Positions 1 through 64,000 of a DNA stretch of 64,000 nucleotides are shown here, in pieces. Positions within the stretch are counted from its first letter, which is position 1. Each line of letters opens with the position of its first letter. The stretch covers positions 3,732,001 to 3,796,000 of the forward strand of contig NZ_CP055157.1 in the NCBI RefSeq assembly GCF_013367775.1. The letters run 5' to 3'. The notes below the pieces were generated by a model. That model worked only from the letters and a program-made list of their open reading frames with translations. It did no database searches and was not told the DNA's origin. The translations under genes were made by a program, and so were the position numbers. Source of the DNA: Microbulbifer sp. YPW1. GTDB taxonomy: Bacteria > Pseudomonadota > Gammaproteobacteria > Pseudomonadales > Cellvibrionaceae.

Positions 1-289
1 AACGGACACCGGCTTTGTCATTGTCCTTGTAACGGCCGCCATCTTCATAGAACCCGCCCGCGTCGATATACGCGTGAACGGTGCGCAGGTCGTTGCTGAA
101 GTTGTGAAGGCGTACATCAAGCGCCAGTGCATCGCTGTTCACAAATACCGAGGTGCCGCGGAATTGGGCGGTGACACCAACGCCCAGGTCATACCCCAAG
201 CCGATTCCGAAACCGGAATTGCTTTTAGCGTGTGTCGGCATGCTGAGTGCGGCGGCCAGGACGGCTAAAGTGATCCATTGAATCTTCAT
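1..289 (-). CDS. Exported protein of unknown function, C-terminus outside the window
   Basis: The reverse strand opens at an ATG at 289 preceded by an AGAGG-type ribosome binding site and stays open to the window edge (96 codons). The N-terminus is a clear signal peptide (MKIQWITLAVLAAALS, then a cleavage region ending THA-K). The mature part is rich in glycine and alternating hydrophobic residues, with a GFGIGLGYDLG stretch that resembles an outer-membrane beta-barrel strand. The family cannot be named from this fragment. Location in the cell envelope is well supported by the signal peptide; function is unknown. Confidence 0.6.
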   Translation of the reverse strand, partial: MKIQWITLAVLAAALSMPTHAKSNSGFGIGLGYDLGVGVTAQFRGTSVFVNSDALALDVRLHNFSNDLRTVHAYIDAGGFYEDGGRYKDNDKAGVR

Positions 290-534
290 AAGTACCTCTT
301 GATATTGGGGGGGGCGAAATGCGCAGAGTATAAGCCTGTGTCCTCGTCGTACTTTGTCCCAGGTCACAGTAGTTGGAACCTTAGGGCGCTAATGACGTGG
401 ATCTGAGATTGACTGAGGCCAGGCGCCGCTGCAGAAACACGCTCAGTTAAACGAGACGAGCTACCCTAAATTCTGGATAATGCCGCGCCTCAGCCTCTTT
501 CGGCTGTCAAATTCTCAAATCCCGGTAGTTCCCC

Positions 535-2736
535 ATGGAAATCAACGTCAACTTCCTCGAAAACCTGCGCCTTGAAGCCAAGTTTGACGACTTCACGGTC
601 ATCACCGACCAGCCGATCCGCTACAAGGGCGATGGTTCGGCGCCGAGCCCGTTTGATTATTTTTTGGCCTCATCGGCGCTGTGTGCCGCGTACTTTGTGC
701 GGGTGTACTGTCTGGCGCGGGATATTCCGACCCACAATATTCGCCTGTCGCAGAACAATATTGTCGACCCGGAGAACCGCTACAACCAGATCTTCAAGAT
801 CCAGGTAGAGCTGCCGGAGGATATCTCGGAGAAGGATCGGCAGGGGATACTGCGCTCTATTGATCGCTGCACGGTAAAGAAGGTGATCCAGACGGGACCG
901 GATTTCCAAATCGAAACGGTGGAGAATCTGGCGGAAGATGCGCAGGCATTGTTGATGGTGGAGCCTGATGCATCGCACCAGACAATGATCGAGGGCAAGG
1001 ATCTGCCGCTTGAGCAGACCATCGCGAATATGACCCGGATCCTGGCGGACCTGGGGATGAAGATCGAGATTTCCTCCTGGCGAAATATCGTGCCGCATGT
1101 GTGGTCGCTGCATATTCGCGATGCCGCTTCGCCCATGTGCTTCACCAACGGTAAGGGCGCCACCAAAGAGAGCGCGTTGTGTTCCGCGCTGGGCGAGTTT
1201 ATCGAGCGCCTGAATTGCAATTTCTTCTACAACGACCAGTATTTTGGTGAAGAAGTCGCGAACGCGGAGTTCGTGCATTACCCGGACGAGAAGTGGTTTG
1301 CGCTGGAGGAAGACGACGCGCTGCCAGAAGGTATTCTGGATGATTACACCCTGGCCATCTACAACCCGGAAGGGGAGCTGGCCGGATCCAACCTGGTCGA
1401 TACCAACTCTGGTCGCGTTGATCGCGGCATCTGCTCGCTGCCATTTGTGCGTCAGTCTGATGGTGAGGTGGTGTACTTCCCATCCAACCTGATCGAGAAC
1501 CTGTTCCTCAGTAACGGCATGAGTGCGGGCAACACCCTGGCCGAGGCCGAGGTGCAATGCCTGTCTGAGATCTTTGAGCGCGCTGTGAAGCGGGAGATCC
1601 TGGAGCAGGAGATTGCGCTGCCGGATGTGCCCCGTGAGGTACTCGAGCAGTACCCGGATATTATCGAGGGTATTGAGGCGCTGGAGCAGCAGGGGTTTCC
1701 GATCCTGGTGAAGGACGCATCTCTTGGCGGACAGTTCCCGGTGATGTGTGTGACCCTGATGAACCCTCGCACCGGCGGGGTATTTGCTTCCTTCGGCGCG
1801 CACCCGAGTTTCCACGTGGCTCTGGAACGGAGCCTCACCGAGCTGATGCAGGGGCGCAGTTTTGAAGGCCTCAACGATGTGCCTCCGCCCACCTTCAATA
1901 GTCTCGAAGTCACCGAGCCGCAGAATTTTGTGGAGCATTTTATCGACTCCACTGGTGTGGTTTCCTGGCGTTTCTTCAGTTCGAAATCCGAATATGAATT
2001 CGTAGAGTGGGATTTCTCCGGCAATCACGCAGACACCAATGACACGGAAGCTGCACGTCTGTTCAAGATTCTCGAAGAGCTGGGCAAGGAAGTGTATGTG
2101 GCAACCTTTGAAGAGCTGGGCGCGCCGGCCTGCCGGATTCTGGTGCCCGGTTATTCCGAGGTGTATCCGGTAGAGGACCTGATTTGGGATAACACTAACA
2201 AGGCACTGGATTACCGCGAGGATATCCTGAACCTGCATCGCCTGGACGACGCGCAGCTGGAAGATCTTGTCGAGCGCCTGGAAGAGAGTCAGATCGACAA
2301 CTATGAAACCATCATCACTTTGATCGGTGTGGAGTTCGATGAGAACACCGTATGGGGCCAGTTGACCGTTCTCGAACTGAAGCTGCTGGTTTATCTCGCC
2401 CTGCAACGCCACGAGGAAGCGCTGGAACTGGTTGAAGCCTTTCTGCAGTACAACGACAACACCGTGGAGCGGGGGCTCTTCTACCGCGCGGTACAGGCGG
2501 TGCTGGAAATCACTCTGGATGATGAGCTCGAGCTGGAAGATTTCACTTTCAACCTCGGTCGTATGTATGGCGAGGAGGTTTTGCAGGCCGTAATCGGATC
2601 CGTGGAGGGTTCTGTGCGTTTCCACGGTCTCACGCCCACCAATATGCAGCTTGAAGGCCTGGACAAACACCTGCGCCTGATCGAGAGCTACAAGAAATTG
2701 CACGCGGCCCGTGCCGCGTGCGCGGAAGGTAACTGA
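535..2736 (+). CDS. ycaO: OsmC domain/YcaO domain fusion protein
   Basis: Predicted cytoplasmic protein of 733 residues. Residues about 1-140 form an OsmC/Ohr-like domain (GDGSAPSPFDYFLASSALC matches its conserved helix). Residues about 150-560 form a YcaO domain with the characteristic ATP-binding acidic segments (GKGATKESALCSALGEFIE, then AEAEVQCLSEIFER). The remaining C-terminus is a helical, acidic region as in E. coli YcaO. YcaO enzymes activate amide backbones with ATP; the E. coli protein has been linked to RimO-dependent methylthiolation of ribosomal protein S12. No peptide substrate or RiPP maturation genes are nearby, so a housekeeping role is more likely than a natural-product role. 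The ATG at 535 directly precedes the OsmC start. It converges on the next gene with only 24 bases between. Confidence 0.9.
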   Translation: MEINVNFLENLRLEAKFDDFTVITDQPIRYKGDGSAPSPFDYFLASSALCAAYFVRVYCLARDIPTHNIRLSQNNIVDPENRYNQIFKIQVELPEDISEKDRQGILRSIDRCTVKKVIQTGPDFQIETVENLAEDAQALLMVEPDASHQTMIEGKDLPLEQTIANMTRILADLGMKIEISSWRNIVPHVWSLHIRDAASPMCFTNGKGATKESALCSALGEFIERLNCNFFYNDQYFGEEVANAEFVHYPDEKWFALEEDDALPEGILDDYTLAIYNPEGELAGSNLVDTNSGRVDRGICSLPFVRQSDGEVVYFPSNLIENLFLSNGMSAGNTLAEAEVQCLSEIFERAVKREILEQEIALPDVPREVLEQYPDIIEGIEALEQQGFPILVKDASLGGQFPVMCVTLMNPRTGGVFASFGAHPSFHVALERSLTELMQGRSFEGLNDVPPPTFNSLEVTEPQNFVEHFIDSTGVVSWRFFSSKSEYEFVEWDFSGNHADTNDTEAARLFKILEELGKEVYVATFEELGAPACRILVPGYSEVYPVEDLIWDNTNKALDYREDILNLHRLDDAQLEDLVERLEESQIDNYETIITLIGVEFDENTVWGQLTVLELKLLVYLALQRHEEALELVEAFLQYNDNTVERGLFYRAVQAVLEITLDDELELEDFTFNLGRMYGEEVLQAVIGSVEGSVRFHGLTPTNMQLEGLDKHLRLIESYKKLHAARAACAEGN

Positions 2737-2760
2737 TTAGCGGCTTGCAGTGAGCCGCAG

Positions 2761-4332
2761 TCAGGGCATTGAACAGCCCATCAGAGGGTTTTTCTCCTGG
2801 CCGGATTTGGCATTCAGGAGCAGGAAGCTCATCACATGTAGTGCCTCAAAGCGCTTCTCATACGGCGGGTACGAAGTGACCCCGTGTGGGAAGGCGTTGA
2901 GGTGACAGCGCGCGCAGCTGAATCCTTTTTGCGTATAGGTTTCCAGCGTTGTATTGACAAGATTCTGGACGCTGGAGTGCTGCGCGCCCGGGATGCCCGG
3001 GCCAAGGTGCCGGTTGGGCACTTCCAGGTTTTTGTTCTGGGTGCCTATTAACTGGTAGTAGGACCACACCGAGTCGCGCAGCAGCCACTGGTATTTCCGG
3101 TTGGCAATCTGCACATCCAGTGGAATGGGCGTTACACGAGATACATTAACCTGTTTGATTTCCGACTTGAGAGGGAGCGGATCGCCCAGCTTGAAGGTTG
3201 CGGGAATCAAACCGGCTTCACCCGATTTTCCTCCCACCTCGTATCCGTTGGGATAATCCGGCGCGCGGTTGAATGCATAGCTTTCAGTTTTTCCCGGGTT
3301 AAATGCGGGGTGCATTGGGCTGGGCAGCGGGTCATTGAAGCGTTTTTCCACGCGCACATTGTCTACGTGTTCAAAGGTCGAAGGCAAATGTCCAAAGGGA
3401 GTCACCCGATGGATATGGAAACCCACCAATCCCATTAATGTGGGCTCGCTGAGACTGCCATCTGGCTGCGGGAACTGCAGCATACGGCGGAAGTAGCGCC
3501 CGGGGATATCCGCGTTTGGTCCTTCTTTTTTCAATACTTTCCACGCAGCTTTGACTTCGGTAATACCCTGGCGCGCATACAGGGGGAGGTCGCGCAAGTA
3601 GTACTCCAGCCCTGTGGGTAGCGGCTGAAAGCTGTCACTGTCATCGCTCGGTCCCAGGGCCGGTGGCGGTGCTTCTCCATACTCGTTGGCGTGGTCGATA
3701 AAGTTGTTGACCGCAATCACCTGGTTGTCGGCATCGTAGTATTTGAATTGTTTGATGTAGCGAAAGTACGGCTCGCTGAGGGTCACCTCTACGCGCACAA
3801 ACTCTTTGTTCTGGTCCACCAGCGGACCAGTGGGTACATTCGAATTTGTGTACGGCTGATTGATTCCCGGCGCAAACGGGCGTCCGTAGACGTAACTGTC
3901 GGAATAGCAGGGAGGGGATGACAAGCGTTGTAGCGCGCTAAATTCGGGGTTGCCCCATTCGACTGGCCAGTATTTTGGTGGTGTAAATGCCGTTTGCGGA
4001 TCCATATAGGACTCCCACACGACAATGGGGTGGGGAGCGGTGTTGTTTTCGATACCGGCGAGCTTTCCGCGAGCATCTGGTTGCCCGCCTGGACCGCCTT
4101 GTTTCCATGGCCAGTTCAGGGCAATAAATGATTGCCAGGCAAAATCGTAAGTGTCCTGCTGACGTACCGGTGGGGTCTGATAATTGTCTGGATCTGCCGG
4201 GTAGGCGGGGTGGTTGATGTCGAAAGGCAGCAGCCAGGGCTGGTTCTTAAGGGCAATTTCATCGCAGACGCCGTAGCTGGAAACCAACAGTGTGCAAACT
4301 AGTAGCGCACACCGTCTCGAAGGTACTTTCAT
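2761..4332 (-). CDS. Secreted single-haem cytochrome c-like protein
   Basis: 523 residues with a signal peptide (RRCALLVCTLLVSSYGVCD). One haem-attachment motif, CARCH, lies near residue 475, close to the C-terminus, and is followed by a histidine/methionine-containing tail. The rest is a long, proline- and tyrosine-rich region without a family I can name. One covalent haem in the periplasm is therefore well supported, but the redox partner and reaction are not. It is transcribed away from the M16 peptidase promoter side and converges with the OsmC-YcaO gene. No cytochrome oxidase or dehydrogenase genes are adjacent. Confidence 0.75.
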   Translation of the reverse strand: MKVPSRRCALLVCTLLVSSYGVCDEIALKNQPWLLPFDINHPAYPADPDNYQTPPVRQQDTYDFAWQSFIALNWPWKQGGPGGQPDARGKLAGIENNTAPHPIVVWESYMDPQTAFTPPKYWPVEWGNPEFSALQRLSSPPCYSDSYVYGRPFAPGINQPYTNSNVPTGPLVDQNKEFVRVEVTLSEPYFRYIKQFKYYDADNQVIAVNNFIDHANEYGEAPPPALGPSDDSDSFQPLPTGLEYYLRDLPLYARQGITEVKAAWKVLKKEGPNADIPGRYFRRMLQFPQPDGSLSEPTLMGLVGFHIHRVTPFGHLPSTFEHVDNVRVEKRFNDPLPSPMHPAFNPGKTESYAFNRAPDYPNGYEVGGKSGEAGLIPATFKLGDPLPLKSEIKQVNVSRVTPIPLDVQIANRKYQWLLRDSVWSYYQLIGTQNKNLEVPNRHLGPGIPGAQHSSVQNLVNTTLETYTQKGFSCARCHLNAFPHGVTSYPPYEKRFEALHVMSFLLLNAKSGQEKNPLMGCSMP

Positions 4333-4457
4333 ACTGCGAAGCTCCTTTCGAAATCACATCCTGTCGAATTAAGTGTAGGACTGTTGGTGCTGGGCCTGTG
4401 TTAGTTCCTGTGCCACTTAGTGGGTGGTCTGAATAGAAGAGGAGTTATTGGGGCGCA

Positions 4458-4484
4458 TAAAAAAAGGCGGCCGAAGCCGCCTTT
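4458..4484 (-). terminator. Rho-independent terminator of the M16 peptidase gene
   Basis: A perfect 9-bp stem (aaaggcggc / gccgccttt) around a cgaa loop, followed on the minus strand by a run of T. It lies 20 bases past the stop codon of the M16 gene. Confidence 0.85.
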
Positions 4485-4504
4485 CAATTTGCATCAATAT
4501 GAAA

Positions 4505-7450
4505 TTAGAGGCTTGCGGCGTCCGGCGCGGTCTCCGCTTCCTCCGCTTTAATCACATAGCCATCTTCATCCAGTTCGACAATCGGCATACCCAGCGCCTC
4601 CACGTCCGCGCGGATGCTGGCGGCGTCGCCCACCACAACAATTGCCATATTTTCAGGCTCGAGCAGCCCGGTGATGGCCTTGTTCAGGGTTTTGCGGTCG
4701 GTCTCCTGCAGGATGGTGCCCTGCTGTGAGCGGTAGTCCAGCGGGAGGTCGTAACGCAGGATGCGGTTCAGCAGACCCAGTTTCGCCGACGGGGTTTCGT
4801 AGCTGAGGGCTTCCTGTTGACCGATGGCAGAGCGCAGGTAGTTGAACTCTGTCTCGGTCATGCCTTCGCCGTCGTAGGTATCCAGTTCCTTGAGGACCTC
4901 GTTCAACGCGTCTGCGGTTGCGTCCTTCTTCACCTCAGAACTGAACATGTAGCTGCCTTCCTCGGGCTCGCCCAGCAGATAGGTGCGGGCGCCGTAGGTG
5001 TAGCCCTTGTCTTCTCGCAGGTTCAGGTTGATACGGCTGTTGAAGTTGCCGCCCAGAGGGAAGTTGCCCAGGTACGCCAGGTAGTAATCGCCCAGCGCGT
5101 CGTAGGGCAGGGCGTGCTGGCTTAACCGCAGGCTGGATTGGGCGGCGCCTTCCTTGTTGACCAGATACACGGTGCGACCTTCGATTTCAGGCTTCTGAAG
5201 CGCAATCGCGGGGCGTGTGGGCTGGGTAACCTTGAGCTGTGCCAGGTCATCCAGCGCTTTCACGATGGTGTCGTGGGGCAGGCTGGTGCTTACGGTCACG
5301 CCGCCGAAGTGCGCGGGGAAATGCGCCTTGTAGTAGCTGGTGACGTCATCCAGGGTGATTTCAGCCACGGTGCCCGGCAGGCCGCCATTGGGGAAGCTCA
5401 GCGGGTGTTCGGGACCGCGCATCACTGCGCCCACTGCACGAGTGGCAAGGCCTTGCGGTGTCTTGCGCGCCTGCTGCAGGCCTTCGATGGTCTGCTGTTT
5501 GATCCGGGCGAAGTCCTCTTCGGTAAAGGCCGGTTTCAGGATGCGTTCCAGCATCAGTGGAACGGCTTTATCCAGGTGCTTGGCGAGTACGTTCAGGGAC
5601 ACCGTGGTGTCGTAGTCGCCGGCATTGATGCTGATGGAGGCGCCCAGTCGTTTGAGTTCCTCAGCGAACTCTGCGGCACTACGCTCGGTGGTGGCTTCGT
5701 TCATGAGTGAGGTCATCAGCGAGGTCAGGCCGGCCTTGCCGCGCGGCTCATCCCGCTGACCCACACCGAATACCGCTTGGACGGTAACCGTGGGGGTTTC
5801 CTCATTCTGTACGGCCAGCAGACGCACGCCATTTTTCAGCTTGCCGTCCTGAATCGTCGGCAGTTCGACCTGCGGGTTGACCCCGGGTGTCGGTTGAACA
5901 CTGCGATCGAAGCTGTCCTGTACCGGACGCAGGGCGAGGGCTTCGTCATCATCGCCGTAGCTTTCAGGGATGGTGCGCTCCCAGTTGTAGTTCTGTTCCG
6001 CGGCGGCCAGTTCCGGCTTGCCGTTGGGGACAATGCTCAGCAGGACCGCCGGCTTGGCAGCGATATACTGGTCGAATACACGGGTGACGTCGCCGGTTTC
6101 TACTGACAGGTAGGCGTTGATTTCGTCATCAATGCCCTTGGGGCTGCCGGTGAAGGTTTCGAACGCTGCCAGCGTGGAGACCTTGCCGGAAACGGACTGC
6201 AGGCCGAATACACGGCCGGACTCGTAGCCCGCCTTGAACTTCACCAGGTCATCTTTGCTAACACCGCGTTTGGCGAACTCTACCAGAGTGTCGCGCACGG
6301 CCTGTTCCATTTCCGCCAGGCTTTCGCCGGATGCGGGATTCTGGATCACGATAAACCACATCTCACAGGCCAGCTCCTTACAGGAGTGGGAGACGCTGGC
6401 CTGAACGGCGCGGCCGGTCTGTACCAGGCTCTGGTAGAGCATGGAGTCCTGGCCGTGGCCGAGAATTTCAGCCGCGGCATCCAGCGCCGGTTCGTCTTCG
6501 TGGCCGCGGTACACGGTAGGAATCATCATCGCCAGTGCCGGCAGGTGGATATTGTCCTCCAGGGTGACATAGCGGTCTTTATCCAGTGTTGCCGGTTGCT
6601 TGGGCAGGTTCTCCACCTCGGGGCCAGCGGGAATCGGGCCGAAGTACTTGGCGACCCATTCGAGGGTCTTGGCCTTGTCGATGTCGCCGCCGATGGTCAG
6701 CACCGCGTTATTGGGACCGTACCAGCGCAGGAAGAACCGCTTCAGGTCGGTGAGATCCGCGCGATTGAGGTCTTCCATCCAGCCGATAACGGGCCAGGAA
6801 TAAGGGTGGCCGTCGGCATAGGTAGCCGCGTACATGGTCTCGAGGGCGCGCCCGTAGGGACGGTTGTCTACGCGCTGGCCGCGTTCGTTTTTCACCGTCT
6901 CGCGCTGGACTTCGAATTTCTCCTCGGTCACCGCATCCAGGAACACGCCCATACGGTCGGCTTCGAGCCACAGTACGGTTTCCAGCTGATTGGCCGGGAC
7001 GGTTTCGTAATAATTGGTACGGTCGGTATTGGTGGTGCCGTTCAGGGTGCCACCGGCTTCCTGGATGATGCGGAAGTGCTCCTCATCGCCCACGTTGACC
7101 GAGCCCTGGAACATCATGTGTTCGAAGAAGTGTGCAAAACCAGAGCGACCCGGGTCTTCTCGGTTGGAGCCCACATGATAGGTGACGTCCACGTGCACCA
7201 GTGGATCGGAATCGTCTTCGTGAAGGACGACGGTGAGTCCGTTCGCGAGTTTGTATTTGGTGTAGGGGATGGCAATTTCGGCGCCGTCGCCATCGAAGGT
7301 CTCGACCTCGGTGATACCGGCGGGTAGGGCAGTTTGCGCCTCAGAGGACACATTATCCTGTGTCGGTTGCTTGGCCGATTCCTCCGGCCCCTTGCTACAG
7401 GCTGCGAGCAGCGCCGCAGCGAAAATCATGGCGATTTTAGTGCGTTGCAT
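4505..7450 (-). CDS. M16 family zinc peptidase, lipoprotein
   Basis: 981 residues. The N-terminus is a lipoprotein signal with lipobox LLAAC (Cys18), so the protein is probably anchored in the outer membrane facing the periplasm. The inverted zinc motif HFFEH (His107, Glu110, His111) and the downstream glutamate region near residue 187 mark an active M16 N-terminal half. A second, catalytically silent M16 half fills residues about 530-930, the usual pitrilysin/insulinase architecture. These enzymes degrade peptides trapped in a clam-shell chamber, so a role in clearing periplasmic peptides is likely. It has its own terminator and is separated by about 250 bases from the M1 peptidase gene. Confidence 0.92.
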   Translation of the reverse strand: MQRTKIAMIFAAALLAACSKGPEESAKQPTQDNVSSEAQTALPAGITEVETFDGDGAEIAIPYTKYKLANGLTVVLHEDDSDPLVHVDVTYHVGSNREDPGRSGFAHFFEHMMFQGSVNVGDEEHFRIIQEAGGTLNGTTNTDRTNYYETVPANQLETVLWLEADRMGVFLDAVTEEKFEVQRETVKNERGQRVDNRPYGRALETMYAATYADGHPYSWPVIGWMEDLNRADLTDLKRFFLRWYGPNNAVLTIGGDIDKAKTLEWVAKYFGPIPAGPEVENLPKQPATLDKDRYVTLEDNIHLPALAMMIPTVYRGHEDEPALDAAAEILGHGQDSMLYQSLVQTGRAVQASVSHSCKELACEMWFIVIQNPASGESLAEMEQAVRDTLVEFAKRGVSKDDLVKFKAGYESGRVFGLQSVSGKVSTLAAFETFTGSPKGIDDEINAYLSVETGDVTRVFDQYIAAKPAVLLSIVPNGKPELAAAEQNYNWERTIPESYGDDDEALALRPVQDSFDRSVQPTPGVNPQVELPTIQDGKLKNGVRLLAVQNEETPTVTVQAVFGVGQRDEPRGKAGLTSLMTSLMNEATTERSAAEFAEELKRLGASISINAGDYDTTVSLNVLAKHLDKAVPLMLERILKPAFTEEDFARIKQQTIEGLQQARKTPQGLATRAVGAVMRGPEHPLSFPNGGLPGTVAEITLDDVTSYYKAHFPAHFGGVTVSTSLPHDTIVKALDDLAQLKVTQPTRPAIALQKPEIEGRTVYLVNKEGAAQSSLRLSQHALPYDALGDYYLAYLGNFPLGGNFNSRINLNLREDKGYTYGARTYLLGEPEEGSYMFSSEVKKDATADALNEVLKELDTYDGEGMTETEFNYLRSAIGQQEALSYETPSAKLGLLNRILRYDLPLDYRSQQGTILQETDRKTLNKAITGLLEPENMAIVVVGDAASIRADVEALGMPIVELDEDGYVIKAEEAETAPDAASL

Positions 7451-7653
7451 GGTGGTTGAAGTTCCTTTTTATTAGAGACTCGTCGATGCTATCACAGTCA
7501 CACGGTGTGTTTAGGGGAAAATGGAATTCTTGCCAGTTCGGGCGTCTGTCATCTGCGGAGATGGCGAAATCTGGAAGCCTTTAAGATTGTTAATGAAAGG
7601 GGCGTCCACTGTCAGTCGGCCTCCGCGAAAAATTAACGTCGAGGTTCTCTACG

Positions 7654-7679
7654 AAAAAGGGCCCTGAAGGGCCCTTTTT
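7654..7679 (-). terminator. Rho-independent terminator of the M1 aminopeptidase gene
   Basis: Stem aaaaagggccc / gggcccttttt with a tgaa loop, 22 bases past the stop codon of the M1 gene. The A and T runs on both sides would let it work in either direction. Confidence 0.85.
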
Positions 7680-7700
7680 GTTTGACTGATGTACAGTGGA

Positions 7701-10385
7701 TTAACCCGCTGAATTACCGATCGCAGCTGCCATATTCAGGCATTGCTGGTTTTTGTAGCGGCGGTTTTTCAGAGCTTTTTCAAGCAGCGGGTTCAGCTGC
7801 TTTCCGCTGTCCAGAATGTCGCTCACCTGCTTAACGCCTTGCTCGCTGCAGTTCAGCGGGAACAGGCGGGTATAGGTGCCGACAAACTCGGAAGCATCGC
7901 TGGCATTGACCTCGTCCAGTGCTCCGACAATGCGCTCGACATTGGCCTCGTAAAGACCCCGTTGTTCGGTGGGGAAGAGCGCGCTGGCGGCGTACTTCAG
8001 CTGCGCCAGTTTGAACGCATCACGGTTTTCCAGCAGGTTGTTCAGCCACAGGGTTTTGGCTTTCTGCTGCGGACGAATCGCTTCCGCGGCGATGGCGTTC
8101 AGCTGGGAGCGGTCGGAGCCGTCTTTTTCCAGCTCAGATTTGATCACCTGAGCGTAGTCGCCATAGAGGTGGCGGTTCAGCAGGGTGATCAGGTTCCAGC
8201 GCATGTCCGGGTCAAGTACCAGTCCTTCGATGCCGAGCTCGCCGCGCAGCAGGTTCTGGGCATTCGCCAGTGCTTTATCGGTATGGGCTACGCCGGTAAA
8301 GGTGCCGAACCAGGTTTTCTGCGCGTCGCTGCCTGCGGGCGCACTCTGCAGTTGCTGCCAGGCGAAGGATTCGATGGCCAGTTGCAGCTGTGTGCGCTTG
8401 GTGTCGTCCATGGCTACCTGATTCAGATAGGCATAAGCGGTGCCCAGGTGGCTGGAAACCAGGCGGATCACGTTGATGTTCTCCTCACTGCCAGCATTGC
8501 TGACGGCAAAGCTCACATACTGATCCAGCGGCAGTTTGGCATCGGTAACGGAGTCGAACAGGCTCTGCCACATCATCAGGCGGGTGAAGGGGCTCTCGAT
8601 GTCGTTAATGTGCTTGGACATATTGGCCACGGAAACCTTGTCCAGGTTGACCTTGGCAAATGCCCAGTCACCTTCGTTCGGGTAAACGATCTGCGGACAG
8701 GCTTCGCCTTTGGCTGCGGTGACTTCGGTGGAAGCACCTTTGTAGATCACCGGGATGGCTTTGCTCAGAACCATCTTGCCGCCTGCCATGTTGTACAAGC
8801 CCACCTGGGTACGCTGCTCGCGCAGGGTCGGGTATTCGGCCGGTGCCGTCTGGCTAATGGTCAGGCTGGCAATCTTGTCGCCATCACACTGGAAGCTGGC
8901 CTGGATGGTATTGAGGCCGGCCTGGTACAGCCACTGCTGCTGCCACGCGTCCAGGTTTTTACCCGCCGCTTTGCCCAGGTGCCCCATGAAATCGTTCAGG
9001 GTGGAGTTTTTGTAAGAGAGGTCCTTCAGGTAGTTGGATACACCCTTGCGGAATTCTTCCTTGCCGAGGTAGTAGGGCAGCTGTTTCAGGATCGAGCCGC
9101 CCTTACCGTAGGTAATACCATCGAAATTGGCGAAGGCCTCGTCGGTATTCTTCACCGGCAGCTGAATCGCGTGGGTGGTCGGCAGCTGGTCGGAGCCGTA
9201 GGCCCACTGTTTGGTGCCCTGGTAGAAGTTTTCCCAGGCGTTGTCGAACTCGCTGTTCTCTGCCAGGGACAGGTTGGCCATATAGGTGGCAAAGCTTTCG
9301 TTCAGCCACAGATCGTCCCACCAGTTCATGGTGACCAGGTCGCCAAACCACATGTGCGCCATTTCATGGGCGATTACATTGGCCAGGCGCATGCGCTGGG
9401 CCTGGGTTTTTTCACCGCGGGAAACGTAGGCTTCGTTGAAGGTAACAGCGGCTACGTTTTCCATGGCGCCGGCGTTGAAGTCGGGCACGATGACCTGATC
9501 GTATTTAACGAAGGGGTAATCCACTTCGAAATACTTCTGGAAGAATTCGAAAGATTGCTTGGTAAAGGTGAACCAGTCATCCGGCTTCACGTATTCCGCC
9601 AGGGTTTTGCGTGCAAACAGGCGCAGCGGGATACCATCGGCATCGTCTTCCCAAACGGTGAAAGGACCGGCGTGCAGGGAAAAAATGTAGGAAGAGAACT
9701 TCTTGGATTGCGGGAATACCCAGTGATTCACCTCACCGTTCTTCTCAATATTTTTCTCGCGTACCGAGGTGATCACGCTCCAGTCTTTCGGCGCGGTCAC
9801 ATCCAGGGTGTAGTGCGCTTTCAGGTTCGGCTGGTCGAAGTGCGGGAACAGGCGGTTGGCATCGTAGGGCTCGAAGTCGGTGTACATGTACACCTCTCCG
9901 TCCACTGGATCGACGAAGCGGTGTAGCCCGGATCCGTTGTTGGAGTATGCGTGTGTGTAGTCCACCGCGATCGCGTGCTTGCGGCCTTTCAGGTGGGCGG
10001 GTTCGATGGTAATGAACTGGCCGTTGTAGGCGAAAGGTACAGATTTACCATCTACCTGAACGCCTTCCACTTCACCACCGGCGAAGTCGATGGTCAGCGG
10101 TTGCAGCAGGTTGCGGCGGAACTGGGTGTCGGCAACCACGCGACCGGAAAAGGCATCGCCGGATTTGTCGATGGTGACAGACAGTTTGTAGTCCACCTGG
10201 GCAATCTGTTGCTTGCGCAGCTTGGCGTATTGCTCGGACAGCCCGGGTGCATCACTGCGGGCAACAGCCGGCTTTGCGAGCGCGTGAGCGGTGGTGGTGG
10301 ACTGCAGCTGATTAGGCTCCAGGCTACAGGCCGCGAGAATGCTGCTGCACAGCACGCCCAGGGCGAATTTTCCGGTCTTGGTCAT
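7701..10385 (-). CDS. M1 family metallo-aminopeptidase, lipoprotein
   Basis: The start is placed at the ATG at 10385 because it opens a lipoprotein signal (MTKTGKFALG, lipobox ILAAC, Cys20). An upstream in-frame start at 10616 would add 77 residues that bury this signal. The 894-residue product has the M1 exopeptidase motif GAMEN at 306-310, the zinc motif HEMAH at 340-344 and the third ligand Glu363 in LNES. The C-terminal part is the helical ERAP1-like domain. It removes N-terminal amino acids from peptides, here probably in the periplasm or at the surface. With the M16 lipoprotein next door it would form a peptide-clearing pair. Confidence 0.93.
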   Translation of the reverse strand: MTKTGKFALGVLCSSILAACSLEPNQLQSTTTAHALAKPAVARSDAPGLSEQYAKLRKQQIAQVDYKLSVTIDKSGDAFSGRVVADTQFRRNLLQPLTIDFAGGEVEGVQVDGKSVPFAYNGQFITIEPAHLKGRKHAIAVDYTHAYSNNGSGLHRFVDPVDGEVYMYTDFEPYDANRLFPHFDQPNLKAHYTLDVTAPKDWSVITSVREKNIEKNGEVNHWVFPQSKKFSSYIFSLHAGPFTVWEDDADGIPLRLFARKTLAEYVKPDDWFTFTKQSFEFFQKYFEVDYPFVKYDQVIVPDFNAGAMENVAAVTFNEAYVSRGEKTQAQRMRLANVIAHEMAHMWFGDLVTMNWWDDLWLNESFATYMANLSLAENSEFDNAWENFYQGTKQWAYGSDQLPTTHAIQLPVKNTDEAFANFDGITYGKGGSILKQLPYYLGKEEFRKGVSNYLKDLSYKNSTLNDFMGHLGKAAGKNLDAWQQQWLYQAGLNTIQASFQCDGDKIASLTISQTAPAEYPTLREQRTQVGLYNMAGGKMVLSKAIPVIYKGASTEVTAAKGEACPQIVYPNEGDWAFAKVNLDKVSVANMSKHINDIESPFTRLMMWQSLFDSVTDAKLPLDQYVSFAVSNAGSEENINVIRLVSSHLGTAYAYLNQVAMDDTKRTQLQLAIESFAWQQLQSAPAGSDAQKTWFGTFTGVAHTDKALANAQNLLRGELGIEGLVLDPDMRWNLITLLNRHLYGDYAQVIKSELEKDGSDRSQLNAIAAEAIRPQQKAKTLWLNNLLENRDAFKLAQLKYAASALFPTEQRGLYEANVERIVGALDEVNASDASEFVGTYTRLFPLNCSEQGVKQVSDILDSGKQLNPLLEKALKNRRYKNQQCLNMAAAIGNSAG

Positions 10386-10725
10386 GGGTACCCCATTGTT
10401 CTTAGAGCTACTTGGCATTCGAGTTCTTGGGAAAAGATTTCTGCGCGCGGGCGCAGAAAGTCGAGTCTTATAGCACGCCACTGGACGCCAACGCGCGCCA
10501 GCTTGTCCCGCGATTGGAGCAGCTCGTCGCGGGTTAGTGGAAAGTGCTGATCGTTTGAATTTTTTGGGATTTACTTCTGCAGGAGCCGCTTTCGAAAACG
10601 TATAATCCCGCTCCATGTTGGGGCTCGGAGATGTGATATCGGCATTTTGTGGGGCAATAATAGGTAAGGGCGGCGTGCTTGCAGCCGGAAAAGAGTTAAG
10701 TGTGTGCTACGGGTAAGTATTAATG

Positions 10726-10755
10726 AAAAAGGGCGCAATCGAAATTGCGCCCTTT
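10726..10755 (-). terminator. Rho-independent terminator of the porin gene
   Basis: Stem gggcgcaat / attgcgccc with a cgaa loop and flanking A and T runs, about 20 bases past the porin stop codon. Confidence 0.85.
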
Positions 10756-10772
10756 GTTGATTTGAATTCTGC

Positions 10773-11705
10773 TTAGAACTTGAATTCAGTACCGATGCCG
10801 AAGTAGCTGCGCTCGTAGTCGTTCGCTGCAGTTTCATCGGTGTAAAAGGTAAATACCTTGGCGGCTTTGGACAGTTTGTAGTCCAGGCCGAGGCTGAAAG
10901 TTTCACCATCGGCTTTGACAATGTCAGACTGGCCGTATTGAGCCTTTGCGGTCCACTGGTTGATCTTGTAGGCCACGGACGTCATCCAGCCATCCTGCTT
11001 GCTGTTGTCTGCCTTTTCCTGTTCTTCGAACAGGCCGCCAACTTGTAGGTTGCCAAAGTTGTACTGGGCTACCAGGCGATTTACTTGCCAGTCATTCGCC
11101 TCCACACTCTGGTCGAAGGCGTAGGCCAGGTAAACGCCGTTTTGATCGTAGGCGAGTGATACGGAAGTGCCATTATCGCGGGTGTCGATCTGGTTGCCCA
11201 CGTCATCGAAGATTTCCGCTTCCTTGTTGCTGATATAGGCAGCGGCGACTGTAAAACCCGCGAAAGTGGGTGTGGTGTACTGCAGGTTGTTGGATTCGCG
11301 GTTATCACTTTTGGTGATAAGGCTTTTGATGTCACCCTCGAGGTCATTAAACAGGTCGACTTTTTTCTGGGCGATTTTCAGCGGGGTATCGAACTTGCCA
11401 CCGATCACCTGTCCGAACCCGCCCTCAAGTCCCGCGTAAATATTGCGCTGGGTAAAGGTGTCACCTTCACCGTCGATATTTACCTGGTACTCCATTTTGT
11501 AAATGCCCTTGATGCCGCTGTCCAGGGGCAGGTCGCCTTTCACGCCCACGCGCGATGCGTTGCTTTTTACATCCGTTGTCGCACCATCACCCTCGTCATT
11601 GGACTGGAATGAGGTGTTCGCCTTGCCGTAAAAGGTTAGTACTTCTGCATCTGCAAAAGTAGGTAGCGCCGCTGCCAGTGCCAGGGTAATTGCAGTCTTT
11701 TTCAT
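10773..11705 (-). CDS. Gram-negative outer-membrane porin
   Basis: 310 residues with a signal peptide (KKTAITLALAAALPTFADA). The mature N-terminus EVLTFYGKANTSFQ and the terminal phenylalanine (FGIGTEFKF) are the hallmarks of OmpC/porin-4 type trimeric porins. The alternating strands and tyrosine/glycine content fit a 16-stranded barrel. It allows passive entry of small solutes. It is a single gene with its own terminator. The long upstream region shared with comEC probably holds its promoter. Substrate selectivity cannot be read from sequence. Confidence 0.9.
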   Translation of the reverse strand: MKKTAITLALAAALPTFADAEVLTFYGKANTSFQSNDEGDGATTDVKSNASRVGVKGDLPLDSGIKGIYKMEYQVNIDGEGDTFTQRNIYAGLEGGFGQVIGGKFDTPLKIAQKKVDLFNDLEGDIKSLITKSDNRESNNLQYTTPTFAGFTVAAAYISNKEAEIFDDVGNQIDTRDNGTSVSLAYDQNGVYLAYAFDQSVEANDWQVNRLVAQYNFGNLQVGGLFEEQEKADNSKQDGWMTSVAYKINQWTAKAQYGQSDIVKADGETFSLGLDYKLSKAAKVFTFYTDETAANDYERSYFGIGTEFKF

Positions 11706-12010
11706 GGTTGGTCTCTGAATGTAAAAAGAGAATGCCGTTGTTTGATGCTGCGCATTTTGCTGCTCATTTGTTACAACCGTGTGAAACGTGAATGTTTTCT
11801 TAATGTTTTATGACCTGTCGGTTTCAGGTGGAATGGCAGGGTGTCAAGAATGGAAGTAATGGCATGTGGTCGGAGGGCTGAGCCGGTGGGTTTCGTGACT
11901 TGAGCTCGGTAGTCTGGTCTTATCTAATCGGGGTTAAGAAGGGATGTGTTCGGGGCGCGTGACAGCCATATGTGGCGCGAACCAGATACGGATAGCTAAG
12001 GAAAGCTGTT
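11706..12010. other. Divergent intergenic region, porin / comEC
   Basis: About 300 bases between the divergent porin and comEC starts. The porin side is AT-rich (around 11750-11820) and is the natural place for its promoter. I see no convincing operator, RNA gene or short coding region here. Confidence 0.5.
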
Positions 12011-14596
12011 ATGGGGTGGAGGGAAATTACCCTGGCGAGGACCCCGTCACTGGTGACTGGAATCTGGTCGCTGGCGGCGGGTATTGGCCAGGTGGCGTTG
12101 TGGCCCGAGTTGCCGGGCAACGTGGAGAGTGCGGGCTTGCTATTGATGGGCGTCATCGCGCTGACTGCACTACTGCTGGTATCTTCCCGTCCTGCCAGTG
12201 GCAATGCGCGCTGGCTTATCTGGTCGGTGATATTGCCTTTCGTGTTCGGCGCCTGTTGGGCGCTGTACAGTAACCATGACGTCCTGAAGCGGCGCCTGCC
12301 AGATGCGCTCCATGGAACCGATCATCGCATCACTATTGAGGTGAGTTCCCTGCCGCAGTTGTCACCCGCGGTTTCTCGTTTTGGATCCAATTTCCACCTC
12401 TCGACTGGCCATAAAGATGCCCGGTTTACCGCTCGGGTTATCCACGGGGATAACCCTGCGTTTCTCGGGCAGGCTATGCGTCTGAGCTGGTATCGCATCG
12501 CCCCCGGATTGGCCCGCGACCTGACTGCGGGAAGCCGTTGGAAATTGGTCGTCCGTCTTAAACAACCCCGCGGTAGTCTCAATCCCCACACTTTTGACTA
12601 TGAAGCCTGGTTGTTACAGCGCGGTATCTACGCGACTGGCTACGTGCGTGACAGGGATGACGTGCCTCAATTCATTGCTGCCGGTGACGGCATGGATGCG
12701 TTGCGGGAGCGTGTCCGCGACCGGATCTCTCGCGTATCACCCGGGAACTCTGGGTTGCACCAGCAGGCACTGATTCGGGCCCTGTTGCTGGGGGATAAGG
12801 GCGATGTAGATGCGCGCACTCGGGATTTGCTGCGCAGAACGGGCACCGCGCATTTGCTGGCTATCTCCGGACTGCATGTGGGGATGGTGTCCGGGATATT
12901 CCTGCTATTGGGCGGGCTACTGGGTCGCCTCTTTGGGTTGTTCAAAAAGGGCAATCCGTTATTTTGGTCAGGCGGAGCCGCCTTGATTGCGGCGTTGGCA
13001 TATACGCTGTTGAGTGGTGCTCCGTTGTCTGCACAGCGGGCTCTGATGATGACGTTTGTGGTGATCATCGCCCTGGTTCACCGCAGAAGGTTCGGAGGTG
13101 GCCTGGCACTCGGGCTGGCTCTCGCGTCTGTACTACTGTTGCAGCCGTTAGCCGTGCTCGACGCGGGATTCTGGCTGTCATTTGTCGCAGTGGGGGCTTT
13201 GTTGTTGCGTTTTCGCGGGCGAACTGCGCGCGTGGAGAAAGGGGCAGAGGAGGGGCCTGCGGGTAACGGGATACCCGGCACTCGATGGAGTCAGCGCCTG
13301 CGTAGCCTCACGATAGCGTGCGGTACTGCGATACAGAGTCAGTGGGCCATCCTTATCGGCCTGTTATTGCCTTCAATACTGATTTTCTCCGGGGTGAGCG
13401 CCAGCGGCCTGCTGTTGAATCTGGTGGCCATTCCGTGGGTCGGTCTTCTTATCTTGCCTCTGGTGTTTCTGGGGGCAGCATTTCCCGGGGCGCCAGGCCA
13501 GTTTCTTTGGTGGCTCGCGGATATCCAGTTGTCATGTCTGTTGGACTTTCTGGCTTATGCAGATGGTCGCTTGCCTGGATGGCAGTCGCTACCGCTTCCC
13601 CCGATTGCAGTGCTTGCTCTCGCCGTCATCTCCTGTTTCGTATTGCTTTTACCGCACGGGTTTCCCGGGCGCGGGTTGGCATGGTGTCTTGTCCCAGTCG
13701 TGTTCGCGAGCTTGTTGCCGGGCGGTTGGCAGAGACCGGCAGAGCCGTTTCTCGAGGTCACTGTACTGGACGTGGGGCAGGGGCTTTCCGTGGTTGCTGC
13801 CACCGATGGCCACCGAATTTTGTTTGATACTGGGGCCGGCAGCGACAGCGGCTGGGATGCGGGGAACAGTATCGTGGCCCCATATCTGATGGCCGAATAT
13901 GGGACGCAGCTTGATTTACTGGCGGTGAGTCATGGCGACCGCGACCACGCCGGCGGCGTGGGCGGCGTACTTGCGCAGATGGAAGTCGGTGCACTTGCAG
14001 CTCCGGGACGCCTTGGCGAGCGGCTTGGAAGGGGTGGTGTCGACACGGTCGGCGGACTGCCGGCGCCTGCACGCCATTTTCCCTGTCTTGCCGGGAAGGA
14101 GGATGTTTTGGGAGAGCTGAAGGTGCAGTGGCTGTGGCCGGAGTCGGACGGTGTGGATGGCGAAGAAAACGACCACAGCTGTGTGGCGTTGCTTGTCTGG
14201 CGGGGGATACGGGTTCTGTTGACCGGGGATATATCCGATGAAGTCGAGCGCCGGCTGAAGGTCGCCTATCCGGAGTTCGAGCCGGTAGACCTGTTGGTCG
14301 CACCCCACCACGGGTCGCGCTCCTCTTCTTCAAGTGCACTCATTCGGTGGGCGCCTCCGGGCGCGGTGGTGTTTAGCGCCGGATATCGGCATCACTTCGG
14401 CCATCCCCATCCGGATGTGGTTGCACGCTATCGCAAAGCTGGCGCCAGCCTGTTCAATACCGCAATGACTGGTGCGGTCACATTGTCCTGGAGCGGCGGA
14501 GACACCGAACCGCGGGTGCGTTGCGCGCGAAATGCGCCCCGATTCTGGCTTGCAGAGGTCCCTTTGTGTGCTGGCGGTGATGCCAGTGTGCGTTGA
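12011..14596 (+). CDS. comEC: ComEC/Rec2 DNA uptake channel
   Basis: 861 residues. The first third has several membrane helices and a soluble loop (DUF4131-like). The ComEC competence domain follows with many membrane segments, including LRRTGTAHLLAISGLHVGM, a strong family signature. The C-terminal metallo-beta-lactamase domain has HGDRDHAGG near residue 640 and PHHGSRSSSS near 763. The family moves single-stranded DNA across the inner membrane during natural transformation, and the C-terminal domain is proposed to degrade one strand. The position ahead of exbB-exbD-msbA is conserved in relatives, except that two extra genes intervene here. Confidence 0.95.
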   Translation: MGWREITLARTPSLVTGIWSLAAGIGQVALWPELPGNVESAGLLLMGVIALTALLLVSSRPASGNARWLIWSVILPFVFGACWALYSNHDVLKRRLPDALHGTDHRITIEVSSLPQLSPAVSRFGSNFHLSTGHKDARFTARVIHGDNPAFLGQAMRLSWYRIAPGLARDLTAGSRWKLVVRLKQPRGSLNPHTFDYEAWLLQRGIYATGYVRDRDDVPQFIAAGDGMDALRERVRDRISRVSPGNSGLHQQALIRALLLGDKGDVDARTRDLLRRTGTAHLLAISGLHVGMVSGIFLLLGGLLGRLFGLFKKGNPLFWSGGAALIAALAYTLLSGAPLSAQRALMMTFVVIIALVHRRRFGGGLALGLALASVLLLQPLAVLDAGFWLSFVAVGALLLRFRGRTARVEKGAEEGPAGNGIPGTRWSQRLRSLTIACGTAIQSQWAILIGLLLPSILIFSGVSASGLLLNLVAIPWVGLLILPLVFLGAAFPGAPGQFLWWLADIQLSCLLDFLAYADGRLPGWQSLPLPPIAVLALAVISCFVLLLPHGFPGRGLAWCLVPVVFASLLPGGWQRPAEPFLEVTVLDVGQGLSVVAATDGHRILFDTGAGSDSGWDAGNSIVAPYLMAEYGTQLDLLAVSHGDRDHAGGVGGVLAQMEVGALAAPGRLGERLGRGGVDTVGGLPAPARHFPCLAGKEDVLGELKVQWLWPESDGVDGEENDHSCVALLVWRGIRVLLTGDISDEVERRLKVAYPEFEPVDLLVAPHHGSRSSSSSALIRWAPPGAVVFSAGYRHHFGHPHPDVVARYRKAGASLFNTAMTGAVTLSWSGGDTEPRVRCARNAPRFWLAEVPLCAGGDASVR

Positions 14597-14764
14597 GGCA
14601 CATGCCCCCTGAGTACTACCGTGCAACGCGGAGGCGCGCGGTTCCATATTGCGGCCGTCGGCGTACCAATTGGTAGCGGGATGAGAGCTTGGTCGCAGTT
14701 TTGGGGTGGGGCGTGGTGTTACCGTGCAGGCCAGTTTCAGCAAGATGATGTACTGGTTAATTTC

Positions 14765-15592
14765 ATGAAGATTAAACCGATTGCTGGCGCGGCTATGTTC
14801 GCCGCCGGCTTATTCACTTCTACCGGGCTCCTGGCAGAGCAGTGGAAGTACTCTCTGGGTACTGATATCAGCAGCGGTGACTACGGGAACAGTCAGGAAA
14901 CCGACATTGTTTCGACCCCGTTTACCGTCAGCTATTCGCCAAATACCAGCTGGACGTTCAAGGCGTCCCTGCCGTGGACGCAGATCGAAGGCCCCGGCGG
15001 GGTTGTGCCGGGTGGCGACGGCGGATTCGTCGTGGGGCCCGGAAATGGCAATGGCCAGGGCAATGGCAACAACCCCGGCAGCGAGCCAGATACCGTAATT
15101 ACCAGTGAATCTGGCATCGGCGATCTCTGGCTGACCGGCACCTACAGTCTTGAACCTGTAGCCCAGCGTTACTTTGTGGACCTGTCTGCCAAGTACAAGG
15201 TACCGGTGGCCGACGAGGCCAAGGGTCTTGGCACCGGTGAAGCGGATTTCACCCTGCAGACAGAAGTGTTCACTGTGGTGGACAACTTCACCCCATTCGT
15301 CACCCTGGCCAAGAAATTCAAGGGCGACCTTCCAGAGGTTGAACTGCGTAATGTCTGGTACGCCTCTGTGGGCAGTGGCTATCGCCTGGATGAGGTGTCC
15401 AGTATCGGCGCCTCTCTCGACTACCAGCAGGCCGCCGTTGAGGGTAATGATCCGCAGACCGAGATTTTCGGCTATTACAGTCACAAGGTCAGCGCTCAGT
15501 GGAGCGGCATGCTTTACGGCTATATCGGACTGGCGGACGGCAGTCCCGACCAGGGGTTTGGGGTGCAGGTCAGCTATCGACCAGCCAACTGA
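14765..15592 (+). CDS. Exported outer-membrane beta-barrel-like protein, unknown function
   Basis: The start is placed at the ATG at 14765, which opens a signal peptide (KIKPIAGAAMFAAGLF ... LLA-EQ); the reading frame is open further upstream but without a signal. The 275-residue product has alternating hydrophobic strands, a Gly/Asn-rich loop near residues 80-105 (GNGNGQGNGNN), and ends in VSYRPAN. It resembles outer-membrane barrel proteins of the putative transporter type, but I do not recognise the family. It precedes another exported unknown protein by 76 bases, so the two may be co-transcribed. Confidence 0.7.
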   Translation: MKIKPIAGAAMFAAGLFTSTGLLAEQWKYSLGTDISSGDYGNSQETDIVSTPFTVSYSPNTSWTFKASLPWTQIEGPGGVVPGGDGGFVVGPGNGNGQGNGNNPGSEPDTVITSESGIGDLWLTGTYSLEPVAQRYFVDLSAKYKVPVADEAKGLGTGEADFTLQTEVFTVVDNFTPFVTLAKKFKGDLPEVELRNVWYASVGSGYRLDEVSSIGASLDYQQAAVEGNDPQTEIFGYYSHKVSAQWSGMLYGYIGLADGSPDQGFGVQVSYRPAN

Positions 15593-15668
15593 TTAATACT
15601 TTTCCCTCTGCGATTCCCGCTTGGCTGTTGAAATAGTGGGAGCCAGAAACACTCAGGAGAAAACAGTG

Positions 15669-16460
15669 ATGAAGATTCCATTCAAGTCTACTGCAATGGC
15701 TGCAGCTCTGGCTGGGCTGGTTAGCGTCCCGCTGGTATGGGCCGACGAAGACATGCCTGACACGGATACCGATACCGTCGAAGTCGTTGAAATTGCGGAA
15801 ACGGTTCCCGGTGAGCGCATTGCAGGCTATTTCAGTGAATTTTTTGGTGAGGAATCCTCCAGTGTGGTGGCCGGACTTCGAGACGGCAGCATTCAGTATG
15901 TCGAGCCGCTTCCGGAAGGTGAAGAAGTTGCGACTGATACCGAAACAGACACAACCGAAACCGATGGAACCGAAGTTGATGCCCCCGAAGTAGAAGATGG
16001 TGGCGAGCCCGGCAACGGCATGGGTTACGGCAACGTGCTGATCACCATGGCACTGGCCGAACAATTGGCCGGACTGTCCGCGGCTGAAGCGCTCGAGGGC
16101 GAGGAGGGCATGACGGCCCACGAATCCCTGAACGAAATCCTGCGTATGCGCCAGGTAGATGGCATGGGCTGGGGCCAGATTGCCCGTGAGCTGGGCGTCA
16201 ACCTTGGCGAAGTAGTCAGCGGTATTCGCTCCAATCGTCCGGATATGACCGAAAAGCTGGCCCGTCGCGACGAGCGTGCGGCAGCGCGCTCCGAGGCGCG
16301 TGCCGAGCGTGAACTGGCCCGTGCAGACAAGGTGGCCAAGGTCGAAAAGGCGGAGCGCGTTGCGAAGCTGGACCGTCCGGAAAGACCGGTTCGCCCGGAA
16401 AAGGCCGAGAAGCCTGAGCGCCCGGAAAAGCCGGCGCGTCCTGAGCGCCCGGGGCGCTAA
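15669..16460 (+). CDS. Exported protein with acidic middle and basic Pro/Glu/Lys/Arg repeat tail
   Basis: The start is placed at the ATG at 15669, eight bases after AGGAG, which opens a signal peptide ending VWA-DE. The 263-residue product has four parts: an acidic, Thr/Asp/Glu-rich linker (about 30-115), a Gly-Asn turn, a helical segment with MGWGQIARELGVNLGEVVSG (about 155-185) that looks like a small helix-turn-helix-type fold, and a long basic coiled region ending in repeats of the type RPEKPERPEKPARPERP. I cannot name the family. The low-complexity tail suggests cell-wall, membrane-surface or nucleic-acid contact. A terminator follows 50 bases later. Confidence 0.7.
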   Translation: MKIPFKSTAMAAALAGLVSVPLVWADEDMPDTDTDTVEVVEIAETVPGERIAGYFSEFFGEESSSVVAGLRDGSIQYVEPLPEGEEVATDTETDTTETDGTEVDAPEVEDGGEPGNGMGYGNVLITMALAEQLAGLSAAEALEGEEGMTAHESLNEILRMRQVDGMGWGQIARELGVNLGEVVSGIRSNRPDMTEKLARRDERAAARSEARAERELARADKVAKVEKAERVAKLDRPERPVRPEKAEKPERPEKPARPERPGR

Positions 16461-16510
16461 GCAGCGGTTAGCCGCAAGCTGATTGGCCCCTCACAATGAG
16501 AGGCCGCCAG

Positions 16511-16537
16511 AAAAAGCCGCCTTCGGGCGGCTTTTTT
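16511..16537 (+). terminator. Rho-independent terminator
   Basis: Stem gccgcc / ggcggc with a ttcg loop, A run before and six T after. It closes the pair of exported-protein genes and separates them from exbB. Confidence 0.9.
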
Positions 16538-16759
16538 GTTTTGGTGCAGGGGAGTGAACGCAATGACCGTCTAGCCATTCGCGCAGGATCTGGCGGCCAT
16601 CGCCCGCAAGCAGGCCAGATTGCGGCCACGTGCAACTTCGTTCACAGAGATAAAATTCATACCACTCAAGCACTTAGCCATCTGGTTGAGCTGTGGTAGA
16701 GTCTCCGACTTAGCTTGAACCCATAACAAAACCCTTCCGCAGTCTGGGGCGTATAAAAA

Positions 16760-17383
16760 GTGTTAGAGATTATCAAGTCTGGCGGCTGGCTGATGCTGCC
16801 TATCCTGCTCTGTTCCGTAGCTGTTATTGCGATTTTCATCGAGCGTTTGTGGACGCTCAACGAGCGCAAGATCGCCCCGCGTGCGCTGCTGGGTGAAGTC
16901 TGGAGTTCGCTAAAGAACAACCAGCTGACCACGGAAAAGATTAAGGCCCTGCGCGACTCCAGCCAGCTGGGGCGCATTTTTGCCGCGGGTCTCGCCAATT
17001 CCAAGCATGGCCGTGAGGTGATGAAGGACAGTATCGAAGAGGCTGCCAGTCAGGTGGTGCACGAGCTGGAACGCTTCCTGAATGTGCTGGGTACCATTGC
17101 CGCTGTGGCGCCGTTGATCGGCCTGCTTGGCACCGTGGTGGGCATGATTCAGGTATTTACTGCCATTATGTTGGAAGGCACCGGCAATGCGGGTGTACTG
17201 GCCGGGGGGATCTCCCAGGCTCTGATCACCACCGCCGCGGGCCTGAGCGTGGCTATCCCGGCGCTGATGGCACATCGATACTTCCAGCGCCGCGTGGATT
17301 CCATTGTGGTGACCATGGAGCAGGAGGCCGTCAAACTGGTGGATGCCCTGCATAGTGACCGCCGTATCGAAGCAGCAGCCTGA
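16760..17383 (+). CDS. exbB: MotA/TolQ/ExbB proton channel family protein
   Basis: 207 residues from a GTG start at 16760. Three membrane segments are visible: near residues 10-28 (LMLPILLCSVAVIAIFIERL), about 105-130 with the pore-lining signature APLIGLLGTVVGMI, and about 145-175. Together with the ExbD-like product that follows, it would form an inner-membrane motor using proton flow. Classical ExbB energises TonB. This copy sits in the comEC-msbA-lpxK cluster as in Pseudomonas-type genomes, so its link to TonB or to LPS transport is not settled. No strong ribosome binding site precedes the GTG. Confidence 0.88.
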   Translation: MLEIIKSGGWLMLPILLCSVAVIAIFIERLWTLNERKIAPRALLGEVWSSLKNNQLTTEKIKALRDSSQLGRIFAAGLANSKHGREVMKDSIEEAASQVVHELERFLNVLGTIAAVAPLIGLLGTVVGMIQVFTAIMLEGTGNAGVLAGGISQALITTAAGLSVAIPALMAHRYFQRRVDSIVVTMEQEAVKLVDALHSDRRIEAAA

Positions 17384-17412
17384 GCGCTCAATCACAGATT
17401 CAGGAGCGCTTG

Positions 17413-17832
17413 ATGCAATTCCGTCGCCAGAATACAGAGCAGGATGGGGTGAACCTCACGCCATTGATCGATGTGGTGTTCCTGCTGCTGATCTTTTTTA
17501 TGGTTTCCACCACCTTTACCAAAGAGAGCCATCTTGAGCTCAATCTTCCGGAGGCTTCGGGCCCACAGGCGGAGAGTCCCCCCTCAACCATTGAGGTACT
17601 CATCAATGCCGATGGCTCATATTCGGTGGATGGCCGAGCGCTGATCAACAAGAAGCTCGCCACGCTCAAATCTGCACTGTCGGAAGTGTCCGGTGGCGAG
17701 TACAATCGCCCGCTGATCATTACCGCAGACGCCACCGCGCAACATCAAGCGGTGGTTCGTGCCATGGATGCCGCGGGTCAGCTGGGATTTGTTCATCTCA
17801 GCATCACTACCCGGCAGCCGGACGAACAGTAA
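17413..17832 (+). CDS. exbD: ExbD/TolR family biopolymer transport protein
   Basis: 139 residues from the ATG at 17413, six bases after CAGGAG; a TTG lies one codon upstream. One N-terminal membrane helix carries the conserved aspartate (LTPLIDVVFLLLIFFMVS). The rest is a periplasmic domain. It begins 29 bases after exbB, and the pair would form one complex. A hairpin separates it from msbA. Confidence 0.92.
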   Translation: MQFRRQNTEQDGVNLTPLIDVVFLLLIFFMVSTTFTKESHLELNLPEASGPQAESPPSTIEVLINADGSYSVDGRALINKKLATLKSALSEVSGGEYNRPLIITADATAQHQAVVRAMDAAGQLGFVHLSITTRQPDEQ

Positions 17833-17853
17833 TCTATAAAGTGTTGAACCGCT

Positions 17854-17875
17854 GGATACGGCGTGTGCCGTATCC
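17854..17875. other. Perfect stem-loop between exbD and msbA
   Basis: ggatacggc, loop gtgt, gccgtatcc: a nine-base-pair perfect stem with no T run. Lacking the T run, it is more likely an RNA-processing or attenuation element than a terminator. Confidence 0.6.
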
Positions 17876-17943
17876 ACGATATGCCCGCAGTGGCCTTGCT
17901 GTTGCGGGTGGTCTCTTGCGGAGAACACGCTGCCAAGATATTT

Positions 17944-19785
17944 ATGGATAAATCCCCCCAACCGGTGCTGAAGCCCCGGGACGGCGCCAGAACCTATCGT
18001 CGCCTACTTTCCTACGCTGTACCTCAGTGGCCGCTGTTTGTTGTCGCGGTGCTTGGATTCCTGCTGTTTTCCAGCATGGAAGTGGTGCTGATTGCCGTCA
18101 CTGAGCTATTGCTGGACGCCGTCGGTGCCGGTATCGAGCAGGGACGAGGCTTCCTGTCGAAGTATGTCGCCGGTTTTTTCCCCGGTGGGAACATGCCCCA
18201 GGAGACTGCCCGCTGGCTGGTGCCGTCGGCGATGCTGATCATCATCATGCTGCGCGCTGTGGGCAACTTTGTTGGCAGTTATGGTCTGTCTTATGTTGCA
18301 CGCGCAGTGATTCACCAGTTGCGCACCGAGCTATTCGAGCATATTGGGCAGTTGCCCAGCAGCTATTTTGACCGCTACACCGGTGCTTTCCTGATTTCCA
18401 AGGTCGCCTACAACGTGGAGCAGGTGACCAACTCCATTACCAAGGCGTTGCGCACGCTGATTCGCTCCTCGTTTACGGCCATTGGCCTACTGACTTATCT
18501 GTTACTGGTGAACTGGCAGCTGACCCTGACGTTTTTCCTGTTTGTGCCGATTATCGCCGGCATTGTCAGTATTGTGGGCCGCCGTTTCCGCAAGCTCAGC
18601 CATCGGATCCAGAACACCATGGGTGACGTGACCCATGTGACCCAGGAAGCGATCAACGGCTACGAAGTCGTCCGCATGTACGGTGGCCGAACTTATGAAA
18701 ATGCCCGTTTCGCAGCTGCGAGTAACGCCAACCGACAGCAGTTCATGAAACTGGTAGTGGCGGACAACGCCAGTGTGTCAGTGATCCAGACACTGGTGGG
18801 GCTCGCAACAGCAGTGCTGGTTTGGTTCGCTCTGGCTCCCGGCATGGTCGAGTCGATGACAGCGGGCGTATTTGCTTCCTATATCGGTGCTGCTGCCTCT
18901 CTGGCTAAGCCGATCAGGAACCTCTCCGAGGTCTATGCCGAAATTCAGAAAGGGATCGCCGCGGCGGAAAGTATTTTCGAAGTGTTCGATGCGCCAAAGG
19001 AGCCCACTGGAGGCAACCTGCATCTGCCAAGCCCGGTGACCGGGGAAGTGACTTTCGAACATCTGGGTTTCCGCTATTCGGAAGGCGGCCCGGATGTATT
19101 GAGTGACATCGATTTCTCGGTGCGTGCGGGGCAGACAGTTGCCCTGGTAGGAGCCTCCGGTTCTGGAAAGACCACACTGGTGAGCCTGCTGTCCCGATTT
19201 TACGATCCCACCTCCGGGCGAATTCTGCTGGATGGGGTGGATATTACCGAGGTTCCAGTGGCGGAGTTGCGCGAGCAGATCAGCCTGGTCTCTCAGAACA
19301 TTGTGCTGTTCAACGATACGGTGTATCGCAACATCGCGTACGGCGAGCTCGAGGGCAAGCCGGAGGCGGAAGTCGAGCGGGCGGTAGATCTGGCGCACGC
19401 GCGCGACTTTATCGAAGAGTTGCCAGACGGGCTCAACACGGTGCTCGGGGACAACGCGCAGATTCTTTCCGGTGGCCAGCGTCAGCGGCTGGCTATCGCG
19501 CGGGCGCTGTTAAAGGATTCGCCGGTACTGGTGCTGGATGAGGCGACCTCGGCTCTGGATAACGCCTCCGAACGTCACATTCAGGCGGCGCTCGCGGAGG
19601 TGATGAAAAATCGCACTACGTTTGTGATCGCGCATCGCCTGAGTACCATTGAGAATGCAGATTGCATCCTGGTCATGGATCAGGGGCGTATCGTTGAAAG
19701 TGGCACCCACAGTGAGTTGCTGGAGCGCGGCGGTCGCTACGCGCTGTTACTTCAGCAGCAGTCCGGCGGTGCCATCGGCGGATAG
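17944..19785 (+). CDS. msbA: Lipid A export ATP-binding/permease protein
   Basis: The start is placed at the ATG at 17944, where homology-like sequence begins (MDKSPQPV); an in-frame ATG at 17863 would add 27 unlikely residues. The 613-residue product is a half-size ABC exporter: six membrane helices in residues about 25-320, then the ATPase with Walker A GASGSGKTT (near 402), signature LSGGQRQRL (near 508) and Walker B VLVLDEATSALD. As a dimer it flips lipid A-core from the inner to the outer face of the inner membrane. It lies 34 bases ahead of lpxK, its usual partner. Confidence 0.95.
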   Translation: MDKSPQPVLKPRDGARTYRRLLSYAVPQWPLFVVAVLGFLLFSSMEVVLIAVTELLLDAVGAGIEQGRGFLSKYVAGFFPGGNMPQETARWLVPSAMLIIIMLRAVGNFVGSYGLSYVARAVIHQLRTELFEHIGQLPSSYFDRYTGAFLISKVAYNVEQVTNSITKALRTLIRSSFTAIGLLTYLLLVNWQLTLTFFLFVPIIAGIVSIVGRRFRKLSHRIQNTMGDVTHVTQEAINGYEVVRMYGGRTYENARFAAASNANRQQFMKLVVADNASVSVIQTLVGLATAVLVWFALAPGMVESMTAGVFASYIGAAASLAKPIRNLSEVYAEIQKGIAAAESIFEVFDAPKEPTGGNLHLPSPVTGEVTFEHLGFRYSEGGPDVLSDIDFSVRAGQTVALVGASGSGKTTLVSLLSRFYDPTSGRILLDGVDITEVPVAELREQISLVSQNIVLFNDTVYRNIAYGELEGKPEAEVERAVDLAHARDFIEELPDGLNTVLGDNAQILSGGQRQRLAIARALLKDSPVLVLDEATSALDNASERHIQAALAEVMKNRTTFVIAHRLSTIENADCILVMDQGRIVESGTHSELLERGGRYALLLQQQSGGAIGG

Positions 19786-19819
19786 AAAATTCGAAACGGG
19801 GATAGGAGCGCATCGCGCA

Positions 19820-20851
19820 ATGTCGCTTGAAGACTGGTTGAACAAACGCTGGTATCCGGCCACCGAAAGCGGTGAAGTAAGCGGTACACAGCTGCCTTTG
19901 TTGGCGCCGCTGGAGCTGGCGTTCCGACACGGCAGTCGCTGGCGCAAGCAGCGCAATCAACCAGAGCCGCTGTCGGTGCCGGTGATTGTGGTCGGCAATA
20001 TTACCGTCGGTGGTGCCGGTAAAACGCCCCTGGTTGCCGAGCTTGGCCGCTGGCTGAAAGAGCGTGGCCGCAAACCCGGTATTATCAGCCGCGGCTATGG
20101 TGGCCGCGCCAAGCACTACCCCTACAATGTCACCGCCGAATCCCACCCCCTGGAATCCGGCGATGAACCGCTCATGCTTCACCTGATGACGGGCCTCCCG
20201 GTAATGGTTTCTCCCAAACGTGCGGAAGCGGCGTCTGCCCTGATTTCCGAACACGGTTGTGATGTGATCCTCTCTGACGATGGCCTCCAGCACTATGGTC
20301 TGTGGCGCAGTATGGAAATCTGTGTCGTGGACGGTCAGCGCGGTCTCGGCAATCAGCATTTGTTGCCCCGCGGTCCACTGAGGGAGTCGGCTGACCGACT
20401 GCGAAGCGTGGATATGGTCGTTGTGAATGGCCAGCCCAATGCTCTGGTGGAATCCCAGGTGGGTGAGGAAGCCGATTTCACCATGGAGTTGCAGCCATCG
20501 CGCTGGCATCAGTTCAATCTGGATCAGACATCGACCCTGAAGATCGAATCGGGCCCGGAAGTGGGTCCGTGTCACGGGGTGGCGGCGATCGGTAATCCCC
20601 AGCGTTTTTTTAACGCGCTGCGGGATATCGGTTTTACTGTGATGGAAATGGCCTTTCCAGACCATCACCAGTTCAGCCAGCAGGAGCTGCAGCTAGATGG
20701 CGTGACTCCGGTAATCATGACCATGAAAGACGCGGTCAAATGCCGTGATTTCTGGCAGAGCCACTGGTGGGCCATGGAGGCACAGGCCCAGCTGCCGGAT
20801 CTTTTCTACCAACGCATTCACCAGCATCTGCAGAGTTTTGAACCCGCATGA
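19820..20851 (+). CDS. lpxK: Tetraacyldisaccharide 4'-kinase
   Basis: The ATG at 19820 gives a 343-residue product, the usual family length; the frame is open further upstream into msbA. The P-loop [12 protein letters not shown] lies near residue 60, followed by LSDDGLQH. The enzyme phosphorylates the lipid A precursor at the inner membrane. Its stop overlaps the kdsB start (ATGA), showing translational coupling. The small ycaR gene found between lpxK and kdsB in many relatives is absent. Confidence 0.95.
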
Positions 20852-21621
20852 GCGATACCAGTCCCTTTGAATTCGATGTCATCATCCCCGCACGATTTTC
20901 CTCAAGCCGCCTTCCCGGCAAGCCGCTGGCGGATATTGCCGGCAAACCCATGGTGCAGAGGGTGTACGAGCGCGCTTGTGAGAGTGCCGCGCAGCGGGTG
21001 ATTGTCGCAACGGACGACATGCGTGTTGCGCAAGTGGTACAGGGCTTTGGCGGCGAGGTGTGCATGACCAGTGCCGATCACGCTTCCGGAACCGATCGCC
21101 TGCAGGAGGTCGCGGCGAATCTGGAGCTGACCGAAGACCGAATCCTGGTGAATGTGCAGGGAGATGAACCCCTGATTCCGCCAGCGGTGATCAATCAGGT
21201 GGCTGCGAACCTGGCGCGGAACCGTACAGCCGGCGTCGCAACTCTGGCGGAGCCGATCCCGACAGTTGAGGACTTCCTCAACCCGAATATCGTGAAGGTA
21301 GTGGCTGAGGAGTCGGGGCTGGCACGTTATTTTTCCCGCGCGCCTATTCCCTGGCCGCGGGACGCCTTCGCTCTGGAGCAGCAGGCGCTGCCGGAGGGGC
21401 TCCAGCCGCGGCGCCATATTGGCATCTATGCTTACCGGGCAGGGCTGTTGAATCATTTTGTCAGTTGGCCCATGGCGCCGATCGAGAAATTCGAGGCGCT
21501 CGAGCAATTGCGTTTCCTGTATCACGGCCATGCAATCCACGTGGACGATGCCTGCGAAGAAGTGCCCGGCGGTGTGGATACCCAGCAGGACCTCGAGCGG
21601 ATGCGCGCTCTTTTTGCATAA
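20848..21621 (+). CDS. kdsB: 3-deoxy-manno-octulosonate cytidylyltransferase
   Basis: 257 residues, usual length. The N-terminal [19 protein letters not shown] and the later [11 protein letters not shown] are signatures of CMP-Kdo synthetase. It activates Kdo with CTP in the cytoplasm for addition to lipid A. It overlaps lpxK by four bases and is followed by murB after about 70 bases. Confidence 0.96.
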
Positions 21622-21690
21622 TTTGTGACGTGCCCGGGTAGGGCGACTCGGTACTGAAGTCAAATGTGCCGGGGCAGAGAGCGGTACCAG

Positions 21691-22707
21691 ATGATTCAGT
21701 CAGACGTAGATCTACAGCCTTTCAACACCATGACCATTGCCGCGCGGGCAAGGTATTTTTGCGCGGCAACGACACTGGATGAGCTGCGCGAAGCGCTAGA
21801 GTTTGCCCGCACAAAACAGCTTCCTATCCTTCCTCTCGGCGGCGGCAGTAATATCGTACTCACCGGTGACTTCCCCGGGATCGCGGTGCATGTGGGCATG
21901 CATGGACTTGAGTTCGATCCACTGGATGATGGTGTTCGTATACATGCCGCTGCGGGTGAGAACTGGCACCAACTGGTTATGCGCAGTGTCGAACTGGGGT
22001 ACGGTGGGCTCGAAAACCTCGCACTAATCCCAGGAAATATCGGCGCGGCACCCATCCAGAATATCGGTGCCTACGGTGTTGAGCTTAAAGACACCTTCGA
22101 GCAGTTGACCGCGATGGAAATCGCGAGTGGAGACCTTGTGACCTTCTCTGCCGAGGAGTGTCAGTTTGGTTACCGCGATAGTATCTTCAAAGGGGCTGCC
22201 AAGGACCGTTACCTGATCTGTGATGTGGTGCTGAAACTGCCTCGAATCTGGCAGCCACACGTATCATATCCGGCCTTACAGCAGCACTTTGCCGACCGCG
22301 GGCAACCGCTGGACGAGCTGACTCCGGCCGTGGTGGCCAACGCAGTTATCGATATTCGCAACAGCAAGCTGCCAAATCCTGTCGAAATACCCAATGCGGG
22401 TAGTTTTTTCAAGAATCCAGTCGTGGATACGTCCCTGTATACCGCCCTCAAGGCTGCCCACCCGGGATTGGTAGCGTTTGAATCTGGGACTCAATGGAAG
22501 CTGGCTGCTGGATGGCTTATCGACCAGGCCGGTTGGCGTGGTTATGCCCAAAATGGGGTGGGGGTCCACGATCGTCAGGCGCTTGTTCTGGTGAATCCGG
22601 GACACCGCTGCGGCAGTGAAGTCGTCAACCTGGCCCGCGAAATAGCCAGTGATATCCAAAAGAAGTTTGGGGTGACACTGGAACCGGAGCCGCGCTTCTA
22701 CCCTTAA
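21691..22707 (+). CDS. murB: UDP-N-acetylenolpyruvoylglucosamine reductase
   Basis: 338 residues from the ATG at 21691; an ATG at 21664 in the same frame would add nine residues with no better ribosome binding site. The FAD-binding part has LPLGGGSNIVLTGDFPG, and the catalytic region contains YRDSIFK and GSFFKNP. The enzyme reduces the enolpyruvyl group to give UDP-MurNAc in peptidoglycan synthesis. The length and the GYRDS-type loop mark the E. coli-like type I enzyme. It is the last gene of the envelope run. Confidence 0.95.
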   Translation: MIQSDVDLQPFNTMTIAARARYFCAATTLDELREALEFARTKQLPILPLGGGSNIVLTGDFPGIAVHVGMHGLEFDPLDDGVRIHAAAGENWHQLVMRSVELGYGGLENLALIPGNIGAAPIQNIGAYGVELKDTFEQLTAMEIASGDLVTFSAEECQFGYRDSIFKGAAKDRYLICDVVLKLPRIWQPHVSYPALQQHFADRGQPLDELTPAVVANAVIDIRNSKLPNPVEIPNAGSFFKNPVVDTSLYTALKAAHPGLVAFESGTQWKLAAGWLIDQAGWRGYAQNGVGVHDRQALVLVNPGHRCGSEVVNLAREIASDIQKKFGVTLEPEPRFYP

Positions 22708-23175
22708 GTTAGCCAGAGTAGGCCGTCTATGGTCTCGACTGAGCATCATTGAGCCTCTCGCAGCGCAAGCCAGTTAGAACATTTTCCCCTTAAAACGGAA
22801 AAACCGATCCCTTGCCTCATCTGGAATTCTGGCGATTTTTGCGGGGATTATTAGCTCGTTAGTGTCAGTGCCTATCTCTATCCGGGGTGCTGGAACTCGT
22901 GCTTAAAAGCATGCGGCATGAATCACCAGTGACTGCAATCTTTCCGTTATATTGGCCTGAAATAACCGTAAAGTGAGCGCCTTTTATCTGCAGTAGCTTG
23001 GTGCTATCTCGCTTTGCACCATGACATTTGTCTGGTATGTTGAGTCAGGGCTCTGTGGATGGATCTTTGCGGGTATAACCCGCTGAGCAATAACAAAAAA
23101 CGTGATTTTGTGCAGGGGAGGTTTAATAGGAAATTCTTGCACAAGGTCAACTGAAAATCCGTGGTTGGGGCTAAA
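22708..23175 (+). promoter_or_regulatory. Intergenic region upstream of the uvrY-type regulator
   Basis: About 470 bases with no credible coding region. It contains a small hairpin gcgggt-ata-acccgc near 23070-23084, and AT-rich stretches that probably include the uvrY promoter. No operator or RNA gene was recognised. Confidence 0.45.
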
Positions 23176-23820
23176 TTGATAAAAGTCTTAGTGGTAGATG
23201 ATCACGATTTGGTGCGCATGGGAATATCGCGCATGCTGGGTGACGTCGACGATGTTCAGGTGGTAGGTGAAGCCAAAAGCGGCGAAGAAGCTATCGCTTT
23301 TGTGCGGGAAGCTGAGGTCGATGTCATTCTCATGGATGTGAGAATGCCCGGCATGGGAGGCCTTGAGGCTACCCGCAAGCTCATCTCTCGATTCCCTCAC
23401 GCCAAGGTTATTGCTGTCAGTGCGCTGGACGATGACCTTTTTCCCAGCCGCCTGATTCAGGCCGGAGCCAAGGGCTACGTGACCAAGGGGGCTGACCTGG
23501 AAGAAATGGTGCGCGCGATTCATTCAGTGGTCGCTGGTGAGACGTATATCAGCAGTTCCATGGCCACCAAGCTTGCATTGCGCAGTGTCAGTGGTGGCTC
23601 GTCGCCGTTTGAGGACCTGTCTGAAAGAGAGCTCCAGACAGCGGTGATGATAGTCAACGGCAACAAGGTGTCGGAAATTGCCGAGACCCTATCCGTCAGC
23701 CCGAAAACCGTGAATACTTATCGCTACCGGATTTTCGAGAAGCTGGGACTGCATTCCGATGTGGAGCTGACATTGCTGGCAGTGAAGCATAATGTGCTGG
23801 ATCCGGAAGAGGCAGTGTAG
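23176..23820 (+). CDS. uvrY: UvrY/GacA-type two-component response regulator
   Basis: A TTG at 23176 is chosen as start: it gives IKVLVVDDHDLVRMGI directly at the N-terminus as in UvrY/GacA, and it follows a GGGG ribosome binding site by five bases. A GTG at 23161 is the alternative. The 214-residue product has a receiver domain with phosphorylation site VILMDVRMPG (Asp near 54) and a C-terminal LuxR-type helix-turn-helix (LSERELQ ... VSPKTVNTYRYRIFEKLGL). The family answers the BarA/GacS kinase and activates small regulatory RNAs controlling secretion and carbon use. uvrC and pgsA follow in the conserved order. Confidence 0.93.
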   Translation: MIKVLVVDDHDLVRMGISRMLGDVDDVQVVGEAKSGEEAIAFVREAEVDVILMDVRMPGMGGLEATRKLISRFPHAKVIAVSALDDDLFPSRLIQAGAKGYVTKGADLEEMVRAIHSVVAGETYISSSMATKLALRSVSGGSSPFEDLSERELQTAVMIVNGNKVSEIAETLSVSPKTVNTYRYRIFEKLGLHSDVELTLLAVKHNVLDPEEAV

Positions 23821-23874
23821 GGCGCGTAAGCCGTTATCGGTGTAAAATCCGATCTCCTCTACACAGAATTTAAG

Positions 23875-23902
23875 AAACAGGGGCCAATTGGCCCCTGTTT
23901 TG
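23875..23902 (+). terminator. Terminator or attenuator between uvrY and uvrC
   Basis: An 11-bp perfect stem (aaacaggggcc / ggcccctgttt) with an aatt loop. It ends 22 bases before the uvrC start, so uvrC may be expressed partly from read-through or its own promoter. Confidence 0.8.
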
Positions 23903-23923
23903 TTGTTGGCACAAGAAACGGCT

Positions 23924-25738
23924 ATGTTCGACAGCAAGCGCTTTCTCACAACGGTGACCCGCAAGCCCGGCGTTTACCAGATGTTTGACGCCCAAGGTAA
24001 GGTACTGTACGTCGGTAAAGCGAAAAACCTGCGCAACCGCCTGGGTAGCTATTTTCGGGCCAGCGGTCTCACCGCCAAAACCATGGCGCTGGTGGAAAAG
24101 ATCGCGGACATCGAGGTAACTGTCACTCGCAGTGAAACCGAAGCTCTGGTGCTGGAGCAGAGCCTGATCAAATCCCAGCGGCCGCCCTACAATGTCATGT
24201 TGAAAGATGACAAGGGCTACCCTTATATCTTCCTGTCCAGCAAGGACACTTTTCCCCGTATCGCATTTCACCGTGGCGCCAAGAGAAAGAAGGGGGACTA
24301 TTTCGGTCCTTTTCCCAATGCCTCATCGGTACGCGATAGCCTGAATTTCCTGCAGAAGACATTTCGAATTCGCTCCTGTGAAGACAGTGTTTTCGCCAAT
24401 CGCTCGCGGCCATGCCTGCAATATCAGATTGAGCGCTGTACCGCGCCATGCGTCGATTTCATCAGCCCGGAAGACTACCAGGCGGATGTCCGCCACGCGC
24501 AGATGTTCCTCGCGGGGAAGAGCGACAGCATCATCCGAGAACTGGCGGAGGAGATGGAGCGCGCTTCAGTGGCGCTGGAGTTTGAAAAGGCCGCGCGCCT
24601 GCGCGACCAGATTGTTGCGCTGCGCCGACTGCAATCGGATCAGGTCGCCGAAAGCGGTGGCGCCGATGTGGATGTCCTCGGTGTGGCGACGTCAGGCGGA
24701 CTCTGCTGTGTGCACGTTCTGTTTATCCGGCAGGGGCGCATTCTCGGGAGTCGTAGTTACTATCCCAGTGAAAAGCTGGGTCTGGACGATGCAGCACTGC
24801 TGTCCGCTTTCATCCCTCAGTTTTACCTGGGCAACAATCGCGAGCTGCCACGCCAGATACTCGTGTCTGAGCCGCTCGAAGACATTGAGGCGTTACAGCA
24901 GGCGCTTACCGAGCAGGCCGGCAAGGATATCCAGGTAGTCAATCGTCTGCGGGGGAATCGCGCCACCTGGGTCGAGATGGCCCAGCAGGCCGCGCGCCAG
25001 AACCTGCAGAGTCGTACCGCTTCCCAGCAGAAACTGCAGGATCGCTTTGAAAATCTTCAGGAGGTGCTTCGTCTGGGAGATTTGCCTGAGAGGCTGGAGT
25101 GTTTTGATATCAGCCATTCCAGTGGTGAAGCCACCGTTGCCTCCTGCGTGGTTTTTGATACCGGCGGGCCGGTGAAATCGGATTATCGCCGTTTCAATAT
25201 CGAAGGGATTACCGCGGGTGATGACTACGCGGCTATGGGGCAGGCGCTCAAGCGCCGTTACACCCGCTTGTCCAATGGTGAGGGCCGCTTCCCCAATATT
25301 CTCCTGATTGATGGGGGCAAGGGGCAGGTGACACAGGCGGTGGATACGCTAAACGAGCTGGGTATCACCGGAGTGCAGATCATCGGCGTTGCCAAAGGCA
25401 CTACCCGTAAAGCGGGGTTCGAGACCCTGCACATTGTGGCGGAGGGGCGCGAACTGGTGCTGGAATCCGATTCGCCAGCACTGCACCTGATTCAGCAAGT
25501 TCGGGATGAGGCGCATCGATTCGCCATTACCGGTCATCGCCAGCGGCGCGATAAAAAGCGTCGCGAGTCGCCACTGGAGGGCATTCCGGGTGTCGGTCCC
25601 GCGAGGCGGCGAGCGCTGTTACATCACTTTGGCGGTTTGCAGGAGATCCTGCGAGCCTCGGTCAACGAACTGTCCAGCGTCGAGGGGGTGAGCCGCAAAC
25701 TCGCTCAGGATATATACTCGACCCTGCACAATGAATAG
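23924..25738 (+). CDS. uvrC: Excinuclease ABC subunit C
   Basis: 604 residues from the ATG at 23924; in-frame upstream codons overlap the preceding hairpin and do not match the family. Domains in order: GIY-YIG nuclease (PGVYQMFDAQGKVLYVGKAK), UVR motif near residue 205-235, RNase H-like endonuclease domain (FDISHSSGE, LLIDGGKGQV) and C-terminal helix-hairpin-helix (GIPGVGPARRRALLHHFGG). It makes both cuts around a DNA lesion in nucleotide excision repair with UvrA and UvrB. Confidence 0.97.
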   Translation: MFDSKRFLTTVTRKPGVYQMFDAQGKVLYVGKAKNLRNRLGSYFRASGLTAKTMALVEKIADIEVTVTRSETEALVLEQSLIKSQRPPYNVMLKDDKGYPYIFLSSKDTFPRIAFHRGAKRKKGDYFGPFPNASSVRDSLNFLQKTFRIRSCEDSVFANRSRPCLQYQIERCTAPCVDFISPEDYQADVRHAQMFLAGKSDSIIRELAEEMERASVALEFEKAARLRDQIVALRRLQSDQVAESGGADVDVLGVATSGGLCCVHVLFIRQGRILGSRSYYPSEKLGLDDAALLSAFIPQFYLGNNRELPRQILVSEPLEDIEALQQALTEQAGKDIQVVNRLRGNRATWVEMAQQAARQNLQSRTASQQKLQDRFENLQEVLRLGDLPERLECFDISHSSGEATVASCVVFDTGGPVKSDYRRFNIEGITAGDDYAAMGQALKRRYTRLSNGEGRFPNILLIDGGKGQVTQAVDTLNELGITGVQIIGVAKGTTRKAGFETLHIVAEGRELVLESDSPALHLIQQVRDEAHRFAITGHRQRRDKKRRESPLEGIPGVGPARRRALLHHFGGLQEILRASVNELSSVEGVSRKLAQDIYSTLHNE

Positions 25739-25840
25739 CCAGTGGCAAAGGAATCGTCCGCTGGCGTTTATTTTTGTATTCCAGATTGCTAAGTTACGCA
25801 CTGCCGACGATGTGTGTTCAGCGACTGAAGAAGGACCAGC

Positions 25841-26413
25841 ATGACTCTCGCTAACCAATTGACCCTGTTGCGCGTTGCGCTGATTCCTGTATTTGTGCTG
25901 GTATTTTACCTTCCCTACAAGTGGAGCTATATCGCCTCAGCCCTTATTTTCTCTATTGCAGCCGCCACCGACTGGCTGGATGGCTATATTGCCCGCAAGC
26001 TCGATCAGAGTACGCCATTCGGCGCCTTCCTGGATCCCGTAGCGGACAAGCTGATGGTGGCAACGGCGCTTGTGCTGCTGGTTGACCTGCACGATTACCG
26101 CCTGTTTACGATTGCTGCGGCGATTATTATCGGTCGTGAGATTGCGGTATCTGCGCTGCGAGAGTGGATGGCAGAACTGGGCTTGCGCAGCAGCGTGGCG
26201 GTCAGCTATATCGGCAAGATCAAAACTACCGCCCAGATGGCGGCGATCATTGTATTGCTGGCGTTCGACGTCCAGGAGTTTCCAGTAATGGAGACGATTG
26301 GCTATATCCTGTTGTATGTGGCGGCGGCACTGACACTCTGGACCATGGTCATTTATCTTCGCGCCGCCTGGCCGGCGCTGACTGCTGACCCCGCCGAGGA
26401 GTCCGGTGACTGA
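25841..26413 (+). CDS. pgsA: CDP-diacylglycerol-glycerol-3-phosphate 3-phosphatidyltransferase
   Basis: 190 residues, a membrane protein with about five hydrophobic segments. The CDP-alcohol phosphotransferase motif is complete: [13 protein letters not shown] ... [11 protein letters not shown]. It makes phosphatidylglycerol phosphate for anionic phospholipids. It lies about 100 bases after uvrC, the conserved order in gammaproteobacteria. A shared terminator follows. Confidence 0.96.
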
Positions 26414-26473
26414 TCAATAAGCAGCGTCACCCGCACAGATCCAACACTGGTCGACACCGGTCGCCGGCCGAAT

Positions 26474-26501
26474 AAAAAAGCCCCCAGTAGGGGGCTTTGT
26501 T
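26474..26501. terminator. Bidirectional terminator between pgsA and the subtilase gene
   Basis: Stem aaagccccc / gggggcttt with an agta loop; A run before and T-rich after. It lies between two convergent genes and could serve both. Confidence 0.85.
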
Positions 26502-26533
26502 CGTTTTGCTGCAAGGAAACTTGCGCTTCGTCC

Positions 26534-27862
26534 CTATTTGGGAGATTGAACCAGGCCCGCTCCAAACACGTCGTCGTTGCCTGGTTTGCCAAGATCCAGA
26601 GATCCCTGTGCTAAGGCCGCCTCCACCTGGGCGGGATGCATGTCACCACCATTCGCACCGATGATCAGCGCCGCAACACCCGCCGCGTGTGGCGATGCCA
26701 TGCTGGTACCGACAGACCAGTACCAGCCTCCGTTACCGGTGCTGAACACAAAGTCGAATACACCGCACAGGTTGGTGATCGGGCCAACGGTGCATACATC
26801 ATTGTTACTCAGGTAGTAGGTGTAGTCGCCGCCCGGTGCCGCAAAGTCGATCAGGGACTGCCCATAGTTGGAGTAGATCGCGAGGTAGTCGAGGTTACCG
26901 TTACCTGCAGCCCAGCCCTGTGGGCCTGTCGCTGAAATGGAAATGGTATGGGGTGAGTCCGCCGGCAGGGTGAGGTTATTGCCATCTTTATCACCATCGA
27001 CCGAATCGTTGCCGGCAGAAGTGATGATGGTTGCCCCCGCCTGATAGGCGTAGTTGGTCGCCCGGGACATCATAGTGCGCAGTGCCGCCGCGCCGGGCTC
27101 GCTCGCGGGGAAGGCGGCCCCAAGGCTCATGTTGATGACATCGGCATCCTGGTTGGCCGCGTGCACAATGGCTGCAGCCACAGCACCAAATGAGCCTGAG
27201 CCTTCGTCGCCAAGTGCTTTCAGCAAGATCAGGGTAGCATCCGGAGCCACACCGATTGTGCCAAAGCCGTTATTGGCCGCCGCAACTGTACCGGCAACAT
27301 GGGTGCCGTGGCTGAACGTGTCCGGCAGGGTGTATGCCAGCCCTTCACCGGTAAAATCCATACTGGCGTTGTAGTCGATGTTGGGTGCCAGATCCGGATG
27401 ATCCAGGTCATAGCCACCGTCGATAATGGCTACGCGCACTCCGGAACCGGTATTTCCCGCATTCCAGGCTTTCACTGCGTTTACGGCTGCATGCCCCCAC
27501 TGGAGGTCGAAGTAGAAATCGTCGTCGCCACTCACTGGTGGGTTCGCTGCCGCATCGAGCGTTATGCCCTCAGCGACAACGGGGTCGAAGAACTGGAAAG
27601 AGGCGTTAACGCCTGCGTGTTTGACTCCGGAAAGGGTGTTGACGGTCTTGCCGAACGCGCTATTGCCCTCGACCAGCAATACGCCGATTTCGGGCACGGT
27701 GTGGGTAATTTTCCCCCCTGCAGCAGCAATATCATCCAGTGTGTTCTGGTGAATTTTATTGCCATGTACCACCAGTACCCAGGACTCGGCGATGGCGCCG
27801 GCAGAAAAACAGAATACTGCGGCGCTGACCGCGACGAAGTTACGAATACAGCGTAGAAGCAT
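26534..27862 (-). CDS. Secreted S8 family serine peptidase (subtilase)
   Basis: 442 residues with a signal peptide ending AGAIAES. An N-terminal propeptide of about 75 residues (I9-inhibitor-like) precedes the catalytic domain. The triad is visible in VAIIDGGYDLDHPDL (Asp), SHGTHVAGTVAA (His) and GTSMASPHAAGVAAL (Ser), with oxyanion region SAGND. There is no C-terminal secretion or PPC domain. It would degrade extracellular protein broadly. It is a single gene, about 4 kb from the collagen locus, so joint function is possible but not shown. Confidence 0.94.
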   Translation of the reverse strand: MLLRCIRNFVAVSAAVFCFSAGAIAESWVLVVHGNKIHQNTLDDIAAAGGKITHTVPEIGVLLVEGNSAFGKTVNTLSGVKHAGVNASFQFFDPVVAEGITLDAAANPPVSGDDDFYFDLQWGHAAVNAVKAWNAGNTGSGVRVAIIDGGYDLDHPDLAPNIDYNASMDFTGEGLAYTLPDTFSHGTHVAGTVAAANNGFGTIGVAPDATLILLKALGDEGSGSFGAVAAAIVHAANQDADVINMSLGAAFPASEPGAAALRTMMSRATNYAYQAGATIITSAGNDSVDGDKDGNNLTLPADSPHTISISATGPQGWAAGNGNLDYLAIYSNYGQSLIDFAAPGGDYTYYLSNNDVCTVGPITNLCGVFDFVFSTGNGGWYWSVGTSMASPHAAGVAALIIGANGGDMHPAQVEAALAQGSLDLGKPGNDDVFGAGLVQSPK

Positions 27863-28298
27863 GAATTGCCCCCTTGGTTTTAAATGCCAATTTCCCTACG
27901 GCTAATCTGGGAAGCGAAAGCCACTCGACCGCGCAATGAATCCCACGAAGGACTGCGCGTCCGGTTGCTGGTTATTGTGTTCGCCAACCCTGGCGAGGGG
28001 ACAATATAAACGCCGACTACCTGGGGGAGTAAAGGGGCCGCCAGCAAAAGCAATCTCTACTGCCGATAGGGGTAATTTCCACGAAATCTGTGCACAGATG
28101 GCACATGCTTTATCACTGCGGAGAATAATAACGCGGGGAAATTGGAATCGTGTTTGGCTGGTGCCATCAGCAAGGGGGAGATTTCCTGCGCTAACAGTAG
28201 CGGTGTCTTCCGCGATTTCGCAATGTTGAGGATTTGCACGTCAATCGCGTTCCGGTACGATAGCTCCAATCGAGCTATTATGCGCCAATGGAGTTGTC
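27863..28298. promoter_or_regulatory. Divergent intergenic region, with an inverted repeat before the nuclease gene
   Basis: About 435 bases between the subtilase and the secreted nuclease starts. At 28260-28278 there is a perfect inverted repeat, atagctc-ccaatc-gagctat style (7-bp arms, 5-base spacer), ending 20 bases before the nuclease GTG. It could be an operator or a leader hairpin. Nothing else was recognised. Confidence 0.5.
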
Positions 28299-28883
28299 GT
28301 GCTGCGTTCTCAAGCTTCCTCCCGTTTCGGTATTTATTTTGTATTTGCTTTCCTGTTTCTGGGTACTCCGATTTCCCCATCGCTCGCCGTTGCGGATGAA
28401 AAGTATCGTCGCGGTGAATGGTTGCCCCGATGGTCCGATGCCGATGGTGACTGCCAGGATACCCGCCATGAACTACTGATCCGCTACTCCCTGGCCCCGA
28501 TTGCCTACACCGGTGCCGGCAACTGTAAAGTCGCCACGGGCCTGTGGATGGACCCTTATACGGGCAGTTTTTTTGAGCTGGCTTCAGACCTGGATGTGGA
28601 GCATATCGTACCGCTGAAGTGGGCCCACGAACGCGGTGGCGCGCACTGGCCTCGCGAGAAAAAGCGCGCATTCGCGGAAGACCCGGACAACCTCTGGCTG
28701 GTGGACGATGGCCGCAACCAGAGCAAGGGGCACCGTGGGCCAGACCAGTGGATGCCCCCATACGGCCCGGTGCGCCGTCACTATATCCAGCGCTTCTTGG
28801 CGGTGGTGGAGAAATACGGTCTGGAGTCCACCGAGGAAGAGGGGCGGATTTTTCTCGCTCTGCTCGAAAACCGTCACGGTTGA
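28299..28883 (+). CDS. Secreted HNH endonuclease family protein (DUF1524-like)
   Basis: 194 residues from a GTG at 28299. The hydrophobic N-terminus (IYFVFAFLFLG ... SLAVADE) is a signal peptide. The nuclease core contains DVEHIVPLKWAHERGG and DPDNLWLVDDGRNQSKGHRGP, matching the DxEHxxP and N...N..K pattern of DUF1524/GmrSD-type HNH enzymes; the conserved WMPP follows. It probably cuts extracellular or periplasmic DNA, giving nutrients or acting on incoming DNA. It converges with the serine hydrolase gene with only 25 bases between. Confidence 0.85.
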   Translation: MLRSQASSRFGIYFVFAFLFLGTPISPSLAVADEKYRRGEWLPRWSDADGDCQDTRHELLIRYSLAPIAYTGAGNCKVATGLWMDPYTGSFFELASDLDVEHIVPLKWAHERGGAHWPREKKRAFAEDPDNLWLVDDGRNQSKGHRGPDQWMPPYGPVRRHYIQRFLAVVEKYGLESTEEEGRIFLALLENRHG

Positions 28884-28908
28884 TGGTCTTGTGTCGGGGC
28901 TTACTGGA

Positions 28909-30273
28909 TCAGTAGGGAAGGGCGGCCAGGATTTCTCCAAAGCGCGATTCTGCGGGGTAGGGCGAGGCTGACCAGCCAAGGCGCACGATGACGGCGTTTT
29001 GGTTCGGGCATACCATCAGCTTTTGCTCGCGATTGCCGAGCATAAAGTAGCTGTCCCGGGGGAGGGTCGGATACAGTGGTAGTTCGTTCCTGCTGCTGTG
29101 ATTCAGCCACAGCTGGTAACCGTAGCGGGCGTCATTAATGCTGGTGTTACTGGCAACAGCCCGCCGTATCCATTGGCTATTCAGCACGCGTGCGCCCTCG
29201 ACGGCCCCATTGTTCAGCAATACGATGCCGAGTTTTGCCCAGTCCCTTGCAGTGGCAAAGCCATAGGAGCTGCCTACAAATACACCGTCGGCGTCAGTCT
29301 CCAGTAAAAGGCTGTGTAGCGCCAGCGGATCAACGAATTCACTTCGCAGGAACTTCAACGATTTTTCGGTGCCGCCCAACTGTTTGTGCATCCAGCGGGC
29401 AACCAGATTGGTGGATCCCGAAGAGTAGGAAAAATGCGAGCCCGGTGAGTATTTCAGGGGGCGCTGCAGTGCATAGTGCGACGCGGGTTGGTTGCCAAAC
29501 AACATGCGGGTGGCATCGGTTCCAAGGTAGTAGCGTTCGTCAAACGCCAGTCCGTCACACATCTGCAGGAGGTTTTCCAGGGTGATGGAAGAGCGTGCAT
29601 CCTGGCTCCACTCCGCAAAAAGATCCCGTTCCTGTGGATCGGCCATCCCCAGCGCTTCCATCCTGCCAAATAGCATTGCGATAACACTCTTTGTCATCGA
29701 CCAGCCGAGAAGCCGCGTACGCGCGGTGATGCCGTTTCCGTAGGCTTCGGCGATCACCCTATCCCCGCAGGCTACCACTAGCGCACGAGTGTCCAGGCCT
29801 GTACGGAAGTCTTCCTGTAGCTGCCGCGCAAGAAGCTGCTGAAGGGGAGTGTGCGCACGGTTCTGGTGATGGGGTTCACTGCGGCGATGCTGAAATTCGA
29901 TCGAGGGGCTGGGAGCGTGCGAGACTGTCTGATCGCGTGGCTCCAATTGTGGACCCAGCTGCGTTCCCATAGCTGGATCGAACCGTACCTGCGCGGACAC
30001 AAGTTTTCCCAACTGCGCCTTGGTCACGTTGCCTGTATGGCTCACCCGCACCAGTGAAAACAGGGGAGAATAATTGTGAAGATCCCGGTATATTTTTTCA
30101 TTATTGAAGCCGGAGATATGGCGCGCTGAGCAGGCAAACTTTGCGCTCATATTTGCCAGCATACATAGAGGCTCCCATCGGGAGAGCAAAGTTTTTGCGC
30201 GCGCGTAGCTATAGGCCAGTAGCAGGGCTATAAGGCTGAGCGAGACGAGTTTGATCAGTGTGTTGCTGTCCAT
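28909..30273 (-). CDS. Class C beta-lactamase-like serine hydrolase
   Basis: The start is placed at the ATG at 30273, which opens a membrane/signal helix (LIKLVSLSLIALLLAYSYA); the same frame continues upstream only through the tRNA genes. The 454-residue product has an N-terminal region of about 150 residues without a known domain, then the beta-lactamase family fold: SxxK in WSMTKSVIAML, the YSSGSTN motif (Y-x-N-like) and YGYQLWLN further on. The family includes esterases, peptidases and penicillin-binding-like proteins; the substrate is not readable here. It is probably anchored on the periplasmic side. Confidence 0.85.
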   Translation of the reverse strand: MDSNTLIKLVSLSLIALLLAYSYARAKTLLSRWEPLCMLANMSAKFACSARHISGFNNEKIYRDLHNYSPLFSLVRVSHTGNVTKAQLGKLVSAQVRFDPAMGTQLGPQLEPRDQTVSHAPSPSIEFQHRRSEPHHQNRAHTPLQQLLARQLQEDFRTGLDTRALVVACGDRVIAEAYGNGITARTRLLGWSMTKSVIAMLFGRMEALGMADPQERDLFAEWSQDARSSITLENLLQMCDGLAFDERYYLGTDATRMLFGNQPASHYALQRPLKYSPGSHFSYSSGSTNLVARWMHKQLGGTEKSLKFLRSEFVDPLALHSLLLETDADGVFVGSSYGFATARDWAKLGIVLLNNGAVEGARVLNSQWIRRAVASNTSINDARYGYQLWLNHSSRNELPLYPTLPRDSYFMLGNREQKLMVCPNQNAVIVRLGWSASPYPAESRFGEILAALPY

Positions 30274-30358
30274 CCCGATGGGGCGCTCACGCAAGCTGCG
30301 GAAACAGGTATAGGTGAAGATCTGTTGATCTTGGGAAAGCTTAGGAGAGAAAGGGAGG

Positions 30359-30444
30359 TGGTGCCCGGGGCGGGACTTGAACCCGCACGGCCAGAAGCCG
30401 AGGGATTTTAAATCCCTTGTGTCTACCAATTCCACCACCCGGGC
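30359..30444 (-). tRNA. tRNA-Leu (anticodon TAA)
   Basis: On the minus strand, acceptor GCCCGGG pairs with CCCGGGC, discriminator A, and CCA is encoded. The anticodon arm AGGGA-TTTAAAA-TCCCT gives anticodon TAA; a long variable arm is present as expected for leucine. It lies about 70 bases downstream of tRNA-Cys, probably in one transcript. Confidence 0.97.
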
Positions 30445-30514
30445 CAGGAGGTGTTCAGCTGGCACCCTGTGGTGCCAGTGAGAGGCCAGCTCGGGAGAGC
30501 TCGCCAGGAGAATA

Positions 30515-30588
30515 TGGAGGCTAGGGTCGGAATCGAACCGGCGTACACGGAGTTGCAGTCCGCTGCATGACCACTCTGCCACCTAGCC
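30515..30588 (-). tRNA. tRNA-Cys (anticodon GCA)
   Basis: Acceptor GGCTAGG pairs with CCTAGCC, discriminator T (U73, typical for cysteine), CCA encoded. The anticodon loop CTGCAAC gives GCA. First gene of the tRNA-Cys/tRNA-Leu unit. Confidence 0.97.
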
Positions 30589-30696
30589 TAAATATCGCAT
30601 TTCAGCGATGAAAACGCCGCGGATTCTAGCGGATATAAACCAAAAATCCTAGCATTTTCTGATACTTACGTGCCGCTGGGCGTGTAAGAGGGCGCT

Positions 30697-30724
30697 ATTC
30701 TATGGGTTGTCGGGGATTAGTCAA
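30697..30724 (-). promoter_or_regulatory. Sigma-70 promoter of the tRNA-Cys/tRNA-Leu unit
   Basis: On the minus strand TTGACT, a 16-base spacer and TAGAAT, followed by the GC-rich discriminator AGCGCCC. This discriminator type is common at stable-RNA promoters under stringent control. It implies a leader of about 100 bases before tRNA-Cys. Confidence 0.8.
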
Positions 30725-31013
30725 GCGGAAGTGTAGATGAGTTATGAGGCGGTTAATATTTGACCAATATTCAGCCGGTTGCCGCGTCTAATAACTGATG
30801 GCAATTTCTCTAAATTTACTATTGCCAAATGTTCTAAAGTTTTCCGGTATCCAACTGGCAAAACCCGGGGTCTAGCCAATACTGAATGTAGCTGGCTTGC
30901 ACACATCTCCCCCCACGTCGTGTTTAGTAGTGCCGGCCGGATGCCTTCCTCCATACAGGTATCCAGTGTGTTGTAAGGATGAAATCCTCCAAGTTTCACT
31001 CCTAATGGTCTTG
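30725..31013 (+). other. Stretch without a recognised gene before a strong plus-strand terminator
   Basis: About 290 bases between the tRNA promoter and the terminator at 31014. No open frame here resembles a protein. Very short frames such as ATG at 30984 (MKSSKFHS, after TAAGG) exist but have no independent support. Because a strong plus-strand terminator follows, an unannotated small RNA is possible. Confidence 0.35.
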
Positions 31014-31049
31014 GCCCTGACGCTCTCCCCGTCGTCAGGGCTTTTTTTT
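31014..31049 (+). terminator. Strong plus-strand terminator with no recognised upstream gene
   Basis: Stem gccctgacg / cgtcagggc, ten-base loop, then eight T (31042-31049). It overlaps the 3' end of the minus-strand metallopeptidase-like gene. The T run is on the plus strand only, so it does not serve that gene. Confidence 0.85.
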
Positions 31050-32309
31050 GCCCGCAAGAAATGTGCGTTCGAGCTGTGGAATCTCCATTCCGGCAGCCTG
31101 CTCAGCGAGTGTACGAAACTTCTCCAGGGTGATTTCTCCGCGGTCCACGGCGATAGTGCGCACCACATCGTCCAAACTTTTCTCTCCATTGCTGGATTTC
31201 TGAATTGCCTCGTCAATCTCGGACAACAAGACCGCAGCCCTGGCGGTGGTTGGGCCGGATGAGCGCTTGACCAGTAGATCGGGAGATTCTTTTCCCCACT
31301 TGGCCAGGTCGTCCAATGCCTGCAGGTAACGCTTCTGGCTGATGCCGCCGGTGCGGCGCAGAGTTTTGAGGGAGTAGTATTCCGCGATGCCCTCCACAAT
31401 CCAGTCGCTCTCCTTGTCTCCCCGAATTCCTGTAGCGACATGAACCAGCTCGTGCAACATGCTGCTGGTGCGATTTCCGGAAATCAGTGGCCGGTCTGCA
31501 TGCATAAACAGCGAGCGAGTACCCGACAGACCACCACGCCACATGGGGTCTCCCGCCATGACGATCAGAAGTTTGTCCGGGAATTGTGGGAACACCTTTT
31601 TCAATTCAGGCAGGGTCCAGCTGAGGAAAGCCAGGGTGTCCTGCCTGCGCAGGCCTTTTCCCAGAGGGCCTGCAACAACCGTGTCAGTGCCGCCGATGAT
31701 GTCTTGGCGGCTGCCAATTTTCCCAGCGATCATCCAGCCTTTCGGTCGGATGAAGCGGCGGCCCGGGTCCTTTAAGGTAAAGGTGTCGGGCTTTTTCTTC
31801 TCATAGGGCAAGAGTACATTCCAGTCGTCCGGCGCTTCTATTTCCAGTGTTGCTCTGGATTGAAGGTGCTTCGGTGCTCGGGCGGAGATTGGCGGAATAA
31901 GCTTGTCGCTGCGCAGGATGGCCCACTTGTCAGTTATCCGGGAGTCGTATCTACCGGAAGATTTTTTTGCGTCAATTACGAATTGATAGCGGATGCCATC
32001 GCGCGCACCGCTCGGTATCCAGGTGGCCTTGTCATCTTCTATTGTCAGATGCTCGCCTTCCAGAGCCGTGTGTCGCTCCGGATCAAGGTGGAGGGTAAGT
32101 TTGCTAGGTAGTTCTTTTCCGGAGAGTGTGATTTCCACATTCGCCAAGCCGCTGCCTGGGTCGAGTTGCGCCTTGTAGCCAATGTCGTAGTACTGCTTCT
32201 CCACATCCGCTGCCGCTGCCGCCACTCCGGGGAATATACTCGTTAACACGAACAGCGTGGTGGCTATGGCGGCACGGCAGGAAAATATAATGCGCAACGT
32301 ATGAAACAT
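31035..32309 (-). CDS. Exported HExxH metallopeptidase-like protein
   Basis: 424 residues with a signal peptide (ATTLFVLTSIFPGVAAAAA). A beta-rich N-terminal half is followed by MLHELVHVATGIRG and, 14 residues past the second zinc histidine, WIVEGIAEYYSL. This HELVH plus downstream Glu arrangement is that of gluzincins (M61/M1-like). The three metal ligands are present, so it is probably an active periplasmic or secreted peptidase. It lies downstream of the pyrroline carboxylate reductase gene in the same direction (116 bases), so it may belong to the hydroxyproline/collagen locus. The exact family is uncertain. Confidence 0.75.
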   Translation of the reverse strand: MFHTLRIIFSCRAAIATTLFVLTSIFPGVAAAAADVEKQYYDIGYKAQLDPGSGLANVEITLSGKELPSKLTLHLDPERHTALEGEHLTIEDDKATWIPSGARDGIRYQFVIDAKKSSGRYDSRITDKWAILRSDKLIPPISARAPKHLQSRATLEIEAPDDWNVLLPYEKKKPDTFTLKDPGRRFIRPKGWMIAGKIGSRQDIIGGTDTVVAGPLGKGLRRQDTLAFLSWTLPELKKVFPQFPDKLLIVMAGDPMWRGGLSGTRSLFMHADRPLISGNRTSSMLHELVHVATGIRGDKESDWIVEGIAEYYSLKTLRRTGGISQKRYLQALDDLAKWGKESPDLLVKRSSGPTTARAAVLLSEIDEAIQKSSNGEKSLDDVVRTIAVDRGEITLEKFRTLAEQAAGMEIPQLERTFLAGKKKP

Positions 32310-32425
32310 GAATTCTGTCTGGCTCCGTTACCAATGGGCGGCAGGTACATCTTATGACCGCAGGCAAGGTTAACAGTGCCATGACAGGCTTTTCAAAGAC
32401 TTATCGGAGCCTGGGTGGGTAAAAA

Positions 32426-33379
32426 TTAACCCGCACTGCTGCCTGATTCGACGCGCGCGTGTACCAGGCTGGCAGCGACCAGGTCCTCAAGGGCGTGCCC
32501 TACTGACTTGAAGCAGGTAACCCCTGTGCGCTCCGCGGGTGCTGGGGATTTGCACAGGGAGGGGAGGTCGCCGAGGACCGATTGCGGGGTAATTACACCT
32601 TCAGCAATGGGAATCGCCAGATCGCCGGTCTCGTTCAGGGCGTGGGGCATTACATCAGCATAAAGGGCCACGCGCCGGATTAGCAGATCATCCGCTTCCC
32701 GCATATCCGGCCGGTAGGCGCCTACCAGGTCAATATGCTGCTCCTCTCTCAGCCACTTACCGTAGATCAGCGGCGTTTTGCTCATGGTGGCGCAGCTGAC
32801 GATGTCAGCCCGTTGCATGCCGGATTGAATATCATTGCACAGCGAGACGTCGAAAGATTCGCCCTGCAAAGTGGCTGCTACCGCCCGGGCTTTATCTGCC
32901 GAACGGCCCCAAATCAGCACTTCTTTTATCGGGCGTATACTGGCATGCGCTCGCACAAGCTCGGGGGCGAGTGTTCCTGTGCCGACCATCAACAGGGTGT
33001 TGGCATCGACCGGTGCCAGATAATCTGCTGCCAGGGCTGAGGCCGCTGCGGTTCGTCGCGCAGTGATACTGGCCGCATCCATGACCAACCTGGGGGTCCC
33101 AGTTGCCGCATCAATAAGGGTGTACTGCCCCTGTATGGTCGGTTCATTCTGATTGTCCGGTGCGACCACTACGGTCTTTACTCCCAGATAGCCGTCCGCC
33201 TGCCATGCGGGCATCAGCAGCAGTGTATTTTCGTGATCATGGCCTGCAGAGTATCGGTAGTGGTGGTGGTGCCGTTGTGGTACCTGCACCCTTTGTTCGC
33301 GAAATGCCTTTCGCAGTGCGGAGATGAGTTCCGGATACTCTAGCGACTGGTGGACAGTGTTGGCATCAATGTACTGCAT
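32426..33379 (-). CDS. Ornithine cyclodeaminase family protein, probable delta1-pyrroline-2-carboxylate reductase
   Basis: 317 residues. The family fold is shown by PTIQGQYTLIDAATGTP, MDAASITARRTAAASALAADYLA and the nucleotide-binding GTGTLAPELVRAH. A run HHHH near residue 37 is only a local oddity. Members next to a trans-3-hydroxyproline dehydratase (LhpI type) reduce pyrroline-2-carboxylate to L-proline with NAD(P)H. Here the dehydratase frame ends 33 bases upstream, so the two steps form an operon. True ornithine cyclodeaminase is less likely from this context. Confidence 0.85.
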   Translation of the reverse strand: MQYIDANTVHQSLEYPELISALRKAFREQRVQVPQRHHHHYRYSAGHDHENTLLLMPAWQADGYLGVKTVVVAPDNQNEPTIQGQYTLIDAATGTPRLVMDAASITARRTAAASALAADYLAPVDANTLLMVGTGTLAPELVRAHASIRPIKEVLIWGRSADKARAVAATLQGESFDVSLCNDIQSGMQRADIVSCATMSKTPLIYGKWLREEQHIDLVGAYRPDMREADDLLIRRVALYADVMPHALNETGDLAIPIAEGVITPQSVLGDLPSLCKSPAPAERTGVTCFKSVGHALEDLVAASLVHARVESGSSAG

Positions 33380-33412
33380 GATTCGAATCTTTCTGATTTT
33401 TAGAGGCGGTAT

Positions 33413-34452
33413 TCAATCGAGCAAAAAACCGTTTTTAAGCGGATCCAGTGGATCGATATAGAAACGGTGTTGACCGGTCATATGTGCGGTGCCGCTGATT
33501 TCGGGAACAACCGCCTTGTGGCCAGCATAGTCGGTGTTTCTACGATACTTCCCTGAAAACTACTACCGGTGATGCTCTCTACGGTCAGCGTCTGGCTGGC
33601 TGATAATTTTCCCTGGGCCAGGTGCAGCGCGAGTCTTCCTGCCACGCCAGATCCGGTTGGGGATCTATCCAGGTCACCATCGGCAAAAATGCACACGTTG
33701 CGACTGCAGATGCTGTCGCCACCGGAGCTAGACGCTGGGTTCCTGGAAAGCGCTCGCATATCCATAAATATGGTGCCGTACAAGAAACCGAGATCCGGCT
33801 GGTCAGGATGTTGGATTGAGATACCCTGCGCGATCACGGCTTTTTTGATGGCGCGTCCGGCAGCGATCAATTGCTGCGTATTTTCGGGGAGGAGCGGGAA
33901 GGGGAGCTGGTTGGCATCCACGTACGCGTAAAACGCACCGCCGTAGGCAATGTCGTAACGAATGTCGCCGAGGTCCGGTACGGTGACTTGCTGATTCTGG
34001 GCGAGACTGAAGGATGGAACACAGAAAAATCGCGAGGAAACCACATGTCCGTCGGCGTCTGTTCTCGCGAATGCGCGAATACGCCCACAGGGAGCATCAA
34101 TAACCACGGGTGTTTCACTGCCTGGCGGGCGGGCCTCGACCCAGCCCATTTCCACTGCCAGCTTGGCCAGTGCTATCACAGCATGACCACACATGGTGCT
34201 GAAGCCTTCATTGTGAATAAAGATGGCTCCGAAGTCCGCGCCATCGTCATTGGGCGGCACCAGTATCGCGCCATACATATCCCGGTGTCCGCGCGGCTCC
34301 CACATTAGGGCAGTGCGCAGGTAATCGAAGTGTTCGCGAGCGTGCTTTCTGCGAGCCAACACATCTTCGCCCTCCAGCTCAGGAAAACCCGCAAGAATCA
34401 CTCGTAACGGCTCGCCACCGGTGTGCATGTCGATAGTGTCGATCGCCTGCAT
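33413..34452 (-). CDS. trans-3-hydroxy-L-proline dehydratase (proline racemase family), frameshifted near the 3' end
   Basis: Proline racemase family. The first catalytic Cys is present in STMCGHAVIAL (near residue 88); the second is replaced by Thr in DRSPTGSGVAG (near 266), the pattern of trans-3-hydroxyproline dehydratase rather than epimerase. The product would be pyrroline-2-carboxylate. As sequenced, the frame ends at 33478 with a foreign tail (ATRRLFPKSAAPHI). In the next frame, from about 33536 to the stop at 33413, runs the family C-terminus: AVVPEISGTAHMTG, then FYIDPLDPLKNGFLL. One base is missing near 33535-33538. The ATG at 34452 gives a family-like N-terminus; 34524 is the alternative. 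A TTGNRYRCAA site lies upstream. Confidence 0.85.
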
Positions 34453-34547
34453 AGCGCCTGCCATGGGCGGAACGCACCGGTGGACGCTTTTTTTGATTAA
34501 TTCGAACGCGCTTTCCCGTGCCATATGAATCTGCCAGCAATATTATA

Positions 34548-34557
34548 TTGGGCACAA
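34548..34557. promoter_or_regulatory. Putative operator TTGNRYRCAA, dehydratase promoter
   Basis: TTGGGCACAA followed by taacaa. It lies 96 bases upstream of the preferred dehydratase start. It is one of ten copies of this palindromic element I see in promoters of the locus and its edge. Confidence 0.6.
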
Positions 34558-34628
34558 TAACAATTAAGGCTTGTGGAATCAATTAGTCTGAGGCTCGGGG
34601 TAGAGGCGCGGCGTAAAGCATCGTTGTT

Positions 34629-35300
34629 TCAAGGTGATTGATCCATCGCGCCACCAAGATGGTTTTTCTTTTCAAAGTAGGTGATGCCATCGCTACCGGC
34701 GAGAAATTCAGGGTATTCCCCAGCTGGGAGGCGTATCCAGCTGCCTTTTGAGAAACGCTGTTCACGGACGCGCAGGGTGCCGGAGAGGATGAGTAGTTCA
34801 GCACTCTGGATGGATGCCGGGAATAAGGGTACGCCGGCCTGTAATCGCTGAAGGCTAACCTGCTCATAGCCTCCGGAAAAAAGTGGGCAGACTTCGCGAT
34901 CAGTCAACTGTTGCCAACAATTCGTATCGTTGGTGTTTACGCGCACAGTCTGATTTTCTTCCGCTGGCATTTGCCTCAGTTTTACGAAAATAGTCGCACC
35001 CGGATCGCTAAACGGCTGATGCTTGGAACCTGGTGGGTTGCGAAGATACCAGCCTGCCGGATAGTTGCCCATCTCGTCTGAAAAGGTACCGGATAGCACC
35101 AGAATCTCCTCGCCCCCCGGATGCTGGTGTTGGGGGAAGTGGGAGTTGGGCGCATACCGTACGATGCTGGTGGCTCGGGCTTTTTCTTCCCCGATACGAT
35201 CCAGCATCACGCGCTCGACTCCTGCTTGGGGGGAGGCAATCCACTGATACTCGTCGCCACTCACAGTGGCGCGGCGTGAAAAATCTGCATTGATCAGCAT
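34629..35300 (-). CDS. Cupin protein, ChrR-like, two cupin halves
   Basis: The ATG at 35300 is preferred because AAGGA precedes it by nine bases; an ATG at 35366 is in frame. The 223-residue product has a first cupin half with metal-binding HFPQHQHPGGEEILVLSG and a second half around AELLILSGTLRV that lacks the histidines. ChrR-type cupins bind zinc; some are anti-sigma factor parts, others stand alone. No sigma factor is adjacent. It lies upstream of the dehydratase in the same direction, but the operator-like site between them suggests a separate promoter for the dehydratase. Confidence 0.8.
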   Translation of the reverse strand: MLINADFSRRATVSGDEYQWIASPQAGVERVMLDRIGEEKARATSIVRYAPNSHFPQHQHPGGEEILVLSGTFSDEMGNYPAGWYLRNPPGSKHQPFSDPGATIFVKLRQMPAEENQTVRVNTNDTNCWQQLTDREVCPLFSGGYEQVSLQRLQAGVPLFPASIQSAELLILSGTLRVREQRFSKGSWIRLPAGEYPEFLAGSDGITYFEKKNHLGGAMDQSP

Positions 35301-35521
35301 TTGAGGGGTTCCTTGCGGGCGCAGTTGTACTGAATTTTGTGCTGGCAATATACCTGTTTCTGGCATTGCGAATTCTAGCGCGGCAACAAGGGGGTGACGC
35401 TCAGGAAAGTATTTTATGTGGCGGCCGGGCGTCAGATGTTAGAAGCGGAATAAGGATTCTGGCTGGCCAGCTCGGGATATGAGGTGTGGGTATCAGGGGC
35501 AATTGGCCAAAAGGCTGGCAT

Positions 35522-35549
35522 AAAAAAACCCGCTCGAAAGCGGGTTTTT
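35522..35549 (-). terminator. Terminator of tRNA-Pro
   Basis: Stem aaaacccgct / agcgggtttt with a cgaa loop and flanking A and T runs, seven bases past the encoded CCA end of tRNA-Pro. Confidence 0.9.
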
Positions 35550-35555
35550 AAAATA

Positions 35556-35632
<77 letters not shown>

Positions 35633-35693
35633 ATTTGTTTGAGCTGCGATCCCGCGGCGGGATCTGCTCGGGCTTCCTTGTGAAGCGGGCGGC

Positions 35694-35721
35694 ATTATAG
35701 CAAGCGTTTCGCTTCTGTAAA
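35694..35721 (-). promoter_or_regulatory. Sigma-70 promoter of tRNA-Pro
   Basis: Minus strand TTTACA, 16-base spacer, TATAAT, then the GC-rich discriminator GCCGCCC. It has the same spacer length and discriminator type as the tRNA-Cys promoter. Confidence 0.85.
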
Positions 35722-35775
35722 CCACTGATTTCATTAAATTTAACGCCGGGGCCGGTCGGGGCCCCGCAAGCCGCG

Positions 35776-36624
35776 TCAGCCCTTGATTTGGCGGATCAAA
35801 CCTTCCTGGGTGGTGGAGGCGACCAGGCGGCCATCGCGGGCAAAGATCTGACCGCGGCAGTAGCCTCTGGCACCACTGGCCGATGGGCTGTCGGTCACGT
35901 ACAGCAGCCACTCATCCGCGCGGAAAGGGCGGTGGAACCACATGGCATGGTCGAGGCTGGCGGGCATCAGGTTGGGATCGAACAGGCTGATCGGGTGTGG
36001 CTGCAGGCTGGTGCCCAGTAGTGCCATATCTGACGCATAGCACAGGGCGCTGCGGTGTTCGACCGGGTCGTCAGATAGCTCGCTGTCCACCTTGAACCAG
36101 AACATGCAGCGGGGCTCACGGATCTCCCGGTCAAAGTAGCTCATCGGGTCAATCGGGCGGAAATCCACCATATAGCGGCGCTGGTTCTGAGCCGCGCCAT
36201 TCATACCCGCTTCTTCAGCCAGCTGCTGGGTGTTTTTCAGCTTCTCGGGCGGTATTACCCCTTCAGTGGGCATTTCCGACTGGTGATCAAACCCCGGCTC
36301 CTCGATCTGGAAGGAGGCGGACATATTGAAGATGGCTTTGCCGTTCTGTTTGGCAACCACGCGGCGGGTGGTGAAACTTCCACCATCGCGAATGGGATCT
36401 ACATCGTAGATCACCGGTTTCTCGCTGCTGCCGGGGCGCAGGAAGTAGGCGTGCAGGGAGTGGGGGAGGCGGTCTTCGACGGTGCGCGCGGCGGCCATCA
36501 GTGCCTGGCCCAATACCTGGCCACCAAAGAGTACCTTGCGGTAGTTTTCCACGTGTTCCCGGCTGCGGAACAGGTTCGTGTCAAGTTCTTCTACGTCAAG
36601 GAGCTTGCTCAGCTTTTCCAACAT
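35776..36624 (-). CDS. tesB: Acyl-CoA thioesterase II
   Basis: 282 residues, a double hot-dog protein. FGGQVLGQALMAA near residue 35 and the second-half LDHAMWFHRPFRADEWLLY with GLIRQ at the end are TesB signatures. It hydrolyses acyl-CoA thioesters in the cytoplasm. It diverges from the GntR-type regulator with a gap of about 100 bases. It appears to be a housekeeping gene lying inside the collagen/hydroxyproline locus. Confidence 0.93.
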   Translation of the reverse strand: MLEKLSKLLDVEELDTNLFRSREHVENYRKVLFGGQVLGQALMAAARTVEDRLPHSLHAYFLRPGSSEKPVIYDVDPIRDGGSFTTRRVVAKQNGKAIFNMSASFQIEEPGFDHQSEMPTEGVIPPEKLKNTQQLAEEAGMNGAAQNQRRYMVDFRPIDPMSYFDREIREPRCMFWFKVDSELSDDPVEHRSALCYASDMALLGTSLQPHPISLFDPNLMPASLDHAMWFHRPFRADEWLLYVTDSPSASGARGYCRGQIFARDGRLVASTTQEGLIRQIKG

Positions 36625-36727
36625 GGGCGATACTGCCTGTCTTCTGTAAATTTATTACCTCTTTCCCGGCCCACCAGCGAATCAGGCCGTGAGGGCAGGG
36701 CTGAAAATAATAGCAAGTGTTGGCTCA

Positions 36728-37600
36728 ATGACCATTACTGAATTTATCAAATCTGATGTAAAAGCCGTTCTCCAGGCGGAAGGCCAGTTGCCGTACAAGC
36801 TGACCCTGGGCGCTATGTCGGAGCATTACAAGGTCAGTTTGACACCGGTACGTCATGCCGTCGATGAATTGGTAGAAGAGGGCGTAATCCGTCGCAAAGA
36901 CAACGGCCGTCTGGAAGCGCAGCCCGAAGTATTGAAAGGGGTGAAACTGGAGACCCCTAAGGCCGATGCCACTGAGCACAAGCTGTACGATGAAATCCGC
37001 GAGGATGTCATTGCGAGAAGCCTGAAGCAGGATACCGAATACCTGCGCGAGCAGGCCACCGCAGAGCAATACGGCGCTGGCCGTACCGTGGTGCGGCAGA
37101 TTTTTTCGCGCCTGGCCGGGGCGGGATTGATCGAACATGTGCCGCGCTGCGGCTGGCGGGTGCACCCGTTCAGCGAACAGGACATGCACAATTATCTCGA
37201 TATTCGGGAAATGCTGGAACTGAAAGCGCTGGATCTCGCGCGCGGGCATTTTACCGACGAAGAACTGCAACAGTTACTCAAGGCAAACCGCCCGGCCACT
37301 GGCGCCGCGCAGTCTGAGCTGGATTTTGATCTGCACGACTACTGGATAAAACGCTGCGGTAATCGTTACATTGAAGAGTTCTTTGAGCGCTACAGCCCTT
37401 TCTACAATGCCCTGTTCAACTACGCGGTTATTGATGAAAAAGTGAAGCGGGAAATGGCGCGCGAGCACTGCGATATCGTGGAGTGCCTGTTGGCGAAAGA
37501 CTGGAAGGGCGCTCGTAAAGCGTTGAGCGCCCATATCCGTGAGCAGCGGGAAGCGGTATCCAGAATGATCGCGTTCCTGAACGAAAAGCAGTCCGCCTGA
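36728..37600 (+). CDS. GntR/FadR family regulator with two winged-helix domains
   Basis: The ATG at 36728 is chosen as start (MTITEFIKSDVKAVL); an upstream in-frame start would add 13 unlikely residues. The 290-residue product has one winged helix at about 10-65 (LTLGAMSEHYKVSLTPVRHAV ... GVIRRKDNGRLE) and a second at about 85-145 (LREQATAEQYGAGRTVVRQIF ... GLIEHVPRCGWRV). An FCD ligand-binding domain follows at about 150-285. Most FadR-type regulators have only one winged helix. It converges on the 4-hydroxyproline epimerase with five bases between and is the only regulator inside the catabolic set, so it probably controls it in response to hydroxyproline or an intermediate. Confidence 0.88.
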   Translation: MTITEFIKSDVKAVLQAEGQLPYKLTLGAMSEHYKVSLTPVRHAVDELVEEGVIRRKDNGRLEAQPEVLKGVKLETPKADATEHKLYDEIREDVIARSLKQDTEYLREQATAEQYGAGRTVVRQIFSRLAGAGLIEHVPRCGWRVHPFSEQDMHNYLDIREMLELKALDLARGHFTDEELQQLLKANRPATGAAQSELDFDLHDYWIKRCGNRYIEEFFERYSPFYNALFNYAVIDEKVKREMAREHCDIVECLLAKDWKGARKALSAHIREQREAVSRMIAFLNEKQSA

Positions 37601-37605
37601 TCAGA

Positions 37606-38589
37606 TCAGCCGATGCCGTGGGCGAACGGATCTTCAGGGTCCAGGATAATACGGCATTCGGCACTGATATAAGCGCTGCCGGTTATGGTGGGAATCACTT
37701 CTATCCTGCCATCCCGAGAAGCGGGTAGTGCTTTAACCCTGCCTTCAAAAACACTGCCAATGACGCTCTCCTGACGCCACACGTCACCTTCCTGGATGAT
37801 CCCGTCCGCATACAAACAAGCCAGTTTTGCACTGGTCCCGGTGCCGCAGGGTGAGCGGTCATACGCGTTACCGGGGCACAGCACAAAATTCTTGCTGTCC
37901 GCTTTCGCGGGATCAGACGGCGGCGCGAACAGTTCGATGTGATCGATCTCGCCACCGTCTTCACCGAGGATTTGGTTTTCTGCCAATGCGACTCGCACAC
38001 GATGGCAATAGTCTGAGAGCTGGTCTGTATTGTCTACATCGACACGCAGGCCGTGTTCGCCAATCAGAAAGAACCAGTTTCCTCCCCAGGCGATATCCCC
38101 AGTGACCGTTCCCAAACCCTCTACATCGAGAGAGACAGATTTCCGATAACGATAACTGGCAACGTTATCCAGGCTCACCCGGTGGTTGTTGTGCAGGACA
38201 AACGATACTTTACCGACCGGAGTTTCCAGCTGGTGTTCACCCGGTGCGATCAATCCCTTGCGGGCAAGGGTGACAGCCAGGCCGATGGTGCCGTGGCCGC
38301 ACATACCGAGATAGCCGACATTGTTGAAAAAGATAACCCCGGCAGTGCACTCCGGGTCCTGAGGTTGGCAAAGCAGGGCACCGACCAACACATCGGATCC
38401 GCGAGGTTCGCGGATTAGTGCAGCACGCAGGTGATCGAAGTGCTCGCGAAACTGCACCAGTCGTTCAGCCATGCTTCCGTCACCCAGGTCGGGACCGCCG
38501 TCCACGATGACGCGAGTGGGCTCCCCGCCGGTATGGGAGTCTACGACTTCGATACTGTGATTTACGGTTTGATTCTTGTCACCGAACAC
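37606..38589 (-). CDS. 4-hydroxyproline 2-epimerase (proline racemase family)
   Basis: A GTG at 38589 is chosen as start: GGAGAG precedes it by six bases and the family N-terminus ([18 protein letters not shown]) follows; the open frame further upstream overlaps the previous gene. The 327-residue product has both catalytic cysteines, in [11 protein letters not shown] (near 92) and [13 protein letters not shown] (near 247), and the GTGTSA triad typical of epimerases on hydroxyproline. It converts trans-4-hydroxy-L-proline to cis-4-hydroxy-D-proline in the cytoplasm. It is the third gene of the deaminase-dehydrogenase-epimerase operon. Unlike the dehydratase paralogue, its C-terminus is intact. 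Confidence 0.93.
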
Positions 38590-38644
38590 GATAACTCTCC
38601 GGATTATTCTTATTGTCGCCGTTAGCTGAATGGATTCAAAGTGG

Positions 38645-40219
38645 TCAAAGTGGCGCTTTGGTCCATTCACCGTCCACCAGGCGCCAGGCTCCTGTCGGAT
38701 TCTCATCCTGCAGTGCTGGGGGCAGTCGATGGGCACGCACGTTGTCATAGCAATCGAGCTTGCTAAAACGGGTCAGCGAGGCCGGGATTCCTACCGCGGT
38801 AAAGCCGGGATGCCCGGATGCAGGGAAGGGACCACCGTGATTCATCGCCGGGGAGACCGCGACACCCGTGGGCATCTTGTCATTCAGCAGCCGGCCAACC
38901 TTGTTCCGCATTACCGGTTCGATCTGATTGTAATCGGAATCGTCGCTGTCATCCCGCGCAGAGTAGATACAGCCGGTGAGGTTGCCTTCGAGGGCGCCGA
39001 GAATCTGGCGGGTCTCGTCAATACTATCGCTCTCTACGATCAGCGCGGTATTGCCAAATGCTTCAGTCTGGCAGCGCTCTGGCTGCTGGAGAAACGCCTG
39101 ACCGGTAACGCGCAATAGCGTATTTGGCCGTGAGACTCGGGTTGGATCTGCAGTGGTGTTGTCTGTGAGGCATGTTGCCCCGGCGGTTTGCAATTCTTCT
39201 ACGGCGCGGCTCAGGTTGGTTTCGACACCGGCGCTCAGCAGGGTGCCTACCGGGCTGCTGTTGAATCGTTCCACGCAGAGATTCACAAACTGCTCCGCGT
39301 CCTTCCCCGAAGGCAGGATGACCAGACCGGGATTGGTGCAGAATTGCCCGGTTCCCATTAAGCAGCTACTGGTGAATTCTTCGGCGAGCTCATTGCCGCG
39401 CTCGCGCAGTGCTCCCGGCAGAACAACCACCGGGTTGATGCTGGAAAGCTCGAGATAAATAGGGGTGCCCACCGCATCCGCAACCTGTTTCAGCGCGAGG
39501 CCAGCGGCGCGGGACCCGGTAAATGCGGCTGCCCCGGTGCGGCTATCGCCGACCATTTTTAAACCGTCCGCGCGGCTGGTCGCGTACAGCATCTGTACGG
39601 TAGCCAGGGGAAGTCCGGTTTCTTTGATTGCCTGCAGCGCCAGTTTTGCCAGCATCAGGCAGGTACCGGGATGTGCCGAGTGCGCCTTGGCGATCACCGG
39701 ATTGCCAGCGGCTACTGCTGCGGCAAAATCACCACCGGCCAGGCCATTGAATGCCAGGGGGAAATTGTTCGGGCCAAAAACGATAACCGGTCCTATGGGG
39801 CCGTGCAGGCTGCGGATATTTGCCGCGGTATCGATCGTGGCCCGCGCCCATGAGCCGTCTGCGGCAGCGCTTGCCGCCTGACGCAGTTGGTTGGTGGTGC
39901 GTGGCAGCTCTACCTCAAGCAGGCGTGGTTTTACCGGCAAGCCGGTTTCCTCGTGTGCCCGAGCGCAAATGGACTCTGCTTCGGCTTCAATAAGCTCGGC
40001 AAATCGCTCGAGGAATCGGGCCCTTGCCTGTGCCGGGAGGGATTTCAACTCTTGTGCGGCTTGCTCCGCAGCGTCCAGTGCAGCGTCGCAATCCGACCAG
40101 CTGGACACGGGATACTGGTGTTCTATTGGAGCGCGGGTAGACGGGTTGGCGGGCTGAAAGCGGCCGGATTCGGCCGCTTGACGCCACTCGCCCGCTATCA
40201 GAACGGGGGCTGAGTACAT
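38645..40219 (-). CDS. 2-oxoglutarate semialdehyde dehydrogenase (2,5-dioxovalerate dehydrogenase)
   Basis: The ATG at 40219 follows GGAG by eight bases; a GTG six codons upstream is the alternative. The 524-residue product is an aldehyde dehydrogenase: cofactor region [17 protein letters not shown], catalytic Glu in YLELSSINP and nucleophile Cys in [10 protein letters not shown] (near 293). The FGPNNFP form and the [10 protein letters not shown] end match the KGSADH type of hydroxyproline and sugar-acid pathways. It oxidises 2-oxoglutarate semialdehyde to 2-oxoglutarate, the last step of 4-hydroxyproline use. It lies 23 bases after the deaminase gene. Confidence 0.93.
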
Positions 40220-40242
40220 CGCAAATTCTCCACTCACTGGTC

Positions 40243-41142
40243 TTACTGAATGTTCGGACGGGTGGCGATTGCGGTGCGAATTATCTTCAGCACTTGTTCG
40301 CGCTCTTCACCGGCCAGGTTCAGGCGTGGATTGCGGCAGAGTTCGCTACCGTAGCCGCATTCCTGCACTGCCAGCTTGATGTATTGCACCAGCTTGGGTT
40401 TGGTATCGAGGTGCAGCAGTGGGGTGTACCAGCGATACACTTTGCGTGCTTCCTCAAAGTTGCCGCTGGTGGCCAGGTCCCACATCAGGCGATTCTCCCG
40501 TGGAAACGCATTGACCAGTCCCGAAATCCATCCGTGGGCACCGAGCGCGATACTCTCAAGGGCCAGGTCGTCAACGCCGCAGAAGAGTACAAAATCATCG
40601 CTCACGAGATTGGCGATATCGGTGAGGCGGCGCGGGTCATCGGATGCCTCTTTTACCGCAACAATATTGGGCACCTGTGCGAGGTCGGCTACCGCTTCCG
40701 CCGATACGTCCACGCCGTAACAGGCGGGGTTGTTGTACACCATCACCGGCAAGTCCGTGGCCGCAGCGACGCCGCGGATATGGGTCACGATTTCCGTGGC
40801 GTCCGCCTTGTAGGACATGGGTGGCAGAACCATCAGGCCGTCTACACCCGCCCGCTGTGCGGCGCGAGCGAATTCCTTTGCCTGGGTGGTGGTGTACTCG
40901 GATACCCCGGTCAGTACCGGCACGCGGCCGTTGACATGCTTGACCGTGGCCGACAGCACTTCCGCCTTTTCCTCCTGGCTCAGGGAGCAGTTTTCTCCCA
41001 CGGTGCCAAGCATGACCAATCCATTAATACCCGCTTCAAGCATCACTTCCAGGTGGGCCAGGGTTGCCGGAATATTCACCGTTTCATCGGCGTTGAACTG
41101 AGTGGTGGCTGCCGGGAATACGCCGCTCCAATTAATCTGCAT
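40243..41142 (-). CDS. DapA-family delta1-pyrroline-4-hydroxy-2-carboxylate deaminase
   Basis: 299 residues, the dihydrodipicolinate synthase fold. Tyr in VMVYNNPACYG and the Schiff-base Lys in IVAVKEASDD (near 164) are visible. The GTVGENCSL segment replaces the usual GTTGE. Between an epimerase, a semialdehyde dehydrogenase and a DadA-like oxidase, the role is that of LhpC: deaminating and opening pyrroline-4-hydroxy-2-carboxylate to 2-oxoglutarate semialdehyde. GAGGA lies seven bases before the ATG. First gene of the minus-strand operon; a TTGNRYRCAA site lies about 95 bases upstream. Confidence 0.9.
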   Translation of the reverse strand: MQINWSGVFPAATTQFNADETVNIPATLAHLEVMLEAGINGLVMLGTVGENCSLSQEEKAEVLSATVKHVNGRVPVLTGVSEYTTTQAKEFARAAQRAGVDGLMVLPPMSYKADATEIVTHIRGVAAATDLPVMVYNNPACYGVDVSAEAVADLAQVPNIVAVKEASDDPRRLTDIANLVSDDFVLFCGVDDLALESIALGAHGWISGLVNAFPRENRLMWDLATSGNFEEARKVYRWYTPLLHLDTKPKLVQYIKLAVQECGYGSELCRNPRLNLAGEEREQVLKIIRTAIATRPNIQ

Positions 41143-41235
41143 GGGACTTCCTCATCATGGTTACTGCATGTTTGTTGTGCGAATGGGGTGGGATTGCGCT
41201 GGCGGTGGTAAAAAGCGCTTTGCCCGTATGTGTTT

Positions 41236-41245
41236 TTGTGTACAA
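41236..41245. promoter_or_regulatory. Putative operator TTGNRYRCAA, divergent deaminase/prolidase promoter
   Basis: TTGTGTACAA followed by taaataaag. It sits in the 227-base region between the divergent deaminase operon and the prolidase gene, where one site could control both. It matches the general yGTM-KACr form of FadR-type operators (known of the family). Confidence 0.65.
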
Positions 41246-41369
41246 TAAATAAAGTTTTCGATGGCTGTCAACCGATAAATATCTCGCGAGCCACATTTCG
41301 CAGGCCTCGAGCACCAGGTAACAGCCTCCTTTATAGAATTGATACGCATTCGTACCGGAGAGATCGCAG

Positions 41370-42755
41370 ATGACTACATTGGCCGCTTTGTACCCAGCGC
41401 ATATAGATACACTCATCCACCGTCACACAAAGGCAATGGAGGCGGCAGGGTACTCTCGGGTGGTTATTCATTCGGGAGGTTCGCTGGTCCCGTTTCTCGA
41501 CGACAACCATTACCCGTTCAAGGTCAATCCGCATTTCAAACACTGGCTGCCGCTGTTGGCACATCCGCATTGCGCAATCGATTACCGGATCGGTAGCAAG
41601 CCGCGTCTGATTTACTTCCAGCCCGAGGACTACTGGCACAAGCCACCGTCTGACCCGGCGGGCTATTGGGCGGACTTCTTTGATATCGAGCTGGTGACGG
41701 CCGTGGAGGATGTGGCGGCGGCGCTCGAAGGAGATATGAGTCGCTGTGCATTTATCGGCGAAGATGCGTCCTGCATGTCTGGATTGGCAAAGTCCCAGGT
41801 GAATCCCCGTGCACTTGTCGATGAGCTGCACTACTACCGGGCCTACAAAACCGCTTATGAAGCGGAGTGCCTGCGCCGCGCCAATCGCATCAGCGCAGCC
41901 GGGCATATGGCGGCGGGGGATGCGTTTATGGCGGGTGGTACCGAGCTGGAAATCCACCACGCCTATTTGCGAGGCGCCGGGGTGCTGGAAGTCGAGTTGC
42001 CCTATACCAACATTGTTGCCATGAATGGCCACAGCTCGGTGTTACATTATCACGGTGCTGACAGGGACAAGATGGCGGCAAGCGACATACACTCCCTTGT
42101 GATTGATGCGGGTGCAGATTACGCAGGCTATGCCAGTGATATAACCCGTAGCTATGCGTTTCGCGATGGCGAGTACGCTGTGCTTTTACAGGCAGTGGAC
42201 CAGGCGCAGCAGGCACTGGTTGGCGAGGTAAAGCTCGGTGAAAGTTTTGCCGATCTGCACTGGCGCGCGCATTTCAAAATTGCCGAAATCCTGCAGCGAT
42301 TCAACTTCGTCGCCATGGATCCGGAAGACATGGTGGCCGAGGGGATTACCAACGTATTTTTCCCCTGTGGCCTGGGGCACTTTATCGGGCTGCAGGTACA
42401 CGATGTCGGCGGCTACCAGATGGCGCCGAGAATGCGGGCCAGCCTGCGCGACCCGCGCGCACCTTATTTGCGTTTGGCGCGCACCATCGAGGCTGGCCAG
42501 GCCCTGACCATCGAACCGGGTATCTACTTCATGGAAATGCTGCTTGGCGAGCTGGCACACAACAAACACAGCCGTAAAGTGAATTGGGCAAAGATCGACG
42601 AATTCCGCAAATATGGTGGTGTCAGGGTAGAAGACTGCCTGTTTATCCACGAGGACCGCGTAGAAAACCAGAGCCGGGATGCGTTCAAGGCACTGGCGAA
42701 GGAGAGGGCGGTTGACCTTCTGCATGTTGATGCAGATAGCAATGCAGTGGTGTGA
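41370..42755 (+). CDS. pepQ: Xaa-Pro dipeptidase (M24B)
   Basis: 461 residues from the ATG at 41370, preceded by GGAGAG. Bacterial prolidase of the PepQ type: N-terminal domain to about 165, then the pita-bread fold with ligands in DAGADYAGYASDITRSY (two Asp), GLGHFIGLQVHD (His), TIEPGIYF (Glu) and VRVEDCLFI (Glu). It splits X-Pro and likely X-Hyp dipeptides in the cytoplasm. Divergent from the hydroxyproline operon and followed by the D-hydroxyproline oxidase, it supplies proline and hydroxyproline from collagen dipeptides. Confidence 0.94.
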   Translation: MTTLAALYPAHIDTLIHRHTKAMEAAGYSRVVIHSGGSLVPFLDDNHYPFKVNPHFKHWLPLLAHPHCAIDYRIGSKPRLIYFQPEDYWHKPPSDPAGYWADFFDIELVTAVEDVAAALEGDMSRCAFIGEDASCMSGLAKSQVNPRALVDELHYYRAYKTAYEAECLRRANRISAAGHMAAGDAFMAGGTELEIHHAYLRGAGVLEVELPYTNIVAMNGHSSVLHYHGADRDKMAASDIHSLVIDAGADYAGYASDITRSYAFRDGEYAVLLQAVDQAQQALVGEVKLGESFADLHWRAHFKIAEILQRFNFVAMDPEDMVAEGITNVFFPCGLGHFIGLQVHDVGGYQMAPRMRASLRDPRAPYLRLARTIEAGQALTIEPGIYFMEMLLGELAHNKHSRKVNWAKIDEFRKYGGVRVEDCLFIHEDRVENQSRDAFKALAKERAVDLLHVDADSNAVV

Positions 42756-42808
42756 TTGAGCTGGATCACTAGTACAACAACGCGCTCAAATGGCTGGATA
42801 AAAGAATA

Positions 42809-44074
42809 GTGACCAGAGTGAAAGACAGTAACGCAGAACATGAAGTTGTTGTGATCGGAGGCGGCATTGTCGGTGCGGCCATTGCCGAGCAGTTGCAGAG
42901 CCGCGGACACCAGGTGTTGCTGGTGGATCGCGACACGCCCGGAAATGGTTGCTCCTATGGCAATGCGGGACATTTTGCGACAGATGTCGTGTTGCCCCTG
43001 GCTAACATGCAGACCATCCTAGCTCTCCCTAAAATGCTTGCAGATCCCCTGGGGCCTCTGTCCATTCGGTGGCAGTATCTGCCGAAGATGTTGCCCTGGT
43101 TAATGCGGTTTGCGCTGGCCGCGCTTCCCGGTAATGTGCGTCGCTCCTGCGACAATCTGCGCGCGCTGAACAGCCGGTCTATTGATAGTTACGACCGATT
43201 GTTGACGCGTCTCGAGCTACAGGATCTGATGACCAGGAAGGGCGCGCTCACCATTTATGAGTCCCGGCACTCAGCAAAGAAGAACCGGGCAACCGTCGAG
43301 CGACTCAGGGGATTCGGTGTGGAAATCGAGTCTCTGGATCGCGCAGAGATACGGGATCTGGAACCGGCACTCGGTGAAAATATTGCGGGTGGGCTCTTCT
43401 TTCCGAAAACCGCGCATACCGTCAATCCTTTCCGGCTGGTGCAGTCACTGGTTTCCCGCTTCTGCGCTCAGGGTGGCGTTTTCCTGCAACAGAATGTGAG
43501 CGGTGTGCAGACTCTGCCGAATGGTACGACACGAGTCGCACTGGCCGATGGCAGTGCGCTGCGTGCACAAAAAGTCATTCTCGCTGCTGGGGCTTGGTCC
43601 CGCCCCCTGGCCAGGCAGCTGGGCTTTTCTGTGCCTCTGGACACCGAGCGCGGCTATCACCTGATGCTGCCAGAGCCAGGTTGTACTCTGTCCCGGCCGA
43701 TGGTGTCCTTCGAGCGCTCGTTTGTGATGACGCCGATGGAGGAGGGGGTGCGTCTGGCTGGTACGGTGGAGTTGGCGGGATTAGAGGCCCCGGCCGACAA
43801 TCGACGGGCGGATATCCTGTTCCAGCATGCACAATCAATTTTGCCTGGCCTGCAAAGTCAGGGGGCGCAGCGCTGGATGGGATTCCGGCCATCGCTACCG
43901 GATTCACTGCCGGTGATTGGTGCGTCCCCGAAAAACCCGAACCAGCTGTTTGCCTTCGGGCATCAGCACCTGGGGCTGACGCAAGCCGCGATTACTGCAG
44001 AGTTGCTTGCAGACCAGCTGGAAGGAAAGCGCCCGGAACTGGACCTCACGCCATTTTCCATTACACGCTTCTGA
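42809..44074 (+). CDS. FAD-dependent D-amino acid dehydrogenase, probable cis-4-hydroxy-D-proline dehydrogenase
   Basis: 421 residues from a GTG at 42809; a second GTG lies three codons on. DadA family: the FAD-binding Rossmann motif VVVIGGGIVGAAIAEQL, CSYGNAGHFA and a C-terminal PDSLPVIG ... FAFGHQHLGLTQ. The locus lacks any other oxidase between the epimerase and the deaminase, so it fills that step: oxidising cis-4-hydroxy-D-proline to pyrroline-4-hydroxy-2-carboxylate. It would be a single-subunit type rather than the multi-subunit LhpBEF type. It follows pepQ by about 50 bases and passes electrons probably to the quinone pool. Confidence 0.87.
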   Translation: MTRVKDSNAEHEVVVIGGGIVGAAIAEQLQSRGHQVLLVDRDTPGNGCSYGNAGHFATDVVLPLANMQTILALPKMLADPLGPLSIRWQYLPKMLPWLMRFALAALPGNVRRSCDNLRALNSRSIDSYDRLLTRLELQDLMTRKGALTIYESRHSAKKNRATVERLRGFGVEIESLDRAEIRDLEPALGENIAGGLFFPKTAHTVNPFRLVQSLVSRFCAQGGVFLQQNVSGVQTLPNGTTRVALADGSALRAQKVILAAGAWSRPLARQLGFSVPLDTERGYHLMLPEPGCTLSRPMVSFERSFVMTPMEEGVRLAGTVELAGLEAPADNRRADILFQHAQSILPGLQSQGAQRWMGFRPSLPDSLPVIGASPKNPNQLFAFGHQHLGLTQAAITAELLADQLEGKRPELDLTPFSITRF

Positions 44075-44080
44075 ACAGAA

Positions 44081-44112
44081 AATCCGGTGGAAGAGGTGTC
44101 CTCCACCGGATT
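44081..44112. terminator. Terminator-like hairpin between convergent genes
   Basis: An 11-bp perfect stem (aatccggtgga / tccaccggatt) with a ten-base loop, between the convergent oxidase and M24 peptidase genes. T runs are short, so its strength is uncertain. Confidence 0.65.
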
Positions 44113-44145
44113 ATCGTGATCTCGAACTAGCCCGACACTTTCCGA

Positions 44146-45237
44146 TCAAACCTCAATAAGTTCCTTACTGAAGTTATTGAGAATTTCGATGCCGTCATCG
44201 CCGATCAGTACGTCATCTTCAATGCGCACACCGCCCCAGCCTGGAATGTAGATGCCAGGTTCTACCGTCACCACAAATCCCGCTTCCATCAATGTATCTT
44301 CGCCCGCCGCGAGATAAGGTTTTTCATGGGTCTCAAGACCCAGTGCGTGACCAAGTCCCTCACCGGCGAAGCGGGCATATTCCGATTGCGACAGAAATTC
44401 ACTTACCGCTTGCGCGGGGTGCGAGCAGGGTTGCCCGGCTGAGAGGTGATCAAGGCCGATCTGCTGGGCTTCGCGTACCAGCGCATAGACCTTGCGCTGC
44501 TCCGGGTCGGCACTACCCATTACGATACTGCGGGTCATATCCGAGCGATAACCATCGATGACCGCGCCAAAATCGATGGTGATCAGGTCTCCACGTTCAA
44601 TTATCCTCTCGCTGGGCATACCGTGAGGACGTGAGCTGCGGGGCCCCGAGGCAAAAATGGTTGGGAAGGCGAGACCCTCTGATCCCTGCCTTAACAATGC
44701 ATACTCGAGTTCGATGGCCGCTTCCCGCTCGCTCATTCCGGGCTGCAGTATCGTGAGCAGCCGCTCAAGAGCCTGGTCACCTACTTGCGCGGCACGGCGC
44801 ATGGATTCGATTTCTACGTTTTCTTTGATACGGCGCAGCGGCTCGACCAGTCCGGAAACGGCAGTAGTGCGCTCGAGGGTTGGTGAGAGGGCGTCCGCGA
44901 TCAATTGCCAGGCACTGCAGGTAAAGTGATCCTGCTCGTACCCGAGCTTGTGTACGCCCCCTTTACCGGCGAGTCGACAGATGGTTTGGCCAAGTGACTC
45001 ACGCGCCCGATCGCGCACGATGACTTCGGTATCCGGGGTGCATTGCTCCGAGGCCTGTTCTCCGAACCGGTAATCGGTGATCAGGAATTGTTGCTCGCGC
45101 GTGATTAGCAGCAGGGCGACATTCTGTTCGTCGCTGGCAAAGCCGCTTAAATAGCGGATATTGGGCATGCTGGCTACAAGCAGGCCGTCCAGGCCGCGTT
45201 GGTGGATGGACTTTCTGGCGATATCTGTACGAGTCAT
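44146..45237 (-). CDS. M24 family aminopeptidase (Xaa-Pro peptidase)
   Basis: The ATG at 45237 overlaps the transporter stop (ATGA); further upstream frame is inside the transporter gene. The 363-residue product has a short creatinase-like N-domain and the M24 core: TIDFGAVIDGYRSDMTR (two Asp), GEGLGHALGLETHE (His), TVEPGIYIPGWGG (Glu) and VRIEDDVLI (Glu). This is the X-Pro aminopeptidase/dipeptidase type common in Firmicutes and many proteobacteria. Its coupling to a peptide importer suggests it cuts the imported X-Pro or X-Hyp peptides. It complements PepQ. Confidence 0.92.
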   Translation of the reverse strand: MTRTDIARKSIHQRGLDGLLVASMPNIRYLSGFASDEQNVALLLITREQQFLITDYRFGEQASEQCTPDTEVIVRDRARESLGQTICRLAGKGGVHKLGYEQDHFTCSAWQLIADALSPTLERTTAVSGLVEPLRRIKENVEIESMRRAAQVGDQALERLLTILQPGMSEREAAIELEYALLRQGSEGLAFPTIFASGPRSSRPHGMPSERIIERGDLITIDFGAVIDGYRSDMTRSIVMGSADPEQRKVYALVREAQQIGLDHLSAGQPCSHPAQAVSEFLSQSEYARFAGEGLGHALGLETHEKPYLAAGEDTLMEAGFVVTVEPGIYIPGWGGVRIEDDVLIGDDGIEILNNFSKELIEV

Positions 45238-46640
45238 GGGGTTTCTTCGCGTCTGTCTTGGTTTTGGCGTTGAATAGAAAACTGGCGGTGGTAGCAGAGC
45301 AGGCCGGCTGCGGTTATCGACGCAAGGACTGCAAAACATCCCCACATCAGGTCAGGTCTTCCCATGGTCTTGGCAAGGGTCCCGTAACCCCACCCGGACA
45401 TCAGTCCGGCGAGCAGAAAGCCCAGTGCCATGGATAGAAAGTAGTAGCCCATAAACAGCGCGGCTTGGGCGCTGGGCATGGACTCCGCGACATACTCCTG
45501 GCTTTTCGGTGATGCGAGCATTTCGCCGACGGAAAAGGCCACCACCGCGGTGACTACACCCAATCCACCCCAGATGGGACCAAAGCCAATCCATAGAAAG
45601 CTGGCGGCTACGGTAATGGTTCCCATGACCAGCACTCTGAGAGCGGGCAAGCTCTGGCACCAGGTGCTCACCGCGATCTGTAACAGGAGTATGCTGCCAA
45701 AGTTAAATGCGGTAATGAATTCCGGGCTCACTTGTGTGCCGTCTTCCGATGCAATCGCACCGGCGACATCGGGGCTGAAACTGGCTACGGTTTCGAGTAA
45801 GGGAGCAGTATCGACAAAGTCCCGTATATACAGGGGCAGTGTCAGAAATAGCTGGTTATAGCAGGCCCAGAAGCCGGCCATTATCAACAGGTAAATTACA
45901 AACGGCCGGTTTTTCATTACCCGGGCGATATCCGTCACGATCGAGACGGGATTTTTAGCGCTCGATCTGGGGGTAGTGGCTACCGGCTCCCTATAGGCAA
46001 GAAGTAATAGGAAATTGACCGCGATCCAGGCGGAGGCAAGAGTAAACACCCAGTCCCAGCTGATGGCCTTGATCACCCCGGCAATTAAAGGGCCCACAAA
46101 GCCCCCCACATTCACCATGGTATAGAAAATACCGAAGCCTATTCCCCGGTTCTGATCATCGGTGGTTCGGCTCACTGTCGCCACCACCAGAGGTTTGAAT
46201 ATTGCCGCACCGATGGCCACTAACAGCAGTACCGTAAAGAAGGCGCCGTAACTACTGACCTGGCCAAGCAGGTAGTAGCTCGGTGTCATGATGGCAAAGG
46301 CGATAAAGAACATCTTCCTGTACCCGTAGCGGTCCCCCAGCGCCCCGGTGAATACCGGTAACAGATACAGCAGGAATGGAATGATGCCCTGAATGGTGCC
46401 CCGCTGGATATCAGAAAACCCGAGCCCACCAGACTCTACGCCAGAGCTCATATACAGCGAGGAAAGGGTGAAGAAACCATACCAGGCGAGCCGCTCAAAA
46501 ATCTCCATGGCATTCGCCACGTAGAAACTGCGACCGAAACCAGCGCCTCGGCTGCGGCTATCCTCGAGTGTCTCCGACACCTTAGTTGCTGATGCTGTCG
46601 GTCTTGCGGTGTCTAACTGTACCAGTGTCGATTGGCCCAT
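45234..46640 (-). CDS. POT/PTR family proton-dependent di- and tripeptide transporter
   Basis: 468 residues, about 12 membrane helices. The POT signature ExxER is present as NAMEIFERLAWYGF near residue 43, and GDRYGYRK after helix 2 fits MFS. The family imports di- and tripeptides with protons at the inner membrane. AGGGGGC precedes the ATG. It is the first gene of a two-gene operon with the M24 peptidase, coupled by a four-base overlap. Its promoter region is shared with the divergent Oar-like receptor and holds three TTGNRYRCAA sites. Confidence 0.92.
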   Translation of the reverse strand: MGQSTLVQLDTARPTASATKVSETLEDSRSRGAGFGRSFYVANAMEIFERLAWYGFFTLSSLYMSSGVESGGLGFSDIQRGTIQGIIPFLLYLLPVFTGALGDRYGYRKMFFIAFAIMTPSYYLLGQVSSYGAFFTVLLLVAIGAAIFKPLVVATVSRTTDDQNRGIGFGIFYTMVNVGGFVGPLIAGVIKAISWDWVFTLASAWIAVNFLLLLAYREPVATTPRSSAKNPVSIVTDIARVMKNRPFVIYLLIMAGFWACYNQLFLTLPLYIRDFVDTAPLLETVASFSPDVAGAIASEDGTQVSPEFITAFNFGSILLLQIAVSTWCQSLPALRVLVMGTITVAASFLWIGFGPIWGGLGVVTAVVAFSVGEMLASPKSQEYVAESMPSAQAALFMGYYFLSMALGFLLAGLMSGWGYGTLAKTMGRPDLMWGCFAVLASITAAGLLCYHRQFSIQRQNQDRREETP

Positions 46641-46688
46641 GCTGGTGCCCCCTGTCTGTCGCTGACTCGTTATTCTCGTTTGTTGTCA

Positions 46689-46743
46689 TTGTACACAAGA
46701 TATGTTTAAGTTGATATTGCGTGCAAAAATATTTTGGGCGCAA
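46689..46743. promoter_or_regulatory. Three putative operators TTGNRYRCAA, transporter/receptor promoter
   Basis: TTGTACACAA at 46689-46698, TTGCGTGCAA at 46717-46726 and TTGGGCGCAA at 46734-46743, all in the 141-base divergent region between the peptide transporter and the Oar-like receptor. The three copies are the densest cluster of this element in the window. AT-rich flanks (taata, aaata) follow each site. Confidence 0.7.
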
Positions 46744-46781
46744 TAATAAATATCGAGAATAAACCGAGGGTTATAGAGACT

Positions 46782-49736
46782 ATGGAAATCAAAAAAGGAC
46801 TACTGGCGCTCGCCATTAGCGCCACCTTGGGCAGTACCGCCGTATTGGCGGCGGATACTTCAGGGGGGACCCTGAAGGGGCAGGTAATCAGTGCGCGCGG
46901 TGAGGTCTTGGCCGGCGCTGAAATTACTGTGACGCACATCGGCAAGGGATTTACACGCACGGTCACCAGTAACGCAAAGGGTGAATACAACCTGCGCAAT
47001 TTGCCAGTGGGCGAGTACACCCTGCGTTTTGAAAAAGAGGGTTACGACACAGCGAGCACGCCAGAGGTGCTGGTGCGGGTGGGGCAGGCCGTTGTCTACG
47101 ACGGGACACTGGCCGAACCCGGGGAAGTGTTGGAAATCGTTGAAGTGACCGGCAGCATGCGGCGTCCGGTCGATACCGGCTCCTCCACCGCGGGTGTCGT
47201 CATCACCCAGGAGAAGCTGGAACTGCTACCGGTCAATACCGGATTTGAAGCGATGGCGCAGCTTGCACCGGGTGTTGTGAGTGCCGGTGGTAGCAGTTTC
47301 AACGGTGCTTCCAGCTTCGGCGGTGCGTCCTCTGCGGAGAATGGCTATTACCTGAATGGATTGAATGTATCCAATATCAAAACCGGGCTTGGTTCCATTG
47401 CCCTGCCGTGGGAGGCCATCAGCCAGACCCAGGTCAAGACCGGGGCGATCGACCCGGAATTCGGCGGTGCCCTGGGAGGGATCATCAATGCGGTCTCGAA
47501 GTCTGGTAACAACGAATTCAATTTCGGCTCACAGCTGCGTATGGACCCGGATGGATTGCGCAGCCAGCACAGTTCGGTGCGCAATGCGGCCGGGGAGTAC
47601 ACCCTCAATACCGAGCAGAGCGAGATGGATTTCCACGAGGCGCAGGTGTGGGCCAGTGGCCCGATTGTTCCCGACAAAGCGTTCTTCTACGCCTTGTACA
47701 GCCCGCGCAAAACGGACGATCAATGGGCGAGCGGCTCCAGCTTTTACGATCGCACGCGGGAGGAAGACCGCTGGTTGGTAAAGCTTGACTGGTTTATCAA
47801 CGAAGACCATGCAGTGGACTTCACCGCTATCAATAATGAAGAAAATGGTGAATACCAGAGCTTTTCCTATACTCCGGATCAAAATCAGGTCGGCGATTAT
47901 CTCGGAGAAACCAAAAGTCGAGAGGGCGGCCAGGTATACGGGATGCACTACAACGGTCGCCTGACCGATGCACTTACCGTGGACCTGACCGCTGGCCGTA
48001 CCCAGGAGACGGTATACAACTCTGCCCTGAACAACTTGCCTTCCGTGTACGACTGTCGCGCTACCTGCGTCAGTTTCAGTAACCACAGTGATTCGACGAT
48101 TTACGACGAGGACTATATCCGCGATCAGGTACGTCTGGATTTGAGTTATGACCTGCTGGATCACGCCATCAAGGTGGGCGTGGATCACAGTACCGTGGAT
48201 GTGTTCTATCAGGAAAACCAGAACGGCGAGGGCGACGCCCGCGGCTGGTGGCAACAGCGTCTCGCCACGGACAACGATCCCTCTCTGCAGCCGCAGGGCA
48301 CAAGTCTCGTTCAGCGCCGGATTCGCGTACGCGGTACCGACTCAACGGTAAGTGCAACGGCGCTCTACCTGCAGGATTCGTGGACGGTCACCGATGATTT
48401 CACCCTGAACCTCGGTGCCCGCTACGAGCAGTTTGAAAATACCGTAACCGGTGGGGAAGCCTTCGTGAAAAATGAAGGTATCTCGCCGCGAATCCAGGCA
48501 ATCTGGGACTTTAACGGGGACGGTAACAGCAAGGCGTTTGCCACTTACGGGCGCTACTACCAGCCGGTTTCCGCCAACATGAACATCACTCAGGGTTCTT
48601 ACTCCCGCGAGACGTTCGATTATTACGAACCGGGAACCACCGACACCGGCGGCCGGGTCGCTTTGAACGAAGACGGCTCACCTAGCCGTGGTGACCTGCT
48701 GCATAGCTACGTGCGTCAGCAGGGTATTGTGGAGCCGGAACTGATTGCCAGCGGTAATCTCGAAGGTATGTACTCTGACGAGTTCACCCTCGGTATGGAA
48801 ACACTGGTGCTGGACGGTATGGTACTTGGTGTTCGCGGTGTATACCGGGATCTCAAGCGATCGGTGGAAGACTCGGATATTGGCCCGGTACTGAGCAATT
48901 ATCTGGAAGCAAATGGTATCGAGGATAACGTTGGCCAGAGCAGCTATTACGTACTACTTAATCCCGGTGAAGACGTCAACATCCGCTATGACTTTGACGG
49001 TGATGGACAGCCAGACAGCGTGAGCCTTTCTGCCGAAGAGCTGGCACTGCCCAAAGCGTCGCGACGGTATCTCGCACTCGAGACATCCCTGCGTGGCCAG
49101 GTTAGCGACCAGCTGTTCCTGGATGCTTCCTATACGTGGTCGCACAGTTACGGCAATACGGAAGGACTGGTACGGACTGACAACAACCAGGCCGATCCGG
49201 GCTGGACCACATCTTATGATTACGCCGACCTGATGGACCACGGATACGGTGATCTTCCCAATGACCATCGCCACGCTTTCAAACTGAATGGCTACTACGA
49301 TCTCAGTGATGACCTGACCTTTGGCTTTGTTACCTCACTGGTTTCCGGGCGGCCGCAGAACTATTTCAGTATTCATCCTGCAGGCGTGGATAGCTGTGCT
49401 GAGGGCAGTCCCTGGAGCGACTGCATCAGTCAGTACTACGGGGAAGCTTCGTTCTATGACGAAAGCGGCAACCCGGCACCGCGTGGCTCGGCCGGTAACC
49501 TGCCCTGGAGCAAGCAACTGGATTTGTCCCTTGCCTATCGTATGCCGCTATTTGATGGAGATCTCTTGCTCAAGGGCACCATCTACAATGCGCTGAATGA
49601 CGATGCACCGTTGGATGTCAACGAGATCCGCTCGGTACAGGGCACCAATGGGCTGGAAATCAATCCGGACTATGGACTGACTGAAATGAGAAGTCGCGCG
49701 CGTTACTTCAGTCTGGTGGCCCGCTATGATTTCTGA
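46782..49736 (+). CDS. TonB-dependent receptor, Oar-like, with carboxypeptidase-regulatory domain
   Basis: The ATG at 46782 opens a signal peptide (KKGLLALAISATLGSTAVLA-AD); in-frame sequence upstream is promoter DNA. The 984-residue product has a CarboxypepD_reg/CNA-B-like N-terminal domain (LKGQVISARGEVLAGAEITVT, residues about 28-110), a plug domain (VEVTGSMRRPVD onward) and a long beta barrel ending in FSLVARYDF. Receptors with this N-terminal domain usually carry large or peptide substrates in proteobacteria. Divergence from a POT peptide transporter and the shared operators suggest uptake of collagen or gelatin peptides. Substrate is inference. Confidence 0.9.
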   Translation: MEIKKGLLALAISATLGSTAVLAADTSGGTLKGQVISARGEVLAGAEITVTHIGKGFTRTVTSNAKGEYNLRNLPVGEYTLRFEKEGYDTASTPEVLVRVGQAVVYDGTLAEPGEVLEIVEVTGSMRRPVDTGSSTAGVVITQEKLELLPVNTGFEAMAQLAPGVVSAGGSSFNGASSFGGASSAENGYYLNGLNVSNIKTGLGSIALPWEAISQTQVKTGAIDPEFGGALGGIINAVSKSGNNEFNFGSQLRMDPDGLRSQHSSVRNAAGEYTLNTEQSEMDFHEAQVWASGPIVPDKAFFYALYSPRKTDDQWASGSSFYDRTREEDRWLVKLDWFINEDHAVDFTAINNEENGEYQSFSYTPDQNQVGDYLGETKSREGGQVYGMHYNGRLTDALTVDLTAGRTQETVYNSALNNLPSVYDCRATCVSFSNHSDSTIYDEDYIRDQVRLDLSYDLLDHAIKVGVDHSTVDVFYQENQNGEGDARGWWQQRLATDNDPSLQPQGTSLVQRRIRVRGTDSTVSATALYLQDSWTVTDDFTLNLGARYEQFENTVTGGEAFVKNEGISPRIQAIWDFNGDGNSKAFATYGRYYQPVSANMNITQGSYSRETFDYYEPGTTDTGGRVALNEDGSPSRGDLLHSYVRQQGIVEPELIASGNLEGMYSDEFTLGMETLVLDGMVLGVRGVYRDLKRSVEDSDIGPVLSNYLEANGIEDNVGQSSYYVLLNPGEDVNIRYDFDGDGQPDSVSLSAEELALPKASRRYLALETSLRGQVSDQLFLDASYTWSHSYGNTEGLVRTDNNQADPGWTTSYDYADLMDHGYGDLPNDHRHAFKLNGYYDLSDDLTFGFVTSLVSGRPQNYFSIHPAGVDSCAEGSPWSDCISQYYGEASFYDESGNPAPRGSAGNLPWSKQLDLSLAYRMPLFDGDLLLKGTIYNALNDDAPLDVNEIRSVQGTNGLEINPDYGLTEMRSRARYFSLVARYDF

Positions 49737-49784
49737 TTGAATCATTGACCTGGCCCACTCAAAAGGTAGGGCTGCAGAGAACAC

Positions 49785-49813
49785 AAAATCCCGGCCACGA
49801 GCCGGGATTTTTT
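49785..49813 (+). terminator. Terminator of the Oar-like receptor gene
   Basis: Stem aatcccggc / gccgggatt with a cacga loop, then a T run; about 50 bases past the stop codon. Confidence 0.88.
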
Positions 49814-49859
49814 ATGTCCGGGGTTTGCGTCACCAAGCAGGGAGTGACAATCAGCGGGC

Positions 49860-49884
49860 AAAAAAAAGCGCCGCAGAGCGGCGC
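49860..49884 (-). terminator. Minus-strand terminator of the second receptor gene
   Basis: Stem gcgccgc / gcggcgc, three-base loop; eight A before it (T run on the minus strand). It lies about 115 bases past the stop of the second receptor. Confidence 0.85.
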
Positions 49885-49998
49885 ATAAGCAGAGAGGTCC
49901 AACGTTCTCTGTAAGAAAGCCCCTCGGGGCAAGTACCTGTGAGTACGATCGAGTACTATTTAGTAAGACGACAGGCCGTGGTGAATACGTTTAATGCC

Positions 49999-52848
49999 TC
50001 AGAACTTGAGCTGGGCCCCCGCGTACAAGGTGCGTCCCAGCAGCGAATAGTTGGCTGAACCATAGGATGTGTAGGGATGGTCGGTCCAACGCTCATCGCT
50101 CAGGTTGTTGACGCCCAGGTACAGCTGCGTCGATTCCACAATCTGGTATCCCGCCCACAGATTGAAGTAGAGGGAGTCTTTTACTTCACTGCTTTCGTAG
50201 CGCTCTGCGCGGCCATCCAGGTCAATAGGCCCACCCTGGGTAAACTTGGTGGTCAGGCTCACCGACAGATCATTCAGGTAGTAGCTGGTGCGAAGATCCG
50301 CTTTCCATTTGGGCACGCCAAACTCGCCGAGATAGTCCGTGGTTTCCAGCTCCCCGGTAAGGTTGTTGGTGGCAGAATAGGAACTCTCCAGCTGACGCGT
50401 AGTGACGAGGTTAAACCGCATATCGCCGGGCAGATTGAACGCGTCCACCAGGCTAAACTGGTAATCCGCTTCAATATCCACACCGGTGCGGCGTGAGCCA
50501 TCCGCATTGATGTAGGTATCGCGGACGGACTCGACATCGCCGCTCGCGGCGCGCACAACCTGGGTACAGAAATCGTTGTTAACACTTTCCGAATCCACGC
50601 ACAGCGCCAGGGTGTTGCTCGCTCCAAAGCGCACGATCATGTCGGTCAGATCGATATCGTAGTAGTCGATTGAAATATTGAGGCCATCGATGGACGACGG
50701 CGTGAATACAAAGCCCGCGGTAAAGGTCGTCGCATCTTCTTCCTTGAGATCCTGGTTGCCCTCAGAAATTACCCGGCCACGCTGGCCCTTGAGGTTGGAG
50801 TCCCAGCCGGCATCGATACCCAATGCGGCGCAGTTGGCGGCGCGGCGACCGTCGGCGGGGCCGCCATCAATTTCATCGGCATCACAAGGGTCGGTCAGGT
50901 CGGTATAGCCGATACTGGTACCGAGGTACATTTCGCCCAGTTGCGGGGCGCGCACGGCTTTGGAGTACACAGTGCGGAAACGCAGGCTGTCGTTGATCGC
51001 CCAGTTAAGCCCGGTTTTCCAGCTGGTAAAGTTGGCGGCTTCGGTGGAGTATTCTGCACCGCGAACTGCCGCTTCGAACTCCAGGCTCTGCATGAGTGGC
51101 AAGTCGGCGAGTAGTGGAACCAGCAGTTCCCCGTAGGCTTCATGAACCGTGCGGCTCACGTCATCAATGGCGGTTTGCTGGGAGCTCAGTACGCCGGATT
51201 TCCACAGCTCGGAAGGCTGGTAGTCGAGGCTTTCGTAGCGAGATTCAAAGCCTGCACCGAATTTCGCAAACCCCGCCGGCAATTCGAGCAGATCCCCCGT
51301 CAGGTTTGCAGCGAATGCATGCTGCTCCACATCCGTATTGGTGGTATGGGTGGCCATGACGTAGTCGTGTACAGCGTCAGACGAAGGCGTAAATGGTGAG
51401 AAGTCCGGGCAAGTTCCGTCCTCTACACAAGGGCCGATCAGGGTGAAATTACTGCTGTCTAAACGGTCGTAACGCAGGCTATTGCCCTGGGTGAGCTGGG
51501 AGTCCGTCATGCCGGTATTGAAGTAGGTGTCCCATTTCCAGCCATTTTTAAACTCGCCTTCGAGGGTTGCGCTGACCGCGACATATTCCCGCTCGGTGGT
51601 ATGCCAGCGGGGGCCAGCATTGGAGAAGGTATAAGGCAGTAAAAGCCAGTTGTCGCCGTAGTCGGACAATACCTGCTGCACACCGGTGGGTATGGCGATG
51701 CCGTTTGACTCAAGATCTTCAACCGTCGTCCAGGTACCCCAGATAAAATCGGGATCGATTTCATCGTAAGACTCGGTCTTCGAGTACATAAGGTCCGCTG
51801 AGAAGCGCGTAGTGTCGGTCAGGTCATAGGTGACGCGACTGTAGCCATTCAAGCGCTCGAACGGGCTGCGGGCAAAGTTGTACGCGTTGGGATCGTAACC
51901 ACTGCCGTCGGTTGCCATCCATCCCTGGGAAAGGGCAGACGCTGGTGTCCTCAGTTGCGCCTGATCACCATTCAGCTGGTACCAGTCGCTTTCGCCGTAT
52001 TCCGGATTCCATACACCAAAAGCATTTCCGGTGATATTGAAGTCCGGGTAGGTGATGTTGTTGTGGATGATGAAATCCGGGATACCATCTTCCGGGCCCG
52101 TATTTTCCGGGTTGGGAATATAGCGTGTGCGGCCCGCAGCACTTTCGCGATCGCGATAGTAGAGAGGCTTCTGCTCGAAGTAGTCCAGGGATAAAGCGAA
52201 ATTACCGCGGTTGTCTGCAAAGTTTTCACCGAAGGTGAAAGTGAGGGATCCGTTGTCCGCGCCACCTTCTTCGGTGGTGCCCAGCTGGGTCCGCACGGAA
52301 ACACCCTCATAGTTGTCTTTGAGGATGAAATTCACCACACCAGCGACCGCATCGGCACCGTAGACAGCGGATGCACCACCGGTCAGCACCTCTATGCGCT
52401 CCACCAGTTCCGCGGGAATCATGCCAATTTCGGTGACCATGGTGTTGTTGTCACTGGTGATCTGCACCGGGCGGTGCCCGTTTACCAGCGACAGGGTCCG
52501 TTTGACGCCAAGGTCCCGCATATCCAGCGCATTGAGGCCGGAGTTACCAAATGAATAGCTGCCACTGGTGGCATCGTAGCCGGAACCAAACTGAGGCATG
52601 GTCGAGAGCACCTCGTTCAGGTTCAGCTCACCGGTCATCTGAATCGCTTCTTTATCGATCACCGATGTGGGCGATGGCGTATCAAAAGTGGAGCGCTGAA
52701 TTCTCGATCCGGTTACCACCAGTTCCTCGACGAGCGCTGCATCCCCGACATTGCTGTCGGCATTGTCGTTCGTCGCGGATTGTGACAGGGCGGAATGACT
52801 GGCGGTCGCCGCAATGGCGATGGCCAGCAGTTTCTTGGAGGTCTGCAT
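49999..52848 (-). CDS. TonB-dependent receptor
   Basis: 949 residues with a signal peptide (KLLAIAIAATASHSALS). A TonB-box-like ELVVTGSRI follows at about 42, then the plug domain (PTSVIDKEAI ... ELNLNEVLSTMPQFGSG, LVNGHRP, IEVLTGGASAVYGADAVAGVVNFI) and a beta barrel ending in LYAGAQLKF. AAGGGG precedes the ATG. Two putative operators lie 33 and 72 bases upstream. It sits between the Oar-like receptor and the collagenases, so uptake of collagen-derived oligopeptides is a reasonable guess. The plug is the TonB-dependent type used for diverse peptides, sugars and siderophores. Confidence 0.92.
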   Translation of the reverse strand: MQTSKKLLAIAIAATASHSALSQSATNDNADSNVGDAALVEELVVTGSRIQRSTFDTPSPTSVIDKEAIQMTGELNLNEVLSTMPQFGSGYDATSGSYSFGNSGLNALDMRDLGVKRTLSLVNGHRPVQITSDNNTMVTEIGMIPAELVERIEVLTGGASAVYGADAVAGVVNFILKDNYEGVSVRTQLGTTEEGGADNGSLTFTFGENFADNRGNFALSLDYFEQKPLYYRDRESAAGRTRYIPNPENTGPEDGIPDFIIHNNITYPDFNITGNAFGVWNPEYGESDWYQLNGDQAQLRTPASALSQGWMATDGSGYDPNAYNFARSPFERLNGYSRVTYDLTDTTRFSADLMYSKTESYDEIDPDFIWGTWTTVEDLESNGIAIPTGVQQVLSDYGDNWLLLPYTFSNAGPRWHTTEREYVAVSATLEGEFKNGWKWDTYFNTGMTDSQLTQGNSLRYDRLDSSNFTLIGPCVEDGTCPDFSPFTPSSDAVHDYVMATHTTNTDVEQHAFAANLTGDLLELPAGFAKFGAGFESRYESLDYQPSELWKSGVLSSQQTAIDDVSRTVHEAYGELLVPLLADLPLMQSLEFEAAVRGAEYSTEAANFTSWKTGLNWAINDSLRFRTVYSKAVRAPQLGEMYLGTSIGYTDLTDPCDADEIDGGPADGRRAANCAALGIDAGWDSNLKGQRGRVISEGNQDLKEEDATTFTAGFVFTPSSIDGLNISIDYYDIDLTDMIVRFGASNTLALCVDSESVNNDFCTQVVRAASGDVESVRDTYINADGSRRTGVDIEADYQFSLVDAFNLPGDMRFNLVTTRQLESSYSATNNLTGELETTDYLGEFGVPKWKADLRTSYYLNDLSVSLTTKFTQGGPIDLDGRAERYESSEVKDSLYFNLWAGYQIVESTQLYLGVNNLSDERWTDHPYTSYGSANYSLLGRTLYAGAQLKF

Positions 52849-52880
52849 ATGCTGTTCCCCTTGTAGTGTTATGTTTTATT

Positions 52881-52929
52881 TTGTGTGCAAGAGCACATTA
52901 ACACTAACCAAATGTGCTTTTGTGTGCAA
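52881..52929. promoter_or_regulatory. Two putative operators TTGNRYRCAA, second receptor promoter
   Basis: TTGTGTGCAA at 52881-52890 and again at 52920-52929, identical in sequence, 39 bases apart. They lie just upstream of the receptor start, where repression would be effective. Confidence 0.65.
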
Positions 52930-53088
52930 TGGGTTTTTTCTGTGGTTTGCAGCTAGCAGTGTGAGAGTAGGGCTGGAGCGGCTACAGCGAGGTTCATCGT
53001 TGGGCAGATCCGCCGGAAAACTTGGCGGGTGGACAGGTGGAGGGAGACTGCCGCAGGCGGTTGCCTGCGGCACGAACTTACCGCGATC

Positions 53089-54873
53089 TCATCCGAGATG
53101 GCGGTGTTGTTCTCCGGCGGAGAGCTCCAGCGGCTGGAGATAGTCGCGATATAGGTAGCGGTATAGCCGGCGCGGTAACTTCTCCGGCTCAGCGGCCGTT
53201 TTTTCTGTACTCGCTCTTTGTGTTAGCCAGTCGGCAAAGGCCGGTTGCAGGGTATCTGCGAGTTTTTCGAGCTCCGCCGTATAGCCTTCGAAATCGTCAG
53301 CGCGAAGGTGGTCGGCCAGGCGTGACAAGTGGCTTCGGTCCTGTTGGTACAGGAACTGGATGGCGAGGTAGCTCCAGGAGTAAACCCGGGTAGAACCGTC
53401 TTCATAGGTAGTGGCAAAGATATCGGCGAGGCTCGGGTATTCCGATGGACGGCTCTTGTTCAGGTCCCGCTGGGCGCTGTCGTAGTCCTCTCCCTGTGCA
53501 ATATAGTTTGCCAGTCCCTCCGACCACCAGACCATGTGACTGGGGAAATGCCCGAAGCCGCCCCGTTTGTTGAATCGGCCATCCAGATAGTGCACGTACT
53601 CATGCTCCAGATTCCAGATGGTGAAATCCGGGTCCTTCCAGAAGGCCTCGAACGCGATGAAGCGCGCCTGATTACCCGGCTCCTCCGGCGTGCCTTCCAG
53701 ATACATGCCGCCATTGTTGGTATTGATATCGAATAACAGCGAGGCGTACTGGTTGTATTGACTGTAATTGTCGAACACGACTACCTCGAGCTTGTTATTG
53801 TGATCTTTGGCTACGGGTTGCCCGTCACTCGCCAGCTTGAAGTGGAAGTCCTGTTCCTGTGCGAGCATCTTTTCACAGGCGCTTAGCAGCGCGGCATCGC
53901 CCATGCTGTTGGCTCTGATTACCAAAGATTCCGAGCAATCGTGGGTAATCGGCAGCGCGATAGATTCATCCGGCAAGGCACAGCGCTCGGGAAATTCCTC
54001 CTCACACGCACTTTTTCCGCGAAACGATGTGACCAGATATGGCCGGGTATACAGTGCTTGTTGCTGTGCCTGGCTCAAGCCAGTGAGGTCTCTGGAAAGC
54101 AACCGCCACACAGTTTCGTCCAGAAGTTTGCCCTGTTCTTCGTCCATCAATAGCTGCAGATTACCCAGTGCCCACAAAGCGTGATTCAGCGGCCAGCTGC
54201 GCTCATCGGTGAATCCATTGTCACTGCGAGAAAAATCGAGCAGCGTGCTTTCCAGGCGCTTGTGATCTAAAAGGGTGTCGGCAATCATTTGGTTGCTGCG
54301 TGCCTGGTAGCCAAGAAAACCAACTGCACGGAGACTCTCCCAAAGGGCATATTGTTTGGGTGCGGATAGATCGCCGCTCTGGTATCGCTCAAGAACCGCG
54401 AGAAGCGTATCCATATGGGGTTGTAATCGGGCGGCCAGAGGGTCCCTGTCGTAGAAGCGGAAGAGGGTGACGGCGAAGTGCTCCTGCAAGCGTGCCGCTT
54501 GGTCGCCGTCCGCGCTGAACGCCGGGTGCTCACGAAGTCTGGTAATTACCGTATCCAGCGTCAGCCACTGTATATGGTCAATGGGTTCGTACGGCCCGAA
54601 GTAGCTGTAGGCGCGCAAAAAATACAACAGCCGGTCCACCTCGCCGAGGTCGGGATTCGATGTGGAGAGTAATTGGCCGAGATGTTCAATGGATCTGTGA
54701 AAATGTTCGGGCGTATGGATATCGCCGGTTTGCCACAGTTGACTGTCGGGGGAAAGTATTTGGGCAACTTCGTCATTCGTGCCTTGCTTGAGGCTGCAGG
54801 CACTGATGATTACCGCCACGATGGCGGAGAGTAAAGTGAACCTTGTAGGTAGAGAATATATGGAATACATCAA
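53089..54873 (-). CDS. M9 family collagenase, lipoprotein
   Basis: 594 residues. The N-terminus has a hydrophobic segment ending in a lipobox-like ISAC (near residue 26), so the enzyme is probably surface or periplasm anchored. The M9 N-terminal region fills about 40-380, with LEVVVFDNYSQYNQYASLLF and NTNNGGMYLEG. The zinc motif HEYVHYLDGRFN lies near residue 424 and the third ligand in WWSEGLANYI near 449. No PPC or PKD domain follows. It cuts collagen or its gelatin peptides. It lies 96 bases after the larger M9 gene in the same direction, probably an operon. A cell-bound enzyme would keep products near the uptake receptors. Confidence 0.92.
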   Translation of the reverse strand: MMYSIYSLPTRFTLLSAIVAVIISACSLKQGTNDEVAQILSPDSQLWQTGDIHTPEHFHRSIEHLGQLLSTSNPDLGEVDRLLYFLRAYSYFGPYEPIDHIQWLTLDTVITRLREHPAFSADGDQAARLQEHFAVTLFRFYDRDPLAARLQPHMDTLLAVLERYQSGDLSAPKQYALWESLRAVGFLGYQARSNQMIADTLLDHKRLESTLLDFSRSDNGFTDERSWPLNHALWALGNLQLLMDEEQGKLLDETVWRLLSRDLTGLSQAQQQALYTRPYLVTSFRGKSACEEEFPERCALPDESIALPITHDCSESLVIRANSMGDAALLSACEKMLAQEQDFHFKLASDGQPVAKDHNNKLEVVVFDNYSQYNQYASLLFDINTNNGGMYLEGTPEEPGNQARFIAFEAFWKDPDFTIWNLEHEYVHYLDGRFNKRGGFGHFPSHMVWWSEGLANYIAQGEDYDSAQRDLNKSRPSEYPSLADIFATTYEDGSTRVYSWSYLAIQFLYQQDRSHLSRLADHLRADDFEGYTAELEKLADTLQPAFADWLTQRASTEKTAAEPEKLPRRLYRYLYRDYLQPLELSAGEQHRHLG

Positions 54874-54969
54874 GCGAGATTCTCCAAGCTCTTTTAGTAA
54901 TTTCTTATCGAAGAGTTAAAGGCAGCAACCCCGGCACCAGGCCGGGATTGACTACCCGTTTGCGAGTGG

Positions 54970-57540
54970 TTAATTGGCGATCAGCTGGATGCCGACGTTG
55001 CTGTACGGCTCAGTGGCAACGACCGATATGTAGTACCAGCCAGAGTCCGGTGCGCTCACGGTCAGTGTTTCCTCGTTACCACTATTGGTAGCGCGCTGAT
55101 CGTAATCGGACTCAGTGGCCCAGGTAGCATCGTTCAGATACAGGTCAGCATTACCCTGGCCTCCGAAGAGTTTCACGGTGAGGATGCTGGTTCCTTCCGG
55201 AATGTAGGTGTAGTAATAGTTGAGGCTGCTGCTGTCGGACAGGCAAGTGCTGCTCCCCAGTTCCAGATTCCCGTAGGAAACCGGGGTGCCACTGCAGGAA
55301 AGGGTGCTGCCGGTGACGAAACTGGGCAGCAGGCTGACATCGCTAAATGCCTGGTAGGCTTTCACTCTAACGAACCAGCGACCCTGTTGCGGGTTTTCGA
55401 CATCACAGACTTCCGTATTGCCGCCGATATAGGGACGACATGCGTATTCGGTGTCGGTGGCTTCACTACCGTAGCGCAGGTAAAGGTCCGCATCGCCAGT
55501 GCCACCACTGATGGCTATACTCAGGCTCTCTGTATCTGCCGGGACATCAACGTAGTAGTGCAGGTCTTCTCCGGCAGTTGCAACGGAGATTCCGCTAACT
55601 TCCACATTATTGGAAAGGGCAGTAGGTGTACCGTCACCGCCATTATCGCCACCGCCGTCAGTGGTGCTTTCAACCTGTTGCAGCCAGCTATGCCACTCGC
55701 TGTCGTAAGTGGTGCCGATATTGTTGAGGTAGTTCAGGTAAGCGTCGTAGTCACCTGCGCGCAGGTATGTCAGCAGTTGGACGACTTCGCTGTGGTGCTT
55801 TTCAAACATGAAGCGCACTGCCAGGTAGCCCCAGCGGTATACCCGATCCTGCCCACTGCTGTAGGTGTTGGCAAAAATCTCACTCAGGTTGAATTCCCCG
55901 GAGCGGGCGAGATCTATCGCGGTATCGTTGAAATCCTGTTTGGATACATACTCTGCAAGTCCCTCGATCCACCACACGGTTTTATGGGTGCCGGTACGTG
56001 CATCGCCAAAGCCCCCATACAGGTTGAAGCGGCCATCCAGGTAGTGAACATACTCGTGCGTCAGGTTCCAGACTTCAAAATCCGGACGTAACCAGTCCGC
56101 TTCATGGGCAATGAATCGCGCCTGATTATCAGTACTTGATGGATCACCTTCCAGGTACATACCGCCATTATTGGTGTCGATACCGTAGAACAACGAGGCG
56201 TAGGTGTTGTACTCATCCCAATCGTCAAATACCACCACTTCCAGATCGGTATTCAGGTCATCCGCGACCGGGTTGTAGTTGGTCGCGAGCAGTTGGTGGA
56301 AGTAGGTTTCCTGATCTGCCAGCTGTGAGCAGGAGTCAGACATTTCGGTGCTGCTCATATCCTGCGCGTGGATACGCAGGCTACTGCTGCAAGTGTGTCG
56401 GTCAGCCAGTACCTGTTGCTCCAGATATTCGGCAAATCCGCAGATACCGAAATCATTACAGTCACCGTAGTATTCGGCATTTCCGGCCGTCGCAATCCAC
56501 ACACTTTTGCCAGTGCCGGTCATGCTGTAGCGGTCCAGTACCTGCTGTACCTGGTTTTGAACCGCGGCGTACGCAGGCGCCGTGTCATGTTGCAGAAATC
56601 TCGCCAGTTCTCGTCCGGCGTTTTCCTGCATGAACAAGGCCGAGGAATCCAGCATCCAGTCGGTGCGGGCGAATGCGCCCAGCGACTGCATCAGCTGGGG
56701 ATCGCTGCTCGCGGTATCGACAAATTCCTGGATGTAGTGACCACGAAACAGTACCGTGAAAATGCCATTGACTGCCGCACGCATACTGCTGAAGGAACCG
56801 GCATTCTGATTCCAGCTCTGTAGCCAGTTTTTTACCACTGGGAGGTAGCGCGCATTCTCACCTGCGCTGTCGATCAGTACGATGGCATCGCGGATCGCTT
56901 CCCCGTGACTACTGGATGCACTGTAAAAATCTGGATTTCCGGTAAAACTGTCCAGTGCACCTACAACCGCGCTCTGCACGGCGGAGTCGAAACTCACATT
57001 GTCCGGGTAGTAATACTCGATGTAATAGCCGGTCCGCAGAAAATAGAACAGCTTGTTGACGCTGCTGTCCCCACCTGATGCGACGTAATCTGCGGCCATT
57101 TGTGAGGCGGCATTGGCTACTGTAATCATTTTTTGCGGAGTGAAACTCGCGAAACTATTGCTGTCACCGTCATACAGATCGTTGATACAGCTGGTTTCAG
57201 AGTCGAGGATATGGTTCACCAGCGCCTGGCCGGTGTTTTGCGCATATCCGGTAACCTCACAGGTGGCGAGAGGTTCTGCCATGGTGCTTATGGAGAGCGT
57301 TTGGGGGCTCGACTGCTGTGGTGTAGCAGTGGAAGTAGGGGGTTGATAGCGGGGTTCCACCGGCGCAGTTACCCGTGAGTTGCTCATCGGCGTACTGTAT
57401 TGCTGTGCGCTATTCGCACTTTGTGGCGTCGGGGTTGCCGGTTGCGGTGCGGCTTGCACTTGTGATGCGGCTACTAGCAGTAACCCGGTGAGGCCGGTAA
57501 CAATCGAGTTTACCGACACCTTCTTTAGGTTCGTGATCAT
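54970..57540 (-). CDS. Secreted M9 family collagenase with two PPC domains
   Basis: 856 residues with a signal peptide (VTGLTGLLLVAASQVQA-AP), a Pro/Gln/Thr-rich linker, then the M9 N-domain and catalytic domain. Zinc motif HEYVHYLDGRFNLYGG is near residue 493 and the third ligand in WWIEGLAEYV near 528. Two pre-peptidase C-terminal domains end the protein (residues about 640-740 and 765-856, each with GxADLYL). The architecture is that of Vibrio-type collagenases. PPC domains help secretion or bind collagen and may be cleaved off. Two putative operators lie about 135-160 bases upstream. It starts native collagen breakdown outside the cell. Confidence 0.94.
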   Translation of the reverse strand: MITNLKKVSVNSIVTGLTGLLLVAASQVQAAPQPATPTPQSANSAQQYSTPMSNSRVTAPVEPRYQPPTSTATPQQSSPQTLSISTMAEPLATCEVTGYAQNTGQALVNHILDSETSCINDLYDGDSNSFASFTPQKMITVANAASQMAADYVASGGDSSVNKLFYFLRTGYYIEYYYPDNVSFDSAVQSAVVGALDSFTGNPDFYSASSSHGEAIRDAIVLIDSAGENARYLPVVKNWLQSWNQNAGSFSSMRAAVNGIFTVLFRGHYIQEFVDTASSDPQLMQSLGAFARTDWMLDSSALFMQENAGRELARFLQHDTAPAYAAVQNQVQQVLDRYSMTGTGKSVWIATAGNAEYYGDCNDFGICGFAEYLEQQVLADRHTCSSSLRIHAQDMSSTEMSDSCSQLADQETYFHQLLATNYNPVADDLNTDLEVVVFDDWDEYNTYASLFYGIDTNNGGMYLEGDPSSTDNQARFIAHEADWLRPDFEVWNLTHEYVHYLDGRFNLYGGFGDARTGTHKTVWWIEGLAEYVSKQDFNDTAIDLARSGEFNLSEIFANTYSSGQDRVYRWGYLAVRFMFEKHHSEVVQLLTYLRAGDYDAYLNYLNNIGTTYDSEWHSWLQQVESTTDGGGDNGGDGTPTALSNNVEVSGISVATAGEDLHYYVDVPADTESLSIAISGGTGDADLYLRYGSEATDTEYACRPYIGGNTEVCDVENPQQGRWFVRVKAYQAFSDVSLLPSFVTGSTLSCSGTPVSYGNLELGSSTCLSDSSSLNYYYTYIPEGTSILTVKLFGGQGNADLYLNDATWATESDYDQRATNSGNEETLTVSAPDSGWYYISVVATEPYSNVGIQLIAN

Positions 57541-57673
57541 TGTTGTCTCTTCTTTATTATTTGCATGTGTTCAAGTCAGGATGGGGCGAAGCTGGTCACG
57601 AGTCCGGCGTGCGCCGGGCCGATGTCGCACATTGCCCGTCGTTATTCCGTCGTATGCGTCCTCCTGTTATTCA

Positions 57674-57703
57674 TTGGGTGCAAAAACATAATATTGCATG
57701 CAA
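57674..57703. promoter_or_regulatory. Two putative operators TTGNRYRCAA, collagenase promoter
   Basis: TTGGGTGCAA at 57674-57683 and TTGCATGCAA at 57694-57703, 20 bases apart (two helical turns). They are followed by aaaac and taaat. This links the collagenases to the hydroxyproline genes by a shared element. Confidence 0.65.
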
Positions 57704-58064
57704 TAAATTTATGGTAGTGCGTCACGCTGTGACGGTTTGGCGTCGCCCAAATGCTCTTCTGTGAAGAAAACTAAAACTGCGGCGCAAACTGAGGTTGAAA
57801 AGTGACCAAACAGGGGGTGACCGACTAGAGTCAATGTATGAGGCGGGAGCACTGTTTATCGCGTGCAGGGTGAGTGCGCCCAGTCGTGGAGGCCCGATAC
57901 GATGTGAATAGAATCACGGTTTTAGTCATTGATCGGGTGTGATTGGACGCAAAGTCTTGCAGCAAGCTGTGGAATTACTTTTCCAAGCTAGGGGAATTGC
58001 CTATCATTCATGAATGGATAGTCAATTTCAGTCTCCAAATTCACGGACAGCTAAGGTCGGAAGT
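57704..58064. promoter_or_regulatory. Intergenic region before the tetR-like gene, with one TTGNRYRCAA match
   Basis: About 360 bases with no gene. TTGGACGCAA at 57943-57952 matches the same element 113 bases before the TetR-like start. This copy lacks the AT-rich flank of the others, so it is the weakest of the set. Confidence 0.4.
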
Positions 58065-58763
58065 ATGGATAAGGCAAAAGAGAAGGTTCAGCGATTTCGC
58101 GCGCGGGAGCAGCGTATCCTGGATGCGGCACTGGAGCTGCTCTTGGAACACGGTGAAGAGAAGGTAACCGTTGAGCAGATCGCCGAGCGGGTAGACATCG
58201 GTAAGGGGACCATTTACAAGCATTTCATCTCCAAGACGGAGATCTACATGCGCCTGCTGATGGACTATGAGAAATCTCTGACTGAGCGCCTGAAAAGCGC
58301 CGTCGCGACCGCAGAGCAGGGCGATATTACGGCGCCGGCTCGAGCCTACTTTGAGTCCCGCATGGCGGACCCCGCCCGGGATCGACTTTTCCAGCGACTG
58401 GAAGAGAAGATAATCGCGCTCAACCTGGCGCCGGAAATGATTGCCGAGCTGCACGCTCTGCGAAATTCCAACGCGTCCGCACTTAACCGCGTGTTTGAAC
58501 GCCGCATGGAGCAGGGCGTACTCAAAAAAGTGCCCGCCTACTATTACTACTCCACCTACTGGGCATTGGTTCAGGGCGCAGTCGAGCTATATCACTCCAA
58601 GTCTTTCGCCGACGTGATCGAGGATCGCGAAGGCCTGATGGAGTTTATCATGGACGTTGGTGTGCACATTGGCGACATCTCTGGTCGACGCGGTGTTGGT
58701 CAGTCCCAGTCCGAACCGCAAGCGCAGACACCGTCCGCGACCCCGGGTAGTAGCTTTGGCTGA
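58065..58763 (+). CDS. TetR/AcrR family transcriptional regulator
   Basis: The ATG at 58065 follows CGGAAG by two bases; an ATG at 58014 would add 17 residues. The 232-residue product has the TetR helix-turn-helix near residues 15-60 (ILDAALELLLEHGEEKVTVEQIAE ... GKGTIYKHFISK) and a helical ligand-binding domain. The tail after about 210 is Gln/Ser/Pro-rich. It overlaps the next gene by eight bases. Whether it controls the collagenases upstream or the DUF1285/lipoprotein genes downstream cannot be told; TetR genes commonly act on neighbours. Confidence 0.9.
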   Translation: MDKAKEKVQRFRAREQRILDAALELLLEHGEEKVTVEQIAERVDIGKGTIYKHFISKTEIYMRLLMDYEKSLTERLKSAVATAEQGDITAPARAYFESRMADPARDRLFQRLEEKIIALNLAPEMIAELHALRNSNASALNRVFERRMEQGVLKKVPAYYYYSTYWALVQGAVELYHSKSFADVIEDREGLMEFIMDVGVHIGDISGRRGVGQSQSEPQAQTPSATPGSSFG

Positions 58764-59310
58764 ACCGCTTTTCCAGCAACTTGAAAAACTGCAGCAGGAG
58801 TTCCGCGGTCACCCGCCCGTGGCCCAATGGGACCCTGAATTGTGCGGCGATATGGACCTCGTGATCCAGGCCGATGGCCACTGGATTCACGAGGGTTCAG
58901 AAATCAAGCGTCAGCCGCTGGTAAAGCTGTTTGCCAGTATTCTCAAGCGGGAGGGCCGCCATTACTACCTGGTTACGCCGGTGGAAAAATGGCGTATCCG
59001 TGTAGAGGATGTCCCTTTCCTCGTGACCCAGGCGGCGAGGGAAGGGGATCAGGTATTGCTGACCACCAATACCGGTGATGTTGTTCCTATCGATAAATCC
59101 CACCCTTTGATGCTCAAGCCGTTTGGCGATCCGCCGCTGCCTATCCCGTATATTGAAGTGCGCGCAGGGCTTGAAGGCCGGATGTCGCGCGACGTTTACT
59201 ACCAGCTCATCGATTGGGCTGAGCCACGAGAGCCTCAAGAGCCGCCAGCCAGGTTGTGTCAGCTGTGGTTGAAAAGTAATGGTGAGGAATTTTTACTCGG
59301 CGAGTACTGA
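58756..59310 (+). CDS. DUF1285 family protein
   Basis: A TTG at 58756 is preferred as start because it gives MAEPLFQQLEKLQ and the usual family length (184 residues); it overlaps the TetR stop by eight bases. DUF1285 features: WDPELCGDMDLVIQADGHWIH near residue 25, LVKLFASILKREG and YLVTPVEKWRIRVED. The function of the family is unknown; it is cytoplasmic, widespread in gammaproteobacteria and often next to small regulators. Confidence 0.88.
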   Translation: MAEPLFQQLEKLQQEFRGHPPVAQWDPELCGDMDLVIQADGHWIHEGSEIKRQPLVKLFASILKREGRHYYLVTPVEKWRIRVEDVPFLVTQAAREGDQVLLTTNTGDVVPIDKSHPLMLKPFGDPPLPIPYIEVRAGLEGRMSRDVYYQLIDWAEPREPQEPPARLCQLWLKSNGEEFLLGEY

Positions 59311-59653
59311 TCTGGTTGATTATTGATCGCTGTGGATGTCGGCTCAATAATTAACCAGTGGCTGGTTTTTCCCCTCTATTATTTTCTTGTCCCCCGCTAT
59401 TTTTCTATTGTCGCTTTGTAATATCCCGGTTTCGGGATATCCCTGAAATATTCTGGAAATAATATAGAAACGCAATCGACACAAAAAATTCACAATGAAA
59501 TATTTTTGAATTAATTCGCTAAATTTTTTGTCTGCGTCTTTCATTCGTAACATTTTCGCAACACTCCATTCCTAGACTCCCCCTCGTCCAAATTGCTTTG
59601 GCATTAAAAAAATATTCACGGATTAATTCACTTCATCCTTGTTAGGGGGATAC
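59311..59653. promoter_or_regulatory. AT-rich intergenic region with a hairpin
   Basis: About 340 bases, clearly more AT-rich than the surroundings. A perfect inverted repeat, atatcccg-gttt-cgggatat, lies at 59421-59440. It lacks a T run, so it may be a regulatory element rather than a terminator. The promoter of the following lipoprotein gene should lie in 59500-59640. No coding region is supported. Confidence 0.5.
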
Positions 59654-61327
59654 ATGAAACTTGTAACCAAGAAGCTGCTGCTTGCGGCTGCTATCACTGG
59701 TCTGCTGGCTGGCTGTGACAGCGGCGGCATCAACATTGCTCCGGTTAACGAAGATAACTCTGTAGATAACTCTACCGGCGGCGGCGACAACGGTGGTGTC
59801 GAAAACAATCCGTGTGCTTCTTACGAGAAAGCTGGCAGCGTGAAGCAGGGCGAATTTGATTCCGCTACTGGTAACTGTACTTATAGCGCTGCGTTTGTTG
59901 ACTCAGGCAATCCGCTTACTGTCGATCTGGTTATCCCGGCTCTGGAAAACGGCGGTTCGCACATCTTTGAAGGCAGCCTGTTTGTCGGCAACAACTACGA
60001 TGACGACACCACCATGGCTGCAGCCGGTATCGCTGAAGGCGGCGACGGCGCCAAACTGACTGTTCAGGCCGGTGCCACCGTAGCTTTCCCGAACAGCACC
60101 AAATTCATGGTCATCAACCGCGGCTCCCAGCTGTTCGCCGTGGGTACCGCTCAGGATCCGATCACTTTTACTTCTCTGTCTGACGTAGAGGGCACTGTAG
60201 GTCCTGAGGATGTACAGCAGTGGGGCGGCATGGTGATCAATGGCTTCGGCATCACCAACAAATGTGCCTACGACGCTGACCTGCAAACTTCCGAATGTCA
60301 CGTACTGGCTGAAGGCGCTGCCGGTAAGGACCAGTCCAACTATGGTGGTGACAACAACAGCGATAGCTCCGGCCAGATGGAATACGTGCGTGTGAAGCAC
60401 ACCGGTGCGGAAGTGGCCAACGGTGACGAGCTGAACGGCATCACCTTCAGTGCTGTTGGTTCCGGCACCATGGTTAAAAACCTGCAGGTTTACTCCACTT
60501 ACGATGACGGCATCGAAATGTTTGGTGGTGCAGTCAGCTTCGAAAACTATCTGGCCATGTACGTTCGTGATGACTCCATCGATATCGACGAAGGCTGGAG
60601 CGGCTCCATCACTAACGCCCTGGTTATTCAGAGTGCGACCGACGGTAACCACTGTATCGAGTCCGATGGTATCGGTTCTTACTCTACCGAAAATGCCAGC
60701 GACCTCGAGCGCAACAGCAACATTGTTGCGGCTGGCCTGAACAGCCGTCCGGTGATCGATGGTCTGACCTGCATCATCTCCACCCAGTCTGAAGGTACTC
60801 ACGATCCAGGCGCTGGCTGGCGTTTCCGTGAAGGTATCTTCCCGATGATTACCAACTCCATGGTAATCGGCTCCTTCGCTGCGGATGAAAACGGTGTTGA
60901 AGGTAGCAACTACTGCCTGCGTGTAGAGAGCGATGAAACCGTGGCTGCACTGGAAGCCGGCTTGGATGCTGCAATCACTTCCAACATCTTTGCCTGTGCA
61001 GACAAAACAAAAGGCGGCCCCATCGGTGCTGACGACCTGGAAACCTGGGCGGTTGCCAACGGCAACGTATTTGCCAACGTTCCGGCTACCGCCGCTCTGA
61101 ACCCGACCGCCGCAGCCGATACCGGCTTCCAGGTACTGGAAGGCGCACTGTCTGTCTTCTCTATCGACACCGGCAGCATGATGGTGAACGACGCTGCAGT
61201 AACTATTACTCCGGTTGAGCGTGCTTACCTGGGTGCACTGAGTGCCGGTGATACTGATTGGACTGCTGGCTGGACCTACGGTCTGCACGAAGGTAGTCGT
61301 GCTCAGGCCCTCTGGTTCGAGCAATAA
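59654..61327 (+). CDS. Surface lipoprotein with beta-helix-like region
   Basis: The ATG at 59654 follows TAGGGGG; it opens a lipoprotein signal (KLLLAAAITGLLAGC, Cys about 23). The 557-residue product is very acidic and rich in Gly, Asn and Asp. Repeated turns of the form QWGGMVINGFG, VRVKHTGAE, LQVYSTYDDGIEMFGG and DDSIDIDEGWSGS look like a right-handed beta helix. Codon use is strongly biased toward few codons, suggesting high expression. Followed by a TonB-dependent receptor, it probably forms a surface substrate-capture and uptake pair. The substrate is unknown. Confidence 0.8.
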   Translation: MKLVTKKLLLAAAITGLLAGCDSGGINIAPVNEDNSVDNSTGGGDNGGVENNPCASYEKAGSVKQGEFDSATGNCTYSAAFVDSGNPLTVDLVIPALENGGSHIFEGSLFVGNNYDDDTTMAAAGIAEGGDGAKLTVQAGATVAFPNSTKFMVINRGSQLFAVGTAQDPITFTSLSDVEGTVGPEDVQQWGGMVINGFGITNKCAYDADLQTSECHVLAEGAAGKDQSNYGGDNNSDSSGQMEYVRVKHTGAEVANGDELNGITFSAVGSGTMVKNLQVYSTYDDGIEMFGGAVSFENYLAMYVRDDSIDIDEGWSGSITNALVIQSATDGNHCIESDGIGSYSTENASDLERNSNIVAAGLNSRPVIDGLTCIISTQSEGTHDPGAGWRFREGIFPMITNSMVIGSFAADENGVEGSNYCLRVESDETVAALEAGLDAAITSNIFACADKTKGGPIGADDLETWAVANGNVFANVPATAALNPTAAADTGFQVLEGALSVFSIDTGSMMVNDAAVTITPVERAYLGALSAGDTDWTAGWTYGLHEGSRAQALWFEQ

Positions 61328-61365
61328 AAGCTGAGCGTGGTCGGGGCGTGATGCCCCGGCCATGA

Positions 61366-61400
61366 AGGGCGCCGCCTTCAAGATCTGGGGTCGGCGCCCT
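61366..61400 (+). other. Hairpin between lipoprotein and receptor genes
   Basis: Stem agggcgccg / cggcgccct with a 17-base loop and only a short T run. It may attenuate transcription into the receptor gene, giving more lipoprotein than receptor. Confidence 0.5.
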
Positions 61401-61489
61401 ATTTGATTCTGAGATGTTGTAGCGGACGTTTACCGCCGATCAATATAGACCAATAGAACAATACGCAGGAACGATAAGAGGCCTGGGAA

Positions 61490-64000
61490 ATGGTAAAGAA
61501 CGAAAAGTTTCAACGAGCGCCGCTGGTACTGGCTATCGCCACGGCCTCCATCATTGCTCCTAATGCTTTTGCGCAGGCAGAACTGGATACTGTCGAGGGC
61601 CCTCAGGCCCCGCAAATTGAAGAAGTTATGATTCAGGGGCGCCTGAAAGATTCCGCAGAAATGCTGGTAAGCGAGCGCCTGGACGAAGAAGTGGTAACCG
61701 ATATTCTCGGTTCAGAAATGATTGGCCGGGTAGGTGACTCCACCGTTGCTGCCGCACTGCGCCGTGTCTCCGGCCTCTCCCTGGTAAACGACAAGTTTGT
61801 TTACGTTCGCGGTCTCGGTGAGCGTTACTCCAGCACCACGTTGAACGGGGCCACTGTGCCTTCGCCGGATTTGACCCGCAATGTGATTCCGCTGGACATT
61901 TTTCCGACTTCTGTGGTCGAGTCCCTCGCGGTACAGAAGTCGTATTCCGCCGACCAGGCGGCAACCTTTGGTGGCGGTAACGTGGATATCCGCACCAAGG
62001 GCATTCCCGATGATCTGACTTATTCCATCGAGATCGGTAGCGGCACGAACAGCGAAACCGATGGCGATGTGCTTTCTTACAACGGTGGCGATGACGATCA
62101 GTTTGGCACCGATGACGGTACCCGTGCACTGCCTTACCAGCTGCAGGCCGCACTTCAGCGTTTTCAGGGCCGTTTGGGTGTCCAGGATATTCGAAAGGGG
62201 CTCGAGCGCGAGGGCCGAGAGTTTACCTCCGCATCGCAAGCCATTGCCGCTGCACAGCGCTTGAATCGCAATCTTGCACTGAGTCTGAACCGCGACGTAG
62301 AGCTGACGGAAGAATCCAGCAATCCGGATATGGATCTGAAAGGCAGCGTTGGTAATCGTTTCTACTTGAGTGACGACTGGGAAGTAGGTTTCCTTGCGGG
62401 TGGCTCCTACAAGAACAAGTGGCGCGAGCAGGAAACCCTCAAGCGCAGTTACGGTTTCCCGGATGAGCGTACCGATACCGAAAACACCTCTACCTATTCG
62501 GTAGATATCAGCGGGAACGTCAACCTGGGTATTCGCTACGCGGACGAACAGGAAGTTATCCTGACCAGCCTGTATCTGCGCAATACCGACGATGATGCCT
62601 CTATCCGCGATTACTTCAACGAAAACCGCCAGATTTCTGATGGTCGTGGTTTCCGCGAATATGCGATCAAGTATGAAGAGCGCGACATGCTGGTAAACCA
62701 GGTGAAAGGTAGCCACCAGTTCGGGCCGATGAGTAAATCTCTGGTGCCGGGTGGTCTGCTGAACTGGGTGCCTGAAGAGACAACCGTAGACTGGTTCTAC
62801 TCCGACTCGTCCGCGCGCACCGATATCCCCAACGAAGTCAGTATCAGTGCTGACGCGATTACCAATGCGAGCGGCGAGGTGGTTTCCTCCTCCGTGAGTG
62901 TTGGCGTAAACAGCTCAGGTTTCCGCTTTACCGAGCTGGATGACGAGGTGATCAACTACGGTTGGAGCGCGACCCTGCCTCTGTACTTCTCCAGTTCCAG
63001 TCTGGAGCTGAGCGGTGGTTATGCCCGCACTGAAAAAGGCCGTACCTACAAGCAGAGCGAATTTCGTATTGGCGTGCTGAGCGTGGATGATCCGAGCTCT
63101 CTGGGTGGTAGCCTGAACGACGTGTTTGGAGATGACCAGATCACGGATACCGACAACAACTACGTATTTGATCGCGCCGGTTCCAATAACCAGAGTTATA
63201 TTGCGGCGACCCTGACAGACGCGGCGTTTGGTAAGGTCGACTGGACGCTGAATGAGACATGGCGTCTTGCCGCCGGTGCTCGCTGGGAGGAATACAACCA
63301 GGTAGCGCTCGACTGGAACCCCTACGGCTACACCCTCGAGGATCCGCAGATCACCAATGATCCGGATGAGCTGCGCGATGCGACGTATGTGGAAGATGCG
63401 GTTTACCCGTCTGTGTCCCTGACTTACATGGGCAACCTGTGGGCCGACACCTTCCAGCTTCGCTTCGGCGCCAGTAAGACAGCGGTCCGTCCCGACCTGC
63501 GTGAAATCACCGATGCCATCTATATCGACCCGATTACCGATGAGCAGATCAAGGGCAACCCGAACGCGCGTCCGTCTGAGATCACCAACTTTGATATTCG
63601 CGGTGAATGGTTCTTCGACAGCGGCGACAACCTGACGATTTCTGCGTTCTATAAGGACATTGCTGACCCGATCGAATTTTTCGAATTGGCTTCCAGTGAT
63701 ACCAACGTGGCGCGCGAGATCATCAACGCCGAGTCCGGTGAAATCACCGGTATCGAAATTGAAGGCCTGAAGAGTCTTGGTTTCATGGGTGAGTTTATGG
63801 ACAGCTTCTTCCTGCAGGGCAACCTGACCGTGCAGGAAACCGAGCTGGTGGCGGGTACGGAAGCGGATGCGCCCACTACCCCGGTTCGCGAAATGACCGG
63901 TGCCTCTGAGTACGTTGTGAATATGCTGATCGGTTTTGATTCCCCGGATGGCAGTCATTCCGCAACCCTGGGCTACAACGTGTTTGGTGATCGCCTGTAC
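61490..64000 (+). CDS. TonB-dependent receptor, C-terminus outside the window
   Basis: Opens with an ATG at 61490 after AAGAGG and remains open to the window end (837 codons seen). A signal peptide (PLVLAIATASIIAPNAFA-QA) is followed by a short linker and the plug domain: SEMIGRVGDSTVAAALRRV, VYVRGLGERYSSTTLNG, FPTSVVESLAVQKSY and FGGGNVDIRTKG. The beta barrel follows to the edge. The RGLGERYSSTTLNG form marks a receptor class usually paired with surface lipoproteins, as here. No N-terminal signalling domain is seen. Substrate unknown; the pair is 160 bases apart and likely one operon. Confidence 0.92.
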   Translation, partial: MVKNEKFQRAPLVLAIATASIIAPNAFAQAELDTVEGPQAPQIEEVMIQGRLKDSAEMLVSERLDEEVVTDILGSEMIGRVGDSTVAAALRRVSGLSLVNDKFVYVRGLGERYSSTTLNGATVPSPDLTRNVIPLDIFPTSVVESLAVQKSYSADQAATFGGGNVDIRTKGIPDDLTYSIEIGSGTNSETDGDVLSYNGGDDDQFGTDDGTRALPYQLQAALQRFQGRLGVQDIRKGLEREGREFTSASQAIAAAQRLNRNLALSLNRDVELTEESSNPDMDLKGSVGNRFYLSDDWEVGFLAGGSYKNKWREQETLKRSYGFPDERTDTENTSTYSVDISGNVNLGIRYADEQEVILTSLYLRNTDDDASIRDYFNENRQISDGRGFREYAIKYEERDMLVNQVKGSHQFGPMSKSLVPGGLLNWVPEETTVDWFYSDSSARTDIPNEVSISADAITNASGEVVSSSVSVGVNSSGFRFTELDDEVINYGWSATLPLYFSSSSLELSGGYARTEKGRTYKQSEFRIGVLSVDDPSSLGGSLNDVFGDDQITDTDNNYVFDRAGSNNQSYIAATLTDAAFGKVDWTLNETWRLAAGARWEEYNQVALDWNPYGYTLEDPQITNDPDELRDATYVEDAVYPSVSLTYMGNLWADTFQLRFGASKTAVRPDLREITDAIYIDPITDEQIKGNPNARPSEITNFDIRGEWFFDSGDNLTISAFYKDIADPIEFFELASSDTNVAREIINAESGEITGIEIEGLKSLGFMGEFMDSFFLQGNLTVQETELVAGTEADAPTTPVREMTGASEYVVNMLIGFDSPDGSHSATLGYNVFGDRLY

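Follow-up and report, generated by a model that had tools for sequence, protein, structure and literature searches.

A probable collagen utilisation cassette with a predicted GntR-type repressor in Microbulbifer sp. YPW1

A collagen utilisation gene cluster has been reported in Colwellia by Borchert et al. 2021 (PMC7883544), and a HypR regulon has been predicted in Alteromonadales by Leyn et al. 2016 (PMC5343134); in the latter, co-regulation is predicted for hydroxyproline genes, the collagenases colA1-3, a TonB transporter, PrdP/AmpP/YpdF peptidases and a di/tripeptide permease. Sets of such genes are thus already in print for other bacteria (PMC5343134, PMC7883544), and the catabolic arrangement itself is known. 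In Streptomyces coelicolor, experiments have shown that HypR (GntR/FCD) represses an M9 collagenase gene and the hydroxyproline operon, with hydroxyproline as the inducer (PMC6608401).

The region of interest here is a stretch of ~25,000 bases from the genome of a marine Microbulbifer sp., contained in the window (the whole 64,000-nucleotide stretch of DNA analysed). It encodes protein families, identified by profile search, for collagen cutting, peptide import and hydroxyproline use. The original prediction had proposed that positions 31035..57540 form one locus, and its gene list is borne out by family matches: two M9 collagenases, two TonB-dependent receptors, a POT-type transporter, two M24 peptidases, four trans-4-hydroxyproline enzymes, a trans-3-hydroxyproline branch and a GntR-type regulator. 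The core set stands as a locus, while tesB, a tRNA-Pro, a cupin gene and the gene at 31035-32309 do not belong to it. Very probably, the core is a cassette for collagen utilisation that a single GntR-type repressor controls.

The Microbulbifer block has much in common with the Colwellia cluster (~21 kb; PMC7883544): M9, TonB receptor, MFS transporter, YpdF, PepQ, 4-hydroxyproline epimerase, D-hydroxyproline dehydrogenase, deaminase, KG semialdehyde dehydrogenase and pyrroline reductase. We located that cluster by tblastn in C. psychrerythraea GAB14E (L137/L138). In the Colwellia manner, M9 is linked in Microbulbifer with hydroxyproline enzymes, an MFS transporter, an aminopeptidase, a dipeptidase and a reductase, their roles assigned by family and context. 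The differences from the Colwellia cluster are (i) two M9 types in tandem, (ii) a GntR-GntR-FCD regulator, (iii) two receptors, and (iv) insertion of the whole block. Further, a scan of the 20 larger ORFs at 31035-61327 found no PutR, no stringent starvation protein and no PPIase, the secreted cyclophilin-type enzyme of the Colwellia conserved core (PMC7883544). The HypR regulon (PMC5343134) is a predicted one with collagenases mostly in Shewanella, whereas in Microbulbifer the genes form a single physical block and the regulator carries an additional winged helix. S. coelicolor HypR (PMC6608401) is described as having a single winged helix, a different operator and a collagenase gene unlinked to the operon, again unlike Microbulbifer.

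New here are the tandem winged-helix regulator, the lipoprotein-type second collagenase, the patchy insertion of a whole block, and the linkage of M9 with hydroxyproline genes in Myxococcota and Streptomyces as well. Sus-like polysaccharide utilisation loci combine an extracellular enzyme, a lipoprotein-type enzyme, a TonB receptor, a regulator and catabolism in one block. The Microbulbifer block resembles them in that layout and differs in its predicted protein substrate and GntR control; despite the TonB receptors, no SusD family, and no SusC/SusD pair, was found among the 20 proteins scanned.

The larger collagenase, M9a (54970..57540, - strand), is of the secreted type: profiles detect an M9_N activator, a peptidase domain (Peptidase_M9, E 3.8e-111) with the HEXXH motif HEYVH, and two PPC stretches. 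Its closest solved structures are VhaC (7esi/9l5o) and a Grimontia enzyme (7wss), and M9a matches the activator and peptidase domains given for the Vibrio M9A collagenase VhaC in PMC8799719. M9b (53089..54873, - strand) is shorter and differs from VhaC (PMC8799719) in its lipobox-like N-terminus (ISAC) and in being without a PKD/PPC match. It carries HEYVH (M9 profile, E 9.5e-81), with Pfam matching the peptidase part alone; an activator is assigned from alignment of the predicted model (mean pLDDT 86.6), whose best PDB matches are collagenase modules. The match is moderate: 536-549 aligned columns against modules of 532-533 residues, at TM 0.56-0.60 and rmsd 7-8 Å. Among the matches listed, a lipobox-like start occurs in 98/120 M9b homologues versus 8/119 M9a homologues, as called by a regular expression (cysteine after a hydrophobic leader) and not by a trained predictor. 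M9b is therefore probably lipid-anchored, and lipoprotein-type M9 collagenases—of which no description was found in the literature searched—form a large group by this count. Judging from family and fold, a secreted M9a would, together with M9b, open collagen and trim it to peptides.

The TonB-dependent receptors, whose roles we infer from family and position, are a 949-aa protein with plug and barrel (49999..52848, - strand) and one with an N-terminal CarboxypepD_reg domain (46734..49736, + strand). Larger peptides would cross the outer membrane through one or both of them, and di/tripeptides would be taken in by the POT/MFS-type permease (45234..46640, - strand). The latter scores 33.6 bits against Pfam PTR2 (cut-off 27), a higher 102.8 bits against MFS_1, and 82.5 against an NCBIfam symporter model (cut-off 130.2). 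Two M24 peptidases would then free proline and hydroxyproline: a YpdF/PepQ-like Xaa-Pro peptidase (44146..45345, - strand; true start probably near 45237) and an Xaa-Pro dipeptidase (prolidase, pepQ; 41370..42755, + strand; 534 bits, cut-off 339), the paralogue of a second copy elsewhere in the genome.

A 4-hydroxyproline epimerase has two catalytic cysteines, and both cysteine motifs, MCGHG and SPCGTG, are present in the epimerase-type gene (37606..38748, - strand). Its profile score of 417.9 bits is slightly below the 442 cut-off; the domain begins at residue ~65, and the true start is probably inside the frame. The other three of the four enzymes have roles proposed from family and position: a FAD (DAO-family) oxidoreductase as D-hydroxyproline dehydrogenase (42809..44074, + strand), a DHDPS-family (dapA-like) protein for the deaminase step (40243..41142, - strand), and an aldehyde dehydrogenase (38645..40237, - strand) as alpha-ketoglutarate semialdehyde dehydrogenase, its best named-family score of 103 bits lying far under the 514 cut-off. 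Following the known pathway, 4-hydroxyproline would pass through epimerase, FAD dehydrogenase, deaminase and aldehyde dehydrogenase, in that order, to 2-oxoglutarate.

The regulator (36689..37600, + strand; likely start 36728, giving 290 aa) comprises two winged-helix GntR domains plus FCD. The predicted model shows both winged helices, and the alignment with solved FCD relatives begins only at residue 94-110; with two GntR stretches, it departs from the single-GntR+FCD form of a HypR orthologue. A pattern scan places an operator-like palindrome, TTGYRYRCAA, in the dapA-like/pepQ divergent promoter (41236..41245), twice in the permease/receptor divergent promoter (46689..46698 and 46717..46726), twice upstream of the 949-aa receptor (52881..52890 and 52920..52929) and upstream of M9a (57694..57703). 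At these promoters the regulator would bind, and it would release the DNA on a hydroxyproline-derived signal. The six sites in the block compare with 0.37 expected, for a pattern picked post hoc after viewing these promoters; genome-wide there are 79 sites versus 21 for a reversed control pattern. A sweep with TTGTAYACAA, one mismatch allowed, showed no enrichment (7 matches; 16/100 shuffles reach 7).

In relatives, counting sites within 350 bp upstream of a gene, the palindrome precedes pepQ (13/13), the dapA-like gene (13/13), the CarboxypepD_reg receptor (9/9), the 949-aa receptor (10/10 rows, 9 genomes), the permease (11/11 rows, 10 genomes) and M9a (6/10). These predicted GntR-type sites thus occur at hydroxyproline and collagenase promoters. 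In the four genomes lacking an exact site at M9a, near-sites are mostly off-register; M9b has a palindrome in 2/10 genomes, and the pyrroline reductase in 1/8 rows (G028). None was counted upstream of the neighbours tesB (0/22), g424 (0/21), DUF1285 (0/24) and r562 (0/22), nor upstream of the regulator (0/14), the FAD gene (0/14), M24 (0/10), the aldehyde dehydrogenase (0/12) or the epimerase (0/15 rows); several of these block genes may be inner operon genes. Apparent matches at DAO in G031 and at r334 in G022 and G063 were dropped as stretch-end artefacts with offsets >350 bases. At tetR, all 9 of 25 rows with a palindrome have an upstream region common to a block gene. The candidate operator ties the block promoters together.

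The regulator is found in 15/48 Microbulbifer genomes and M9 in 12/48, all 12 among the 15 (one-sided Fisher 6.5e-9, uncorrected for kinship). Scattering of the genes in all close relatives had been named as evidence against the original prediction; instead, 10 of the 12 M9 genomes have M9 and the regulator no more than 21 kb apart on a single contig, G060 being split by contig ends and G023 having them 1.3 Mb apart. Even at that distance, the palindrome is retained at both M9b and the 949-aa receptor in G023. Of the 15 genomes with the regulator, 13 have the block flanked by tesB and tetR (in G060 over two contigs), the distance between tesB and tetR in the window being 21.4 kb. These two genes are adjacent (0.27-1.3 kb) in all eight genomes fetched from the 33 without the regulator, and also in G026 and G067, where most of the block is elsewhere. 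On a flank-gene tree of 22 of the 48 genomes (G067 left out), parsimony requires at least seven changes, gains and losses not being told apart. The block appears, from these comparisons, to have been gained, lost and moved as a unit.

Three of the 15 regulator genomes (G008, G022, G033) have the regulator, epimerase, dapA-like and FAD genes without M9; the regulator therefore serves hydroxyproline use, not collagen alone. These genomes also favour a rather unlikely alternative, in which the core serves the catabolism of hydroxyproline and proline peptides, whether from collagen or from plant, algal or sponge material, and the collagenases are an upstream option that some strains have added. 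Against it stand the presence of M9 in the other 12, mostly at close range, and a palindrome common to the receptor and most M9a promoters. We consider it improbable that the palindrome belongs to another regulator, be it TetR from next door or a different GntR/FCD protein, rather than to the tandem GntR as master. The genome does contain other FCD-like proteins (six match the Rheinheimera locus GntR, best 31%), and TTGTATACAA is also found at hydroxyproline promoters of genera without a full-length tandem-regulator match in the genome; however, the tandem GntR covers every M9-bearing Microbulbifer genome. TetR was rejected as the specific regulator: tetR is present in 48/48 genomes, block or no block, and at the empty sites examined neither tetR nor tesB has a palindrome upstream.

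In a class sample of 369 genomes, this one among them, M9 was found in 3. That sample is too poor in M9 for a linkage estimate, so named M9 genomes were used. Coordinates alone put Pro_racemase near M9 in 28/50 of these, and contig checks plus tblastn left 13/50; the other apparent pairs were coordinate coincidences or lay ~28 kb off (L097). M9 and hydroxyproline genes are linked in further genera and phyla too, Myxococcota and Streptomyces among them. Because M9 is this rare and the set is linked in relatives, the association exceeds chance; that unrelated genes lie together by accident is extremely unlikely, tesB, tRNA-Pro and cupin being interspersed but the block being absent or moved together in relatives. 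Linkage and common palindrome together support the joint function originally proposed.

More tentatively, and with somewhat less than even confidence, we suggest that collagen utilisation loci are a recurrent catabolic island type, put together on more than one occasion across Gammaproteobacteria, Myxococcota and Actinomycetota. In Microbulbifer the island would be a mobile cassette that brings its own repressor with tandem winged helices and pairs a secreted with a lipid-anchored collagenase, so that collagen peptides stay close to the cell and can be imported by the TonB route; if true, this would parallel, for protein, the selfish uptake of polysaccharides. Among animal proteins collagen is a major one. 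Bacteria that use it are for the most part recognised by a single collagenase gene, and a gene set that is linked and apparently co-regulated makes a better marker. Predictions that follow from the cassette, the empty site and the compact operator-like palindrome can be tested directly in marine bacteria that grow in culture.

Both genes of the proposed trans-3-hydroxyproline branch are there, but the dehydratase-type gene (33478..34524, - strand) is frameshifted near the C-terminus. Such dehydratases have a Cys/Thr pair, and MCGHA and SPTGSG are present; the frame stops early, with profile positions 279-324 in another frame at 33425-33562. By our reading, a TAG lies at the very start of that stretch, before the shift, which makes one lesion. 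The frame is full-length in G019, G025 and G026, and this arm is probably inactive in strain YPW1. Between the regulator and these genes lie tesB, tRNA-Pro and cupin, the first two of which also occur in empty-site genomes. A tie between tRNA-Pro(CGG) and a proline-rich substrate was rejected, the tRNA gene being beside tesB in 7/8 empty-site genomes and 2.5 kb away in G010. The gene at 31035-32309 was likewise rejected as a pathway member: it has no family match and is present at 8/8 empty sites fetched, and is therefore a neighbour. The Delta1-pyrroline-2-carboxylate reductase (ornithine cyclodeaminase/mu-crystallin family; 32426..33379, - strand; 369 bits, cut-off 322) lies beyond tesB in the window, but adjoins the block in G026 and G067.

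Family scans of the window recovered every gene class named in the original prediction, which had joined two M9 collagenases, two TonB receptors, a POT permease, two M24 peptidases, the hydroxyproline pathways and a GntR regulator into one collagen locus. For three genes of the window, the nearest named proteins come from Microbulbifer. Along the single 4.58 Mb contig of this genome, the genes run, from left to right, (i) pyrroline-2-carboxylate reductase, trans-3-hydroxyproline dehydratase, cupin, tRNA-Pro, tesB and the GntR regulator (36689–37600), (ii) 4-hydroxyproline epimerase, aldehyde dehydrogenase, DHDPS-family enzyme, prolidase, FAD oxidoreductase, M24 peptidase and POT permease, and (iii) a CarboxypepD_reg-domain receptor (46734–49736), a 949-aa receptor (49999–52848), the collagenases M9b (53089–54873, minus strand) and M9a (54970–57540, minus strand), tetR and DUF1285. 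Context is the basis for assigning pathway steps to three of the proteins (FAD, DHDPS-family, aldehyde dehydrogenase). The dehydratase is frameshifted in this assembly—its C-terminal part, 33425–33562, lies in a different frame from the main ORF—through either mutation or sequencing error; full-length frames occur in three relatives (G019, G025 and G026). The locus prolidase (41370–42755) is near organophosphorus acid anhydrolase/prolidase structures, and a second prolidase gene (G000:C1:368684-369976, own genome; 46% identity to the locus copy) is of the type found genus-wide.

Comparison of 48 Microbulbifer genomes, our own included, reveals that the segment from regulator to M9a is variably present. 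The neighbouring tetR occurs in 48/48 genomes, the regulator in 15 and M9 in 12, with all 12 M9-bearing genomes also carrying the regulator (one-sided Fisher p = 6.5e-9, kinship ignored). The block sits between tesB and tetR in 13 of the 15 regulator genomes. These two genes lie 21.4 kb apart in the window, and 0.27–1.3 kb apart in eight genomes fetched from the 33 without the regulator. In the remaining two regulator genomes (G026 and G067) nothing of the block occupies the tesB/tetR site; most of it is found as a single unit at another position, where the trans-3-hydroxyproline genes immediately adjoin the regulator. Content varies too: M9 is missing from the loci of G008, G022 and G033; M9b and the 949-aa receptor from that of G068; the 949-aa receptor and the dehydratase from those of G028 and G031; and the permease, M24 and CarboxypepD_reg receptor from G026. 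The moved block of G067 lacks M9a and retains no more of the prolidase than a fragment (L146 7316-7501), M9b and the 949-aa receptor of G023 lie 1.3 Mb distant, and contig ends interrupt the G060 locus. Block presence requires at least seven changes on a tree built from flank genes for 22 of the 48 genomes.

A tRNA-Pro(CGG) gene (35556–35632) adjoins tesB, as it does in 7/8 empty-site genomes, and this spot may be insertion-prone. In G019, ~15.6 kb (L006 9254 to L007 4839) with tRNA-Pro and several ORFs stretches from tesB to the trans-3-hydroxyproline genes. The gene at 31035–32309, close to tesB in 8/8 empty-site genomes, encodes a protein with no family match and an HELVH motif in metalloprotease-like surroundings. 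A subtilase (S8; 26534–27862) lies close to the locus, with 92–93% identity in G028 and G031, and 535–2736 encodes a YcaO protein with an OsmC-like domain.

Several promoters of the block share a palindrome, TTGYRYRCAA, that is, as read from the sequence, a putative single operator of the block. It occurs 79 times in the genome (21 for a reversed control pattern) and seven times in the window, where 1.24 would be expected; six of the seven are in block promoters. Since the pattern was chosen after inspection of these promoters, conservation is the better test. Among relatives (G067 left out of the count), the palindrome lies upstream of the prolidase (13/13), DHDPS-family gene (13/13), CarboxypepD_reg receptor (9/9), 949-aa receptor (10/10 rows) and permease (11/11 rows), of M9a in 6/10 and of M9b in 2/10. 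It was found upstream of neither tesB (0/22), g424 (0/21), DUF1285 (0/24) and r562 (0/22) nor the regulator itself (0/14). Of the four M9a promoters without an exact palindrome, three carry a near-site, off-register or with one base changed, and one a longer-spaced version. The palindrome is kept at the distant M9b and 949-aa receptor of G023, and in both moved blocks.

The regulator joins a pair of GntR winged helices to an FCD domain, an architecture shared by 5/5 relatives scanned alongside, including one from a Gemmataceae MAG. Its predicted model displays both winged helices (mean pLDDT 87.2, pTM 0.66); the solved FCD regulators recovered with its profile align from residue 94–110 onward, excluding the first. 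Searching 33 named M9 genomes with the regulator profile gave no full-length match and one partial match (positions 71–287), and so this tandem protein may replace HypR in Microbulbifer. Relatives are present in some Aliikangiella and other entries; the GntR protein of the Rheinheimera locus has a best match of 31% in the window genome.

The two collagenases differ in build. M9a comprises an M9_N activator, an M9 peptidase (HEYVH) and a pair of PPC stretches; among solved structures, the Vibrio harveyi and Grimontia collagenases are closest to it. M9b matches the peptidase profile only; however, the structure predicted for it, with a mean pLDDT of 86.6, can be aligned to collagenase modules of 532–533 residues (536–549 aligned columns, TM 0.56–0.60, rmsd 7–8 Å, 25–26% identity), so M9b probably carries a diverged activator. 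This would matter because the peptidase domain of VhaC by itself cleaves peptides but not triple-helical collagen (PMC8799719). The start of M9b resembles a lipoprotein signal; when judged with a plain lipobox pattern rather than a trained predictor, 98/120 M9b homologues and 8/119 M9a homologues have such a start. Three Colwellia proteins (P0331, P0354, P0355) group with M9b. A third M9 gene (G000:C1:128361-129119; L024 8182-9222; open frame of 346 aa) has a peptidase domain and a signal-like start, which leaves no space for an activator. Comparable short M9 genes are present in G028, G031, G060 and G063.

Three earlier reports indicate that the gene set is a variant of an already known type: the HypR regulons predicted in Alteromonadales (Leyn et al. 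2016; PMC5343134) take in a TonB transporter and a di/tripeptide permease as well as proline peptidases and three collagenases, a 21-kb Colwellia cluster was presented as new (Borchert et al. 2021; PMC7883544), and in Streptomyces coelicolor HypR represses a collagenase gene together with a hydroxyproline operon, both of which are induced by hydroxyproline (PMC6608401). Among open-licence papers, we found none that describes M9-hydroxyproline linkage in either Microbulbifer or Myxococcota. Of 80 named M9 loci (top-scoring matches, not a random sample), those with hydroxyproline-pathway genes in the examined flank come from Rheinheimera, Alkalimonas, Myxococcota (four loci) and Streptomyces (14 loci). 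Pro_racemase, searched for at 50 of the 80 (three Microbulbifer and 27 others left out), is present in 45/50 genomes, and 13/50 have one that shares a contig with the M9 match and lies no more than ~20 kb from it; in at least four more (L126, L129, L137/L138, L144) another M9 gene is linked instead. A sister sequence of the palindrome, TTGTATACAA, occurs at the divergent FAD/hyp promoter in other gammaproteobacterial genera (L050, L125, L130, L135, L136, L137, L140, L142); L129, L134 and L139 yielded no site, and neither did the actinobacterial L131–L133. Rheinheimera L126 and L144 are separate modules that combine an M9 peptidase stretch with a racemase-family gene, an M24 gene, a reductase and a permease, and they carry the TTGTATACAA palindrome.
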